Assembly: GCA_963693305.1 (NCBI GenBank) | Contig: OY855915.1 | Span: 1,284,001 to 1,348,000 of the forward strand | Origin: Meandrina meandrites | Lineage: Eukaryota; Cnidaria; Anthozoa; Scleractinia; Meandrinidae | Length of the DNA stretch: 64,000 bases | Direction of reading: 5' to 3' | In this document: positions 1-64,000 of the stretch, piece by piece | Numbering within the stretch: position 1 is the first letter of the stretch | How the letters are laid out: each line of letters begins with the position of its first letter | The notes under the pieces: generated by a model | What the model was told of the DNA's origin: nothing | Databases searched by the model: none | The model's input: the letters and a program-made list of their open reading frames with translations, nothing else | Translations under genes and position numbers: made by a program

Positions 1-40
1 TTCAGAAAACGCACTTGCTTTCACAGAAGTTAAACTTTTC

Positions 41-995
41 TAATAATATACATGAAAAAATTACTCGATTCTGATTGGCTGAGACTGAGTGCAGTTCAGA
101 GGTAACACCAGTGCAAAAAGTGTAACACCAGTGCAAATTACAAATAGACGCGGACGAAAACAACGACCGGGGTTTTCGCTAGGGGAACAACAGTAAAACA
201 CCTAAAAGATAGTTCTAAGAAACCAAATACAATTATTAGCACCTCATTCTGGCTAAATGTACGGAAAACGTCAAGCGAAGAGAAAAAAATATCGCCAACA
301 AAATAGAGGAAAACGAGCCGGCAAGCCGAACTAACAGTTCTGCCCTAAAGTAAAAGGACAAAACAGTGACGACTTGTCTTGGAACCAGACCGCTTACAGA
401 ATGATAATAGCTACACTCGACAGGCATATAAATAAACAAGGATACATGTTTTTCAATCCGGCAAGTAAGTTCTTCGCCGACCAAGTTCTTCGCCGGTCTG
501 TCATGGGAAAACGTCCAACTATAAAAACGCGAAGTTCAACCGAAGAAGAAGTGGACGTGCTATGACAGTAGGAATTTTTTGGTGCCAAAACGCCAGAAGC
601 ACTTACATATCTGTAGTTTGTGGTGGCTTTTTGCATTTATCAACTGCCAGGTTTCTTTCATCTTTGGCCGCTCGAAGCTTACATCTTGGTTTCCAAAACG
701 GCCGCCGTCCAATTCTTCAGTTTACGCCGAGCTTTCACAGTCTAATATGTACATTGTCTTTAGTCGGTCATTGTTAACCGAGTTGTGCTTCAAAAACGTT
801 TGAAAAACCACAAATTCCCAAGTTTACAGTACAACTGAATGAATCTGAATATTTCGCTCTTGTGAAAGTTTGAACTTGACATGTGCTTGCTGTGCTTCAA
901 CCAATCAATTGAATGAAAAATCAGAAAAGGCGCGCGGTGTCAAAATTCAACTGGTTTTCTTTTTCTCTCTGTCCCTTTTTTCATGTATATTATTA
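41..995. mobile_element. Putative inverted-repeat element
   Basis: A 20-base stretch beginning TAATAATATACATG at 41-60 recurs as its exact reverse complement at 976-995, so the two ends look like terminal inverted repeats of an element of about 955 bp. Inside, a 19-20 base unit containing GTAACACCAGTGCAAA is repeated at about 101-136. The short open frames inside (for example 374-565 and 562-777) resemble nothing I recognise. No target-site duplication is clear, so superfamily is unassigned. Confidence 0.4.
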
Positions 996-1000
996 ATAAG

Positions 1001-1105
1001 TAATCACATGATTTTTCTCGTGCAATTAGGAATAAATAAGCACTTGTAAATTTTTCAAAGACTACAAATTGCACTCGCCCTACGGGCTCGTGCAATTTTG
1101 TTAGC

Positions 1106-1137
<32 letters not shown>

Positions 1138-1165
1138 TAATTGCACTCGAAATCATGTGATTACC
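1001..1165. repeat. Foldback (inverted-repeat) element
   Basis: Arms starting with AATCACATGATTTTTCTCGT near 1002 and ending with its near complement near 1163 form a long stem. It includes GAATAAATAAGCAC and its reverse complement, with a short centre around 1085-1095. This is a typical nonautonomous foldback. It abuts the antisense reverse-transcriptase remnant. Confidence 0.6.
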
Positions 1166-1790
1166 TATACAAATCGTCACTCAGCTCATTCCAGATTTTT
1201 GCTCCGCGATATGCAAAGGACCTTTGTCCGGTAGTCAGTCGGCATCGTGGAATGTGTAGGTCATCACACTGTCTGGTCTTTCTTGTAGGGATTAAGGATG
1301 GAAAAATGAATTTATCAATTAAGAAATCTGGAACAAGATTATGAATACATTTGAAAGTCATCACGGCGTCATTCATGTAACGTCTATCGCTGACCCGCAG
1401 CCAGTTTAAAGATTTGATGCCCTTTGAGATATGGTCGTACTTCCGGAGTCCCAGTATAATACATACGCGCAGCAAAATTCTGCACCATCTGTAATTTCTG
1501 TAATTTGTATCAGTTTGTGTAGGCAGTTTGAAGCTGTTTTTGTCACGTGATCGCTGTAGGTAAGTGATTGGTCAAGATAAAGACCAAGGCCTTTGGCGAC
1601 AATGAAAGGAGTGATTTGCTTTCCAAACATTAAAACAGGTACTGCAGGCAGTTGGCGGTGAAGTTGCGGCACGCCGATAAACAGGACTTTGGCGTTGTCC
1701 AGGTTAATTAGTAAATAATTTTTGCAGCACCAAGCGCAGATGTCTTCCAGATCCTCATTCAAATTGTCGATTGCTGTAGTTATATTAGAT
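1161..1790 (-). pseudogene. Non-LTR retrotransposon reverse-transcriptase tail, broken
   Basis: Two overlapping minus-strand frames (1161-1475 and 1406-1762) read like the C-terminal end of a LINE-type reverse-transcriptase ORF. Upstream are segments such as WCCKNYLLINLDNAKVLFIG and GLGLYLDQSLTYSDHV. Downstream is the region after the palm, with RRYMNDAVMTFKCIHNLVP and a final RSFAYRGAKIWNELSD. The switch of frame between 1406 and 1475 indicates a frameshift. No palm motifs are present, so this is a 5'-truncated dead copy. The family call rests on these C-terminal motifs; the exact clade (CR1, L2 or RTE-like) cannot be decided by eye. Confidence 0.65.
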
Positions 1791-1887
1791 GAAGGAAAAG
1801 ACAGATAGAGTTTGTTATCATCAACATCGCAGGCAGATTTGCAGTGAACAGGGACAGACAGCAGGTCAATATTGACTAAAGCATTTG

Positions 1888-2052
1888 ATTACATACCTCT
1901 TATTAATCGAGTTGGAGGTCCGTACTTTAAAATACGGACCGAGTTTTTTCCCGACGATTTATGGCCCAAGCGCTTCGCGCTTGGGCCATAAATCGACGGG
2001 AAAAAACCGAGGATCCGTATTTTACAGTACGGACCGAGAAAACGAGGTTAAT
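1888..2052. mobile_element. Palindromic MITE
   Basis: The sequence is a near-perfect long palindrome centred near 1974. The left arm runs through CCTCTTATTAATCGAG, GGTCCGTACTTTAAAATACG and a TTTATGGCCCAAGCGC block. The right arm is its complement, ending CGAGGTTAATAAGA near 2052. The centre is GCGCTTCGCGC. There is no coding capacity. It is a nonautonomous foldback element. Confidence 0.75.
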
Positions 2053-2059
2053 AAGATAT

Positions 2060-5000
2060 TTATTATATCTCTCATTCTCGAGAAAGGAAACCATTTCAAG
2101 TCAAACGCGGCTTCATTTGAATGACGCGCGCGTCAAAAGCAAGAAGAAAGCGAATTTTATTGGCTTGCGAAAACAGTTTGCAGCTGGCTGGCAGAGACGT
2201 GAATTCAAACTTCAAACGCTTTAAACTTACGATTAATTCGTACAGCTTCTTTTCTTTGAAAAACTGGATACAGTTCAAGATTACTTTGAAAAATCTCCTG
2301 AAGTGATGTGAAGTTCGATAAACAGAGAACAACAACTCAACTGAGAAGAAAGCCGTGACCCTCGAACAGCTTACAATGTGTTCGTCGAAAACTTGAATTA
2401 AATTGTCAAGAAACAACCGGTAAAAACCTCAGAGACAGCCGTCTTCTTTTAAGCGCTTTGTTGTGTCGTCCTGAGAGGTGTCTGGCGCAGAATTCCTGTT
2501 GAAAAATGAGTACATTATTGAACTTATGTCTGTGATCTCGAACTAAACTTCATCCGGCCGTTTTCAAAATCGCCGAAGAGATCGTCAAGAACAGCAGCAG
2601 GTACGTTGTTTTCATTTCAAATGTTTGTTCGTTTACTCTCGACAAAACTCTTAAAATCTTTTTCATTCAGAATTCGACTTCTCCACCTTTCGGCAGAGAG
2701 AACATTGTCAAGTTTCTGACTTGTGTGATGCTCGGGGTGCTCTACATATGCTACATCGGGAGCGCTTTCAGTTTCTAAAAGTTTTGAAAAATCTAGTTTG
2801 AAGTTTGTAAGACCTTGTTCTCTTCGCTTTTGTTTCTTGGAATTTTTGTCCGAGTGCAGATGTTTTCAAAGTAGCCTTCAAAATTTTCTTTGCAAGAGAA
2901 TTTGTTAAACAAAACTTATCGCATCAGGAGAACTCTCAAATTTCGCGGACCGCACTGTAGAATACGGCCCCTAAAATTGATGACCAATCCCAACGCGCGT
3001 ACTATCTGAGAGATATAATAAAAGAAAAGAAAGCCGCATTACTAAATATTTCGTGTTTGTGATCTAGGGGAGTTAACGTTGAGTTGTGACAGTGTTTCTG
3101 TTTTCATCAAGAAGAGTGTAAGTGAACCTTAAAAATCATTTATTGTATGACGTATTTTACCAGATTTCGATTCAGTTAGCGTTTTAAGGTACTGCTCTTC
3201 TTTAATTTTCCAACGTCAAAACTGCAAGTTATCGTGACGCTAAGCTAATATTTTTAACACATTTTAAAAAAAGTTAAAGCAGGTGTCAGAACACATTGAA
3301 TTGCAAGCTTTGTTGTAAGTGCACACTGAAAACACGTAGATCGAAAGTATAAGTAAACTGATTGTTCTTGCCTTAGATGAAAAAAATTATCCTCATGAAC
3401 TTTAATAAATGTTAGGAGAAATACGAAAGAGATTCGCGTTGCTAAAAAGCGATACGGTGCAAAAGTGCCGTGTTGTAAAATTACATTTTTTTTTCATCCC
3501 TCAATGAAAAAAAAAAAAACGGCGAAATCAGGTACGTACCCCCAAAAATTGTTAAATATTTAAGTATAAGGTATTAAAAAAAATTGAAGTTACCCTCAGA
3601 ATTTACCTCTAACCGATATGAATACCTATCTAACCGTTGCGGAAAAAATCATCACGCAGATGGCAGTATAATCAATGTTTAAAAGTGCACAATGAAGGGC
3701 TAGAAAACCTAAGTTATTGCTGCTTTTTAAGTTTCCAGTGAAGTAGTCCGGAACGAATGTTTACTGAAGGCAGAAGGATGTCTTAAATTTTCCAATGGGT
3801 ATTCATTGCGCACGGGATCAGTCATATAAAATTTGAATGGGATGAATTGGACAAGCAGGAGTCGGGAGCGAGACGCAATTAGCAAAAAGGGAAGAAATCG
3901 TTCTTTTTTTTATGCTAGAAGCATTTAACGTATCAAACTTTCGGTTAGGATTTTGGCTGGACGGTAAGTCTAACTTTTCGCTCATTTTATGGGCTTAACT
4001 ATGGTTTGATGGAAAGGGGCTCTATTGTTTGTAAGACAATAGTTAGGAATCACCGAAGCGTAGCCACATAACCGAGCACGAAATTCAATATATTTCGGAA
4101 GCGATTAGTGTTACAAACCTAGGCTTTGTGGGGGAGGGTGAGGGAATGACTGTTGTATCTTGGACACATCTAAAAGAGAGTGGGGTGGGGGAAGTTTGAG
4201 ACAAAGCCTTATAGAAATCAAACACTCCTAAACTGAATACAAATCAGCTGGTCTTTTTCCGCACAGTTATATCTTTGTACAGGGGTTGTAGCGCATTAAC
4301 AAACTATTTTGGCTTCCCTCGCCCCCATAAAAGCGAACAAACTCTGGCCATGATAGCGCTATCGCAATAAAACAACTGAATGTAGTAGGTCAGCTGGTGA
4401 TGTAAAATGGTTCGCCAGAGCCCGCGTTACGCATATCTAGGGGAACGGTGCAGGTGTGACTTTGACAGCTATCTTTTGTCTCGTGGGATGAGGGTGATTA
4501 ACATATTTTGGAGCCAAAATATCTTTTTGCAAAAGAAGAAAAGCTAGACATAATTAGAAATTAAACATCTTATTAGCAAAGCACTCGCTTAAATTTTAGT
4601 GTTTGTTAAAACTAATTTGGATAAAACGAGTACCAAGTCATTAAAAATTCTGTCCGTTACTCTCTAACTACCTTAATTAAAAGCTTATATGAAGAACTGT
4701 TGAAAATTCTAATAATAAATGAAGATTGAACAGAAACAAGAGAAAATGAGTTTTTTCTTCGAAACAGGAGCTACTGACAGAATGTCAATATTATTCCAAT
4801 ATATTCCTTTCAAGAAATTCCTTGTTACTTGTCATCATTAAGTTACCAGTTGTGTTAATGAAAGACTTAACGTCCTTTATGATAGAATTCTTGGTTAAGT
4901 GGGGCGCTTTACACTGAAAGAACGGTACAAAAAAGAAACGACACGTATGCATCTGTAAGGTAAGATAATTCTTTGAAAATTCGAAGTGAGGAATTTTTTT

Positions 5001-6660
5001 ATTTTACTAATTCCGCGTGGAAATGTCAGTTTAATTCCGCTTGCAAACACATTTATGAAAGTCTAAGCCTGCAGAGTCTACAGACTAAGTTAGTAAGACA
5101 ACTTTGGTGTTATAACAGTTTAAATTACACATCTTTTTTATCAGAGAAGCGCTTGGTTAAATTTTTAATTTGGATAAAATTAAACCTATAATAAAGTCCT
5201 ACACGTAAAGGCAAAGGCTCTCGAATACCAATAATATACATATATAGCTAAAATAATTTCCGCCAAAATTATCTATTTTGGGAGTGATATACCGCAGAGC
5301 AATAGCTGCGCGTTCAGTTGGAGAGTTGAGAGATAATTTGAGGTAAAAGGGTAAAAGTGGCAGGCAAGATTAGGATCGGAACATTTTTTCTGTCTTAAAT
5401 ATCTTAGATATTTCTTGAAAGTTATTTCTGAAATGAGAGTCAAACTTGTGAAGATGCGAGCAGACGCTTTGAAAATAAAAACTCGCCTAGCTGTTTATTC
5501 AAACTTGTAAAGATTCGAACCGTACAACGTTTAGTTTATCAGTTGCTTATTTCGTAGCTTCCGTGCCAGTGTGATTCAAGGGCTCGAAAGCCCGCACAAA
5601 GAGTTTATAACCTCAAGCGCTTAGTTCTATTTCGTTAAGAGCTGTCATTTCTGAACAGTAACTTCCATCAGTGGTCATGTTTGGGTTTGGATTTCCACAA
5701 AAGATCCCCATAGATTGCTTTAAGTACTTCCTTAATTGTTTGCCTGTGAAAGTGACTGTCGTTATAACAGTTTTACAAAACATCTTTTTATTATTATAGA
5801 ATTGCTCGGATAAATTTTAGCAGCTGCTAAGAACTAATTTGTTTAAAATAGAAGGGGTAAGGGACTAGCTATGTCTCTTGTTCTGCTTCCTGTGTACGGC
5901 TAGCTTTGCGAGAAGCAAAAAAAAACGAAAATATTATTTTTGCACGGGCTAATCAGTAAACTGATCCATCTCCTCCAACTCGTTTTCTTCTCTCTCTCTC
6001 TTCCCTTTTCTATTATACTAAAAAGAACAAATTTTGTATCACCATAGAGCTACGATTCTATCCATATGGACTCTAATTCAGTAACTTTTCAGGAGACGAT
6101 TGACTCAATACTACAAACTTAAATGTTTGATTAATAGCGGAATTATGTAAACCTAAATGAATTTTAAGGGCCGACTCTTTGCTGTTTCCTGTGCCCAGTA
6201 ATGCGGAAACGCAACCTTTGGATTATGTTCGACTCCTTTGTCTGCTATTGCTGTACTTGCCACCCTATGTCTTAGCGACATCTGTGTAGAAGGCTACGCT
6301 CGCTATTTTAAGGATGATGCCAGGAAACAATTTTAATAAGCAGCACTGAAAATAGACATTTAATTCTACCTTAGGTAGAATTTTTTATTCCGCAGCTACG
6401 CAGTGAGAGTTCTATATCTTTATTCCCGCTCAATTCCATTAGTTCTACTTTTTCTCATTCCGGGCACAAAGATTATTTTAAAACAAAAAGGAAAATGATC
6501 TAGTGGATATGCCTTTCAGACATTTTAATTTTCTTGAATGAACTCTTCGTCTGAAAGTCGTCCCAGGCGTACGAGATTTCTGGAGACTTAGTCGGTTCCA
6601 ACAACTTTGACGTAATAATTATAAATTTGAAAGAAATATTATTAGAACAGCTCTTCGGTT
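2060..6660. other. AT-rich non-genic stretch
   Basis: About 4.6 kb upstream of the receptor gene. I see only short frames with no recognisable protein (for example 4973-5191), scattered A/T runs and no tRNA or rRNA. It could contain promoter, enhancer or 5' untranslated sequence of the downstream gene, but nothing in the bases marks this. Confidence 0.5.
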
Positions 6661-6670
6661 AATTGCTTCG

Positions 6671-6728
6671 GAGCGAGGGCAGCGGGCGAACAGCAGTATA
6701 ACTGCTGTTTGCTCGCTGCGCTCGCTCC
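6671..6728. repeat. GC-rich hairpin
   Basis: Imperfect 26-base arms around a TATA-containing loop: GAGCGAGGGCAGCGGGCGAA pairs with the downstream TTTGCTCGCTGCGCTCGCTC. It stands out as a GC-rich block in AT-rich DNA and is probably the core of a small foldback element. Confidence 0.5.
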
Positions 6729-6871
6729 GCTGCAAACATGTAAAGACGTCTCGAGTCTGCGGAAAAGTGAAATATGGTTCAATTTTTTTCTCTATTTTAT
6801 TTTACGCACCTATCACGCCTGTTGTAGCGAACGTGAAATTACGCGAGAGTGGAAATTTATCCTCGGAGACT

Positions 6872-7000
6872 CAGGGGCAGTTGGTCGGGGCAAAACGAAG
6901 TAAACACGGCAAAAATCGGAGGGGCAAACGTTTTCAAGAAGCCTTCTTGAAAAAGATTTTTGTCGGATTTGCTTCGTTTCGCCCCTATTAACTGCCCCTG
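6872..7000. repeat. Foldback element
   Basis: The left arm begins CAGGGGCAGTTGGTCGGGGC and the right arm ends CGCCCCTATTAACTGCCCCTG. Internal complementary blocks (CGAAGTAAACACGGCAAAAA against a TTTTTGTCGGATTTGCTTCG-like block) continue towards the centre. It has no coding content. Confidence 0.6.
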
Positions 7001-7538
7001 GATATCCAAGGATAGGGGAAATTCATAACAACTTTGCATAAGAGGAAAAATGAGCTTCTAAGTCTGCCTTCATTTTCGCTTGGTCGAGACGAATTTTCAT
7101 TTTAATTCCACTTTTAAACACAGCTGCATTATTATTTTGCTATTACGTACGTAAATGTCATCAATTTTAATGGCTGAACTTTTTAATCAAACTTGTAAAC
7201 ATTCGAACTGACGCGCTTTCCTGGGCGTGCTTTGAACATAAAGCAGATAAAGCCTCGCTTAACTTTTTATTTAAACTTGTGAACATTCCAACCGATGCTT
7301 CGAACATGGAACCTTGCTTAACTTTTTATACTTTTAAATAACGAAACGACCTTGAACATGAAACCTCGCCTTACTTTAAATGCCAACCGACGCTTTAAAC
7401 GTCAAACCTCGCCTTACTTTTCATTCAAACTTGTTAGTCTGTCTGTGCTCTCCCAAGAAAGGCCCCGTTAGGAACAAAAATGTCATCATCAGCCATGTGC
7501 CGACTGGATCCGATTTAACCCGAGTGTAATTTGGACCT

Positions 7539-7630
7539 TCGATTTTCATCGATTTCCGATATCAATCGATTAATTACTATCGATTATTATCGATTACAAC
7601 CGATTTTATCGATTATTGAGTTTCATCGAT
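7539..7630. repeat. ATCGAT-rich short repeat cluster
   Basis: At least eight occurrences of ATCGAT or CGATT-type words fall within about 90 bases, irregularly spaced by A/T-rich linkers. It looks like a decayed short tandem repeat. Confidence 0.55.
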
Positions 7631-8980
7631 TGGACCCGCCGGGCTCAAATCTAAAGACGTCGTTCGCTTCGAAAGCCTAAAAATCTTAACTTAAGCTGGA
7701 CAAATAAAAAACAATCGAAAGAAACTTTGTTTCAGATTAAATTTCCTTAAAATTAAGCAAACAACTTTTCTAAAAGCTTCAAAATAATGGAATTCGACAT
7801 GCAAGCGTGTTCAAATTTGCATATCACTTAAATTACAGTATTCACGCGCTAAAGCAAAAGTTCAATTGATTTTAGCAGACGGCTTTTGCAGTCAATTTTT
7901 CACTTGATGGCTAACCGGTCCTTCCAAAAACACCTAAAAATTCCATCCAAATTGGTAGCAATACTGAAGTCTTGAAAAGCTGCGTAAGTCCGCAAACAAG
8001 TGTGTCAATTGCATACAAAATACATTCGTAAGCGCCAAAGCGCCAAGACACATGGCCTCGTTGCCGTCATAAATCCTTCACCAACAAGGTTTTAGCACTC
8101 TGTAATTCACAATCCTCCATTTTGGAGTCACCTGGAAATTGATTAGTGTTTCGTATTTTTATTTTAAGCCCCGGAAAGGTAAATATTTTCCGTGTTCAGC
8201 AGTAAACGCAACATGGCCATTGACGATCGTTGTGATCGGTCCGAACTCGGGAAAATGACGACTGCCAATGAATTTGAACACAACGATAAATCGAGTGTAT
8301 TACTCGTGATCTTATTGGCTACCGAAGTTTTTATTGTTACATTACAAGATGATGGCAAAGGATGCTGGTATCCATGGGTACGGCATCCAAAAACTGATGC
8401 ATCATATTTCTTTTGATGAGGATTATGACTATGTCTGTGACTATGATTGCGTTGGTCTTATTTGTAGTGGGAACGTTAATATCATAACAAAATAATCTTA
8501 ATATTGGTCCATTGTGTTATGACCAATAAACGACTAGCGATGGTTTGTGGCAGCTGTAGAAGAGAGCTGACAAGTGTAGTAGAAAGTTTGAGGCGACCGT
8601 TGCCACTAAAATATTTGAAGCTTGTGGTTATGAATATGATTTTGATTATGTTTATGAGCCTTACGTTGCTAGCGTGTACTAAATCTTAGGGAAGTGCAAA
8701 GCCTGCGTCTAGCGTTTCAGAGCGGTTAATCTCTTCCGACCTGGTTTCATAAATTTGATTGCATAAACTTTGTGATTGCATAAACTTTGTGATTCAATAC
8801 TCGGTTGACTTTTCACGGACACCTGCAGGTAAACTTTTTTCTTTCGCCGCACGAGGTGTAAATAATAATAAAATAAATCACTTTATTTAAGTGTCAATGT
8901 ATTTAGCACTGCTGTACTAATTGAGGACACTATAAATAGTGAAACAAATATTATAAATCAAACAGAAACTTGTTAAAAAT
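7631..8980. other. Non-genic stretch, nothing recognised
   Basis: Two overlapping short frames lie at 8164-8416 (one on each strand), and another at 8504-8689. None has a recognisable motif. There is a direct duplication of TTGCATAAACTTTGTGA at about 8759-8793. No RNA gene or repeat family is evident. Confidence 0.4.
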
Positions 8981-8989
8981 CCCAACTGG

Positions 8990-9123
8990 CAGGAGGCTGA
9001 CCAAGTGGCTATATACAAAGGGTGGAGGAGTTGAATTCGGGACCACCGAAGACAAATCCATCTAGTGGCAGGGAGGAGGATTTGAACCCGAGACCTCCGG
9101 ATTACACTAGGCCACGCTGCCTC
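8990..9123 (-). mobile_element. tRNA-derived SINE fragment, antisense
   Basis: Read on the minus strand from 9123, the sequence starts GGAGGCAGCGTGGCCTAGTG, which resembles an RNA polymerase III A box. About 30 bases later comes GGGTTCAAATCC, a good B box. The downstream part has no tRNA acceptor-stem closure, so it is a SINE head rather than a working tRNA gene. It sits about 180 bp upstream of the receptor start codon in the opposite orientation. Confidence 0.6.
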
Positions 9124-9306
9124 CTACTCAAAGGATGACATGTATGTTTTCGCTTTAAATTGATTCTATCAAAACTGGGCTGAGTGGAAAGTAAATCACA
9201 TGCATTTCGTCTTCATGAAAGATGGAATATTCATCGAGTTATTCATTTCTGTACTTTCCCTTTTGTGGACAGTTTTGTAGCGGAAAGTTTCTCACATTCA
9301 GCTGAA

Positions 9307-9358
9307 ATGGCAGTGAAGTTTGTTTTGGCTCTGTTGCTTTCGCTATTCTTGGTTTCAG
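9307..9358 (+). CDS. Exon 1: initiator and signal peptide
   Basis: Encodes [17 protein letters not shown], a short positively charged start followed by a leucine-rich hydrophobic core, which is a classic secretory signal. It ends in a GTAACA donor at 9359, leaving phase 1. The next codon, completed in exon 2, is Asp, followed by AQRC, so cleavage is expected near this junction. Frames upstream are open but have no in-frame ATG after 9184. Confidence 0.8.
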
Positions 9359-9391
9359 GTAACATATCAGTTCATTTATTTGTTTCTCTAT

Positions 9392-9442
<51 letters not shown>

Positions 9443-12400
9443 TCTAAGGGGTAACTGCACAAACAAGATAGTCACAAACATTTTTGTGACTATCTTGTTT
9501 GTGCCTTTTGTATCCACATGTCGTTAAAATGTTTCAGAAGCATTTTATTTTGTTGGAATTTCTATTTTTATTTATTTTTTTTCAACAATAAGCCCTAAAC
9601 TCCAGCTACAGCAAAATATGACTGGGAGCACCCTTTATTATTGTGGTGTTTTTTTTTTTAATTTGGGCATTTATTTGCCATTAATAAACGGCGAAGAAAA
9701 CATATTTAACAGCTTTGTTGCAAGCTATTTTGTCACAATGTCTTGGGCGCCTTGTTATTCAATAGTCTTGATTTGGAACTACAAAACGGTACATTCTACT
9801 TGGGACCGTTAATGTAATTGTTTATCACTACGTAATTGATGTGATGGAGCCATTAATTTCGCTGCTTTCTACACTGTCCTAGCACCGTTCTCATTCCTTC
9901 GATTTCAGCGGCTGAAGATTTACTAAAATAGCGGACTTTCAATTGGCCCACATCCACATAATATCAACATTAATTGTTGCGTCCATGTTATACCCTTATA
10001 TTTCAAATTTAAAAGTTTACTGATTCCAATAAATTTTTAAAACATTATTTCACTGTTACTGACTCTCCATGATCATTCATCTCGTTAGAAAATATCGTGA
10101 ACGCCACATTCATGAAAGAGAAAGGGAAAAGCCGTTATACTTTTTCTGGAGTGTCAAATACGTTATATCCCCGCCATGTGTGCCACATAAATTGCAGACA
10201 AAGTAATTAAACGGAAATATTGTGTTTTCTTCTCGGCTGTTAATGTTTCAAACCAGACATACTAAAAAACATTTCCACCAAATTACAGTTCAAAAGGTGT
10301 AATATTCGAGCTGTACGAATTATTTAATATAAATGAAAAGTCGTCCCTGCCTTGACGGGCCTTTGGCGCTCCCAGTCACACGCATGCTCTGTATGTCTAG
10401 ACTTGTCCCTGGAGAGTCTCCCTACCTTGAATACGAGTGGCCCTTCACTCAGGGTCACCATTTAAGTGCAGAAAAACGCCAGTAAAAATCGAAAAGTTTT
10501 CGTCGCATGAAAAATTGCAACCTCTGACTACCTTTCTTAGGCATCTTTATACGCACCTACCGTGAGTGGCGACGTGTCCAGTTGCGATTGTTACGCCTGG
10601 TTTGGCAGTTCAACAATCTGTTTTCAGAGATCACGACTGTTTGAGTTATGTTCCGGAGGTTTCGTGTACCTCATTCAAACTTATGCTTCTCTTATGGATA
10701 ATAACAAGAATTTCAATTTTTTTTTTAATAAAGCTAGATAGTTTAACTACTTTGCTTATAAATGTATTCATTTATACTGATTTCTACAATGTCTGTAACT
10801 TTAAGTTGTTTATCCTGTTACAGATGCACAGCGTTGCAAGAGCCAATATATTGCAGACTGGACCGGTACATTTAAATCTCCAAGCTACCCATTGAACTAT
10901 GCACCAAATATGGACTGCTTCTGGCAAATTCGCGTGTCAGAGGGAAATCAAATTGAAATTAACTTTCAAAGCTTTTCGGTAGGAATAAACAATATTATTT
11001 AAAAAATTGTCAACCTTTGGTAAAAGGCTTTTTGCAGGACACGGTTACGTTGACAGAAATGGAGAGAGCGTGATGAAATAAGTAAGGCTGCCAATTTTGA
11101 GATGACTGATGCTTAAGCGTGCGTTATAGTGGTTTGAAAGTTTAAAAAATATTAGAGGATTTGAAGGGTCAAAAGTTGCTGGATGGGAAAGCTTCCCTAG
11201 AGGATACAAATTCTTTAAATTGTTGAAACTTTCGAGCCACCATAAAATCTCACGTTTAAGCATAAGAGGTATCAAAAGAAGCAACCGTGTCATCATGTTC
11301 TTTTCATTTCTGGCATCCATTTTGCACTACCTCCTATTTTTATGATTGGCAACTTATTTTCTCTTGAAAGGACTTATTGCACCCCTGACTTCCTGAGAAT
11401 GAGTAGAGAGTCCTTCACTCACTCTACAATATGGCATGTCTCCTGTGACGTCATACGACGTCATAAGAGCCGCCATTTTGGATTTTCTTACAAAGTCAGA
11501 AACTAACAGACATTTACACAAAATCAAGCCAAAATGTTAATGAAATGTAAAAATGTACGAATCGTGAAACTTTGAAAAAAAACTGGAAAATTAAAGAATT
11601 ACGTCGAAAAATGCGACTTTTGGCCACACCTGCACGCAATTAAAAACGTTGCCATGGCAACGTCAAAACCCATGGACGCGTAGTTAATTTTTTGCAAAGG
11701 ATTGACAGTTACTGAACGTTTCAGAACCATAGAGTCTAGGTCCCTTTCAAAATTGCGAACAAAAACCCAAGAGGGAGGGGGGTGGTGGTTGGAAAACACC
11801 CCTCCCCTCCCTTGTACGTCCGAGGGTTAAGATAAACTTTTACCGAGAAAATTCAGTCTCACTCGCTTTCTTTATGCGTTTTATTAAACAAAAACAGTGA
11901 ACACCACGTCGCTAGTTTAGCTTCCTTTTCATGCAATGGATGAAACGTCCACATTATATCTTATCATTTAATACGGAAGTAACGACAGTCGACTCCCGAT
12001 AACTCGAATCTTCAAGGGAAATTGAAAAAGGTTCGAGTTATCGAGAGTAAAGAACAAATGACAGGAAATAAGGAAAAAACGGTGATTAACCTTTGTCTAT
12101 TCATGCAGTGTGTATTTTCATCCAATTTAATTACGGAATGGAGAAGTCGAGTGAAAATAAAACAATACATCTCAAAATTACTGTATAAATCGTAACTTAC
12201 CGTAATATGTGAAAAAGGAGTTGCTTCTTAAAAGAAGCAACACTTTGTGAATGACCAGCGGAACCTGAACTGAACTGACAAGGTTGTGTACTGTAAAGGA
12301 AAGGAAAAATTCACACGGCTGCTTCAAATAAATTTAACGTTTTCGACTACAGTACACTGTTTGCTTTGACTTGTCACGTATTGACAGACATGGTTCGAGT

Positions 12401-13478
12401 TATCGAAGGTAAAATTATATAGAAAATGACCTGAAGGGAAACGAAAATTGCTTCGAGTTAGCGGGAGGTTCGAGTTATCGAGGGTAAAATTACAGTAAAT
12501 TTATGACGGAAATCTAAGGGAAATGGATTTTGGTTCGAGTTAGCGAGGGTTCGAGTTATCGGAAGTCGAATGAAGTGTATTTTTGCATAAAAAAATATAA
12601 TTTTTAATCCCAGAGGAGCGGCTTGGTATACCATTATGGCCGCCGTTTCATTGTTCTGGAACACCTTTTATGGCTGCCGTGACGTCATAAAAAAACGCTC
12701 TATTTTTCAACGCAAAAAAAAAACACTAAGGAAACAGCGAGCGAAGTGAGCGTGAGCCAAAGCACGATGAGGTGAGGGGTGTAGCGAGTGAAGGTTTTTT
12801 TTCACTCCTCACCCCCACTCCCTGGCGCCTCCCGTTTTGCGCTGGCCTCCAGTTCTCTCGCGAAGCTTTTCCCTAGGAACAGCCTAGAACAGTGTTCTCA
12901 GTTACGTCACATCATTTCCATTTATTTTCTGCCAGTTTAAAAACCACACTTCAAAACAAATATTTAGTATTTTTTCTTGTGGTTTAATATCAGATGGATC
13001 AAGCCTCTAATTGCTCGTATGGTGACTATGTTGAGATATTTGAGGGTTCATATGGAAGCACTGATGTTATAAAGCGCATTTGTGGCTTGAATCCTCCATC
13101 TTACCAGCGAAAGGTTCGTTCGAAAGGTAACTCGCTGGTCGTGCACTTGCATACCGATGAGGTAAACCAGAACCGAGGATTTGCAGCAAGTCACCAGGGT
13201 GAGTAAGAACTGTAAACTTGAGAAAGGGCCAACGGACAAAGTAAAGGACCCGTATCCTGGTGGATCTGATCAGCAAAATTTGGGATACAAACAACTGAAA
13301 CGTACGGTTGGATTAAACTATATTTTTTTCTTCCAATATTTCGTCAGGCACGGCCTGGCGAGGATTGGAGTTTTTGTCCTCAAATACAGTCCCAGCTATA
13401 AACAAGATCAACCGACGCTCAGGAAATTTCGCCGAAACAAATGACAACCAAGACACACGTTTTTCTCGTGTTTTGTTT

Positions 13479-13540
<62 letters not shown>

Positions 13541-16465
13541 TGAGTAAAAGAGTAAACAGCGAACTTCTCACAGGTGACGGTTTAATATTAATATGTAGAC
13601 GTTTCGCCCATTCGGGCTTCCTCAATACATCGGTGTGGTGAAGAATTAAAAATGCTTGGAATAAAAAACTAGTTTACAATGTTGGACTTATATATAAAAA
13701 TGTATAATTAAAAACAAAGTAGAAATTTACAAACAATTAAAAATTAAAAACCTAACAAATATTAAAAATTTAAAAATTAAATCTCACTTGGCTCTAGAGT
13801 ATTACGCAATGTTTGAATGGCGAAAACATAACAGCAGGGTCCCAAGACAGGGCCGCTGAACAAAGCGCTTTCTAGCGCAACAAAAACTTGGTAACAGGAT
13901 CCCGAAAGAGGGCCTTTGAATAAATTATTATAACAAAATCCCTAAATTAGGCCCCTGAACATGAGTAATTGTATTGCGTGCTATACTCTCAGCTAAGTAA
14001 CAGTATCCCTAGTTGGGCCCCTGAGTAACATGTATTGACCTAAAATAAAAAACATTACGTAATAAGAACTCTTGTGAAAAAAAAAAAAAAAAAAAAAAAA
14101 AAACAAATTTTTGATAAAACGTTGTCGGTTGCTAATTATATCTAATTCTATTCCTTGAATTGAATTCGGATCTTTTATTCAATCCGTGAGGCTGAAGGGT
14201 GCAAAGTTGTGCACTCCAATAAGCTTCTCTCGTTAGAAGACGTTCATCAGTGCTGTTATTGTCACTTGGGTTGGAAATTTGTTCAATAATTGTGAAATTG
14301 AAATCAGCAAAACCTTTATATATATATATATATATATAGAAAGTCGATAAACTGAAGACTTCATCTGCTATAAAAGTGCTCAATGGTAAAACCAGAGCTG
14401 TTACAACATAGATTTATGGAGTCGGACTAGTTCAAAACCATTTAATCGCTGCTCTGAGTTTCATGCCTGATGATTGCCTCGCATGAGGCATGAAACTCAG
14501 AGTAGCGATTAAATGGTTTTGAACTAGTCCGACTCCATAAATCTATGTTATATATATAGTTCAATCCAACCGTACGGTCAGTCTTTCTGTTTTTCAGTTG
14601 TGAGTAAGAACCATTTTAAATCAATTTTAAAATTTTTCATTTCATTTTCTTGGGTGCTTCGACTTTAGAAACAAGACAATGTTTCGAAAAGTATTATGTT
14701 ATCAATGAAGTATTAAGTATTATGTTATTAATTAGATAATATACTTTTCAATATTGTCACGCGATGTGGCTATTTTGATTGGAAGTTTTCTCGGAGCTTT
14801 TTGCAAATTCAATTTTAAAATAAACCGGAATGGGAGGGGTGGGGAGGGAGAGGAGGCGACAGCAAGGGGAGCCACGGCCCGAAAGGCGTGCCTTGTTTAG
14901 CGTGGTGGTATATATAAGAAATGGCATTTCTCGTGTTGGAGTAAAGAAAATGGTAAAGAAAACTTTCCTTGAGGCAGTAAAAAGGGCCTTTCAAAAGATC
15001 TAGAACAGACTCATCAAACATGTTTAGAAACAAGATGCAGTATTCTTACTGTAGACATGTCAAACGTGTACAATTTTCTATCGAACTGTTGAAGGTAATG
15101 AAAAGGTTACCTTTTCTGTCAAAAAATAATGCTATATCAAAGGGTAATTGTCTTGACCTCGGGGCGGAGTCTCCCCGTAGGAAATACTTTTACTGATGTC
15201 TTCCTTTGGCTTCCACATGTCTAACGTCCAGGCTGGGGGTCTAACGTATTAAATAATATGGCTATAATTACCTCAATGTGTTGCACTACTGGGCAAATAC
15301 TGGAAAATTACGAGAATAAATTGCTAATTAATCACAAAGTTATTACAACAAGATAAATTATCACTTTTTATTCAGGTATTTGCAACGTGAAGTTTTCGAC
15401 AGAGTCAGGAACCATTATGTCTCCAAACTACCCACAGAAATTATATCCAAACAATTTAAGATGTGAGTGGATCATTGATTTGAGTCCAAGATATGAAATT
15501 ACCCTGACTTTTCATGAGTTTTTAATGGAAGGCCCCCCACCCTGTCGATTCGACTGGCTGACCGTAAAGGAAGGAAACAATCCAGAAGCCCGGATAGTAT
15601 TCAAAGGGTGTGATTATTTTCTGCCTCCTGATATTGTAATAAGTGGGCCAGCGAGGATCTCTTTCAGAACAGACCACAGCAGCCGGTTAAAAGGATTCCA
15701 CCTTACCTGGGCGGCCAAAGGTTAGAGATAATGACTAGAAATGTCTTGGATTATAAACATATTTGGGGCTACTAGAATTCTATTATATTTGACCATAAAG
15801 GACCGGTGAATTTTGGCGTTTCGTTTTCTCTCTCGTGAAACACCAATTGCAAACCGGCCGAAAACGAGTGGAGGGGGCTGTATTTTCAGGATAATGATTA
15901 CGTAACCTGTTGCTAGGGACACAATGTCACGGTAGCCTGCGATCAAGATTCCGTTTTTCCGCGGCGGAACGAAAGCGAAAAAAAGGAATCTTTTTTTCCT
16001 CTTTTCTCTCGCCACGAGAATATGGAACACCCCATCGCAGGTTAGTGAGTTTAATCTTTTTTGTTAATCTTTCCAAACACTTGCTGCGAAATTTAATCTT
16101 GGAGAAGAAATTACTACTTCTATGGACCTAAATGACAAAACTATAGCTTTATTACCAACATATATTTCTTCCGTGTCTTATAATGAGCAGTAAGACACTA
16201 CCTCTCTGAAACCTCTATTTTCATTCGCCCGCTGTAAACACTACCTCTAATGTTATTCAGGTATAGGGGCATTGTTATAGCCTGTTATGTATTGTTTTAG
16301 GAACCAATGAAATAACTCGTTCCGAGAGGTAGTGGGTGACCCATAATGAGGGTCGTACAGGTTGGTCCCTGGCACGGTTCTCAGGCAGGCGGAAAAATAA
16401 CGGCCTAAAAAGAGGGTTTGAAGAAAGCAAAATCGAGCAAGGCAAAAGAAAGGCTACACATGGCA

Positions 16466-16516
<51 letters not shown>

Positions 16517-19500
16517 CGAAAGGCGCTATTCACAGGATTGAGATTAAAATCTACAATTTGGAGTTTCAAGTTTTGTCCATGTTGTTGCGTCACAGTTCTG
16601 TTATGAGAAACAACACAAGCTTGTAATGAATTGCCGTATTTCCATTTTTTCAGATTTTCATAGTCTTCATAAATCTTACGGAGGTCTCGCGACGCTGATC
16701 ACGCGGAATAGAGGGGGTGAAATCACGACTATCGATTATTGATTCAAGTTCTTGACGGGTCACGCAAAACCTTTGGGTCACAGATCATGAAGAATAATTT
16801 ATTAAATTCGCTTTCCACATAAAATAAATTCAGCTGATCACGAATCACAAGAATACCCCAGTAGGACCCTCACGTTACATAGGAACAAGACATATCGCAA
16901 TCTGTTTATCCGTACCCTCTTATATTTCAATCAATTTGGTGGCCAATTCTTTTTGTCTTAATCTGGCTAAAATCCCTGATTGTTCATTTTCACTGTTGTT
17001 ATTTCTTTGCCTTTGCTGGAATTATTTTATGGAGTTTCGAGTTTGTCCGCATTATTGTGTCACAGTTCTGTTATGAGAAACAACACAACCTTATAATGAA
17101 AACAAAACCTCCGTTAGACCTTATGCCATTTTGAAAATTTTAGGTAAATATATTATGAAATCTATACTAATTAACTGTCATTAGCAGGACGTGCCGCTAC
17201 TACTTCGATGAAATTGTACATTTCCTTTGATCACTCAAATTTTATGAAATCCATTCGTGTGATGGACTTAATTCAATAAAGTAATCGAACACACTCGATC
17301 ACAAAAAAAATTTCAGGAATTGGATTGTTAGTTATCGATCATAAGTAACTGCTCTAATACTCTCTGTAGGCCATCTACGGAGCGAAATGTGGTGCTATGA
17401 TCCAGCAATGGCATATTATAATATTAAAGAAATAACAACGTTCTACATAAAGTAGTTACTGGACTGTTTTTATATGAAGCTAATTAGATGGTTTTGTTTT
17501 TTGAGTGTCCCAATCTAGTAGTCGAGCTAGGGCTGGCCAGCGGATTATCATCTAGAAGCTTTTCAGCCTCGTCATCACGTTTGGGTAATGAACCTGATCA
17601 AGGTCGTTTGAATGGAGCAGGGGCGTGGTCACCTAGCAATAACAATGATGCTGATGACTACCTGCAAGTGTTCCTGGAAAGCGTGTTCTTTATTACTGCT
17701 GTGGCTACTCAGGGTAACCCTCAGTCCGATGAGTCGACCACAAGTTATAAGTTGCATATACTAAAGAAAGACTGGATCATTTATAAAGAGAACAATACAG
17801 AAAAGGTTTGTAAAAAGCCTACTTGAACGTAACTGGAAACTAGTTTTGTTATGACCGTCGCGGGCATAAAAACTGAGCTCTTATTCCATTATTGTAAAAA
17901 GATCGGCCAAAATATCACAGACTAAATAAATTAAAATAATAATTGACCCTCCCAAAATCCTGCTGTTCTCTCTCTCTGCGATATATCTAATATTGCAGCC
18001 ATGCGCCAGGACATCAATGTGGAAGCGGCTGAAATCGTTGATATAATGCAGAGAGAGGAAATAGGGTTTTGCGGGGTTTTAGGCCTCAGTCGCCTGCAAT
18101 ATATCCAATAATGTTGTGAACCGAAGTAATTATCTATTAAATAATGCTATTCAATATCAGACAACTTTGAAAAAATGTTAGTAGAATCCTGAGACTAAGG
18201 TGCTCGTAAGCAATTACAGTCAATTCAGCAGCAACTAATTGGAAAAAATAGTTACCTCATGATTTTGTTGCAGATATTTAGCGGAAACTCAGGAGGAAAT
18301 CAGACAGTAAAACATTTTCTTATAGAACCGCAAACGACCCAGTTCATTCGGTTCCAGCCAATTTTTTATTCAAGTCACAAAGCCCTTAGAGTAGAAGTGT
18401 ATGGAAGACCTGCAGGTAAGTTATCTTCTCGAGTTGTTACTAAAGCGACACTGCATTACATTGTATTTTGTCAAGGTCAGCAAATATCGCCAGTTAACTT
18501 CAGCACTCTTGTCAAGGACTTTTTTTAGACCACTTTTCATATTTAAGAGTATAAGCCTGGGGTATCAGTTATTCGTCTAGTGCGATCGTATTGGTAAAGG
18601 TAGTTCCGAGAAGGACTGGTAACTGACATTTCCTCCTGCCAAGTAACTCTCACTTAGGTTGTCGAAATGTCAACCACCGACAACACCTTCACATACATTT
18701 TGTGAACTGTGTCTTTTCCATAAAATGCATAAATTAAAGACTTGAGACACTTTGTCATAATGATGTTTTCTACAATTGCTGCTTTTGTGACAACTATATA
18801 AAGAAAGTGAATTGATGTCTCTGTGTTATCAAGCTGTAGTTACAATTTATAAATCTAGAAAGACTTCAAGGACAACAACCCTGCCCTTTTCCCCTGATCA
18901 TAGGGTTGTCCAATACACCCGATCTGTGACGCGTCGTCAAAAGGGATGACGGCCATATACGAAATGGCGAACCGTCATCGGAAGTCATTTCGAGTGAAAC
19001 TTAGAAAACGTTCACTATAGAGCTTTTTCGCTAACGTGACCAGTGGCCATATTGTTTTACTAAAACAAAAGACGATTTTTGCATAAGCATAGAGCGGGAG
19101 GAATGGCTTGGTACACCAATATGGCCGGCGTTTCTTTGTTTGGAACACCAATATGGCTGCCGCGACGTCATATGAAACGTTATGATGGCAGGAGGGTAGA
19201 ATGTCGGCAGATCAAGTCGATGCGTGACCATGGTGACTGATGGTAACGACTCGTCACCCGAAGTCATTTCATGAGAGATTTTTTACTATATTAACTTTAA
19301 GAATATGAATGTAGTATTCCATTGATCCACGTTTTCGTTATCTTCAACCGTCGGCCTGAACCGTATTCTTCTATGTCCAGTTACTGTCTTTCAACTGTTA
19401 CTTTTCCTGGTTTTTGATCATCGCGTCCTTAATCATGATATATTTCAGTATGTAGAAATGACTTGGAAGAAAACGAACTTAACGATGTGTTTAATCCCTA

Positions 19501-22500
19501 CACTGATAGACGATTAAATGGTATCTTTTTAACTCCTGTGAGAAAATTGATGTAAACACTTAGGTTCTTAAACAAAGACTACCGAAATAAACCTTCGAAA
19601 TCTCGCTTCACCTAGCTTTTCTTCTTTGTGGCACGCTCTCTATGACATATTCAATGTATAATTTTCTTTAGGTTATGTTCCTGTTGGATGTTACAAGGAT
19701 ACGTTAAATCGTTCAATGCAAATAATAGAAGGAACCGATTTTATCTTGGATGGATCGTACTCTTCTCGATCGGTCCCCATTGCAAAGTGCGCCGTGGCTG
19801 CAATGAGAGCGGGCTACAGTATTTTTGCAGTTCAGGACGGAGGCCAGTGTGCAGCTAGTGCTACAGCGCTACAGACTTTCGACAAGTATGGAAAATCTAC
19901 TGCGTGTAAGGCTGATGGTGAAGGTGGACCATCGGCTAATCAGGTCTATTTGATCAAAGGTGAGACTAAAATTAACAAATTTCATCAATCGCTTTCATTG
20001 ACGAGAGGCAACCTGTAACCAACATTCATAGCTTTTCTTTCTTAAAATTCATGTTTTTTGTTTGTGTTTTGTTGAGCTTAAATAGTATCCCATTGATTCA
20101 CGTCATCTTCACATTGTCTTCAAACCTACACTCTTTTGTCTAATTCATTATTGCCCTTCAAAAGTTACTTTTTCTGGCTTTTACGACTATTTTGCAGAAT
20201 GCAGAATATGAGTTAAGTGAGCGAGCGAATTCACTCGCTCGGTCGATCCTTCGGTTGCTCCTTCCCTTTTTGGGTCGTAGACATTTGTTTGTAATTCCAC
20301 TGACCAATACAAAATTTAAATTGGCGATGAAATTTTAAAAATGTCTACAAATATGAAACGTAGTAAAGCAAGGAGTGATGAGATAATTACAGTTATGTCC
20401 AGAGCATGTGGTGTGAGCATTTTCTTATCTGAATTGAAACTAGAAACTAGAAAGAATTAGAAACTTGAAAGCATTTGTTCTCCTTGTTACGAAATGAACG
20501 CGGGCTCCTGGCAAGCATGGGTTTTAATAACATGATGCATGCAATGCATGAATATTGAGCAAAATAATAAATTATTATAAATGGGAAGCACTTATTAGCT
20601 TCTTGGGGGAAAAAAGAAAGAAAAAACACAACGGAGTGAAAAAAGAAAAGAAAAAAAAAAAGATCGTGCGAGTGCCCGCCCGTGTGTTGAACTCTCGCCG
20701 ACCCTGCTTTTCAGTACAGTATACCAGCGCATTGAGCTAACTTAACAGAGAGGTCCGCAAAGCGTATATGCATTATTGCATTGCGGAAGTGAGTGATTTG
20801 AGTGTGATTTTAAGAGGTTTAAAGAAGGGACAGAAGAAAGAAATTTATTTTTGGGACAAAACCAAAATATTTTCATCTTTTCTGCTTATACCGATGCATG
20901 TACTTTATCATGCAAAATAGTGGCAGTCTCAAAGAGTACTTTGATTGATTACGGCGCGTCCTGAAAACATTTCAGTATGTAGAAATGACTTGCAGGAGAA
21001 AAATAACGATATGTTTTAATCCCTACCTTAATTAGTTAATATTTAAATGGTAACTTTTAAATTCGTTTTAGAAAATTGATGTAAACATCTAGGTTCTTAA
21101 ACAAGCACTACCAATATCAACCTTCCAAATCTCGCAGCATCTAGCTTTTCTTATTTGAGGCACGCTATGCAGCATATATTCTATGGAACGCAATATGCTA
21201 TTGCCAAATCTCTAACCATTCTATCCAAAATGAACGTGGAAGGAAAGCAGTTTATTATTTATATTTTCTTTAGATTATGTTTCTGTGGGATGTTACCACG
21301 GCTACAGGTCATATCGTGCAATCCAAATAATAGAAGGACCGGATTGTCGAAACTTGTCGAAATGACTTGGAAGAAAACGAACTTAACGAGATGTTTAATC
21401 CCTACTTTGGTAGACGACTCCTCTACGAAAATTGATGTAAACACTTAGGTTCTTAAAAAAATGTCTACCGATATAAAAATTCAAAATCTTGTTTCACCTA
21501 GCTTTTCTTCTGTGTAGCACGCTCTCTATGATATATTCATTGTAGTGTTTTCTTTAGGTTATGTTCCTGTTGGATGCTACAAGGATATGTTAAAACGTTC
21601 AATCCAAATAATAGAAGGAACCGATTCTATCTTGGATGGATCGTACTCTTCTCGATCGAACCCCATTGCAAAGTGCGCCATGGCTGCAATGACAGCGGGC
21701 TACAGTATGTTCGCACTTCAGAGTGGAGGCCAGTGTGCAGCTAGTGCTACAGCGCCACAGACTTTCAACAAGTATGGAATATCTACTGTTTGTAAGGCTC
21801 ATGGTGAAGGTGGACCACGGTCTAATCAGGTCTATTTGATCAAAGGTGAAACACTAAAATTAATCAATTTCTACAATAGCTTTCTTTGACGACAGAAAAA
21901 CTGTAACGAACATTCATCGCTTTCATTCTCAAAATTCATCTTTTTGATTTGTGTTTTGTCGATGTTATGTCGCTTGACTAGTCTTCCATTGATTTACCTT
22001 GACTGTAAAATTACAACAATTTCTACAATCGCTTGCGTTGACGACAAACAAACTGTATCCGCCATTCATAGCTATTCATTTTGAAAATTCATCATTTTCG
22101 TCATGTTTTGTTGGTGTTATATTGCTTAACCCTATTCAGACCGGGCTTTTTTGGATCTTTTCAGACCGGGGGTGTTGGGCGGATTCCGCCCCCCTTCTTA
22201 ACTTGCAGAATATTTAAGCAATCACAATCTTCCAATATACGTCACGTGGGGTGATGGCGTCACATCACGAGACAATAACATTATGTCAAAACAGCCGCCA
22301 TCTTGGATCCGCTATCTTGAATTTTAAAATTTTTTAGAATGAAATGACTTACAAGAAAAAAACTCAGCGATATGTTTCAATCTCCGCCTAAGGAGACGGT
22401 TAATTGCGAAGTTTTTCTACTCCTTTAATTAAGAAGACTGGCATAAACCTTTCAGTTATTTAACAAATACTACCATAGTAAGCCTCCCAATTCTAGCATC

Positions 22501-25500
22501 AGCTAACTTTTCTATGTTGTTGCACGCTTTCCAGGATGTATTCTCTGGAATGCAATATGCTATTTGCAAAACTGTCCAGTTCTATCAAAAATGAACTTTG
22601 AAGGAAAACAATTTACTATTTATATTTTCTTTAGATTATGTTTCTATGGGATGCTACAAGGATACGTCAAATCGTGCAATCCAAATAATAGAAGGAACCG
22701 ATTCTATCTTGGATGGATCGTACTCTTCTCGATCGGACCCCATTGCAAAGTGCGCCGTCGTTGCAATGAAAGCGGGCTACGGCATGTTTGCAGTTCAGAA
22801 TGGAGGACTGTGTGCAGCCAGTGCTACAGCACTACAGACTTTCGACAAGTATGGAAAATCTACTGCTTGTAAGAATGACGGTGAAGGTGGACCATCGGCT
22901 AATGAGGTCTATTTGATCAAAGGTGAGACTGTAAAATTAATCAATTTCTACAATCGCTTTCATTGACGACACATCATCCGCAACAAACATCTATAGCTTT
23001 TCATCTTTTTTATTTGTGTTTTGTTGTTGTTATGATGCTTGAATAATATCCCATTGATTCACGTCATCTTTCCGTTGTCCTCACTCATATTCTTTTTTGT
23101 CCAATTAAGTATTGTCTTTCAACTGTTCCTTTTTCTGATTTTTGATCATCTCGTCCTTAATAAATTTCGGTATGTTGAAATGAGTTGCAAGAAAAAACTT
23201 AAAGATTAAATGGTAGCTTTTCAACTCCTTAAAAAAATTGATGAAAAACATTTGGTTCTTAAACAAACACTACACTACCAATGCAAAGCTTCCAAATCTC
23301 GCATCACCTAATCTTTCTTTTTTGTTGCACACTCTCCAGGATATATTGTAACCATTCTGTCAAAAAATGAACTTGGAAGAAAAACAGTTTACTATTTATA
23401 TTTTCTTAAGATTATGTTTCTATGGGATGCTACAACGATACGTCAAATCGTGCAATCCAAATAATAGAAGGAACGGATTCTATCTTGGATGGATCGTACT
23501 ATTCTCGAACGGACCCCATTGCAAAGTGCGCCGTGGCTGCAATGAGAGCGGGCTACAGCATGTTTGCAGTTCAAAATGGAGGACAGTGTGCAGCTAGTGT
23601 AACAGCGCCACAGACTTTCGACAAGTATGGAAAATCTACTGCTTGTAAGGCTGATGGTGAAGGTGGACCATCGGCTAATGAGGTCTATTTGACCAAAGGT
23701 GAGACTGTAAAATTTAAACAGTTTGTACATTTCTTTTTCGCTGACGACACACAAACTGTAATTAACATTCATAAAATTCATAATTTTCTGTAAAGCCTTC
23801 TTGTTTAGTATTGCGTGACGCATCCCGTTATCCCCTAGTTCTAATACGGGACTTAAAAAAAGCTCCTCATGCTAGCGAGAACGTTTTCGCAACGTCAGTG
23901 TATTTTCAGTGCGTATTTTGTAGCTTCATTACCTGTTAACCTCGTGGCCATGGGCCAAGCGCGGTTCTTGCTCTGCATGGGATTTATAAACCGCGCGGCC
24001 ATGAGCCGAGCGCGGTTCTTGCTCTGCACGGGATTTATTAGTAGTAGTATTTTTTTGTCGGTGACCAGACCCAAGCCTCCAATCGGCCAAATCGTGATCA
24101 GGAGTTTGAATTACGCAACCTGTGATGTTTATTCGCCAAAAGCTGTTAAAACAGTAATGTACGGAAATATTATGGATATTGCTTACTTTATTGTGTATAA
24201 AATATTTTTTCTTTTGGTCTAATCGAAGCGTTGGATTCAAACGGAATGTTCCATACACTATACAAAGGTATAACGTCAGCCATGGAATGCGCTGATGTTA
24301 CAGCTTTCACTTTTGCTACGTAACAAATAAGATTGTGTTTACTTTGCAATTTTATTTCGCCAGAAGCGATGGTCATTAACCCTATTCAGACCGGGGGGGA
24401 AGTGCCCGCGCTGACTTTGAACGTTTATAACTTTTTCAAGATTCAACCAAATGCTGCCAAACTTTACGAGTTTTTCTAAAATTTATCTGGGAATAAATTG
24501 GTAGGATAGGTTGTTGTGTCTGGAACTTGACGTTACCATGGCAACGTCATTTTGACAGACATGTTTTTCCAAATTTGTAATTTTTGTGTTGCCATTAATA
24601 AAAATTAACTTTAATTCAACTATTTTCACCTCTTTTAGGTTTTTTGCACTGTTTTATATATTTTGAGTATTCTTCAGTAATTTTGGGCGGTTTTCTGATG
24701 TTTTGGAAACATTTTGAAATCCAAGATGGCGGATCCAAGATGGCGGCTGTTTTGACATCATGATGTAATTGTCACGTGATATGACGTCATCACCTCACGT
24801 GACGTATATAAAAAGATAGATTTTTGGACATACTATATATCCTGTAAGTCTTATTGCGATTGCGGTCTGAAAAGATCCAAAAAAAGCCCAGTATGAATAG
24901 GGTTAATTTATTTGCAATTTTGCAAGTATTTCTTTTCGGTTTAGGCAATTTAAGTGAATTCATTTGCTATTTTAATCGAGGCCTGTTCAGAGATTTGAAG
25001 GGAAATTAAAAATTTGCTGAGGTAAACAATTGAGCGTGCCCGTACTTGCAGGGGTTACGTCATTAGTAGTTAAATACACCAAAAAAGATATTACGTCAGC
25101 CATGGAATGCGCTGACGTTGTAGCTTTCACTTTCGCTACGTGTAAAATAATATTGTGCTTACTTTGTATAAGTTTATTTCGCCAGAAGCTACGGTCATTA
25201 ATTTGTTTGCAATTTTTCGAGTATTTCTTGTGAGTTTAGGCAATTGAAGTGATATCATTTTTTTTTTTGCCTGCTTTATCCACGCGAGTTCAGAGATCTG
25301 AAGGAAAGAAATTTTGCCGAGGTAAGCACTTGTAAGGATTACATCATTGGAGGGAAATTACCGCAGTACATCACCGTTCTGAAGATAGTCGTGAACAATG
25401 TAGAGCTTTGGGACCTTGACTCACGCAACCTGTGATGTTTATTCGCCAAAAGCTGTTGAGGCATTAACGTAGGGAAAGAATTAAGGATGTTGTCTTCTTT

Positions 25501-28500
25501 AATATGTATAAAAATTTATTTTTTTCAAAGCGATGGACTGTAAGGGAATTTTAAATACACTAAAAAGAGGTATTACGTCAGCCATGGAATGCACTGATGT
25601 TGCAGGTTTCACTCTCGCTACGTGACAAATAAGATTGGGTTTACTTTGCAAGTTTATATCGGCAGAAGCGACGTTCATTAATTTATTTGCACTTCTGCGA
25701 GTATTTCTTGTTGGTTTAGGCAATTGAAATGGATCCTTTGGCTGTTTCCTCGAAGCGAGTTCAGAGATTTGAAGAAAAATTAAATGTTTGCTAAGGTAAA
25801 CAATTGAGCGTGCCCGAACGTGCAGGGATTACGTCATTAGTAGGGAAAAAAACACTAAGCTAAAGATAGCCTTGGGTAAAGTTAACATCGGATTGTGTGA
25901 CTCGCGTGACTACTTTGCTAGTTCTTTACTCATAGTGCAAACAGATTAAATTTAACCGTGACTTTTGAGAAAGAAAGCTGTTGATTAACAAAAAAAATAT
26001 AAGCGCGGTTTTAACTTGCTGACAACTTCTTGTTTACTCAAGCTTCACCCGAAGCTATTCCCGAGTACGTTCCATTACAGTCTTTGACAGTCCTAGCCGG
26101 ACATTTGGTAAGAATCCTGTAATGCTTCACTTTCACCTTCAAGTTGTAATTCGTCGGTCCCGACATCGTGGTAAACAAATAAACCGGATTAGACTGTTCG
26201 ACGTATGGCTCGTACGATTGTTTTCTCGCGTCCCGTTCCGCATGGAAAGGCGGCCGCTACATTTTCGTTATGTTTTGTTGGTGTTATGTTGCTTAAATAG
26301 TATTCCATTGATAAAAGTCATCGTTTCGTTGTTGTAACCCTTACTCTTTCATATCCAGGTATTGTCTCCCATTTGTTACTTTTTCTGTGTTAGATGATCT
26401 CGTCCTTAATTAATAAATTTTAGTATGTAGAAATGACTTGCAAGAAAACAAACTCAGCGATATGCTTTAATCTTCACCTTGGTAGACGATTTATTGGGAA
26501 AGTTTTTGGAAGATTGACATAAACCTGTTCTTGAACAATACTACCACTGTAAACGTTCGACTCCTAGCATCATCTAACTTTTCTATTTTGTTGCACGCTC
26601 TCAAGGCTATATTTCCTGGAATGCAATATGCCATTGGCAAAACTGTCCAGTTCTATCAAAAATGAACGTGGAGAGAAACAGTTTAGTATTTATATTTTCT
26701 TTAGGTTATATTTCTGTGGGATGCTACAAGGATACGTCGAATAGTACAATCCAAATAATAGAAGGAACCGATTCTATCTTGGATGGATCGTACTCTTCTC
26801 GATCAAACCCCATTGCAAAGTGCGCCGTGGCTGCAATGAGAGCGGGCTTCAGTATGTTTGCAGTTCAGGACGGAGGCCAGTGTGCAGCTAGTGCTACAGC
26901 GCTACAAAGTTTAGACAAGTATGGAATATCTACTGCCTGCAAGGCTGATGGTGAAGGTGGACCATCAGCTAATGAGGTCTATTTGATCAAAGGTTAGACT
27001 ATAAAATTACAACAACTTCTACAATCGCTTTCATTGACAGGAGAAAACCTGTAACCAACATTCATAGCTTTTCTTTCTAAAAATTCAGGTTTATTATTTT
27101 TGTTTTGTTGAGCTTCAATAGCATTCCATTGGCCCACGTCATCTTTACATTGTCTTCAAACCTATTCTCTTTTGTCCAATTCAGCATTGCCTTTCAACAG
27201 TTACATTTTCTGGTTATTACGACTATTTTGCAGAATGCAAAATAGGAGTTAAGTGAGCGAACGAGTTCACTCGCTCGGTCGATCCTTCGGTCGGTCCTTC
27301 CCTCTTTCGGTCCTAAACTGTTGTTTGTAATTCCGCTGACCAATCCACAACTTAACTTGGCGATGAAATTTGTCTACAAAATGTGAAACATAGTGAAGCA
27401 ATGAGTGATGAGATAATTACAGTTATGTCAAGAGCATGTGGTGTGAGCATTTTCGTATTTGAATTGTTTTAAAAAGAAACTAGAAACAGGAGCCATAATG
27501 GGAGGAGACCGTAAGCGCGAGATCTGACCTTGTCCCTATGATATGGGACAAAATTTCTATTTTTACAACAAATCGTGCCATCCCGCGTGGCGTGCGCGTA
27601 CGGCCGCGAGGATTTTCGCAAGGACGTCGCGCGGAGAAATATAAACAAAATGGCGTCCAAAATTACCTCTACAAGTGAAGTAAACACTGGCTTTCTTTCA
27701 TCAGTTTCTATTCCTAATTTACGTCAAGGCCTCCTTGAGCACTTCTTTGAAGGTAGCCATGGAAGTGAGGACGATTCAAGTGATTCGGATGTCTGCAGTA
27801 GTATTTTTCTCCGACAAATGCAGTCGCGAAGACTCGTTAGACATGTCGTACGAGGAATCACCCAGTGGTCAAAACAATTTACGAAACGTTTCACAGCGCA
27901 GCGATATGGGCAACCAAAGAATAAAGAATGTCAGCCAAAAAAGGAGAAACCATATTTTTGCCGAAATACGATTGTATACGCCATTTCAACCTTTCCTTGA
28001 TGTTTTGTTGTAAGTTATATGTGACTTTCATATCATATAAAATTACATATATACTGCATAATGAAAATATTTTCATTGAAGTCACTTATCCGACTAATGC
28101 TGCTTCAAAATATTTCTTTTAGTATCCTGTATTATAATTTTCAGTTCAGCTAAAACGTTGCTGAATAGTATGGAAAGATCGGAAACTCCCAGCAAAAGTT
28201 GTAAACAAATGAAGCAGAAGAAGATTCTTTTTTTTTTGAATTAAAAAAAAATTAAATCTACCAATTTCTTTTTTCGTTTATTTTCAAGTATGAGAAAATA
28301 CAGCATATGTGCAAACGGCTTTATCTGGTTTCGTGTGTCTAGTCTTGATAGAACCCATTCGAATTTGGCTCGCCAAGATAGCTATCTCTCGTCTTTAATT
28401 TTGGAGCGCTTTGAAAACGCTCTTGTTCCAGTAAATTATTAAAACTAGCCGCATTCTCAAGATTATTTAGCACCTGGAAATAAACATGCTACGGATAAAA

Positions 28501-31500
28501 TTGCGGCTGAGCTTTGTATTTATGCATTTTATTTAGCAATGAATATGGCATGTGGCGTGGCATGTTCAATTCCAGGTGCTAAATAATCTTGAGAATGCGG
28601 CAAGTTTGAATAATTTACTGTTACCCGAGGGTTTCCAAATGGAAGACGCGGAGTAGTTATCTCGGCAAGCAAAATTCGACGCGTTTCATCGAGACTGTTT
28701 TCATGAAAGTAGACAAAGCTGTTTGCATATATGCTGTATTTTCTCATACTTAAAAATATAAGAAAAAAAATCGGTAGATTTTCTTTTAATTCGAATTTAC
28801 GCACCGTAAACCTCTTCCTCCTCATTTGTTTACAACTTTTGCTAGGAGTTTCCGATCTTTCCATACTTTAGTTGGCATTAACCTTTCAAATAATCTATGG
28901 GATCTTAGCATTGCTTAAACGTTGTTGTAACAGCTCCAAATTATACACAAACATAATATTTTGAAGAAAAAATCAACAGTCATTCTGTGTAGCAATTTAA
29001 CTACCCAGCCGATTTCGTTGAAACTTGCTCACATTAAAAATTGGATAATTTGAACTTGCTGGCATTGATAAGAAAAAATCTATCGTCGCGTTTGGCAAAT
29101 ATTCGCGTTTTTTTTCATAAATGTTTTTTTTTTAAAAGCGCCAATATCTCGTGATCGTTTGCCTTGTTTGCCCTATAATTTAAAGCTTTATAAAATTTGA
29201 ACATTTGTTGTTTCGATTGCCAAAAATCAGAAAAATCGGATGAGGTTTACATGCCCAAAACTCGATTTAGAAAAGAGCACCTCAGTTCCCCCAAAAATTG
29301 CCGCTAGCTATCTTAACCAAAGTAAAATCCAAATGTAAACGAGTCATCGTGAATTTCATCTTACTGAGAAAACTTCTCTAGATTAGTCTTGATCCAGGAG
29401 ATGAATTTAGCACGTTAAGGAACCTGCACAGCCTACTGTACAAATCGCGTCCGTGCAAAATTTATGGTTGACAGAACGACTGATTTCTTTTTCGTTCTCA
29501 AGTTTTTGCACAGAGTCTTTTGCGGCAGATTGACTCGCGACTCACATGACACTAATCACGCAAATCTAGCAACATCGACCCGAGAACCCACGCAATTCCC
29601 GTGTATCCGCGCGTGTCTACCTGTTCTAAAAATATAAAAAATTGTCTCGTATCATAGGGTGTGTGGATCTCCCGCTTACGGTCTCCTCCCATTATGGCTC
29701 CTGACTAAAAAGCATTTGTTGTCCTTGTTACGAAATGAACGCGGGCCCCTGACAACCATGGGTTTTAATAACATTATGCATGCAATGCATGAATATTGAG
29801 CAAAGTAATATTAAGTTATTATAAATGGGAAGCACTTATTAGCTTCTTGGGGGAAAAAAGAAAGAAAAACACGTCAGAGTGAAAAAAGTAGAGAGAAAAA
29901 AATCGTGCGAGTGCCCGCCCGTGTGTTGAACTCTCGCCCTCCATGCTTTCCAATTCGGTATACCGGCGCATTGAGCTAACTAAACAGACAGGTCCACGAA
30001 GCGTATACAGCTATTTCAATTAACGTTGTCGGATTGAAGCTCAAAGCTTAAAGACAAGACCGAAAGGTAGTATGGGCGAAGAAAGAGTGTTCCACGCGTG
30101 CTGAATACTAATGAGATACAGCGATATAGCAAACGAGACGTTTTTCGTTTCCTTTCTCTTCAGACATGTGTAGAAAAGATCCTTTTTCGCCTCATTTCAT
30201 TTAAAAAGAATAATCCAAACCACATAACGGCGAAAGAAAAGATTCAAGAAAGGTTTCACGGAAAGAAAAACAAATATTCCACGTGCAAAAATACAAACTT
30301 GTAGATTTCCTCAATGATGATATGCAAATTGAAGTAAATACCCATGACACCTTTCGGTCTTGACTCGTAGGTTTGAAGATTTAATCCGACAACGTTAATT
30401 GAAATAGCTGTATGTATCTAGAGCGTTATGTACTATTTTATTGCGGAGTCAGGGCAGTGATTTGACTGTGATTTTAAGAGGTTTAAAGCAAGGACAGAAG
30501 AAAGAAAATTATTTTTGGAACAAAACCAAAATATTTTCATCTTTTCTGCTTATACTGATGCATGTACTTCATCATGCAAACTACTCCTAGCCTCAAAGAG
30601 GCCTTTGATTGATCACGACGGGTCCTGAAAACATTTCAGTATGTAGAAACGACTTGCAGGAAAAAAAAATAAAGATATGTTTTAATCCCTACCTTAGTAA
30701 ATATTTAGATTGTAATTTTTCAATTCGTTTAAGAAAATTGATGTAAACATGTAGGTTCTTAAACAAGCACTACCAATATGAACGTTCCAAATCTCGCAGC
30801 ATAATTTCTTATTTGAAGCACGCACTGTAGGATATATTCTATGGAATGCAATATGCTATTGCCAAATCTCTAACCATTCTATCCAAAATGAAGGTGGAAG
30901 GAAAGCAGTTTACTATTTATATTTTTTTAGATTATGTTTCTGTTGGATGTTACCACGATCCGTCAAATCGTGCAATCCAAATAATAGAAGGAACGGATTC
31001 TATCTTGGATGGATCGTACTTTTCTCGATCGGACCCCATTGCAAAGTGCGCCGTCGTTGCAATGAAAGCGGGCTACGGCATGTTTGCAGTTCAGAATGGA
31101 GGACTGTGTGCAGCTAGTGCAACAGCGCCACAGACTTTCGACAAGTATGGAAAATCTACTGCTTGTAAGGCTGATGGTGAGGGTGGCCCATGGGCTAATC
31201 AGGTCTATTTGATCAAAGGTTAGACTATAAAATTAATCAATTTCTACAATCGCTTTCATTGACGACAGACAAACTGTAACGAACATTCATCGCTTTCATT
31301 CTCAAAATTAATCTTTTTTATTTGTGTTTTGTTGATGTTATGTTGCTTGACAAGTATTCCATTGATTCACCCTCACTGTAAATGTAGCTGGAGTTTACGT
31401 TGAATAGATGAATATATGATACGTTTGGAACGTAAATGATAAAAAATACACTCAATGAAGCTAAACAATAAAAGGATCGTTCGACGAGACTAAAACAACA

Positions 31501-34500
31501 TTTACACAATAGATTGGAACTCTGCGTGAGCTAAATATTCATACAAACATTACAATCTTCAATCGATAGTACTACAGACGAAATTTGTATATCAAAATAA
31601 TAAACGAAGAAAAGGCTAAAACTAAACAAACTGTCAACGTAGAATCATACTTCTTTTCCCCTTTTGTGCAAAAACAGAACCTTTGTCGTTGTGATAGTTT
31701 GGAGGCACACGTTAGACTACGTTACGCAATAAACTTATAGTGAACGCCCCCAAAGCTACTGCGCATGTTCGTTTCCGTCACGCAGCAGATTGATATAACA
31801 AACGTAACAGGGCTCCCCTAAATTTGCAACAATTTTTAAAACGAATCAAAATCTAATCAGTCATTCATTGTTCATTACTTAGTGTCTTTCTTTGCTAGTA
31901 CATAAGCTCAAAGAGCGTTATTGTCTCTTTAACGTTGTGGGCTCCTTGGTCACGCAACAAATTGAAATAATAAACGTAACAGTAAAATTAAAACAATTTC
32001 TAACATCGCTTGCGTTGACGACAAACAAACGGTATCCAACATTCATAGCTTTACATTTTGAAAATTCATCATTTTCGTTACGTTTTGTTGGTGTAATACT
32101 GCTTAAATAGCATTCCAGTTATAAACGCCATATTTTAGTTGTAATAACCCTTACCTTTTCATGTCATGGTATTGTATTTCATCTGTTACTTTTTCTGTGT
32201 TAGATCACCGCGTCCTTAATAAATTTTAGTATGTAGAAATGACTTAGAAGATAAAAACGCAGCGATATGTTTTAATCTCCGCCTTGGTAGACGATAAATT
32301 TCGAAATTTTTCAACTCCTTTTAGACGATTGACATAAACCTTAGTTATTGAACAAATACAACCATAGTAAGCCTCCTAATTCTAGCATCAGCTAACTTTT
32401 CTATTTTGTTGGACGTTTTCCAGGATGTATTCCCTGCAGTGCAATATGCTAGTGGCAAAACTGTCCAGTTCTATCAAAAATGAACGTGGAAGAAAAATCA
32501 ATTTACTATTTATATCTTCTTTAGATTATGTTTCTGTTGGATGCTACAAGGATACGTCAAATACTACAATCCTAATAATAGAAGGAACGGATTCTATCTT
32601 GGATGGATCGTATTCTTCTCGTTCGGACCCCATTGCAAAGTGCGCCCTGGCTGCAATGAGAGCAGGCTTCAGTATGTTTGCAGTTCAGAATGGAGGACAG
32701 TGTGCAGCTAGTGCAACAGCGCCACAGACTTTCGACAAGTATGGGAAATCTACTGCTTGTAAGGCTGATGGTGAAGGTGGACCATCGGCTAATGAGGTCT
32801 ATTTGATCAAAGGTGAGTTTGTAAAATTTGAACACATTTCCTTTTTTTATTGTTGACGAAACACAGACTGTAATTAACATTCATAAGTTTTCATTTTGAA
32901 AATTAATCATTTTCTGTAACGCCCTCTCAGTCGTTTAGTATTGCGTGACGCATCCCGTCATGCCCCTAATACGGGACTTAAGAGTCTCTGACTCAGAAAT
33001 CGGGGCAGAGGTCGGAAGAAGGGGGTCGGCCGATCTCCACCATATTTATGTTGCATACAGGTTTTACCCAACTAGCAGCCATGGCAACATTTTTTTGTTG
33101 ATTGACTTCATTGTTTCGGAGATCAGACCACCCCACTCCCCCTCCAAAAAAAAATTCCCCCAGTGGCGTAACTTTAGGCCAACTTTAGCAGTGTGTATCT
33201 CTGAACTTATTCAAGCAACAGGCTTAATTTTACATCAACATAACACTTATACTTTGGTGGTTTAAATGCATACAAGAACAAACGTTTACTGTACATCGTA
33301 CAAGTTCTGCATGCAATCTTAGAAGGCATACTTCGCGACGTTTTCAAAAGTCGCAAAACTAGGCATTTTAAAATTCCTGTTTCTCGAGGGTCTGGGAAGA
33401 TACAAATATCAAACTAATTGCAAGTTACTCACCGGATAAAGGAGAATGTTTTAATCCAGTTTTAAAATTGGACCAGCGAATATGAATTTTTTAACGGTTT
33501 GAACGACTTTCATTTACCCAAGCAAATCTTGTACAATTACGGCTTCCCTGATGCTGTCGATCGTATTATCCGAATTTCGCCTTGCAAGCGTCCCTGACAG
33601 GTTAGAACAACAACAGCTATGACTTCTTGTCATATTATTTATGATTTCGCTGAAGAACCCCTATATTTTAAAAGAGAGCCAAGTAAATGTATACTTGGCA
33701 TTGCGTGACAGCAGATCAACACGTTTCTTTCAGCGTAGCAATAGAACCAAAGCCAAAGTGTCCACGTAGATGAACAAAATGTTATCTTTTCTCCTTGAAA
33801 ACGTGATCCAAACTCATAAAACGCTTTCAGGTATCCTGTAAGCGAGTTCCAAATGCAGTAGAAAGCAGAGAAAATAATGTTGATCTCCGTGTAATACTGT
33901 CCTTAGTATGTATAATGTAAGGACATTTCCACTGATTTCCGTCACCTTTTGAGGCTTGCTTTTAGTCCGTGTATTCGTCGACCATTTTCTATCCATGGAA
34001 CGAATAATAAGTTGCATAAGAAATGGATGACATTTGCCCAACCGTTGGCACACAACACAAGTCTTGCGAGTGGACTGGGTATCAGAAAGGCAGCGGGTTT
34101 GTCGGAGGTCTCGGAGAGGGAAGGCGTCGCTTGGTGCTGCTGCGACTGCTTGCTGGGCGGAGGGAGGCTTGTTAGGACAAATTCTGATACCAATGACAAT
34201 TTCTAACGTTTTCGAAAATTCGTGTTCTGTTCTTTATCTTTTTTTTTTTTTTTTCACACGTTGCCTTTGATTCGCTTGCCGTGCATCGTAGTCAGATCCC
34301 AGTCCGTTTTATAGTTACGAAGAACCCTAGCAGGAGTTTTGTACTATGTCCCGACTTTACACATTCATCATTTTCGTTATGTTTTGTTGGTGTTACGCTG
34401 CTTAGATAGTATTCTGGTTATAAACGCCATATTTTAGTTGTCATAACCCTTACCTTTTCATGCCCTAGTATTGTATTTCATCTGTTACTTTTTCTGTGTT

Positions 34501-35515
34501 AGATCACCGCGTCCTTAATAAATTTCAGTATGTAGAATTGACTTAGAAGATAAAAACTCACTCAGCGATATGTTTTAATCTCCGCCTTGGTAGACGATAA
34601 ATTGCGTAATTTTCAACTGCTTTAAGAAGATTGGCATAAACCTTTTCTATTTTGTTGGACGCTTCCCAGGATGCATTCTCTGCAATACAATATGCTAGTT
34701 GCAAAACTGTCCAGTTCTATCAAAAATGAACGTGGAAGAAAAAAACAATTTACTATTTATATCTTCTTTAGATTATGTTTCTGTTGGATGCTACAAGGAT
34801 ACGTCAAATACTACATTCCTAATAATAGAAGGAACGGATTCTATCTTGGATGGATCGTATTCTTCTCGTTCGGACCCCATTGCAAAGTACGCCCTGGCTG
34901 CAATGAGAGCAGGCTTCAGTATGTTTGCAGTTCAGGACGGAGGACAGTGTGTAGCTAGTGCTACAGCGCCACAGACTTTCGACAAGTATGGAACAACTAC
35001 TGCTTGTAAGGCTGATGGTGAAGGTGGACCATCGGCTAATGAGGTCTATTTGATCAAAGGTGAGGTTGTAAAATTTGAACAAATTTCCTTTTTTTATTGT
35101 TGACGAAACACAGACTGTAATTAACATTCATAAGTTTTCATTTTGAAAATTCATCATTTTCGGTAACGCCCTCTCAGTCGTTTAGTATTGCGTGACGCAT
35201 CTATCGAACTGCCGAAAATGAAGCTAGAGTTTGGTCGTCGGAGTTTTTCGTTTTTAGCAGCCTCCGTTTCTAACAGTTTACCGTCGGACATGAGAAATCT
35301 GAACTCTAGGCTTCTATTTAAACAAAAAGTTAAAGAACATTTTTATTTGTAATTTTTATTCATAAGCTTTTATATGTTTTTGTCCATTGTAGTTTTAACA
35401 TTTTTAAACTTTTAAACTTTTTGTATTTTTACCTTTTTAAATTTTTAAATCTTACAGGACCCCTAAGATGACAGTACTTTCAAGTACCGATGGGTTAATC
35501 CTGTTAAAATATTCG

Positions 35516-35556
<41 letters not shown>

Positions 35557-35677
35557 ATTTTGTATCTATATATTTTTAACCACGTACACCTAAGATTCAA
35601 TTTTGTATGAAAAGTGCTCAATAAAGTTTTGATTATTATTAAAAAAAAAAAATTATTATTATTATTATTATTATTAC

Positions 35678-35734
<57 letters not shown>

Positions 35735-38700
35735 CATTATTACAAGTGAAACCGGTACAAACAATATATAATTATATATCCCACAGAAAACAGGGGAATG
35801 TGAAAAGGTTAACAAAATAGATTAAGGTGAACCAATCTGCAGCTTACTTTTATAAGCAAATGCCTACATTGTGCAGTTCCAGAAAATATCCATACCCACG
35901 CCAAGGAGATGGTCATTGGAAATTCCGAAGGGGGAGGGGGGGGGGGGGGGGGGGGTGATCTCAATAACCCAAGTTTTTAAAAGAAAATATGAAGGTATAC
36001 TGGAAATTTCAGGGGGTAGGAGGGTCCAAAGCAAAGAACCATCCTTGGGGGAGGTATGGATATTATTTGGAACCACACATTTTAATTAGACTGCCATTAA
36101 ACTATTGAAGACACTTTAGCCTGTGCTGAAAAAAACTTGACGTCTTTACTTAACCTGGAGTAAACTTTATGGTCTGTGATAATAATTATGTAAATTGTCT
36201 GTAATTTCATTATTTTTATTGGAACAAAATATTTTTGTCACAAGCCCCAGAATGGTTTTAAAACTTGCATGTAATAAAGTGCCAGTATTCACATGTAGCC
36301 TAATTGGGTTCTGGGATGCCCATATTACATAATTACTTACTTATCCTCATCGGGCCCATGAGAACTCTTGAGGCTGGGTTCATATTACATAAATAGCTAT
36401 GAAGGTCACTAAAGTATGTTCAGGTTTAAACTGGCAACATGTGGGAATCAATTGTGACAATTTTATTACATTAACAAAATGTGTATTTTTGACTTAAGAG
36501 GAATGTCATTGCAAAGTCTTCAAGTCACCTTTAAATAGAAACAAAACAAACAAAAACTATTTATTTTGGTGAAATTGCTATCTTTCCAACATGCAAACAG
36601 TATATTAAAATTAAATGGCCTTTTTAGTGTGTGAAACAAAAAACTGACTGCTTTCATGTTGGGCTATTGGATCCAATAATTTTTTACACTTGCTAGATAC
36701 AAAAATGATATTTATGGATTTTTTACTTTGTTGTTGTTTCCGGAGAAACATCAGTCTTTGGATAAGCATATAATGGTTTCACCTTGCCCAGTCTTCCTGA
36801 GTCAGGCAAGGAAGAAATCGATTTTCTTTGCACCCTTACTTTCAATAATCATTGCAGAAAAATGTCAGATTATTAAATGTTTTGGACCCTAAAGCCGAAT
36901 TTTTGTAATCTGTTCATCTCAAAACATTACATTACAGAAATCTTTGTTTGGTTTTCTCGTAGAGCAAGTTGTCAACAAAAACTAATATGGAGTTTATTTA
37001 AATCAAATTTACAGCTACTACATGGCTAATTTCCAAAAGTAAAAAAAAGAAAACTTGGGTCTTGACAAAGTGCAAGCCAACAAGTCATGAGAGGCACACT
37101 GGTTAGCCTTAATAGCTCTCTGGTTAGCCTAAACAGTACTCCAGTAAGCCTGAGTATAGTTAGCTTATGTGGCTTGAGGTTAAGCTATATATTTATTGGG
37201 CTAGGAATTTCTGGCTTGTATGGCACTTATGTGTCATGAAACATGCGAGCCATTCCAGTTAACCTACATAAGATTCCAGTTAGCCTAAATAGCACTCCAG
37301 TTAGCCTTGAAAACACTTTGCCTGTTGCCAAACAGTACATTATAACAGTTAAGAGATCAACAACTCCCAGAACTTGTTACAATCCACTCGGTCAATATTC
37401 TGACAAACATTTCCTCACGTCTCAATAATGAAAGGATGCGATTCTTATTAATTTGAAGTAGCTTAAAATTCAGATGGCAAGCATAAATACAAATTACATG
37501 CCATGACGAAATGACTGACACTAAATAAATAAAATAAAAAAATCTTTTTTTTCTTTCGAGCTCAGCTTTAATTCCAGTTTGCACGATTTTATCGTTAGCA
37601 CTTTTATATATGCTCACACATGATAAACGTCGAATACATAAGCTTAAACCAGTGTTCAAAATAAAATCGTTGTACAGTGAGAAACGCTTACCTCAGGTCC
37701 CTGTATACAGTTTCTGTAAGAAATGTTTGCGAAACGTTTCCCTCGCCGTGTCTCCTCATTACATATTCTTCGTTATCGGGAATACGAATAGAAGAAGAAT
37801 ACCCCGTGTTTGGAAACTCGTTGTGATCGCGTCAAGAAGGAAAAACATCGGCAAAACTACCCTATATAACTCAAACTATAATATATAGATTTAGGCAGGC
37901 CTAAAAGCGGAGCTCCCATTTATCTTTTTTTTTTTGCTCGAGTAAATTACAGTGTTACCAAATAAGAAACCACACTATATTTCTAAGCTTATACGGTGGC
38001 CCATATAGGTACAAAAAACCTCTCATGATTTTGTTGACGAAAGCGACGTCAATATATTTCGTGACGGTCTGAATTTTCCTGCCTTTAGTGACAGGTTCTA
38101 AAATTGAAATTGACGAGTGCACTTTATTGGGTTCCTCACGTACGCACATTTACTGTACACTAATTCGTAATACACCTCTAGGACCTCTATGAGTTATTCA
38201 ATGTGAAAAGAACCTTGACCTTGTTTTGATTACTACAAAACTGTTAGGACAAGAAAATCAACTCAAGGCAAAAACAAAGTACGGACAGAAAAATAAAGTG
38301 AACTCGCTGCTAAACACAGTAAACTAAATGAAATCACGCCACGGCAAACTGAGAAAATCATGGCGGCAAAACAAACACTGCAAATTGATGGTGCCGGTTA
38401 TCTAAGTCATTTTAAGGCAGTGTTTGTGTACGAATTGTGGCAGTTTGTGATTTGGAAAGTGGTGCACGCTAACTTAGAATAAGCTTACAATGATGTTTTG
38501 ACTGTTTTGAACCGTCTTCTTTTCGTTGCGGTTTGGTTGCATGATTTACTAATTCTGTTTTATCGTACGCGTTGCTAAATACCTAAAAGAATTTTATGTA
38601 GAGAACTGAATGAATTTTCTTCATTTCTGGTAAGTAAATATGCGGTAGGTTAAGTCTGAACCCACTCAGCCTAGCACAGGTAACTCACAACGAAACCTGC

Positions 38701-41700
38701 AAATTCAACACACTCACTAACAAGCAGTGATATTATAAAGAGAAACAAAACAAATGCAAGCGAGCCGAAATCATGATTTTGATCCGTGAAGCTAAATAAT
38801 TTGTTTTCAAAATCCAATAATGAACATCACAGTTAACTCCAATAACTAAAACTGAAAATAATTAGTCTAAACAAAATATTTACTAAACAAATGTGTAAAA
38901 TGTACAAACACGAACAGGCTTGATAAATATTTACGTGAAGATCTGAAAACCGACACAACTTCAAATTCATTCATAAATGAAGTATAATTCTCTCAATATA
39001 AAATTAGGCTTATGCTTAGTGCATACATTTACGTTAGTTACCTCCTTATTGAAGAAGGCTTATAAATTCTGCAGGGATAAGCTTTCAAACCAGCCCAATA
39101 ATATCGGAGACGAACACGGCAAATTCGTTGCAAGCTTAGTCCAACACAACCGACATGAATTATCACCGAACATCAATTTCTCTCTTTCCATCGGTGTAGC
39201 CTTTAACAGTCTTTTATCCTTTACTTCAATGAACTTGATCGGCTCTGAATTCACTTTTCTTTGAGCTCAATTCAGTGATATTCAGCCTTGTTCAGTCGTA
39301 GGTCGAACCCTGCACATCGCGCTCTTTTTGACTTGTTATCCAGTATATCATGTTCAAATCGGCAATTATTTCGAATCTTCCCGTTAAGAGGTTGTCCTAA
39401 ATCATTTAGCATAAGTTTCCATGATGTAGATGAGTAAATAAAGCGAGAAATATTCACGAAAATCGATGTTTGCCAGCAGCTTTCTTCGCGTCTTTCATTC
39501 AGCTTTAAAGGTGAACAGCGTACCAAAGATTTGCCGCCTTTTCGTACAATTGCTTCGTTTAAGTTGAAATGAAATGTCCACATCATTCATTTAACATGCG
39601 AAAAAAAAGTAAACTAATTATTTCTAAAATAGATTTAGCCAAGCCTAAAAGCAGAGCTTGTCGGTTATTTACCTTGCCCTTTATTTGAATCTGAATTTAC
39701 GCGATGATAAAATTATCAGGCTAACTAAAAAACTGAGTACTTGAGCCCGCGATCAACTGGAAAACCATTACCTGGTCAGTGGTCAACTTTCAAAAAAGAC
39801 GTCAACTCGATTAGCTCTACGCCTGAGCCCGCGATATGGTCATGTGATACTGGTCAGCGGATACCTTGTTTTGACAGCTGTCAATTGACCATGACATGGA
39901 AGTTCAATATAAAAGATTTAACAGTAACCAAGGCGGTAATTGTCCTGTGACTCCCCTCCCCCTCCCCCAGAGTCTGTACGGACGGACGGACGGACGGACG
40001 GACGGACGCTCGTACGGTCACGTGATTACCAAATTTTCTCGGCTTGATGGTTTACCAAAATTTCTTACCCATGGTGCTCCGCTGGCGCGCTTCGCGCGCC
40101 GGAGCTCCGCTATAACTCGTCGCCATTTTGAACATTTTCTTGTCGTGAGCCCGCAATACGGACCACCGGGAATCCCCTAGCAGCGGAGAGGGGGAGGGGC
40201 TGCTGCTAAACTTCTCCCCAGGCTCCACTCCTTTCGTCGGAAAGAAATAAAATCCATCCTGGCAAAAACCAATTAAAATGAAAAGAAACCGACAACGCCA
40301 TCATAAAGAGCATACACTCCTGCCTTTGGCAAAATTTTCTTTTGTTTCTACCGCAAATGGTCGATGAGCAGGAAGCCAACAAACTTTTCAATTGTACTTT
40401 TCACTGCCGTGCATTTTCAGGAAAAAGTAATCATGGCCATTTTTTAAAGCACTATTTAAAAAACTACAACTTCGCTTAAAAATATCCTAAGAGAAAGATT
40501 CTAGTAAAGATTTCAAGCGAATTTAAAATTGTGGCCCTTTCTGGTCACGTGACCAATGACGTCAACCTATGTCTCATATTAGAAGTAGTTTATGGTAAGA
40601 GTTATTTGTATACGACATAGTAGTACTGCAGGCTTCAAACTGACCAAGTTATTTGGCATTTACGATTTTTCAGTTGAAAAGGATTCTGGGAAGGTTCTTA
40701 TTATAATTATATATTGTTTTTATAATTTTTATTATCCCGCGTCCTAATACGGGACGCAAGTCTCTGACTTAAAAACCGGGCAGGTGTCGGAAGAATGGGA
40801 TCGGCCGATCTCAACCATATTTATGTTGCATACAGTTCTTACCCAACTAGTAACCATGGCAACATTTTTTTGCTGATTGACTTCATTGTTTCGGAGATCA
40901 GACAACCCACCCCCCCCCCCCCCTCGAAAAAAAAAATGCCCCAGTGGCGTGACAAAAGTTGTGATTTTAGGCCAACTTTAGCAGTGTGTATCTCTGAACT
41001 TATTCAAGCAACAGGCTTAATTTTACATTAACATAACACTTATCCTATGGTAGTATAAATGCATACAAGAACAAACGTTTACTGTACATCATTCAAGTTC
41101 TGCATGTAATCTTAGAAGGCATACTTCGCGACGTTTCCAAAAGTCGCAAAACTAGGCATTTTAAACATTTTAAAATTCCTGTTTCTCGAGGGCCGGGACG
41201 ATTCAAATATCAAACTAATTGCAAGTTACTCACCGGATATAGGAGAATGTTTTAATCCACTTTTACAATTGGACCAGCGAATATGAATTTTTTAACGGTT
41301 TGGACGACTTTCATTCCCGGGCGGGGGACTCCCATATGGAAAGGACGGGGATGCTCCGTCGGAAATTTTGAAATTAACCCCTAAAAGAGACCAATTTGGG
41401 CGTGGCCGAAGCTTATGCGGACCCCTAAAAGAGACTTTGTTTATATGAATCGAATAAATATAACGAATCAAAATTCTTTCGTTTTTGTTATTTCTTCGCG
41501 TGCAACCCTAAACGAGACCTTTGCGACTTAAATAATGACATTTTGCCTAGAACACCCTAAGCGAGACCAAAATCCGAAATTTACACCCCAAAGCGAGACG
41601 ACAAGCATCCCCGTCCATTTCATATGGGAGGCATGTTAGGACAAATTCTGATACCAATAACAATTTCTAACGTTTTCGAAAATTCTGTTCCGTTGTATAT

Positions 41701-44700
41701 CTTGTTTTTTATTTTCTGCACACGTTGCCTTTGATTCGCTTGCCGTGCATCGTAGTCAGATCCCAGTCCGTTTCATAGTTACGAAGCGAACCCTAGCAAA
41801 AGTTTTGTACGAAGTCTCGACTTTACACATTCATCATTTTCGTTATGATTTGTTGGTGTTATGCTGCTTAAATAGTATTCCGGTTATAAACGCCATATTT
41901 TAGTTGTCATAACCCTTACCTTTTCATGCCATGGTATTGTATTTCATCTGTTACTCTTTCTGTGTTAGATCACCGCGTCTTTAATAAATTTCAGTATGTA
42001 GAATTGACTTAGAAGATAAAAACTCAGCAATATGTTTTAATATCCGCCTTGGTAGACCATAGTAAGCCTCCTAATTCTAGCATCAGCTAACTTTTCTATT
42101 TTGTTGGACGCTTCCCAGGATGCATTCTCTGCAATGCAATATGCTAGTTGCAAAACTGTCCTGTTCTATCAAAAATGAACGTGAAAGAAAAAACAATTTA
42201 CTATTTATATCTTCTTTAGATTATGTTTCTGTTGGATGCTACAAGGATACGTCAAATACTACAATCCTAATAATAGAAGGAACGGATTCTATCTTGGATG
42301 GATCGTATTCTTCTCGTTCGGACCCCATTGAAAAGTGCGCCCTGGCTGCAATGAGAGCAGGCTTCAGTATGTTTGCAGTTCAGAATGGAGGACAGTGTGC
42401 AGCTAGTGCTACAGCGCCACAGACTTTCGACAAGTATGGGAAATCTACTGTTTGTAAGGCTGATGGTGAAGGTGGACCATCGGATAATGAGGTCTATTTG
42501 ATCAAAGGTGAGGTTGTAAAATTTGAACAAATTTCCTTTTTTTTTATTGTTGACGAAACACAAACTGTAATTAAAATTCATAAGTTTTCATTTTGAAAAT
42601 TCATCATTTTCGACAACGCCCTCTCAGTTGTTTAGTATTGCGTGACGCATCCCGTCATGCCCCTAATACGGGACTTACGAGTCTCTGACTTAGAAACCGG
42701 GCAGGTGTCGGAAGAAGGGGATCGGCCGATCTCAACCATATTTATGTTGGATACAGTTGTTACCCAACTAGTAACCATGGCAACATTTTTTTGTTGATCG
42801 TCTTCATTGTTTCGGAGATCAGAGCACCCCCCCCCCCCCTCCAGAAAAAAAAAAAATTGCCCCAACTTTAGCAGTGCGTATCTCTAAACTTATTCAAACA
42901 ACAACATTACATGTGTACCATAACACTTCTCCTATGGTAGTTTAAATGCATACAAGAACAAATGTTTACTGTACATCATTCAAGTTCCACATGCAATCGA
43001 CGTTTTCAAAAGTCGCAAAACTAGGCATTTTAAAATTCCTGTTTCTCGAGGGTCCGGGAAGATACAAATATCAAACTCATTGCAATCTACTCACCGGATA
43101 TAGGAGAATGTTTTACATGTAAGCCAGTTTTATAATTGGACCAGCGAATATGAATTTTTTTAACGGTTCACTGTTTTACCACTTCGACGACTTTCATTTA
43201 CCCAAGTATAGGAGAATGTTTTAATCCAGTTTTAAAATTGGACCAGCGAATATGAATTTTTTAACGGTTTGAACGACTTTCATTTACCCAAGCTAATTTT
43301 GTACAATTACGGCTTCCCTGCTGCTGTCGAGTGTATTATCCGAATTTCGCCTTGCAAGCGTCCCTGACAGGTAAGAACAACCAACAGCTATGACTTCTTG
43401 TCATATTATATATGATTTCGCTGAAGAACCCATTTATTATAAACGAGAGCCAAGTAAATGTATACTCGGCATTGCGTGACAGCAGCTCCACATGTTTCTT
43501 TCAGCGTGGCCATAGAACCAAAGCCAAAGCGTCCACGTAAATTTTGTTCAAAATCGCATCTTTTTCTCAGCAATTAGAAAGGAACACTAAAACAAAAAAA
43601 AACAATCAGATTTCAAAGCTTGTTTAAAGTAATTAACCAATCAAATTGCAGGGGAAAGCAGTGCGATTTATTCCCGAATTATATCCTTTCTTTGGTCAAA
43701 ATCGCATCGTTTTTAGATACCGGGTCCCTAAAATATTGGTACTGACTAAAATCCTGTATTTTGGCAATTAAGTTGTGCATTTCAAAATGCATGTAATTTA
43801 GTGGAACATTATTATAGGAAATTAACGCTTCATGAAATTAAGGCGAAAAAAAAAACAAAAACTCGCGCAAAAATGGTAGTGGATATTATTTCAAGAGTAC
43901 TAAGCATCCACTGCCGCGCGCCGAATTATAATTTGAAGTTAAAAAATTAGTATATGAACACCCAAACAGTCCCCTGGCAACCTGGGGTGCTCTTGCGTGG
44001 GGGTCAACTGTCTGTTGGTGTTTCAAAAATAATTTTCTTTCTTCTATCCCTTTCTTAAACCTCTTAAAATTTCACTCAATCCGAGGATTTCTGGATATAT
44101 TTTAGCTCGTTGTTCCTTACATCTTTGATTTATTGAAAAGCTCGTTCTAACACTAGCGTTTATTTCCTATAATAAGTTAATTGAACTTGGTGTCGTGCGC
44201 TGTGCACTCGTTCGATTTTGAGATCACGAGTATAATTTCAGACCAAATGGCACTCCACTTAGTTCAGATACCATTATGAATAAACGTTGGTTTTTGAAAC
44301 GGCTAATATGAAACGCGCACTCGTCTGCGGACTACGGACTGGGTATAAAACATGAACTGTGGTATAAAACGTGGACTATGGACTTCGGATCGGACAATGT
44401 ATCTGACTATGTATGTAATACGGTCTGGGGTATAAAATACGGATATGGTATAAAAATGCGTTCTAACTGTGAATAAACGCGAACTGAGTATAAAACGATA
44501 ATCGAGGCTGTTAAGTTAACTCGGCAATGTAAGCTTTGTCTTTCAGTCAAAATAGCTGAAAGTTTCTTCCCAAGGGTGAGGAACCGGAAAATTGATTTTT
44601 TTATTCTTCGCTTCAAATTTCCATTTCTGAACTGAATATTTCAATGCTGCTCTGGGTAAGTCTAGGATTCCCTGAGCCCCTTCACGCCGCTTTATCAAGT

Positions 44701-47700
44701 CCATACCTGGAGGGTTTCTTAAAGCCATGCCAGGTTACTAAGCACCTATGATTTATCCCAGGTTTATGTCAGAATTTAGCAAGCAAACATCAACCGCCTC
44801 TGCAACTTAGTTCGATGGCCTTGTCTGACGAATAAACGGATCATAAGTAAGCCTCGAGACGACAGAAGTCAGTGAAAATAGCCGAACATTTCACAAACTT
44901 ATGGACATGAAATCAGCGATGCCAGTTTCTCCCGTGCCTACTTTCTAGCGAGCCTATACAAGACCCATACAGCCCACTTATGGATGTTTGAAAGCTTTTT
45001 ATGAATCAAGATCAAATATTCAGGGATAAAAGAAAGCATTCTTCTTATTAACGGGAAACATTTTGCTTTGGCTCGATGTCCTTGATGGCCACGCTGAAAG
45101 CTTCGTGTTCAACGGCTGTCACGCAATCTCCACATAACAGTATTAGCCGTACTTTTTCAGCATTTTTGTCTCTCGCTCAAAATGAATATGTTTTAAGGGG
45201 GAAAACAAAAATGGCAAGACAGGAAAAAATAGTTATTGATTGTTTAGCTGTTAAGGGACGTTTTCACGGCCAAATCCGGGTCGACCGATCGAGAGCAGCA
45301 GGATTTGCTTGGGTAAACGAAAGTCGTTGAAGTGGTAAAACAGTGAACCGTTAAAAAAAATTCATATTCGCTGGCCCAATTTAAACACTGACTTAAAACA
45401 TTTTCTTATATGTGGTGAGTAACTTGCAATTAGTTTGATATTTATATCTTCCCGGACCCTCGAGAAACAGGAATTTTAAAATGCCTAGTTTTGCGACTTT
45501 TGAAAACGTCGCGAAGTATGCCTTCTAAGATTACGTGCTGAACTTAAATAATGTACCGCAAACATTTGTTCTTGTATGCATTTAAACTACCAAAAGATAA
45601 GTGTTATGACGGTGTGAAATTAAGCCTGTTGCTTGAATAAGTTCAGAGATACACACTGCTAAAGTTGGCCTAAAATCACAACTTTTGTCACGCCACTGGG
45701 GCAATTTTTGGGGGGGTGGTCTGATCTCCGAAACTATAAGGTCAATCAACAAAAAATGTTGCCATGGTTACTAGTTGGGTAAAACCTGCATGCAACATAA
45801 ATATGGTGGAGATCGGCCGACCCCCTTCTTCCGTCATTTTTTTTTTTTATTTTGCCCGGATTTCTCAGTCAGAGACTCTTAAAAAGAGCTCCTCGTGCTA
45901 GCGGGACGTCATTGTATTTTTAGTGTGTATTTTGTAGCTTCGTTATCTACGTTATCTGTTTACTCAAACTTTACCCGAAACCATTTCCGAGTACGTTCCA
46001 TTACAGTCTTTGACAGTCTTAGCCGGACATTTGGTAAGATAATCCTGTAATGCTTTACTTTCATCTTCTAATATCAGTAATTCCAGTTGTGGCCAAAGTC
46101 TTTGAACGGATAATCTACGATCAACTTTATCATTATTTAACAAAAAACAACTTTCTCACGTGCCATCAATCCGGTTCTCGGTCTCTGCATTCCACGCTCA
46201 CCGCACTTATCGAAGCTACAGATAGCTGGGCCTTGGATATAGACCGTGGTCTTGTTAATGTCGTAGTCTTTTTAGATCTCAAAAAGGCATTTGATACAGT
46301 AGATCACGATATTTTGTTGCGAAAATTGCAATACTATGGGATTTGTCGGACCAGTCATCAATGGTTTGCTTCTTATTTAGATAATCGAACACAGATTTGT
46401 CATATTAATTCTTGTCAGTCAACTCCGAAATGTCTAAGATGTGGTGTTCCCCAGGGAACAATTTTGAAAACCGAAAAACCGGCCGGTCAATTTTCGGCGT
46501 AAATTGAAATTCTTTCATTTTCTCTACAGAAGTTTATTACTATGTTCTAAATACAAAAATCGTATTTGTTTTTCTTGATTTGTTTCAAAACTTTCGTTTG
46601 GCCAGCGTCAAACAAGTTAATTTTACGCCTAAAATAAACTTAATTTGTCACTGGAATAAAATTTCCATGTAAACATGAGCTTGCTGCGTTAAATCTATGT
46701 TGCCACACGGTGCCTTGAGTTTCAGGCCAAAATCAGTATTACGAACATGAAATTAGCTTATCCTACGCTTCCTTTGGAAAAAGTGGCCAAACGAAAGTAT
46801 TGAAACAAACCAAGCCAAACAAATACGATTTTTGTATTTAGAACATAATGCTAAACTTCTGTAGAGAAAATGAAAGAATTTCATTTTTCGCCGAAAATTG
46901 ACCGGTGGGTTTTTACACGGAATGCCTCTTAAGTTTTCATCAGTCATCGCAGAACAAGAGAGTAGGCTAGAACAGTTAAAGATACAAAAGGAAATTAAAG
47001 AAATCACACCATAAGAAGCTGTCTACAAAAGAGCAATCGACGCAGAGAATCAACTAGATGATGAACAACAACCTTTGCTGCCCACTACTCTGCACGATCC
47101 CATTGGTGCCTTTCTGAACTACAACGAGGAAGCCGGGTTGACCTCCACACCAGAGGCTCCCATCTTAACATCTTCTACCCAAGAAACGCCAGCAGCAAAC
47201 AATGTATTGGTCACATCCATCTTCGTCACCGACTCCAGTTCTCATGCCACACCCTCGATCAGGGTCTCCAACTTTGCACAGCACACTGCCCCAAGCACCA
47301 CCGGTACCATCAGCTCAAGAACCCTGGAGAACCTATCCATATTAACCTGTTTACACTACAACCAGCTTTAGCATTGGAGGTTAGAGTCCCCCGATTTTTT
47401 CAGCGATCACTATTGCGCAGTCAGAATACCATACTTCTATACCAAGGGGCTTCTGTGGAAATCTTCCAGCCTTCTTTCCGCCACCTGTAACCACCTTTCT
47501 TCCAGTACCGCAAAGCTACACAGCTCAACTTACGGATACGCTTGCGAATATTACCCAGTTACAGCGAACTACGACATGCGACACCTGATGTTTTTGAAGG
47601 CAACGACTCGGATGCAACTAAATTCTGCTTGTGGGGGAATGCCTTTTAGAGTCTAATTGATTCTGCACCAGTATCAGGTAGACAGAAGTTACATCTCTTG

Positions 47701-50700
47701 CATAAAAAAAGGTCGTGGAACAACTACAATATCTAGTAAAGAATCTGGAAAGTGCATATCAAGAAGCACGCAAAATCCTTAAGGAACGTTATGATAACCC
47801 TGCCATAATCAGAAACAACTTGGCTAAGGTCGGACCAAGCGATGCAACTGGTCTGGAAGAATTCAGTGGTTTCTTGCAACAAGTGAAAGTCGCAAGTAAG
47901 CATAGCGAAAGTCTCAAAGTTCTCAGGTACGTACCCTTCACAAATTCAAGTCTTAGTTTAAAAGCTACCTGGATGGTTTAAATCAAAATGGTCAGATAAA
48001 GTGTTAAAGCTTTAGAGAAAAAAGGGAAAAGATTCTTTCCCTTCCTTTGAAGAGTTCGCCGAAGAAATACGCTACCATGCGAAAGGACAAACATCCCTCA
48101 AATTCTGCAAAGTCCAGGAACATCTGGCTCCACAACCCCGGATCGAGGTAAGCCTGCAGGTCGCCAATTTCGTTGAACACGACATTCAAATATTGCATCG
48201 ACAGTTGCATCACCTTCAGGCAACGACAGTGAGCTAAAACTTGTTGACAAAGAATCAGAAGTGGTAGCAATCCAAGCTCAGCAACCAACCCTGAAAACCA
48301 CTCCACCAAGTAACATACCAACCACTCAGCAACCAAGCCTCGCCACTCCACCTGACTCTGGTACATGCTGCTTCTACCAGAAGATGAAATCCCATGCAAT
48401 GAATGACGGTGAGCAGTTCCAAAGGCTTAGCTATGAAGAACGTAAAGACTTCCTGATAAAGAACAGGATCTGTTGTAAGTATGTGAGCTCTAACAAACAT
48501 GACTCTAAAGACTGCAACAGAGACAAGCTACAGTACAAGATCTGCCAACAGAAACACGCCACTGTACTTCATGATCCGACCAGACATGAAAAGAAAGACA
48601 TTAGCAGAGCTACAACTGCCTGTTGTCAAGTTTGTGATCAAACCCAGCCAGCACGCTCTTGTGCACGAATAGTCCTTCTTGAAGTCTTCCACCAAGACAA
48701 TCCCTCAGTGAAGGCACCCACCTATGCAGTATTGGACGACCAGTCGACGGATGTTTTCGTTACAGATTCCCATCTCGAACAGCTAAGAGTAATTGGCCAA
48801 GAAGTAAACATTGAAATAAACAGGATTACAGGAGTAAACAGTGTCCGCACCCAGAAAGTCAATGGATTACACATCCAAGACGTTGACTATCTACGCAAGT
48901 CTATTAAGGTTCCATTTGCATACAATTCCAGCCAGTCGAGAAGACATTGCAGCACCAGAAATAGCCAGGTCTTGGAAGCATTTAGAAGAAGTGGCTCATC
49001 GCATACGTCATCATCCTGATACAGAGACTGGATTATTAAATGGCCGTAACATTCCATCTGCTTTCCAGCCATTGAGTATCATCTGTGGCGGAGAAGATGA
49101 GCCTTGGGCTGAAAAATATAAGTTCGGTTGGACAATCATCGGTCCTGTGTGTCTACACAAGAGAGAAGACAGTAATGCGATTAACTGTGCGGCGGTTAAT
49201 CGCATTACGATACAGCGAGAAATCCCTCAAAACTACTTCAATGTGCCAACAAACAGCAGTTCCAAAAAAGATTCCGTGATGTCGTTTGCCACAAGGCACT
49301 ACATTAAAGCTGTTACCTCACCCCAGTAAGTCAGAGAAAAGATGCAATTGGACTACATGCAGTGAACTTCACCAAACCCGAAATATCCCCGGCACCGAAA
49401 AAAGTGAGACCGTGGAGGACAAACGTTTCTGCCACATTCTCACTACCAACATCAACAAAAATGAAACGGGGAATTGGGAAATGCCTTAACCATTCAAAAC
49501 AGATGATGTGACTTTACCAAACTATCGCGAACAATGTCTGAAAAGGCTACTTGGCATCAAGAGAAAACTCCTTAAAAATGGCAAGACACTAAAACATTAC
49601 ACTGAGCTCGTCAGAGGGACTTTGATAACAACCATGCTAGTCTCGTTCCACCAAAGGAACTGCTGACCAGCGCTAGGAAAGTCTGGTACCTCCCACATTT
49701 TAACATCTACCACCCCAAGAAACCGGATCAAATTCAAATAGTCCTCGATTGCAGTGCTGTCTTCCAAGATAGACATGATGAATGGTCTCGTTGGTGTACT
49801 CTCGATTTTTCGAAAAGAAGAAACAGCAGTAAAAACCATTACCATGGCAACGTCATTTTGACAGACATGTTTTTCCAAATTTGTAATTTTTGTGTTACCA
49901 TTAATGAAAATTAATTTAAATTCAACTATTTTCACCTCTTTTAGGCTTTTTTTTTTTTTGCACTGCTTTACAGATTTTGAGTATTTTTCAGTAATTTTGG
50001 ACGGCTTTCCGACGTTTTGGAAAAATTTTGAAATCCAAGATGGCGGATCCAAGATGGCGGATCCAAGATGGCGGCTGTTTTGACATCATGATGTAATTGA
50101 CTCGTGATGTGACGTCATCATCCCACGTGATGTATATCAAAAGATAGATTACTTGTGAATATCGGGTAAATGCCCATCTCTTCGGAGCCCATCTCTTCGC
50201 CAGGCGTTGCCAATTTTGGTCTAAGAGCCACAGCAGAAATCGGTCGAGAGCAATTTTTCCAGGCAGCTGCAGACTTTCTTCAACAAGACTTCTACGTCGA
50301 TGATGGATTAAAGTCTTTTATTACACCTGAAAATGCCAGCGATGTCATCAGAAAGAGTGAGACATCTTGGATACCCCTACTTATTCACTGTTATAAATCC
50401 ATTAGTTTTCAGTTCATTATTTTACTGTTCATCGGTTTGGTCTGGTACTTGTAAAGGAAATATTGCTAAACTCCAACTGGTACAGAACTTTGCTGCCCAC
50501 TTGCTGTCAGGGAAAAGAAAGTTTCACCACATCACGTCAACACTTAAGCAATTAAAGCTTCTTCCTGTTTCTGATCTCCTTTATATCAGAGACGCTGTGC
50601 AGATGTACAAATGTATGAATAATTTGGCCCCTCCCTACCTAAGTCAGTTATTTACTAAGAGGTCACAGACTCACAGATTTCTTACCAGGAATAGAGACAG

Positions 50701-53700
50701 CCTTCAACTGCCTAAATGCAGAACTGCTCTGGCGCAACAATCGTTTGTGTTCCGCGGAGTTACTATCTCGAATTCTCTTCCAGAAGAGTTAAGAAACTGT
50801 AGTTCTATAGTTTCCTTCAAAAATCAGCGAAATCCGCGCTCTTGAGCAAGTGGCTAAACGACTAGTTTAAACTCCTTGGAAACGTTTAATGGTACTTTAT
50901 ATTGAATTGTTGTTATAGTAAGGTTTTATTGTATTTTTTTTATTTTAATTTTTTACCATGTAAATTATTAAGATTTTTCTATTTTAAAATTTTGTAAATT
51001 GAGTATGAAGATCGCTTTGGGGAACTCAATAAACTTTATTCTATTCTGAAGGCATGTCTGCAGCCGCTAACTTACGCTTACACAAATTTGCTAGTAACAG
51101 CAAGACCGTACTGGAGGAGCCATGCCTGCTGAAGATCGCTCAAAAAACCTGAAGGATCTTGATCTTCGTCGGGATGTCTTATCTGTCCAGCGTTCACCAG
51201 GCACCTATTGGTGCATAGAATCTGACACCATCGGATTCCGCATAGACCTTAAAGATAAACCTCTCACCCGCAAGGGAATCCTTTCAACCTGTCAACTCAG
51301 TTTTGGCGCTGCTGGCGACGAAAATACTGCTTGCTACAACAGAAACGCCAGAAATGGAATGATGTCAGTCCTAACAGCCAAGTTGGTGATGTTGTCCTTA
51401 TTCGCGATGATCTCTGCAAACCAGTGGTCACTTGCCAGAGTGACGGAAGTCTATCCCAGTGAAGATGGGTTTGTACGCAAGGTCCCCCTCCTCGTCAACA
51501 AGTCTGGAACGAAAGAAGTTCTTTAAAAGACTTATCAACAAGTTGATCCTGATTTATCGTCCAAATGAAGATGAAAGTAGCGACTGATTCAGTGTGCTGA
51601 TAAAGGAACCTGGACTGTCCTTTCATATAAGAATGATTGACATTGTTACTTCACACAGTGTGTATTTTCTAGCTTCGTTACCCGCTGCATTTTCGTTATG
51701 TTTTGTTGGTGTTATGTTGCATAAATAGTATTCCATTGAAAAAAGTCATATTTCCGTTGTTGTAACCCTTACTCTTTCATATCCAGGTATTTTCTCTCAT
51801 CTGTTACTTTTTGTATGTTAGATCATCGCTTCCTTAATAAATTTCAGTAAGTTGAAATGACTTGCAAGAAGACAAATTCAGCGATATGTTTTAATCTTCA
51901 CCTTGGTAGACGATTGATTGGGAGATTTTTAAACTCCTTTTGGAAGACGGACATAAACCTTTTGGTTCTTGAACAATACTACCATTGTAAATGTTGCACC
52001 TCTAGCATCAGCTAACTTTTCTATTTTGTTGCAAGCTCTCACGGCTATATTTCCTGGAATGCAATATGCCATTGGCAAAACTGTCCAAATCTATCGAAAA
52101 TGAAAGTGGAAAGAAACAGTTTAATATCTATATTTTCTTTAGGTTATATTTCTGTGGGATGCTACAAGGATACGTCGAATAGTGCAATCCAAATAACAGA
52201 AGGAACCGATTCTATCTTGGATGGATGGTATTCTTCTCGATCGGACCCCATTACAAAGTGCGCCGTGGCTGCAATGAGAGCGGGCTATATTTTGTTTGCA
52301 GTTCAGGACGGAGGCCAGTGTGCAGCTAGTGCTACAGCGCTACAAAGTTTAGACAAGTATGGAATATCTTCTGCTTGTAAGGGTGATGGTGAAGGTGGAT
52401 CATCGGCTAATCAGGTCTATTTGATCAAAGGTGAGACTATAAAACTAATCAATTTAATTATTCGCCTTCATTGACGAGAGACAACTTGTAACCAACATTC
52501 ATAGCTTTTTTTATCTTTCTCATTTGTGTTTTGTTAGTGTTATGAGCTTGAATAGTATTCCACTGATCTACGTCATCTTTACATTGTCTTCATAGCCATG
52601 CCAATTCAGTATTGCCTTTCAACAGCTATCTTTTCTGGTTTTTGATCACGGCGCGTCCTGAAAAAATTTCAGTATGTAGACATGACTTGCAGGAAAACAA
52701 AATTAACGATATGTTTTAGTCCCTACCTTGGTTAATAATTAAATAGTAACTTTTCAACTCCTCTAAGAAAATTGATGTAAACATTTATGGTTTTAAAAAA
52801 GCACTACTGATGTAAACCTTCCAAATCTCGTATTACCTAGCTTTTCTTATTTGAGGCACGCTCTCAAGGATATATTCTATCGAATGCAATATGCTATTGC
52901 CAAACCTCTAACCATTCTATCCGAAATGAACGTGAAAGGACAACAGTTTACTTTTTATATTTTCTTTAGATTATGTTTCTGTGGGATGCTACAAGGATAC
53001 ATCAAATCATGCAATCCAAATAATAGAAGGTACGGATTATATCTTGGATGGATCGTACTCTTCTCGAACGGAACCCGTTGCAAAGTGCGCCGTGGCTGCA
53101 ATGAGAGCAGGCTACAGAATGTTTGCAGTTCAGGACGGAGGTCAGTGTGCAGCTAGTGCAACAGCGCCACAGACTTTTGACAAGTATGGAAAATCTACTG
53201 CTTGTAAGGCTGATGGTGAAGGTGGACCATCGGCTAATCAGGTCTATTTGATCAAAGGTGAGACTATAAAATTACCACAACTTCTACAATCGCTTTCATT
53301 GACGACACTCAACCTGTAACCAGCATACATAGCTTTTCATTTTGAAAATTCATCATTTCCGTTGTCTTTCGTTGGTTTTGTGTAGTATTCCATTGCTGCT
53401 CGTCATCTTTTAGTTCTCTGTCTAAGGCGCACTCTTTTACGGCCAATAGTAATTTGGAGATATTTCAAGCATTCCAATCAGGTGTGGAAGTGGTCGGTTG
53501 AGAGTAGCATCCTAGGGGCTCTCTCGCTTGTTTTTGTAATGTTCTGTTCGCACCGATTTTCCTGCTCGTTTTACTTCGGTCTACTTTGTGCCGTCCTGAC
53601 TAACAGCCTTTGGGTCTCCTCGATCGGATGAATTCTCACCAGCAGGCTTCAACAATCATTATCTGATATGCTACGTCATCGTTATCACTTCAATTTGAAT

Positions 53701-56700
53701 TAGGACCAAAACTATTATATACAAAGTTTTGAATTTGGTCAGTGTGCTCCCAGCTGCTCCTCGATACTGCGATACAGAAACGCAAACTTCTTTGGTGATC
53801 CGTAGCAGATCGGGTGTATTGGACATGGATTGTTATCCAAATGCAACACAGAATACGCCTTTTCAGTGTCTGCTTGGAATTAACTCGGAATAGTGGTACT
53901 TCAATTTAACGGTTAATAAAAGGTTCAATAGCAATAGTGATGCATGATTGCAAAGGATGGTTTAAATTTCTGCTCCTTCTTACTTGGGTTTAGCGATGTC
54001 GGTGATATTGGGTTTTCTTTGATTTTAATTTTAGTTGTTTCTATCGGTCATGGTCACAATCTTAAATCACATTTTTTTGCAGTTGGTTGGAATTTACCGA
54101 CAGAAAGTACTGTTCCAAGTGAATTGCTAACAAAAGCTAGCAAAGGTATGATAAGAGTGACCGCAAAAGGAATTGCTTTCTATTTGAACAATCAGACTGG
54201 GAACACGAGTTTTCTGTAAGCGAATAGTGAACGAGGTACAGCCGAGTTTACTTTAGCTCATAGGAAACGAGGGCGCATAGTAGACTAATTGTTGTAATAG
54301 AAACTCTAAAGGATTGTTGTCCAAAACCTACAATTTATGTAGTTTTCAGTAAAAAATCATGCAAAAAGAGTAGCGCGCACACGGTCGTGTTCTATCAGCC
54401 ATTATTAAAAACTACGAATGGTATATTGCAATTCCTGAGTTTTGATTGCTTAACAGACAATGGTATATTAGCTCATATAGCATTGACCACAAATATCGTA
54501 GACGATACCCGACAACGAAAACAGTTGAGAAGCTCCAATATTGCAATTCTTTGGGCGTTTTTAATAAAACAATTATTCCACTCGTGCTTGTTGGATATGA
54601 GATCGTTATACCTAACTCGGCGCTACACGCCTCGTTGGCTATCTGCCATCTCATATCCAACGCACGCTCGTGGAATAAGGAGTGGAAGAACCAATCAGAT
54701 TCGCAGATTTCCAACGAAGTTTCTACTAATGGCTGATACTGTGCTGATAGGTATGACGTCGATAGTGACACGTACCTAGATGTAAACGGAATTTAGTTTC
54801 CGAAAGAGGACACTAGTACCTGCCTGGGAAGTCATTTTGTTCAGGTAGAAACCGAAAGCTGCCGTTTTATCCAATCGTCATCATTTTAAGTGAATATCAA
54901 GAAATGTAATATCTTGGAAAACGAGCGAATTGCACTGAATACAGGTAATTTCGTTTTCTTTTAGCCAATAACTCTATCGGACGAACAATTGGCATTGCTG
55001 TACCAGCAGGATGCGGGGCCCTTATTGTCATTGCTTTAGTGATTGCTTTCTATAGAAAGAAGATAAAAAGAAGGAAGCGTCCTGTACATGGCCACAAGGC
55101 AAGGAGGTAAGGAGTATCATTCCTTGATATTCAAGTAGTTCCACGCAATGTTTGGTCGAAGCACTAGCTCTCGGTTGGAGTTTTGTTCTCCCGAGCAAAA
55201 GTGTTAGGACCTCAGGTGATTTATTATATGACTGGCTCTATGAGCGGTCAAGGTGAAGCAAATTTCGTGCTGTGATTGGCTAGCCGCGCGTCATGCTGAA
55301 GCCATGACCCGTTGCGTTCCCGCGAAAAAACCTTTAAAATGACGCAAGTTCAAAAAATATTTTGAGACAAAACAAAGATTTTCTGTCTCTTTTTACCGTG
55401 TGGAGTACGATAATAAAGAAAAGGTCTTGAAGAGTACCCACGCTTGTTAAACACTAATGATGAAGAAACATTCACACTTTCCAGTGAAGTTTTAAGTTCT
55501 AAACGCCTTCGGCGGCTGCAGTTTCAATATTCAGCTCACCACAGGTTTGCACCACAGAAGAGCCCAAAGTGAACAATTCCCCTGCAAAACGTCAAAGGAT
55601 CGAAGCGGCAGTCTTTAAGGCTTCTAATTGTTTAGTCTTGATGTGCAAATGTCAGCCATTTCAAGGCTAGAACGAAGTTGACAAGGGAAATCTCCCTCTT
55701 ATGCTTTTCCTCTCTTGACCAGAAATATATAATTTCTTTACATTCTTCCTTTAGAACAAAGTCCGACATTATTCACCTTCTGTCAAAGGAGATTCCGCCG
55801 AAACGGGTAACCTTTATGGAAGAGCTGGGTCGAGGTGCCTTTGGTAAAGTTCATAAAGGAGTCCTGAAAGACTTACCAAAAGCTGAAGTATTTTTCAAGC
55901 CCAGGGAGGAGAGGGTGGAAATTAATGAAGGAAAAGTCGTCGCTATCAAAGTCTTACTTGGTGAGCAGGCATGAAGATGAGATTTTGCATTGGCTAATAA
56001 TGTTTCTCTGACTACCTTAGTAAAATACCCATATGTCAAATATTTCTAACATTGTTTGGTAGACTATTAAAACTGAAATGAATGAAATGATCCTCGCAGT
56101 GTGGAAGCAATTTCAGCAATTGCATATTTTAATCTGAAAAAAATTTCATGGCTACAACGGGATGGGGAGGCGCGGTGGCCTAATGGTTAGTGCGCTGGAC
56201 TCCGGATCGGGCGGTCCGGGTTCGAGTCCTGGCCAGGACACGGCGTTGTGTTCTTGGGCAACATACTTTACTCCAATAGTGCCTCTCTCCACCCAGGTTT
56301 TTAAATGGGTATCGGCGAATTTACTGCTGGGGGTAACCCTGCGATGGACTAGCATCCCATCCAGGGGGGAGTAGAAATACTCCTGGTCGCTTTATGCTAC
56401 GGAAACCGGGATAAGCTCCGGCCTGGTGGGCCCCTTGGCTCGTAAGGAGACTTACCTTACAACGGGATGAAATGAATGAAATGATCCGTTGTAGCCTTGA
56501 TTTTTTTTATTTTTCAGGTTACAAAATGCAATTACTTAAATTGCTTTCACACTGCGATGATCATTTCATCATTTCATTTATCCGCAGTTCATGTCTTTTA
56601 TATATTCATTACCTCACTATTAAAACTGTTTGCGGCCATGTGTTGAAAAGTATTATTGAAGATTATAAGCGCTAAAAATTAAGAATAAAAATCAGTCATA

Positions 56701-59700
56701 ATAATTTCGAATGAGCCCTGGGTTTCCGAGGATGGATGTTTCGATGAATCGTTCATCATTTTCAAATTCTAAAACGCATCGATAAACATAAGCACTCAGC
56801 TACCGGAAAACACCTGCGTGACGTCCACAATCAGAACGAACAATTTACCATCCTGAAGAAATATCATAGGCGTAGGGGCCGGGGAGCAGGAGGGGGGGGG
56901 GGGGGGGGGGGGGCAACAGCCCTCCCAATTTCCGGAAATTTTGAAATTTTTCGGACAAAACGCTCCCGATTCGGGCAAAAACATTTGGGATAAATAGAGT
57001 CCGGCTTCCGATCGTTGGAATTTGCTGCAGTTCGCGCCAGACTTTCGCGTCAATTCGCGGAAGGCGGGAGAACGCGTACATTTTGTGAAATCGCTGCTGT
57101 TCACGTGAGTTTTAGCTTGAGGCCTTCCTTGAGTCTGTGGACTGTTTCAAAGCAAACGTTGTTACCTATCAAGAAGAAAGGACTTTGAAAATAACTAAAG
57201 GTCAAGCGTTCAATAAGGTGAAAGGTAAATATTTGGTTGTAAAGTCAAAGCATTTTGTCGGCTTCTACCAACGCCTGGAGATAAATATTTGAAAAAAAAA
57301 AATGCATGAGATAATCACCTGGAAAATCTCTCCCTGTTTGGCCCGAGCGTTTTTATTTTCTCCTTGGTTGGGTTATCTAAAGCGTTAAACGTACTGTACC
57401 TCTCCGTCATTGTCAAGCCAGGTGTGAAATTGTGGAAAACTCTCCAGAAGTCGGTTAAGCATTGCACGAAAACAGCCTCTATGAAATGACCCCAGAGTTC
57501 TCAAAGGATGCTAGCCGTCTTCCGGCAACACAATGGTCAGCCCTCGTTCAGCAGACTCCGGCGGTTAGACCTACCTTGAGAGAACGATGGGGCAAAATAG
57601 GCTAAACAGCCTCGCTATCATATGTATTGGGCGCTCTTATGGCAATCAAGTCATAACCAACAGTATGGACAAGATTATAAATATTTTCGGACAAGTTCTT
57701 GAAGTTTCAGTGCGTTTTTGTAGAGTCTTAAAAAATATGCAACGAGACTTTCACGCACATCCTCAATATAGAAAAAACTCATAAGAATCTGACTTTTGGA
57801 ATTTGAAAATGATGAACGATTCATCGAAACGTCATTCCAAATGATTATCGCTGATTTGAAAGCCTCCGTTATAAGCGCTTACTGAATGTAAATCTAAATG
57901 CAAGTAGTCTGGTCAGCATTAATTATCTAATTAGTTATCTAATCTAATTATCTAATCCTCCAATCATCTGTCCATCCAGGAATAGGTGTTTCGTCCTAAT
58001 AACTAATTAACTAAACTGGTGGGGATCAGTGGGCCTGAATCAATGCCGTCATACAGCCAACACACCCTCGCTAACCAACAGCACCACGAGTCCGGTTCAG
58101 TTCCTTAGATACTGGCCAAGCCCATGGCTGATTGAATGTCGCACAGTCCACTTGCACACATGGAACTTCAAATTGTTCCTGAGTCATGATAGAGCGGTTT
58201 TCACTTGAGTGTCGAAAGTAAATCGAGTTTGCCTTTGTTTTGCATTACTACAAACGATTTGCTTAAAAAACTCGCGCCGCTTTCTCAACCAATCAGAAGT
58301 AAAACTAAACTAATCGCGAATTGCTCGCGCACGTTTTCCCGCGCTTCTTGCCGGCTACATGTATTTGCTTCAAGTTTTGATTGGTTCCCTGGATTGCCTG
58401 CGTCCTTTTTTATTGGCCAGAGTGATCACTTTGGTTTTGGTTTTACGACACTCATTTCAAAACTGTTCTTATGGGCTGAAACAATTTTTAAATAACTGAT
58501 ATTCTGTTCTCTTGCTTGTTTTTGCTCATTTCTCAGCAAGAGCTGGTAAAGAAGGGAAAGGACAGTTTCTGAACGAAATTGAGTTAATGAAGCAGATTGG
58601 CTCTCACAGGAATGTTGTTAGTATGCTCGGTTACTGGATTAAGTCAGAGCCCATCATGTTAATAATGGAGTATATTCCCTATGGGGATCTTCTTCAGTGG
58701 CTTAGAGATAAAAGACAACTGGTAGGTTATGATGCTTTAGTGACACAAGACAGCCTTAATAGTTAGAGGCCAAGGCAAACGAGTAAATATTGATGCTTTA
58801 ACTGGTGTTTCCCAAAATTGTTTCCTCGGCGTGCAAACATGGGAACCACAATGTTTCTAGCATAACAAGAAACATTTTTTGCTTTCGAAATTAAAATTTA
58901 CTTCTGCATCAAATGTTGCTTGTCCACGCAAACCAGGAAACACTTAGCAGGATGTCGAACAATAGTCGGTCATTGACCAGTCACAATGGTCGCTCCAGCT
59001 GTCGGCAAAATTTTCCTGTAGGGACTCTAGTAAAGTTCTTGTAAGCGGGATAATGGAGATAAAAATGGTGGCAGCTGAACCTGGTCTCATTAGTGGTCAC
59101 CCAATTAAAAGATAAATGCAGGTGTTCTAAGAAACCCTCCAACATGCCAGAGAAATATAAACAAATGCAGTGTTCTAATATGACAATATTCAGCCTACAA
59201 CAGTCATATTAAAATATATCTATGTGACCAAATTCGAGTGGGAATGGTGCATATGTTTTAAGCAGGGTGATCGCTTACAATACAAAAGTGAGTGGTCGCT
59301 TACAAGAGTTTCAAGTTAAAAGAACTACTCGCAAGAGTGATCGCAGAGGGTAAGGTAGCTTTTATCAGGTGTCAAGCCATTTGTGGATTCAAATGTGCAT
59401 AATAGAATTTTAAAGTCAGTGCCACGGCGTGGAATGGTAAAACTTGAAAGCATAGGACGTTCGTGACAATGCGAAAATAGTGGATTTTCTGCTGTTGTGA
59501 TGACACTTTTTGCATTTGTTTCAGATAAAGTGCAAGAATGGTATTGATGGAGCCATTTTCGAGCCTGTGACAGATTTTGCAGGCAAAGTCGAGCCATGGG
59601 ATCCAGCTACTACCTCGAATATGGGAAAAGAGAAAGTCACCAATGACCTTGATTTAACAGGGGCATCTCACATTACAATCCAAGTAGAAGTGAACACCTT

Positions 59701-62700
59701 GACGAAAGACGATCTGAACAACGGAAATAAAAGCGACGAGAAAAGAAAAATACATCATGCAAAACATGAAATAATCTCATTCCTTGAAGAAGAAGGAGAA
59801 GGAGAAGGAGAAGGAGAAGGAGAAGAAGAAGGAGAAGGAGAAGGAGAAGAAGAAGAAGAAGAAGAAGAAGAAGAAGAAGAAGAAGAAGAAGAAGAAGAAG
59901 AAGAAGAAGAAGAAGAAGAAGAAGAAGAAGAAGAAGAAGAAGAAGAAGAAGAAGGAGAAGGAGAAGGAGAAGGAGAAGGAGAAGGAGAAGGAGAAGGAGA
60001 ACTGAACCAACAACAACAACAAAAAGAACATGAACAAGAAGAAGAACAACAACAACAACAACAAGTGGGAGGAGAACAAAAAGAACAACAAGAACAACAA
60101 CAAGAAAAAGAAACTGGTCGCATGGCAACTCAAGATGCAAGTGGTTTGTCCGAAACCGTGGACAGGATAACGCAAAGCAGAGAGAAACAAGAGGAAGTTA
60201 AGATCGATATGCCTTTGACAGCGGAACAACATGGCTGTGCCAAGCAGGAGATAGATTTCTCCGCTAAGGATCTACTGTGCTTTGCATGGCAAATAGCAAG
60301 AGGGATGGTAAGTGCTGAGATAGAAACACTTTTGTATTACTGTATTTAATATAATATAATAATATAATTTCACTCGTTTGCTGCGCTCACTACTCGTGAG
60401 ATATTGTTTTTTGCCATTAAAACACAAAATGTAAGTTGACTTCGGGATTAAATTTACAAAACAAAGACAGTTGACAAGTACCACAATCAAAAATAAACTT
60501 AGGAATACTAAAATTCTTAAGGCTGGATCGGCGTTACGTACGGTAGAAGCTCAGAGAAGGGGCAGAAAAATCTTTAGGCATCCTATTTCTTAAAGCTGTG
60601 AACGTCGATTGGTTGACTATTAGCCCATATTCCATTACAAAAACTATATCTTCCTTACACTAAGTACTGTTTTCGTTTCTTCTAACACAGGAATACTTGG
60701 CCAGCAAAGGATTTGTCCATCGTGATCTGGCAGCCCGTAACGTTCTTCTTGGTGAAGACAAAGCGGTTAAGATTGCAGATTTTGGTCTGTTACGTCACAC
60801 CCATGATGAAATATACGAGGTGAAGCACACGAAGAAACTGCCAATTAAATGGATGGCACCTGAATCATTATTCAACGGCATATATACTTCTAAAAGTGAC
60901 GTGTAAGTTTTGGAAGGGTTGCTGGGCTGATACACATTGCACAAAAAAAAATTATCACCAAGAGAGGATGTTCTTTAAGGTGGATTCCCGTATACACGGG
61001 CCTTCTTCTATGATAATTTCTTAAAATTTATTTTTCATCTCCAGTCCATAACTAGGGAAAACACGCACAAAAGTCAAAATAAACCACGATGCGATACCAC
61101 ACATTCCCAGTGTGACCCAGGAGAGTGCATTCCATTCCCACAGACCTCACCCTTCTATTTAAGAGCCAGTTTCATTAAAGTATAGGTCTCGGTACCCTTG
61201 AGATTTCCCCCCACCCTCCTACCTGCAGCGATGGAGCATATTCTCTCATGGTCTACCGACTCGCAAAGCCTCAGCCAGATTTTCCCATATCTTATGCATC
61301 TGGTCCATTTGGCTTTGAGCGTGGGTATACCTGGTGAGAATATTTTACTGTTTTTCTTTTTTAAGAACGCTACCTGATTGGCCAATTCGAGTGACTTAAT
61401 CTTATTCTTGGCTTTCGACTGGTTCGTTTCGTTTGTTCGTGGGAGCGTCAATCAGAAATAGCAAAACATAACTTGTAAAGCATTAACTTCGCTAAATTAC
61501 CATGCTGATAGGGCACTGGGGACCCCTTTCTTGCGTCGTGCTCTCTTGATTTTGTATGTTATATATCTTTTTTCTTTTGCTGCTTTCTCTCTTTGTTTTT
61601 TCCAGGTGGTCTTTCGGAGTTCTTCTGTGGGAGCTAGGCACAATGGGTAAGAAATCTTACCAAACCAATAATAACGGAAGAAATGGCTAAATAGAATTTG
61701 ATGTAATAACATGTATCTGCAACCGGTGCCGGGCACAGTAAAATAGGCGTAACCACGTTGGGAAAATTTATTTCAAGTGATGATGTCTTGTGGCAGTTTA
61801 AAAATTAAAATGATTTGTTTTGCTTGTAAACATGCCAATAACTTCTTTTCTCGAATCGTCTCCGGCCCGTGAGCAGGCTCACAGGATAATTGATTAGCAA
61901 CTGTTTGTTTAGCATCAGCGGGATGCTCTCTTTAACTTAAGTGCCGCCCAAATTTTTCCTCTTAAAAACCCATTGCTTTTTCCATTTAACGTACCTTTAA
62001 GGTGGGATACCATATCCTGGAGTAAGCAACAAGGCGTTGTACAAACTTCTTAAGACAGGATACCGTATGGACAAGCCAGACATGTGCTCTGATGAGCTGT
62101 AAGTTCATCGATCCTAAAATGCTTTCTCCTAACTTGAAAGTGAAGATCACGTTCTATCATGGAAAACAAGTGTATACGTAATGCAACGTAACCCACAAAA
62201 TTTCCGCTATTTTCAATTGCATTGACTGTTTATGGTTTGAAAATAAACTGCTATTTAAGTAGTCTTCATAGTGTCTTACTAGGCCGGCCTTCCTTTCCCC
62301 TTCGTTGACCGGCTTTTGCGCAAAACCGTTTAAATTTGTTTTGATTCAGAGTAGACACATCTATCACGGCGCGCGTATTTAGTGCAGGAGCCACAGTTTT
62401 GGCGCAAGAATTTTCTTACATTTTACCTTGTAGTCATTCTTTGGGAGATTCAAGCAATAACGTAATCATAGGATATATCAGTTCAGTGGCGTGATTTGCT
62501 ATCAATCGGTCGGTCAATGTTTTTATGTCACACGTGGGATGAGGTTACCCTTCACATCCGAGCCAGAGCTTCATGAATAATACGTAATGAGTAAATTTTT
62601 AATAAAAAAGAGTAAATTAAGATGATTATAAACAATTATTGGATGACTTTTTCGTGATATCTGGAATAATCAAGGTCGAGGTAAGTGTTATCAACCGAAG

Positions 62701-63546
62701 CCGAAGGTTGAGGCTGATAACGCTTACCGAGACCTTGATTATTCCAGGTATCACAAAAACCGAATCTAATAATTGTTTTATTATACATTGTTTTCAATAA
62801 CGCAAATCGCGAATCGACGAACCATGTTTTTACTTCGCCAAGTGTGTGCAAGATGCCTCTCGACATTCTCTTGGAAATCATGCATTGCGCGCGCAACCTA
62901 CAGATTATTAACTAATCTGCTAGCAGATTATTGAATCATCTGTAGGTTGCGTTGATTCCCAGAAATAACTGTAGGCTCTTAGCCAATTAGAAGACAGAAA
63001 GTGACTACAATGTGTAATAATACAGCATAGGGACCTTCCTATCGTTTAATTGGTTGATTTCAAATCTGAGTACGGTGGACTGAAAAGTAGTTTATTGAGT
63101 AATAACAAAAAAAATACTATTGAAAAACTATACCTGCCAGTTATTCTGATTCTATTGCTAGTGAATAAGAAACTTAAACATTTTTACCGCCGAAACCAAA
63201 TTGCGTTGCACTTACTGCACTGACGCAGCCCTGCTTGACTAACTCTTGGGAGATGGGGGAGCAGACTACGAGTATACCGATAGTAGAGGTTTATTTTAGA
63301 AATCCGAAACGACTGGTGAATTTCGAACTTCCTTCTACATCGACTAATATATGTTCACTCTTCGTTATCAGATATGCGTTAATGTTAGACTGTTGGAAGG
63401 AGGCACCTGACGAGCGGCCATCATTTGAACAACTGGTATCAACATTGGAGACGATGATGACAGCGGGCACGCCTTATTACGATTTTGACAAGCTGGATGA
63501 GACCAACGCCTGCTACAGTGAGGCACAACCCAACAGCGACAAGTGA
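9307..63546 (+). CDS. Receptor tyrosine kinase with CUB, F5/8C-like and 11 tandem VGCYKD domains (whole gene span, 26 exons)
   Basis: Single-pass membrane receptor kinase predicted from in-frame GT-AG exons. Domain order by residue, if every exon is used: signal peptide 1-17, CUB1 18-137, CUB2 138-252, F5/8 type C-like 253-395, eleven 96-residue VGCYKD repeats 396-1451, linker 1452-1472, transmembrane 1480-1502, kinase about 1538-2060, tail to 2085. Kinase landmarks seen: G1545-x-G1547-xx-G1550, K1585 in VAIK, E1602 in helix C, HRDLAARN with D1923, D1941 of DFG, and [16 protein letters not shown] and PIKWMAPE are tyrosine-kinase signatures, and the kinase is closest by eye to the FGFR/PDGFR-type split kinases. 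The ligand is unknown; CUB and discoidin-type domains usually bind proteins or carbohydrates outside the cell. The start at 9307 is the first in-frame ATG with a signal peptide and has purine -3 and G +4. Exon use in the repeat array, and the 5' UTR, cannot be established from sequence. Confidence 0.85.
9390..9443. repeat. (TTTA)n microsatellite in intron 1
   Basis: About thirteen uninterrupted TTTA units lie about 30 bp downstream of the exon 1 donor. Confidence 0.95.
9457..9504. repeat. Perfect 22-bp inverted repeat with 4-nt loop
   Basis: GCACAAACAAGATAGTCACA begins the left arm (9457-9478). The loop is CATT (9479-9482), and the right arm (9483-9504) is an exact reverse complement. It lies in intron 1 next to the TTTA microsatellite. 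It could be a remnant of a foldback transposon, a recent inverted duplication, or a short hairpin RNA source. The 48-nt total is shorter than usual animal microRNA precursors. Confidence 0.85.
9505..10823. other. Intron 1 remainder, nothing recognised
   Basis: AT-rich sequence with short unconvincing frames (9618-9812, 10566-10895). The second of these overlaps exon 2 out of frame. No repeat family was recognised. Confidence 0.4.
10824..10978 (+). CDS. Exon 2: first half of CUB domain 1
   Basis: Starts after a CTGTTACAG acceptor and reads [20 protein letters not shown], then [20 protein letters not shown] and onward to NFQSFS. The CUB hallmarks are visible: first Cys, G-x-F-x-SPxYP-x-NY, second Cys followed by an aromatic-x-I strand, and a hydrophobic beta strand. 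It ends at a GTAGGA donor in phase 0. CUB domains are extracellular ligand- or protein-binding beta-sandwiches. Confidence 0.85.
11340..11985. other. Intron 2 segment, nothing recognised
   Basis: Contains GTCATACGACGTCATAAG and GCCGCCATTTTGG words, which recur in the foldback-type repeats elsewhere in the window (about 12650-12690, 19090-19190), so it is probably repeat-derived. A short antisense frame at 11599-11799 has no recognisable motif. Confidence 0.35.
11986..12573. mobile_element. Pogo/Tigger-like nonautonomous element
   Basis: The left end CAGTCGACTCCCGATAACTC and the right end, containing GGTTCGAGTTATCGGAAGTC, are inverted relative to each other. TTCGAGTTATCGAG-type words recur inside at about 12031, 12393, 12467 and 12550. 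Ends resembling CAGTNGACTCnCGnTAACTCGAA are characteristic of pogo-superfamily elements in animals. No transposase frame is present, so it is a MITE-like deletion derivative. Confidence 0.6.
12994..13198 (+). CDS. Exon 3: second half of CUB domain 1
   Basis: Begins after AATATCAG and reads [20 protein letters not shown], then a third and fourth CUB cysteine ([10 protein letters not shown] and IKRICG), and closes with a [18 protein letters not shown] strand. The [12 protein letters not shown] and N-x-GF pattern is typical of the CUB second half. With exon 2 it gives the usual four cysteines. The donor is GTGAGT, phase 1. Confidence 0.88.
13480..13537. repeat. (AT)n microsatellite
   Basis: About 29 uninterrupted AT units in intron 3. 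Confidence 0.95.
13600..14103. repeat. Degenerate tandem unit with A-rich end
   Basis: Four loose copies of a unit containing AACAG-ATCCC-AA-GGGCC-TGAA occur (about 13840, 13890, 13930, 14000). They are followed at 14077-14103 by a run of 27 A. A TTCGCCCATTCGGGCTTCCTC block at about 13603 precedes them. The A run suggests a retroposed tail, but no coding region is visible. Confidence 0.4.
14316..14339. repeat. Short (TA)n microsatellite
   Basis: A run of twelve TA units in intron 3. Confidence 0.9.
14408..14551. mobile_element. Near-perfect foldback element
   Basis: The left arm starts ACATAGATTTATGGAGTCGG and the right arm is its complement ending CATAAATCTATGT. Both arms carry CAAAACCATTTAATCGCT and GAGTTTCATGCCT in opposite orientation. 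The short centre is around GATGATTGCCTCGC. Arms of about 60 bp with almost no mismatches suggest a recent origin. Confidence 0.8.
15376..15720 (+). CDS. Exon 4: CUB domain 2
   Basis: A complete CUB domain in a single 345-nt exon: [20 protein letters not shown], then [14 protein letters not shown], a [11 protein letters not shown] block, [15 protein letters not shown], and a closing strand [13 protein letters not shown]. Four cysteines and the SPNYP and [13 protein letters not shown] positions fit the family. It is phase 1 on both sides. The donor is GTTAGA, weaker than the consensus GTRAGT. It is followed by the discoidin-like exons. Confidence 0.88.
16466..16516. repeat. (AAT)n microsatellite
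   Basis: Seventeen AAT/ATA triplets in intron 4. Confidence 0.95.
16517..17518. other. Intron 4 remainder
   Basis: A block containing GTCACAGTTCTGTTATGAGAAACAACACAA occurs twice, at about 16590 and 17062. The spacing of about 470 bp suggests a partial intronic duplication. No exon was recognised. Confidence 0.4.
17519..17805 (+). CDS. Exon 5: first part of F5/8 type C (discoidin)-like domain
   Basis: Reads [20 protein letters not shown], then [25 protein letters not shown], and [15 protein letters not shown] with [16 protein letters not shown]. This is the LG-SG-I/SASS, GAW-P, LQVDLG-like and ITAVATQG series of discoidin domains. I place the start after the AG at 17517-17518 because that alone keeps phase 1 from exon 4; an alternative start a few codons upstream would add ECPNL but break phase. 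The donor is a nonconsensus GTTTGT, phase 0. Confidence 0.75.
18274..18415 (+). CDS. Exon 6: second part of F5/8 type C-like domain
   Basis: Begins after TTGTTGCAG with [20 protein letters not shown] and ends [25 protein letters not shown]. The FSGN-N, V-N-L/IEP, ARYIRI-P and LRVE-YG landmarks match the discoidin C-terminal half. The usual terminal cysteine after YG is Arg here, and the predicted N-terminal exon start also lacks its cysteine partner. The donor is GTAAGT, phase 1. Confidence 0.82.
18416..19671. other. Intron 6, start of duplicated intron sequence
   Basis: From about 19400 the sequence resembles the DNA upstream of the later array exons (words such as TATTTCAGTATGTAGAAATG, and GCACGCTCTC shortly before the acceptor). 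The part at 19030-19190 has GCCATATTG, GGCCGGCGTTTC and GACGTCAT words shared with 12600-12690, so a common dispersed repeat is likely. Confidence 0.5.
19672..19959 (+). CDS. Array exon 1: VGCYKD repeat domain
   Basis: 288 nt, phase 1-1, after TTCTTTAG and before GTGAGA. Encodes a 96-residue module starting [20 protein letters not shown] and ending ANQVYLIK, with four cysteines (GCYKD, AKCAV, GQCAA, TACKA). The GCYxD start and regularly spaced aromatic/glycine positions suggest a WSC- or PAN/apple-like extracellular fold, but I cannot assign a family with certainty. An N-R-S glycosylation sequon follows the GCYKD motif. Residues diverging from the other copies include SV-P at the SRSDP position and SIF for SMF. 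Confidence 0.8.
20200..20960. repeat. Intron block duplicated at 27240-30630
   Basis: From GAGCGAGCGAATTCACTCGCTCGG (about 20220) to TTTTAAGAGGTTTAAAG (about 20810) and CATTTCAGTATGTAGAAATG, this block matches 27250-27478 plus 29711-30640. The later copy carries two transposon insertions. It serves as the empty-site reference for both. Confidence 0.75.
20650..20755 (-). mobile_element. tRNA-derived SINE-like segment, antisense
   Basis: On the minus strand, TTAGCTCAATGCGCTGGTAT resembles an A box and GAGTTCAACACA, about 45 bases on, a degenerate B box. No acceptor stem closes, so it is not a functional tRNA. The same segment recurs at about 29890-30000 in the duplicated intron. Confidence 0.4.
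21274..21366 (+). pseudogene. Truncated VGCYKD array exon
   Basis: After an intact TTCTTTAG acceptor, the frame reads [20 protein letters not shown], then EGPDC, and reaches a TGA shortly after. Homology to the 288-nt exon stops near 21346, where it joins sequence matching the upstream intron of another copy (GAAATGACTTGGAAGAAAAC, as at about 19455). A deletion has therefore fused the first quarter of an exon to the next intron. There is no donor in the expected place, so inclusion would truncate the receptor. Its upstream intron matches that of array exons 6 and 11. Confidence 0.8.
21558..21845 (+). CDS. Array exon 2: VGCYKD repeat domain
   Basis: 288 nt, phase 1-1, donor GTGAAA. Reads [20 protein letters not shown] to SNQVYLIK with all four cysteines. 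It is the most divergent full copy: MLKRS after [37 protein letters not shown] and PRSN. Together with array exon 1 it has YVPVG instead of YVSVG, so these two are the older or separately evolving members. It has no glycosylation sequon in the hot spot. Confidence 0.8.
22126..22330. mobile_element. PiggyBac-like TTAA MITE fragment
   Basis: Starts TTAACCCTATTCAGACCGGG and contains GTCACGTGGGGTGATGGCGT and CCGCCATCTTGGATCCGC, which is the 24377-24907 element in reverse complement internally. The right end is not clear, so it is a rearranged or truncated copy. Confidence 0.55.
22635..22922 (+). CDS. Array exon 3: VGCYKD repeat domain
   Basis: 288 nt, phase 1-1, GTGAGA donor. Reads [20 protein letters not shown] to ANEVYLIK. 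It shares the block [20 protein letters not shown] with array exon 6, although its neighbours differ. It also has ACKNDGEGG where most copies have ACKADGEGG. The acceptor ATTATG makes the junction codon Asp instead of Gly. Four cysteines are present. Confidence 0.8.
23411..23698 (+). CDS. Array exon 4: VGCYKD repeat domain
   Basis: 288 nt, phase 1-1. The acceptor is TTCTTAAG, slightly altered from the TTCTTTAG of its siblings. Reads [20 protein letters not shown] to [13 protein letters not shown] replaces GCYKD and creates an N-D-T sequon. Other changes are [15 protein letters not shown] and VYLTK. All four cysteines remain, and the donor is GTGAGA. Confidence 0.8.
23810..23865 (+). repeat. 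Edge of dispersed intronic module
   Basis: GTATTGCGTGACGCATCCCG followed by TAATACGGGACTTAA marks the same join that begins the longer copies at about 32938 and 42632. Here only the first 50 or so bases are kept before other sequence starts. Confidence 0.55.
23944..24045 (+). repeat. Tandem duplication of about 50 bp
   Basis: Two adjacent copies of a unit containing GCGCGGTTCTTGCTCTGCA-GGGATTTAT differ at a few positions. The sequence is open in one frame on each strand, but nothing marks it as coding. Confidence 0.7.
24240..25740. repeat. Three-unit long tandem repeat
   Basis: Units marked by ACGTCAGCCATGGAATGC recur at about 24272, 25092 and 25574. Each is followed by GCTTTCACTTTCGCTACGTG-like sequence and TTCGCCAGAAGC. 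The first interval is lengthened by the piggyBac-like element. It lies between array exons 4 and 5. There is no coding content. Confidence 0.7.
24377..24907. mobile_element. PiggyBac-like MITE with TTAA ends
   Basis: Begins TTAACCCTATTCAGACCGG and ends CCCAGTATGAATAGGGTTAA, i.e. inverted CCCTATTCA termini each abutting TTAA. TTAA target duplication and CCCT-type ends are typical of the piggyBac superfamily. The interior holds AAGATGGCGGATCC and CACGTGACGTATAT words but no transposase. Related copies lie at 22126 and 49840. Confidence 0.75.
26030..26125 (+). repeat. Dispersed intron repeat, copy also at 45950-46065
   Basis: CCCGAGTACGTTCCATTACAG, TTTGACAGTC-TAGCCGGACATTTGG and AATCCTGTAATGCTT occur in the same order near 45985-46055. 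It is probably the 5' part of a retroelement or another nonautonomous repeat. Confidence 0.6.
26705..26992 (+). CDS. Array exon 5: VGCYKD repeat domain
   Basis: 288 nt, phase 1-1. Reads [20 protein letters not shown] to ANEVYLIK. With array exon 10 it shares YIS, SNS after GCYKDT, and [10 protein letters not shown]. An N-S-T sequon sits in the hot spot. The donor is GTTAGA, so read-through gives an immediate in-frame TAG; most siblings have GTGAG. Four cysteines are present. Confidence 0.8.
27653..28000 (+). CDS. Unassigned ORF inside the hAT-like element
   Basis: From the ATG at 27653 (context AAACAAAATGG), the frame reads [20 protein letters not shown], then an acidic serine stretch [10 protein letters not shown] and a basic segment. 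It stops at about 28000. It resembles no family I know. It may be a first exon of a former transposon gene, a captured host exon, or chance. The acidic Ser/Asp cluster followed by Arg/Lys-rich sequence is compositionally plausible for a nuclear protein but proves nothing. Confidence 0.3.
   Translation, partial: ASKITSTSEVNTGFLSSVSIPNLRQGLLEHFFEGSHGSEDDSSDSDVCSSIFLRQMQSRRLVRHVVRGITQWSKQFTKRFTAQRYGQPKNKECQPKKEKPYFCRNTIVYAISTFP
28165..28868. repeat. Large internal foldback with 300-bp arms
   Basis: The left arm begins TATGGAAAGATCGGAAACTC and the right arm ends with its near complement GAGTTTCCGATCTTTCCATA. Complementary landmarks include GAAAATACAGCATATG and GCATTCTCAAGATTATTTAG. The centre is near 28525. 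The arms differ by many substitutions, so the structure is not very recent. It lies within the hAT-like element. Confidence 0.8.
29890..30000 (-). mobile_element. tRNA-derived SINE-like segment, duplicated copy
   Basis: Paralogue of the 20650-20755 segment, carried by duplication of the intron rather than by a fresh insertion. The A-box-like TTAGCTCAATGCGCCGGTAT is retained on the minus strand. Confidence 0.4.
30008..30410. mobile_element. TA-flanked MITE (Tc1/mariner-like)
   Basis: A 28-base perfect terminal inverted repeat starting CAGCTATTTCAATTAACGTT, with TA on each outer side (30006-30007 and 30411-30412). The corresponding intron at about 20765 lacks it. Size and TA duplication suggest a Tc1/mariner-type nonautonomous element. 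The frame at 30098-30304 has no recognisable content. Confidence 0.85.
30931..31218 (+). CDS. Array exon 6: VGCYKD repeat domain
   Basis: 288 nt, phase 1-1, acceptor ATTTTTTTAG. Reads [20 protein letters not shown] to [14 protein letters not shown] and SYFSRSDP are private changes. The central block [18 protein letters not shown] is shared with array exon 3, while its upstream intron matches array exon 11. PWAN replaces PSAN. The donor is GTTAGA, with an in-frame TAG on read-through. Confidence 0.8.
31219..32524. other. Intron between array exons 6 and 7
   Basis: The first 170 bp and the last 550 bp are copies of the sequence flanking other array exons. The middle (about 31380-31980) is unrelated AT-rich DNA without recognised features. 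Confidence 0.5.
32525..32812 (+). CDS. Array exon 7: VGCYKD repeat domain
   Basis: 288 nt, phase 1-1, GTGAGT donor. Reads [20 protein letters not shown] to [29 protein letters not shown] and the N-T-T sequon group it with array exons 8 and 9 as the youngest subfamily. Its nucleotide sequence differs from exon 9 at only a handful of positions. Four cysteines are present. Confidence 0.82.
32938..34350 (+). repeat. Dispersed intronic module, long copy
   Basis: Starts at the GCGTGACGCATCCCGTCATG join and includes CATATTTATGTTGCATACAG, CCATGGCAACATTTTTTTG, TCTCTGAACTTATTCAAGC, GAATATGAATTTTTTAACGG and AAGTCGCAAAACTAGGCATT. The same ordered landmarks are found at 40735-41310 and 42632-43540, and inverted at 45340-45895. 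No ends typical of a transposon were identified; it may have spread with the exon duplications. Confidence 0.7.
34772..35059 (+). CDS. Array exon 8: VGCYKD repeat domain lacking one cysteine
   Basis: 288 nt, phase 1-1, GTGAGG donor. Reads [20 protein letters not shown] to ANEVYLIK. The second conserved cysteine is replaced by Tyr ([11 protein letters not shown] in place of TGC), leaving three cysteines and one presumably unpaired. Other changes are GQCVAS and YGTTTACK. It clearly belongs with array exons 7 and 9. It could be tolerated, could form an intermolecular disulfide, or could be an allele drifting under relaxed constraint. Confidence 0.82.
35202..35352 (+). pseudogene. 3' tail of a non-LTR retrotransposon ORF
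   Basis: The frame reads [20 protein letters not shown], then [10 protein letters not shown] and ends KVKEHFYL before TAA. The G-RSF-AA-x-x-NSLP pattern is the usual end of LINE-type ORF2 proteins, comparable with the tails at 50333-50845 and 1161. It is followed by 3'-UTR-like AT-rich DNA and triplet repeats, so it is a heavily 5'-truncated insertion. Confidence 0.65.
35516..35735. repeat. (ATT)n / (TTA)n microsatellites
   Basis: A first run of ATT triplets (about 35516-35556) is followed by a second, longer run (about 35652-35733) after an A run. They are probably the 3' end repeats of the neighbouring retrotransposon fragment, duplicated or expanded. Confidence 0.9.
35932..35955. repeat. 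Poly(G) run
   Basis: About 21 G with one flanking A, in the intron between array exons 8 and 9. Such a run is a possible assembly weak point. Confidence 0.85.
35960..39640. other. Unannotated part of the intron between array exons 8 and 9
   Basis: Includes a degenerate tandem repeat of about 20 bp units around CCAGTTAGCCTAAATAGCA (about 37100-37320). Elsewhere it has only short frames without motifs (38977-39264, and 39060-39254 antisense). The block 35200-40735 splits an otherwise contiguous copy of the dispersed module, so it is probably one or more insertions. Confidence 0.4.
39740..40190. repeat. Repeat with (GGAC)n core
   Basis: GAGCCCGCGAT occurs twice (about 39744 and 39826). A run of seven GGAC units sits at about 39978-40006, followed by GCGCGCTTCGCGCGCC and another GAGCCCGCAATACGG. 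This looks like a nonautonomous repeat with internal palindromes. Confidence 0.5.
40735..41310 (+). repeat. Dispersed intronic module, second copy
   Basis: Begins CCCGCGTCCTAATACGGGAC and follows the order of the copy at 32938. It is cut by the MITE at 41316, after which homology resumes near 41638 at the position corresponding to about 34171. It contains a short poly(C) run near 40910. Confidence 0.65.
41316..41632. mobile_element. MITE with inverted GACGGGGATGCT ends
   Basis: The left end has GACTCCCATATGGAAAGGAC followed by GGGGATGCT, and the right end has AGCATCCCCGTCCATTTCATATGGGAG. The interior carries repeated CCTAAAAGAGAC and CTAAGCGAGACC words. Compared with the module at 32938-34350, this insertion replaces about 640 bp. 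Confidence 0.7.
42220..42507 (+). CDS. Array exon 9: VGCYKD repeat domain
   Basis: 288 nt, phase 1-1, GTGAGG donor. Reads [20 protein letters not shown] to DNEVYLIK. Private changes are [15 protein letters not shown] and PSDNEV; otherwise it is nearly identical to array exon 7. The four cysteines and the N-T-T sequon are retained. Upstream and downstream introns match those of array exons 7 and 8. Confidence 0.82.
42632..43540 (+). repeat. Dispersed intronic module, third copy
   Basis: Same landmarks as the copy at 32938. A 40-60 bp segment containing GAATATGAATTTTTTAACGG is internally duplicated (about 43148 and 43248). A poly(C) run lies near 42828. Confidence 0.65.
43541..45330. other. 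Intron stretch, nothing recognised
   Basis: AT-rich DNA with a few short frames (for example 45076-45330) lacking known motifs. Repeats of GGTATAAAA-like words occur near 44340-44480. No transposon ends were identified. Confidence 0.4.
45340..45895 (-). repeat. Dispersed intronic module, inverted copy
   Basis: Landmarks of the 32938 module appear as reverse complements in reverse order: CCGTTAAAAAAAATTCATATTCG, AATGCCTAGTTTTGCGACTT, and CCATATTTATGTTGCATGCA on the minus strand, ending in AAGAGTCTCTGACTG-type sequence. It is the only copy in this orientation. Confidence 0.7.
46062..46470 (+). pseudogene. Non-LTR reverse transcriptase fragment
   Basis: The frame reads [20 protein letters not shown], then [34 protein letters not shown] and ends GVPQGTIL. 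The [13 protein letters not shown] and GVPQG motifs are the reverse-transcriptase fingers/palm of LINE-type (CR1/Jockey-like) elements. The N-terminal endonuclease and everything past GVPQG, including the catalytic YxDD, are missing, so it is an inactive fragment. Confidence 0.85.
46479..46920. mobile_element. Palindromic foldback element
   Basis: The left end ACCGGCCGGTCAATTTTCGG and the right end, containing GCCGAAAATTGACCGGTG, face each other. Complementary blocks such as TTTCATTTTCTCTACAGAAG and AAATACAAAAATCGTATTTG match across about 150 bp. The loop holds unrelated AT-rich DNA. It separates the LINE fragment from the BEL/Pao remnant. Confidence 0.75.
47715..47981 (+). pseudogene. BEL/Pao gag-like segment
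   Basis: The frame contains [20 protein letters not shown] and [20 protein letters not shown]. The A-x-x-L-x-x-RYGNPxxI and L-x-F-x-x-x-L pattern matches the gag-like region (DUF1759-type) of Pao elements. It ends at a stop; a second related piece ([16 protein letters not shown]) follows in another frame near 48045. Confidence 0.65.
48261..49019 (+). pseudogene. BEL/Pao zinc-knuckle and aspartic-protease segment
   Basis: Residues after the Ser/Pro-rich start contain [20 protein letters not shown] and the cysteine/histidine cluster CN-K-C-Q-KH-T-LH, a zinc-knuckle-like array. [20 protein letters not shown] then follows, resembling the DUF1758 retropepsin where A-LLDxGS/ST is the active-site region. 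The reading frame shifts after about 48900, with continuation in the frame ending at 49329. Confidence 0.7.
49840..50160. mobile_element. PiggyBac-like MITE, partial copy inside BEL/Pao
   Basis: Shares CATGGCAACGTCATTTTGAC, TTTTTCCAAATTTGTAATTT, AAGATGGCGGATCC (duplicated here) and TGTGACGTCATCA with the 24377-24907 element. Both TTAACCCTATTC ends are absent, so the copy is internal or decayed. Confidence 0.65.
50170..50345 (+). pseudogene. BEL/Pao reverse-transcriptase fragment with YVDD
   Basis: Reads [20 protein letters not shown], then [16 protein letters not shown]. The F-YVDDGL motif is the catalytic box of Pao-type reverse transcriptases. The frame is cut at about 50345 where LINE-type sequence begins. 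Confidence 0.75.
50345..51045 (+). pseudogene. Non-LTR retrotransposon 3' end inserted in BEL/Pao
   Basis: The frame 50333-50845 reads [20 protein letters not shown], then [34 protein letters not shown] and [19 protein letters not shown]. This is the C-terminal part of a LINE-type ORF2. It is followed by a short 3' UTR ending in AATAAACTTTATTCTATTCTG. BEL/Pao homology resumes at about 51050, so this is a nested insertion. Confidence 0.8.
51050..51526 (+). pseudogene. BEL/Pao C-terminal remnants
   Basis: The frame from 51122 contains [20 protein letters not shown] and [20 protein letters not shown], matching the reverse-transcriptase thumb/connection region of Pao elements (L-V-R-LGL-W). Further on, [19 protein letters not shown] resembles the extreme C-terminus (W-A-RV-V-PG-DG-VR). 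The RNase H and most of the integrase are missing between them. Confidence 0.65.
52143..52430 (+). CDS. Array exon 10: VGCYKD repeat domain
   Basis: 288 nt, phase 1-1, GTGAGA donor. Reads [20 protein letters not shown] to ANQVYLIK. It pairs with array exon 5 ([16 protein letters not shown]). Private changes are [24 protein letters not shown] and [10 protein letters not shown]. The sequon seen in exon 5 is lost (N-S-A). Four cysteines are present. Confidence 0.8.
52970..53257 (+). CDS. Array exon 11: VGCYKD repeat domain
   Basis: 288 nt, phase 1-1, GTGAGA donor; the last copy before the membrane exons. Reads [20 protein letters not shown] to ANQVYLIK. Private changes are [16 protein letters not shown] and GYRMFAV. 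Its upstream intron matches those of array exon 6 and of the truncated copy at 21274. Four cysteines are present. Confidence 0.82.
53258..54082. other. Intron after the array
   Basis: Array-type flanking sequence fades by about 53460. GCAGATCGGGTGTATTGGAC at about 53808 is almost the reverse complement of a stretch at about 18905-18927 on the other side of the array. No exon was recognised before 54083. Confidence 0.5.
54083..54145 (+). CDS. Linker exon before the transmembrane segment
   Basis: 63 nt between a TTTTTTGCAG acceptor and a GTATGA donor, phase 1-1, reading [20 protein letters not shown]. It is Ser/Thr-rich with no cysteine, suitable as a flexible juxtamembrane stalk. The call rests on phase and splice signals rather than on homology, so it is less certain than its neighbours; skipping it would also keep frame. 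Confidence 0.6.
54385..54735. mobile_element. Foldback element
   Basis: TATTCCACTCGTGCTTGTTGG and TTGGATATGAGATCG on the left face CATCTCATATCCAACGCACG and CTCGTGGAATA on the right, around a centre near 54630. Outer complementary blocks include TCAGCCATTATTAAAA-like and ACTAATGGCTGA sequences. The overlapping frames on both strands are by-products of the palindrome. Confidence 0.7.
54965..55106 (+). CDS. Transmembrane and juxtamembrane exon
   Basis: Begins after TTTCTTTTAG; the frame reads [20 protein letters not shown] then [21 protein letters not shown] hydrophobic stretch of about 23 residues is followed by a dense Arg/Lys stop-transfer cluster, fixing the type I orientation with the kinase inside. 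N-N-S near the membrane is a potential glycosylation site. The donor is GTAAGG, phase 2. Confidence 0.85.
55755..55960 (+). CDS. Kinase exon: glycine loop and VAIK
   Basis: Starts after TTCCTTTAG. Encodes the juxtamembrane end and N-lobe: [20 protein letters not shown] with the GxGxxG loop, a long beta2-beta3 connection ([19 protein letters not shown]) and VVAIKVLL with the ATP-anchoring Lys. The [11 protein letters not shown] form is shared with FGFR- and RET-like kinases. The donor is GTGAGC, phase 1. Confidence 0.9.
56165..56458 (+). mobile_element. tRNA-derived SINE with 11-bp target-site duplication
   Basis: The head contains GCGGTGGCCTAATGGTTAGT (A box) and GGTCCGGGTTCGAGTCCTGG (B box), about 74 bp of tRNA-like sequence. 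A conserved body follows, with GGGTATCGGCGAATTTACTG and GGGGTAACCCTGCGATGGAC. The tail is GTAAGGAGACTTACCTT. ACAACGGGATG flanks both sides (56154-56164 and 56459-56469), a perfect duplication showing a retroposed insertion. It lies in a kinase intron, in sense orientation. Confidence 0.9.
56736..57833. mobile_element. Putative element with 38-bp inverted ends
   Basis: ATGTTTCGATGAATCGTTCA at 56736 and its inverted counterpart ending ACGATTCATCGAAACGTCAT at about 57834 extend through TCATTTTCAAATTC. The 1.1 kb interior has a poly(G) run (about 56892-56913) and no recognisable transposase. Confidence 0.6.
57834..58536. other. Kinase intron remainder
   Basis: TTATCTAATC-type repeats lie near 57925-57965. 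A frame at 58205-58495 has no recognised motif. Nothing else was seen. Confidence 0.4.
58537..58721 (+). CDS. Kinase exon: helix C to hinge
   Basis: After TTTCTCAG, reads [20 protein letters not shown], then [11 protein letters not shown], an [20 protein letters not shown] hinge and helix D. The helix C Glu is in NEIELMK, and SHRNVV and LIMEY-GDLL-WL are standard receptor-kinase landmarks. The hinge form ME-Y-GDL resembles FGFR/PDGFR-type kinases. The donor is GTAGGT, phase 0. Confidence 0.9.
59325..59480 (-). pseudogene. Possible LINE ORF tail fragment, antisense
   Basis: Minus-strand residues [20 protein letters not shown] followed by LTPDKSYL recall the FKILLLTFK-ING-AP-YL segment of LINE C-termini. 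It is short, with no other motif, so this is a weak call. Confidence 0.35.
59525..60307 (+). CDS. Kinase exon: giant kinase insert and helix E start
   Basis: One 783-nt, phase 0 exon of 261 residues. It starts [20 protein letters not shown], carries a Lys/Asp-rich stretch, then 72 consecutive Glu/Gly residues (59786-60001) and a Gln/Glu-rich part. It ends [20 protein letters not shown], which is helix E of the kinase C-lobe. The first 240 or so residues therefore sit between helices D and E, where split kinases hold their insert. FGFR inserts are usually about 15 residues and PDGFR-type about 100. Read-through of the tract is supported by the open frame and by kinase sequence on both sides. 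Confidence 0.85.
59786..60001 (+). repeat. Coding (GAA/GGA)n microsatellite
   Basis: 216 bases of uninterrupted GAA and GGA triplets, in frame as Glu and Gly. GAA-GGA alternates at both ends and a pure GAA block lies in the middle. CAA/GAA-rich sequence follows to about 60110. Confidence 0.95.
60691..60902 (+). CDS. Kinase exon: catalytic loop, DFG and activation segment
   Basis: After TTCTAACACAG, reads [20 protein letters not shown], then [40 protein letters not shown] and [11 protein letters not shown] is the receptor-tyrosine-kinase catalytic loop, DFG binds metal, and PIKWMAPE is the P+1 region. The activation segment has one tyrosine (DEIYEV) where FGFR-type kinases have a YY pair. The donor is GTAAGT, phase 2. 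Confidence 0.93.
61606..61646 (+). CDS. Kinase mini-exon: [13 protein letters not shown]
   Basis: 41 nt between TTTTTTCCAG and GTAAGA, restoring [15 protein letters not shown] across the junctions. This is helix F of the kinase fold ([11 protein letters not shown]). It is short, but the conservation and phases 2 and 1 make it certain. Confidence 0.92.
62002..62098 (+). CDS. Kinase exon: GGIPYPGV to helix H
   Basis: Begins after CCTTTAAG with [20 protein letters not shown] and continues [19 protein letters not shown] and GYRMDKP-C-EL are typical of FGFR-class C-lobes. The donor is GTAAGT, phase 2. Confidence 0.92.
62632..62782. repeat. Foldback element
   Basis: Arms with AATTATTGGATGACTTTTTC and TCTGGAATAATCAAGGTC on the left, and the complementary GACCTTGATTATTCCAGGT and CTAATAATTG on the right, around a loop near 62705. 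Confidence 0.75.
62893..62955. repeat. Short hairpin
   Basis: GCAACCTACAGATTATTAAC and AATCATCTGTAGGTTGC form arms around an AATCTGCTAGCAGATT centre, which is itself palindromic. Confidence 0.7.
63372..63546 (+). CDS. Last exon: end of kinase and C-terminal tail
   Basis: After CGTTATCAG, reads [20 protein letters not shown], then [10 protein letters not shown], finishing the kinase C-lobe (CW-P-RP-F-L). A short tail [10 protein letters not shown]...[10 protein letters not shown] then ends in TGA. Tail tyrosines YYDF and CYSEA are candidate phosphotyrosine docking sites. Confidence 0.92.
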
Positions 63547-63568
63547 ATCAGTTTTTGAGATCGATGCA

Positions 63569-63859
63569 CAGGGCTCAAAATAACGGCCGGTCAACGGACA
63601 ATGTCCGGCTAAAATGACGATTTGTCCGGACAAAATTTTGGTTCGGCGGTCATTTTGACCGGTCACGTACACGACTTTCAAATAAATAGCACAAAAAATT
63701 TATTCGCAGTATTTCTTGAAATTTTACAGTAAAATCATAAAATATCATAGCAGCTTGCAGTCAATATTTTGACCGGTCAAAAACGAGACATGACCGAGCA
63801 AAAATTGATTTGGCCGGTCAACATGACCGGTCAGTATTCAAAAATTATTTTGAGCCCTG
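63569..63859. mobile_element. MITE in the 3' untranslated region
   Basis: The ends CAGGGCTCAAAATAA and TTATTTTGAGCCCTG are inverted complements, flanked by ATGCA on both sides (63564-63568 and 63860-63864). Inside, GACCGGTCA-type words occur repeatedly in both orientations. The element starts 23 bases after the stop codon. Confidence 0.8.
63681..63686 (+). promoter_or_regulatory. Candidate polyadenylation signal AATAAA
   Basis: The first AATAAA after the stop codon, 135 bases downstream and inside the MITE. No other AATAAA occurs between it and the end of the window, so if the gene ends here the transposon supplies the signal. Confidence 0.45.
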
Positions 63860-64000
63860 ATGCAGTTACAAGCTAAGACACAATTGTTAAGAAAGTTCTC
63901 CCTCTTTCTGCCTTAAAAAAGTCGAAATAGCATCAATAGTTTGTTGCTCAATCGGTAAAAATATTTTCAAGGCATCATTGAGGGAGAGGACTGACCAGCT

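What the first reader, a model, noticed from the sequence alone, without database searches (positions are those of the whole stretch)
19672..53257. Eleven near-identical 288-nt frame-neutral exons in one receptor kinase
Seen: eleven full copies, each exactly 288 nt, phase 1-1, with intact acceptor and donor, no stops, and strongly similar 96-residue products, spread over 33.6 kb. Known: symmetric exons can be added, skipped or shuffled without frame loss. Inference: the ectodomain of this kinase could vary in length and composition by splicing (a Dscam-like situation) and between individuals by copy number, which would suit a recognition or allorecognition receptor.
Basis: partly seen in the sequence, partly recalled or inferred. 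Interest (0 to 1): 0.93.

Follow-up and report, generated by a model that had tools for sequence, protein, structure and literature searches.

The report
Coral receptor kinase with WSC-exon array
A coral-type cell-surface receptor kinase carries eleven interchangeable copies of one domain where its closest relative found has a different stalk; the copies look coding and real, but whether they are mixed by splicing or vary between individuals is not known.

Summary
Eleven 288-nt exons lie at the stated coordinates, all phase 1-1, open, AG/GT bounded, plus one truncated relic. They sit in frame between the F5/8C and transmembrane exons of an open 2,064-aa receptor kinase model: signal, CUB, CUB, F5/8C, W x11, TM, kinase. 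W is WSC-like by fold. The closest kinase found, Oculina LOC144630040 (P0133), has an FN3 stalk and no W; the window keeps a broken FN3 relic before its TM exon. So a W array seems to have replaced an FN3 stalk. In 55 copy pairs the exons show no indel in 15,840 aligned sites and about half the divergence of their flanks: they are kept as coding exons. Arrays of 5-22 W occur in 23 of 129 long homologues; with a kinase motif I found at most two W, in capped lists. Most likely all copies are spliced in, giving a multivalent ectodomain, and copy number changes by unequal recombination, as in human DMBT1. Dscam-like choice is possible but unsupported; a docking scan found nothing beyond controls. 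No cDNA or population data were available.

The parts
9307..9358 (+). signal-peptide exon (start ATG), ends phase 1
   Evidence: hydrophobic start and GT donor; no homologue seen covers it
10824..10978 (+). CUB1 exon a
   Evidence: 75.9% to P0133 over 29 aa
12994..13198 (+). CUB1 exon b
   Evidence: 79.7% to P0133
15376..15720 (+). CUB2 exon, phase 1-1
   Evidence: Pfam CUB 73.2 bits
17519..17805 (+). F5/8C exon a; its 5' end is uncertain (17519, 17522 and 17531 keep frame; the acceptor implied by P0133 is not present)
   Evidence: 73% to P0133
18274..18415 (+). F5/8C exon b, ends phase 1
   Evidence: 75.5% to P0133
19672..19959 (+). W1 WSC-like exon, phase 1-1
21274..21345 (+). truncated 5' relic of a twelfth W exon, acceptor kept, runs into a stop
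21558..21845 (+). W2 exon
22635..22922 (+). W3 exon
23411..23698 (+). W4 exon
26705..26992 (+). W5 exon (donor gttaga)
30931..31218 (+). W6 exon (donor gttaga)
32525..32812 (+). W7 exon
   Evidence: its domain was folded
34772..35059 (+). W8 exon; lacks the family-invariant Cys40 (Tyr) and Ser76 (Thr)
42220..42507 (+). W9 exon
52143..52430 (+). W10 exon
52970..53257 (+). W11 exon, ends phase 1
53824..53889 (+). relic of an FN3 exon with an in-frame stop
   Evidence: 77% over 22 aa to P0140, 73% to P0133
54965..55106 (+). transmembrane exon, starts phase 1; the coding match to P0133 begins at the same residue
55755..55960 (+). kinase exon 1 (glycine loop, motif name recalled)
   Evidence: 84% to P0133
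58537..58721 (+). kinase exon 2
   Evidence: Pfam PK_Tyr_Ser-Thr 50.7 bits
59525..60307 (+). kinase exon 3 with long Glu-rich insert
   Evidence: (28% over the insert)
60691..60902 (+). kinase exon 4 ([11 protein letters not shown]; motif names recalled)
   Evidence: 93% to P0140
61606..61646 (+). kinase exon 5
62002..62098 (+). kinase exon 6
   Evidence: 97% to P0133
63372..63546 (+). kinase exon 7 with stop codon

Best explanation
This is a receptor tyrosine kinase gene of a coral-type cnidarian in which an array of WSC-like domain exons (one domain per exon, phase 1-1) took the place of a fibronectin-III stalk. Shown: the exons, phases, open gene model, WSC-type fold, the FN3 relic, a relative with FN3s and no W, and exon-specific conservation. 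Inferred: the direction of the swap; growth of the array by duplication of exon plus flanking intron through unequal recombination; constitutive inclusion of all or nearly all copies; a long, multivalent W stalk that binds a repetitive ligand (glycan or partner protein) and clusters the kinase. Copy number would then be encoded in the genome and could differ between haplotypes.
Against: No transcript of this gene; the joining of W exons to the kinase rests on phase and anatomy. Over all columns N:S (69:31) does not differ from neutral (omega about 0.83, p 0.43), and private changes are uneven between exons (permutation p 0.01; W2 10N:1S, W10 8N:1S, W8 5N:0S, W5 0N:4S), which could mean that some exons are little used or diversify. 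Gene conversion could explain part of the exon similarity. W8 has lost an invariant cysteine. The 5' end of F5/8C exon a is unsure. The FN3-to-W direction rests on one relic and one relative.
Confidence: 0.62

Rival explanations
1. Combinatorial or mutually exclusive splicing (Dscam-like): each transcript carries a chosen subset of W exons, so cells or colonies display different ectodomains, used for recognition.
For: Equal length, phase and homology are the published features of mutually exclusive exons, rare among other Drosophila X exons (0.56%; PMC3228551 section 13); a cited model has tandem exon duplication lead to exclusive splicing (PMC9013439 passages); any subset keeps frame; columns free to vary show omega about 1.34, not significant (p 0.39); constraint is uneven among exons.
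Against: Two copies together do not break the frame (288 = 3 x 96), so nothing forces exclusivity; no docking signal beyond controls in the two outer introns; many annotated homologues hold W in tandem; three Montipora isoform models share the same five W.
Confidence: 0.17
2. Copy-number-polymorphic array (DMBT1 or LPA type; LPA recalled): splicing is constitutive, but haplotypes differ in W number by unequal crossing-over, so ectodomain length is an allelic trait. Compatible with the best explanation; here as the claim that the polymorphism exists and matters.
For: Mosaic flank homology among units, e.g. W4-W11 align over 1,047 nt upstream, W3-W10 over 832 nt downstream, W1-W5 over 487 nt downstream; young W7/W8/W9 copies (dS 0.015-0.046); a truncated relic; among the listed proteins of the 2,614,759-base contig the nearest W7-type copy is 91% alike while W1, W4 and W5 counterparts are 95-99%.
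Against: Species and haplotype of the other contigs are unknown, and the protein list is clustered at 90% and cut at 120 of 412, so copies per haplotype cannot be counted.
Confidence: 0.4
3. The W exons belong to another, nested transcript in an intron of a receptor whose own mRNA joins F5/8C straight to TM.
For: The closest relative found has no W; no cDNA links W to this kinase.
Against: All eleven lie on the gene's strand with phases that fit both neighbours; the FN3 exon left in this place is broken; W with a kinase exists in three Oculina models of two genes. A separate start or terminal exon for such a transcript was not looked for.
Confidence: 0.1
4. The array is non-functional or an assembly artefact (mis-joined or decaying copies).
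For: Repetitive locus with a reverse-transcriptase ORF in an intron (RVT_1 at 46038-46502); one relic copy; W8 lost a core Cys.
Against: Eleven full copies open with intact sites and no indels while flanks accumulate them; single exons recur with their own intron-derived flanks on other contigs.
Confidence: 0.06

Closest known systems
Oculina patagonica LOC144630040 (P0133), uncharacterized receptor kinase
   Same: CUB, CUB, F5/8C, TM and tyrosine kinase with matching sequence, and the same residue at the start of the TM exon
   Different: an FN3 stalk (Pfam: two fn3 stretches and one FN3_DSCAM match; three domains by my reading of the sequence) and no W; the window has eleven W and one broken FN3 relic
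Oculina patagonica LOC144662599 (P0148, P0152) and LOC144662575 (P0151)
   Same: receptor kinase models that contain W domains joined back to back
   Different: only two W, near the N-terminus; P0148 has TSP1 before them and laminin-G and fn3 domains after
Tandem W-domain proteins of Montipora, Oculina, Hydra, Styela, Saccoglossus, Mnemiopsis, Porites and others (23 proteins)
   Same: 5-22 W domains; in four Montipora proteins 95.5-97.3% alike on average
   Different: none has the HRDL..RN kinase motif or a kinase label in the listings
Human DMBT1/SALSA (SRCR array)
   Same: tandem array of like scavenger domains; alleles with 7-21 SRCR domains, number alters bacterial binding (PMC9038570 passages; PMC4851238 abstract); it also has CUB domains (recalled)
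   Different: secreted (PMC4851238 abstract), SRCR not WSC-like, no kinase; polymorphism measured there, not here
Arthropod Dscam1 exon clusters (general knowledge and listing)
   Same: arrays of homologous exons in a surface receptor
   Different: one exon chosen per cluster; here frame-neutral exons and no docking signal found
WSC domain proteins: yeast Wsc1, Kremen
   Same: fold
   Different: Wsc1 has eight cysteines in four disulfides (PMC9024836 passages); W has four cysteines

Membership tests
WSC domain (PF01822) | sequence score above Pfam gathering cut-off | tested here: not met
   typed W7 (first residue Gly, one Gly added) 25.6 bits against 27.8; the homologous array protein P0122 scores 213.7 and P0121 32.1
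WSC domain (PF01822) | WSC/PAN fold | tested here: met
WSC domain (PF01822) | eight cysteines forming four disulfides (PMC9024836 passages) | tested here: not met
   W keeps four (7, 40, 60, 79); hence filed as WSC-like
receptor tyrosine kinase | signal peptide, ectodomain, one TM, tyrosine kinase domain in one frame | tested here: met
   signal peptide and TM judged by eye and by the match to P0133
Dscam-like mutually exclusive exon cluster | neighbouring exons of like length, phase and sequence | tested here: met
Dscam-like mutually exclusive exon cluster | only one exon of the cluster in each mRNA | not testable with these tools
   no cDNA of this gene
Dscam-like mutually exclusive exon cluster | docking/selector RNA pairing | tested here: inconclusive
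   ungapped 18-nt scan of the two outer introns, less 420 nt beside the array; best hit reached by 1 of 60 shuffles and exceeded by 1 of 20 control blocks; inner introns and other geometries untested
DMBT1-like copy-number-variable domain array | like one-domain modules in tandem | tested here: met
DMBT1-like copy-number-variable domain array | copy number differs between individuals | not testable with these tools
   other contigs seen only as clustered proteins

The most novel reading that the evidence does not exclude
A recognition receptor kinase whose ectodomain is diversified at two levels, allelic number and make-up of W exons and frame-neutral inclusion of subsets by splicing, with the W surface under diversifying selection and several such arrays on one chromosomal stretch.
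Probability: 0.18. Interest if true: 0.88.

Novelty: new variant of a known kind. Interest (0 to 1): 0.52.

Why it matters
It shows a receptor kinase stalk changing type, by loss of FN3 and growth of an eleven-copy WSC-like array, and gives a clean locus (frame-neutral exons, copies of different age, a relative without the array) to test whether a cnidarian receptor is diversified by copy number, by splicing, or not at all. If number or choice varies between colonies it would be a candidate for self/non-self or microbe recognition in corals.

Tried and rejected
Search of the window's own genome (genome search own) did not complete in five tries, so the rest of the assembly was not seen. Sequence search of solved structures found no relative of W, by single sequence or profile (three chance-level hits). 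The gttaga donors of W5 and W6 were considered as a sign of skipping and dropped, because the CUB2 exon of the same gene has gttaga too. Positive selection on W: omega about 1.34 on 44 free columns, p 0.39, not claimed; the split into core and free columns comes from the family alignment itself, which holds close relatives. tRNA scan empty. Pfam scan of intron ORFs found RVT_1 in one ORF and nothing firm in nine further ORFs of the window.

Literature: nine searches were answered. Seven were meant to find this or a like cnidarian array or receptor. One search held no paper. In the rows shown by the other six (15 of 150, 15 of 64, 12 of 159, 15 of 37, 7 of 7, 10 of 32) no title or start of abstract reports a WSC-array receptor kinase; the rows not shown were not seen. 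Two were for WSC structure and DMBT1. In PMC8662651 and PMC8260672 the word WSC does not occur in the main text held. PMC6627431 (passages) lists WSC proteins among sea anemone venom components, function unknown; not followed.

Rows left out: alignment A1 holds 76 of the 120 listed short proteins plus W7; those left out by hand were mostly from contigs 54437, 224878, 251566 and 2614759, with a few others. Only 120 of 412 hits were visible. The two long-protein searches scored only the 7,994 and 7,985 candidates that share most words. The tree used 40 proteins of those four contigs, W1-W11 and two outgroups, without P0003, P0017 and P0042, which the window itself encodes. In one search the motif rows with 0 W come from a script fault; only rows with W are used.
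Full report
Observation. Eleven exons of exactly 288 nt lie between 19672 and 53257 on the plus strand. Each has AG before and GT after and no stop; pairwise identity is 86.5-98.6% in DNA and 70.8-96.9% in protein. In the joined model all start and end in phase 1. A sensitive search adds one 5'-truncated relic at 21274-21345, homologous to the W11 upstream intron and exon start and ended by a stop. The finding is confirmed.

The gene. I joined exons by hand with GT-AG sites and phases. The result is an open 2,064-aa model of 25 exons: signal peptide (9307), two CUB, F5/8C, W1-W11, transmembrane (54965-55106) and a tyrosine kinase in seven exons that ends at 63546. Pfam gives CUB 73.2 bits and tyrosine kinase 50.7 bits on the window's own stretches. 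The array joins F5/8C exon b (ends phase 1) and the TM exon (starts phase 1), so any number of W keeps frame. One weak point: the acceptor of F5/8C exon a implied by the Oculina relative is missing; 17519 is my choice among three in-frame sites.

Relatives. The W domain is common: 412 clustered proteins, 120 listed. A search with the ectodomain gave 105 proteins and one with the full model 48, 129 distinct; both scored only the roughly 8,000 candidates that share most words. The closest kinase is P0133, Oculina patagonica LOC144630040, with CUB, CUB, F5/8C, FN3-type domains, TM and kinase, and no W. tblastn pieces match the window at 52-97%, the Glu-rich insert exon at 28%, and the TM exon starts at the same residue. 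The FN3 trace found in the window is 53824-53889, 77% alike over 22 residues to P0140 and 73% to P0133, with an in-frame stop. So the FN3 stalk seems to have decayed in this lineage and the W array stands in its place; the direction is inferred from one relic and one relative. Other receptor models with a like kinase carry other ectodomains: F5/8C-FN3 (P0140), CUB-EGF (P0149), TSP1-W-W-LamG-FN3 (P0148), a kinase family that swaps modules. Among the 129 long proteins those with both W and an HRDL..RN kinase motif are P0148, P0152 (isoforms of one gene) and P0151, with two W each; 23 of 129 have five W or more, none with that motif. P0236 and P0238, with a Pkinase label, have one W each.

Selection. 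In all 55 pairs the exon aligned without a gap (0 events in 15,840 sites, divergence 0.094) while the homologous flanks, as far as blastn extends, differ by 0.172 and 0.181 with 2.25 and 1.92 gap events per 100 nt. Pairs share ancestry, so these are not independent counts. About 100 changes are inferred; 4.4 stops would be expected without constraint and none is seen, P 0.012. Pooled pN/pS over pairs is 0.60. Against a picture of strong protein constraint: counted once per variant, N:S is 69:31, not different from neutral (p 0.43). Split by columns, 52 columns conserved in the family have omega about 0.46 (p 0.02) and 44 free ones about 1.34 (p 0.39); the two classes differ (Fisher p 0.016). 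Private changes are uneven between exons (p 0.01). Of 21 invariant family columns only W8 breaks any (C40Y, S76T). Frame and core are guarded; the rest varies freely or diversifies. Conversion between exons could also lower exon divergence.

History. Flank homology is mosaic: W4 and W11 align over 1,047 nt upstream, W3 and W10 over 832 nt downstream, W1 and W5 over 487 nt downstream, and W7-W8-W9 are young. Counterparts of single exons occur on other contigs: W1, W4 and W5 on one of 2,614,759 bases, W6 and W10 on one of 54,437 bases, each pair starred on the tree; W7-W9 group with P0002 at 92/96, not starred. Several share intron-derived flanks. W copies of the large contig also pair with copies of a 251,566-base contig (four pairs, two of them starred: P0084-P0097 and P0064-P0050), so more than the window's array seems to lie on that stretch. 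Species and haplotype of these contigs are not given; likeness to Oculina suggests a stony coral (inference).

How it works. I think all copies are normally spliced in. Reasons: one domain per exon in phase 1-1 is the usual build of shuffled extracellular modules (general knowledge); tandem W is frequent in annotated homologues; three Montipora isoform models share five identical W; W-W joins of the same form occur in P0001 and P0005. In DMBT1, passages of PMC9038570 report 7-21 SRCR domains by allele, protein size following copy number, and a minor part for splicing in the cell line tested. The Dscam-like reading stays open: frame-neutral exons permit it, PMC3228551 finds these features rare among other exons, and PMC9013439 cites a model in which tandem duplication leads to exclusive splicing. 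My scan for docking pairing (two outer introns by two flanks) found one site, at 54417, reached by 1 of 60 shuffles, but 1 of 20 control blocks scored higher; the other three scans were at chance.

Verdict. A real, intact, eleven-copy WSC-like exon array in a receptor kinase, a new variant of a known kind. Recognition by splicing or by individual variation is a good hypothesis without direct evidence so far.

Noticed in passing
window 59786-60112: A run of about 54 GAA/GAG-type hexamers (87% matches) is read as a long Glu-rich stretch inside the kinase insert exon; the Oculina relative has a different insert. Possibly a length-variable coding microsatellite.
   Followed up: partly
window 17488-17535 and 18274-18415: The F5/8C domain seems to have lost both cysteines of its relative (CPN... 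at the start...INC... near the end), together with the acceptor that would include the first.
   Followed up: partly
window 46038-46502: Reverse-transcriptase ORF (RVT_1, 60.1 bits) in the 9.6-kb W9-W10 intron; other ORFs tried at 47-51 kb had no firm Pfam match.
   Followed up: partly
contigs 251566 and 2614759 (proteins P0050, P0064, P0084, P0097 and others): A further set of W proteins, distinct from the window's, pairs between these contigs (four pairs, two starred).
   Followed up: partly
contig 224878 (proteins P0015, P0019, P0020, P0022, P0027, P0048): Six more W proteins on the contig that also holds window-encoded P0003 and P0042, but not found in the window itself; probably a neighbouring array (inference).
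   Followed up: partly
window 50033-50074: Three exact copies of a 14-bp unit ATCCAAGATGGCGG in the W9-W10 intron.
   Followed up: no
window 23938-24038: Two 51-bp tandem copies (90% matches) in the W4-W5 intron.
   Followed up: no
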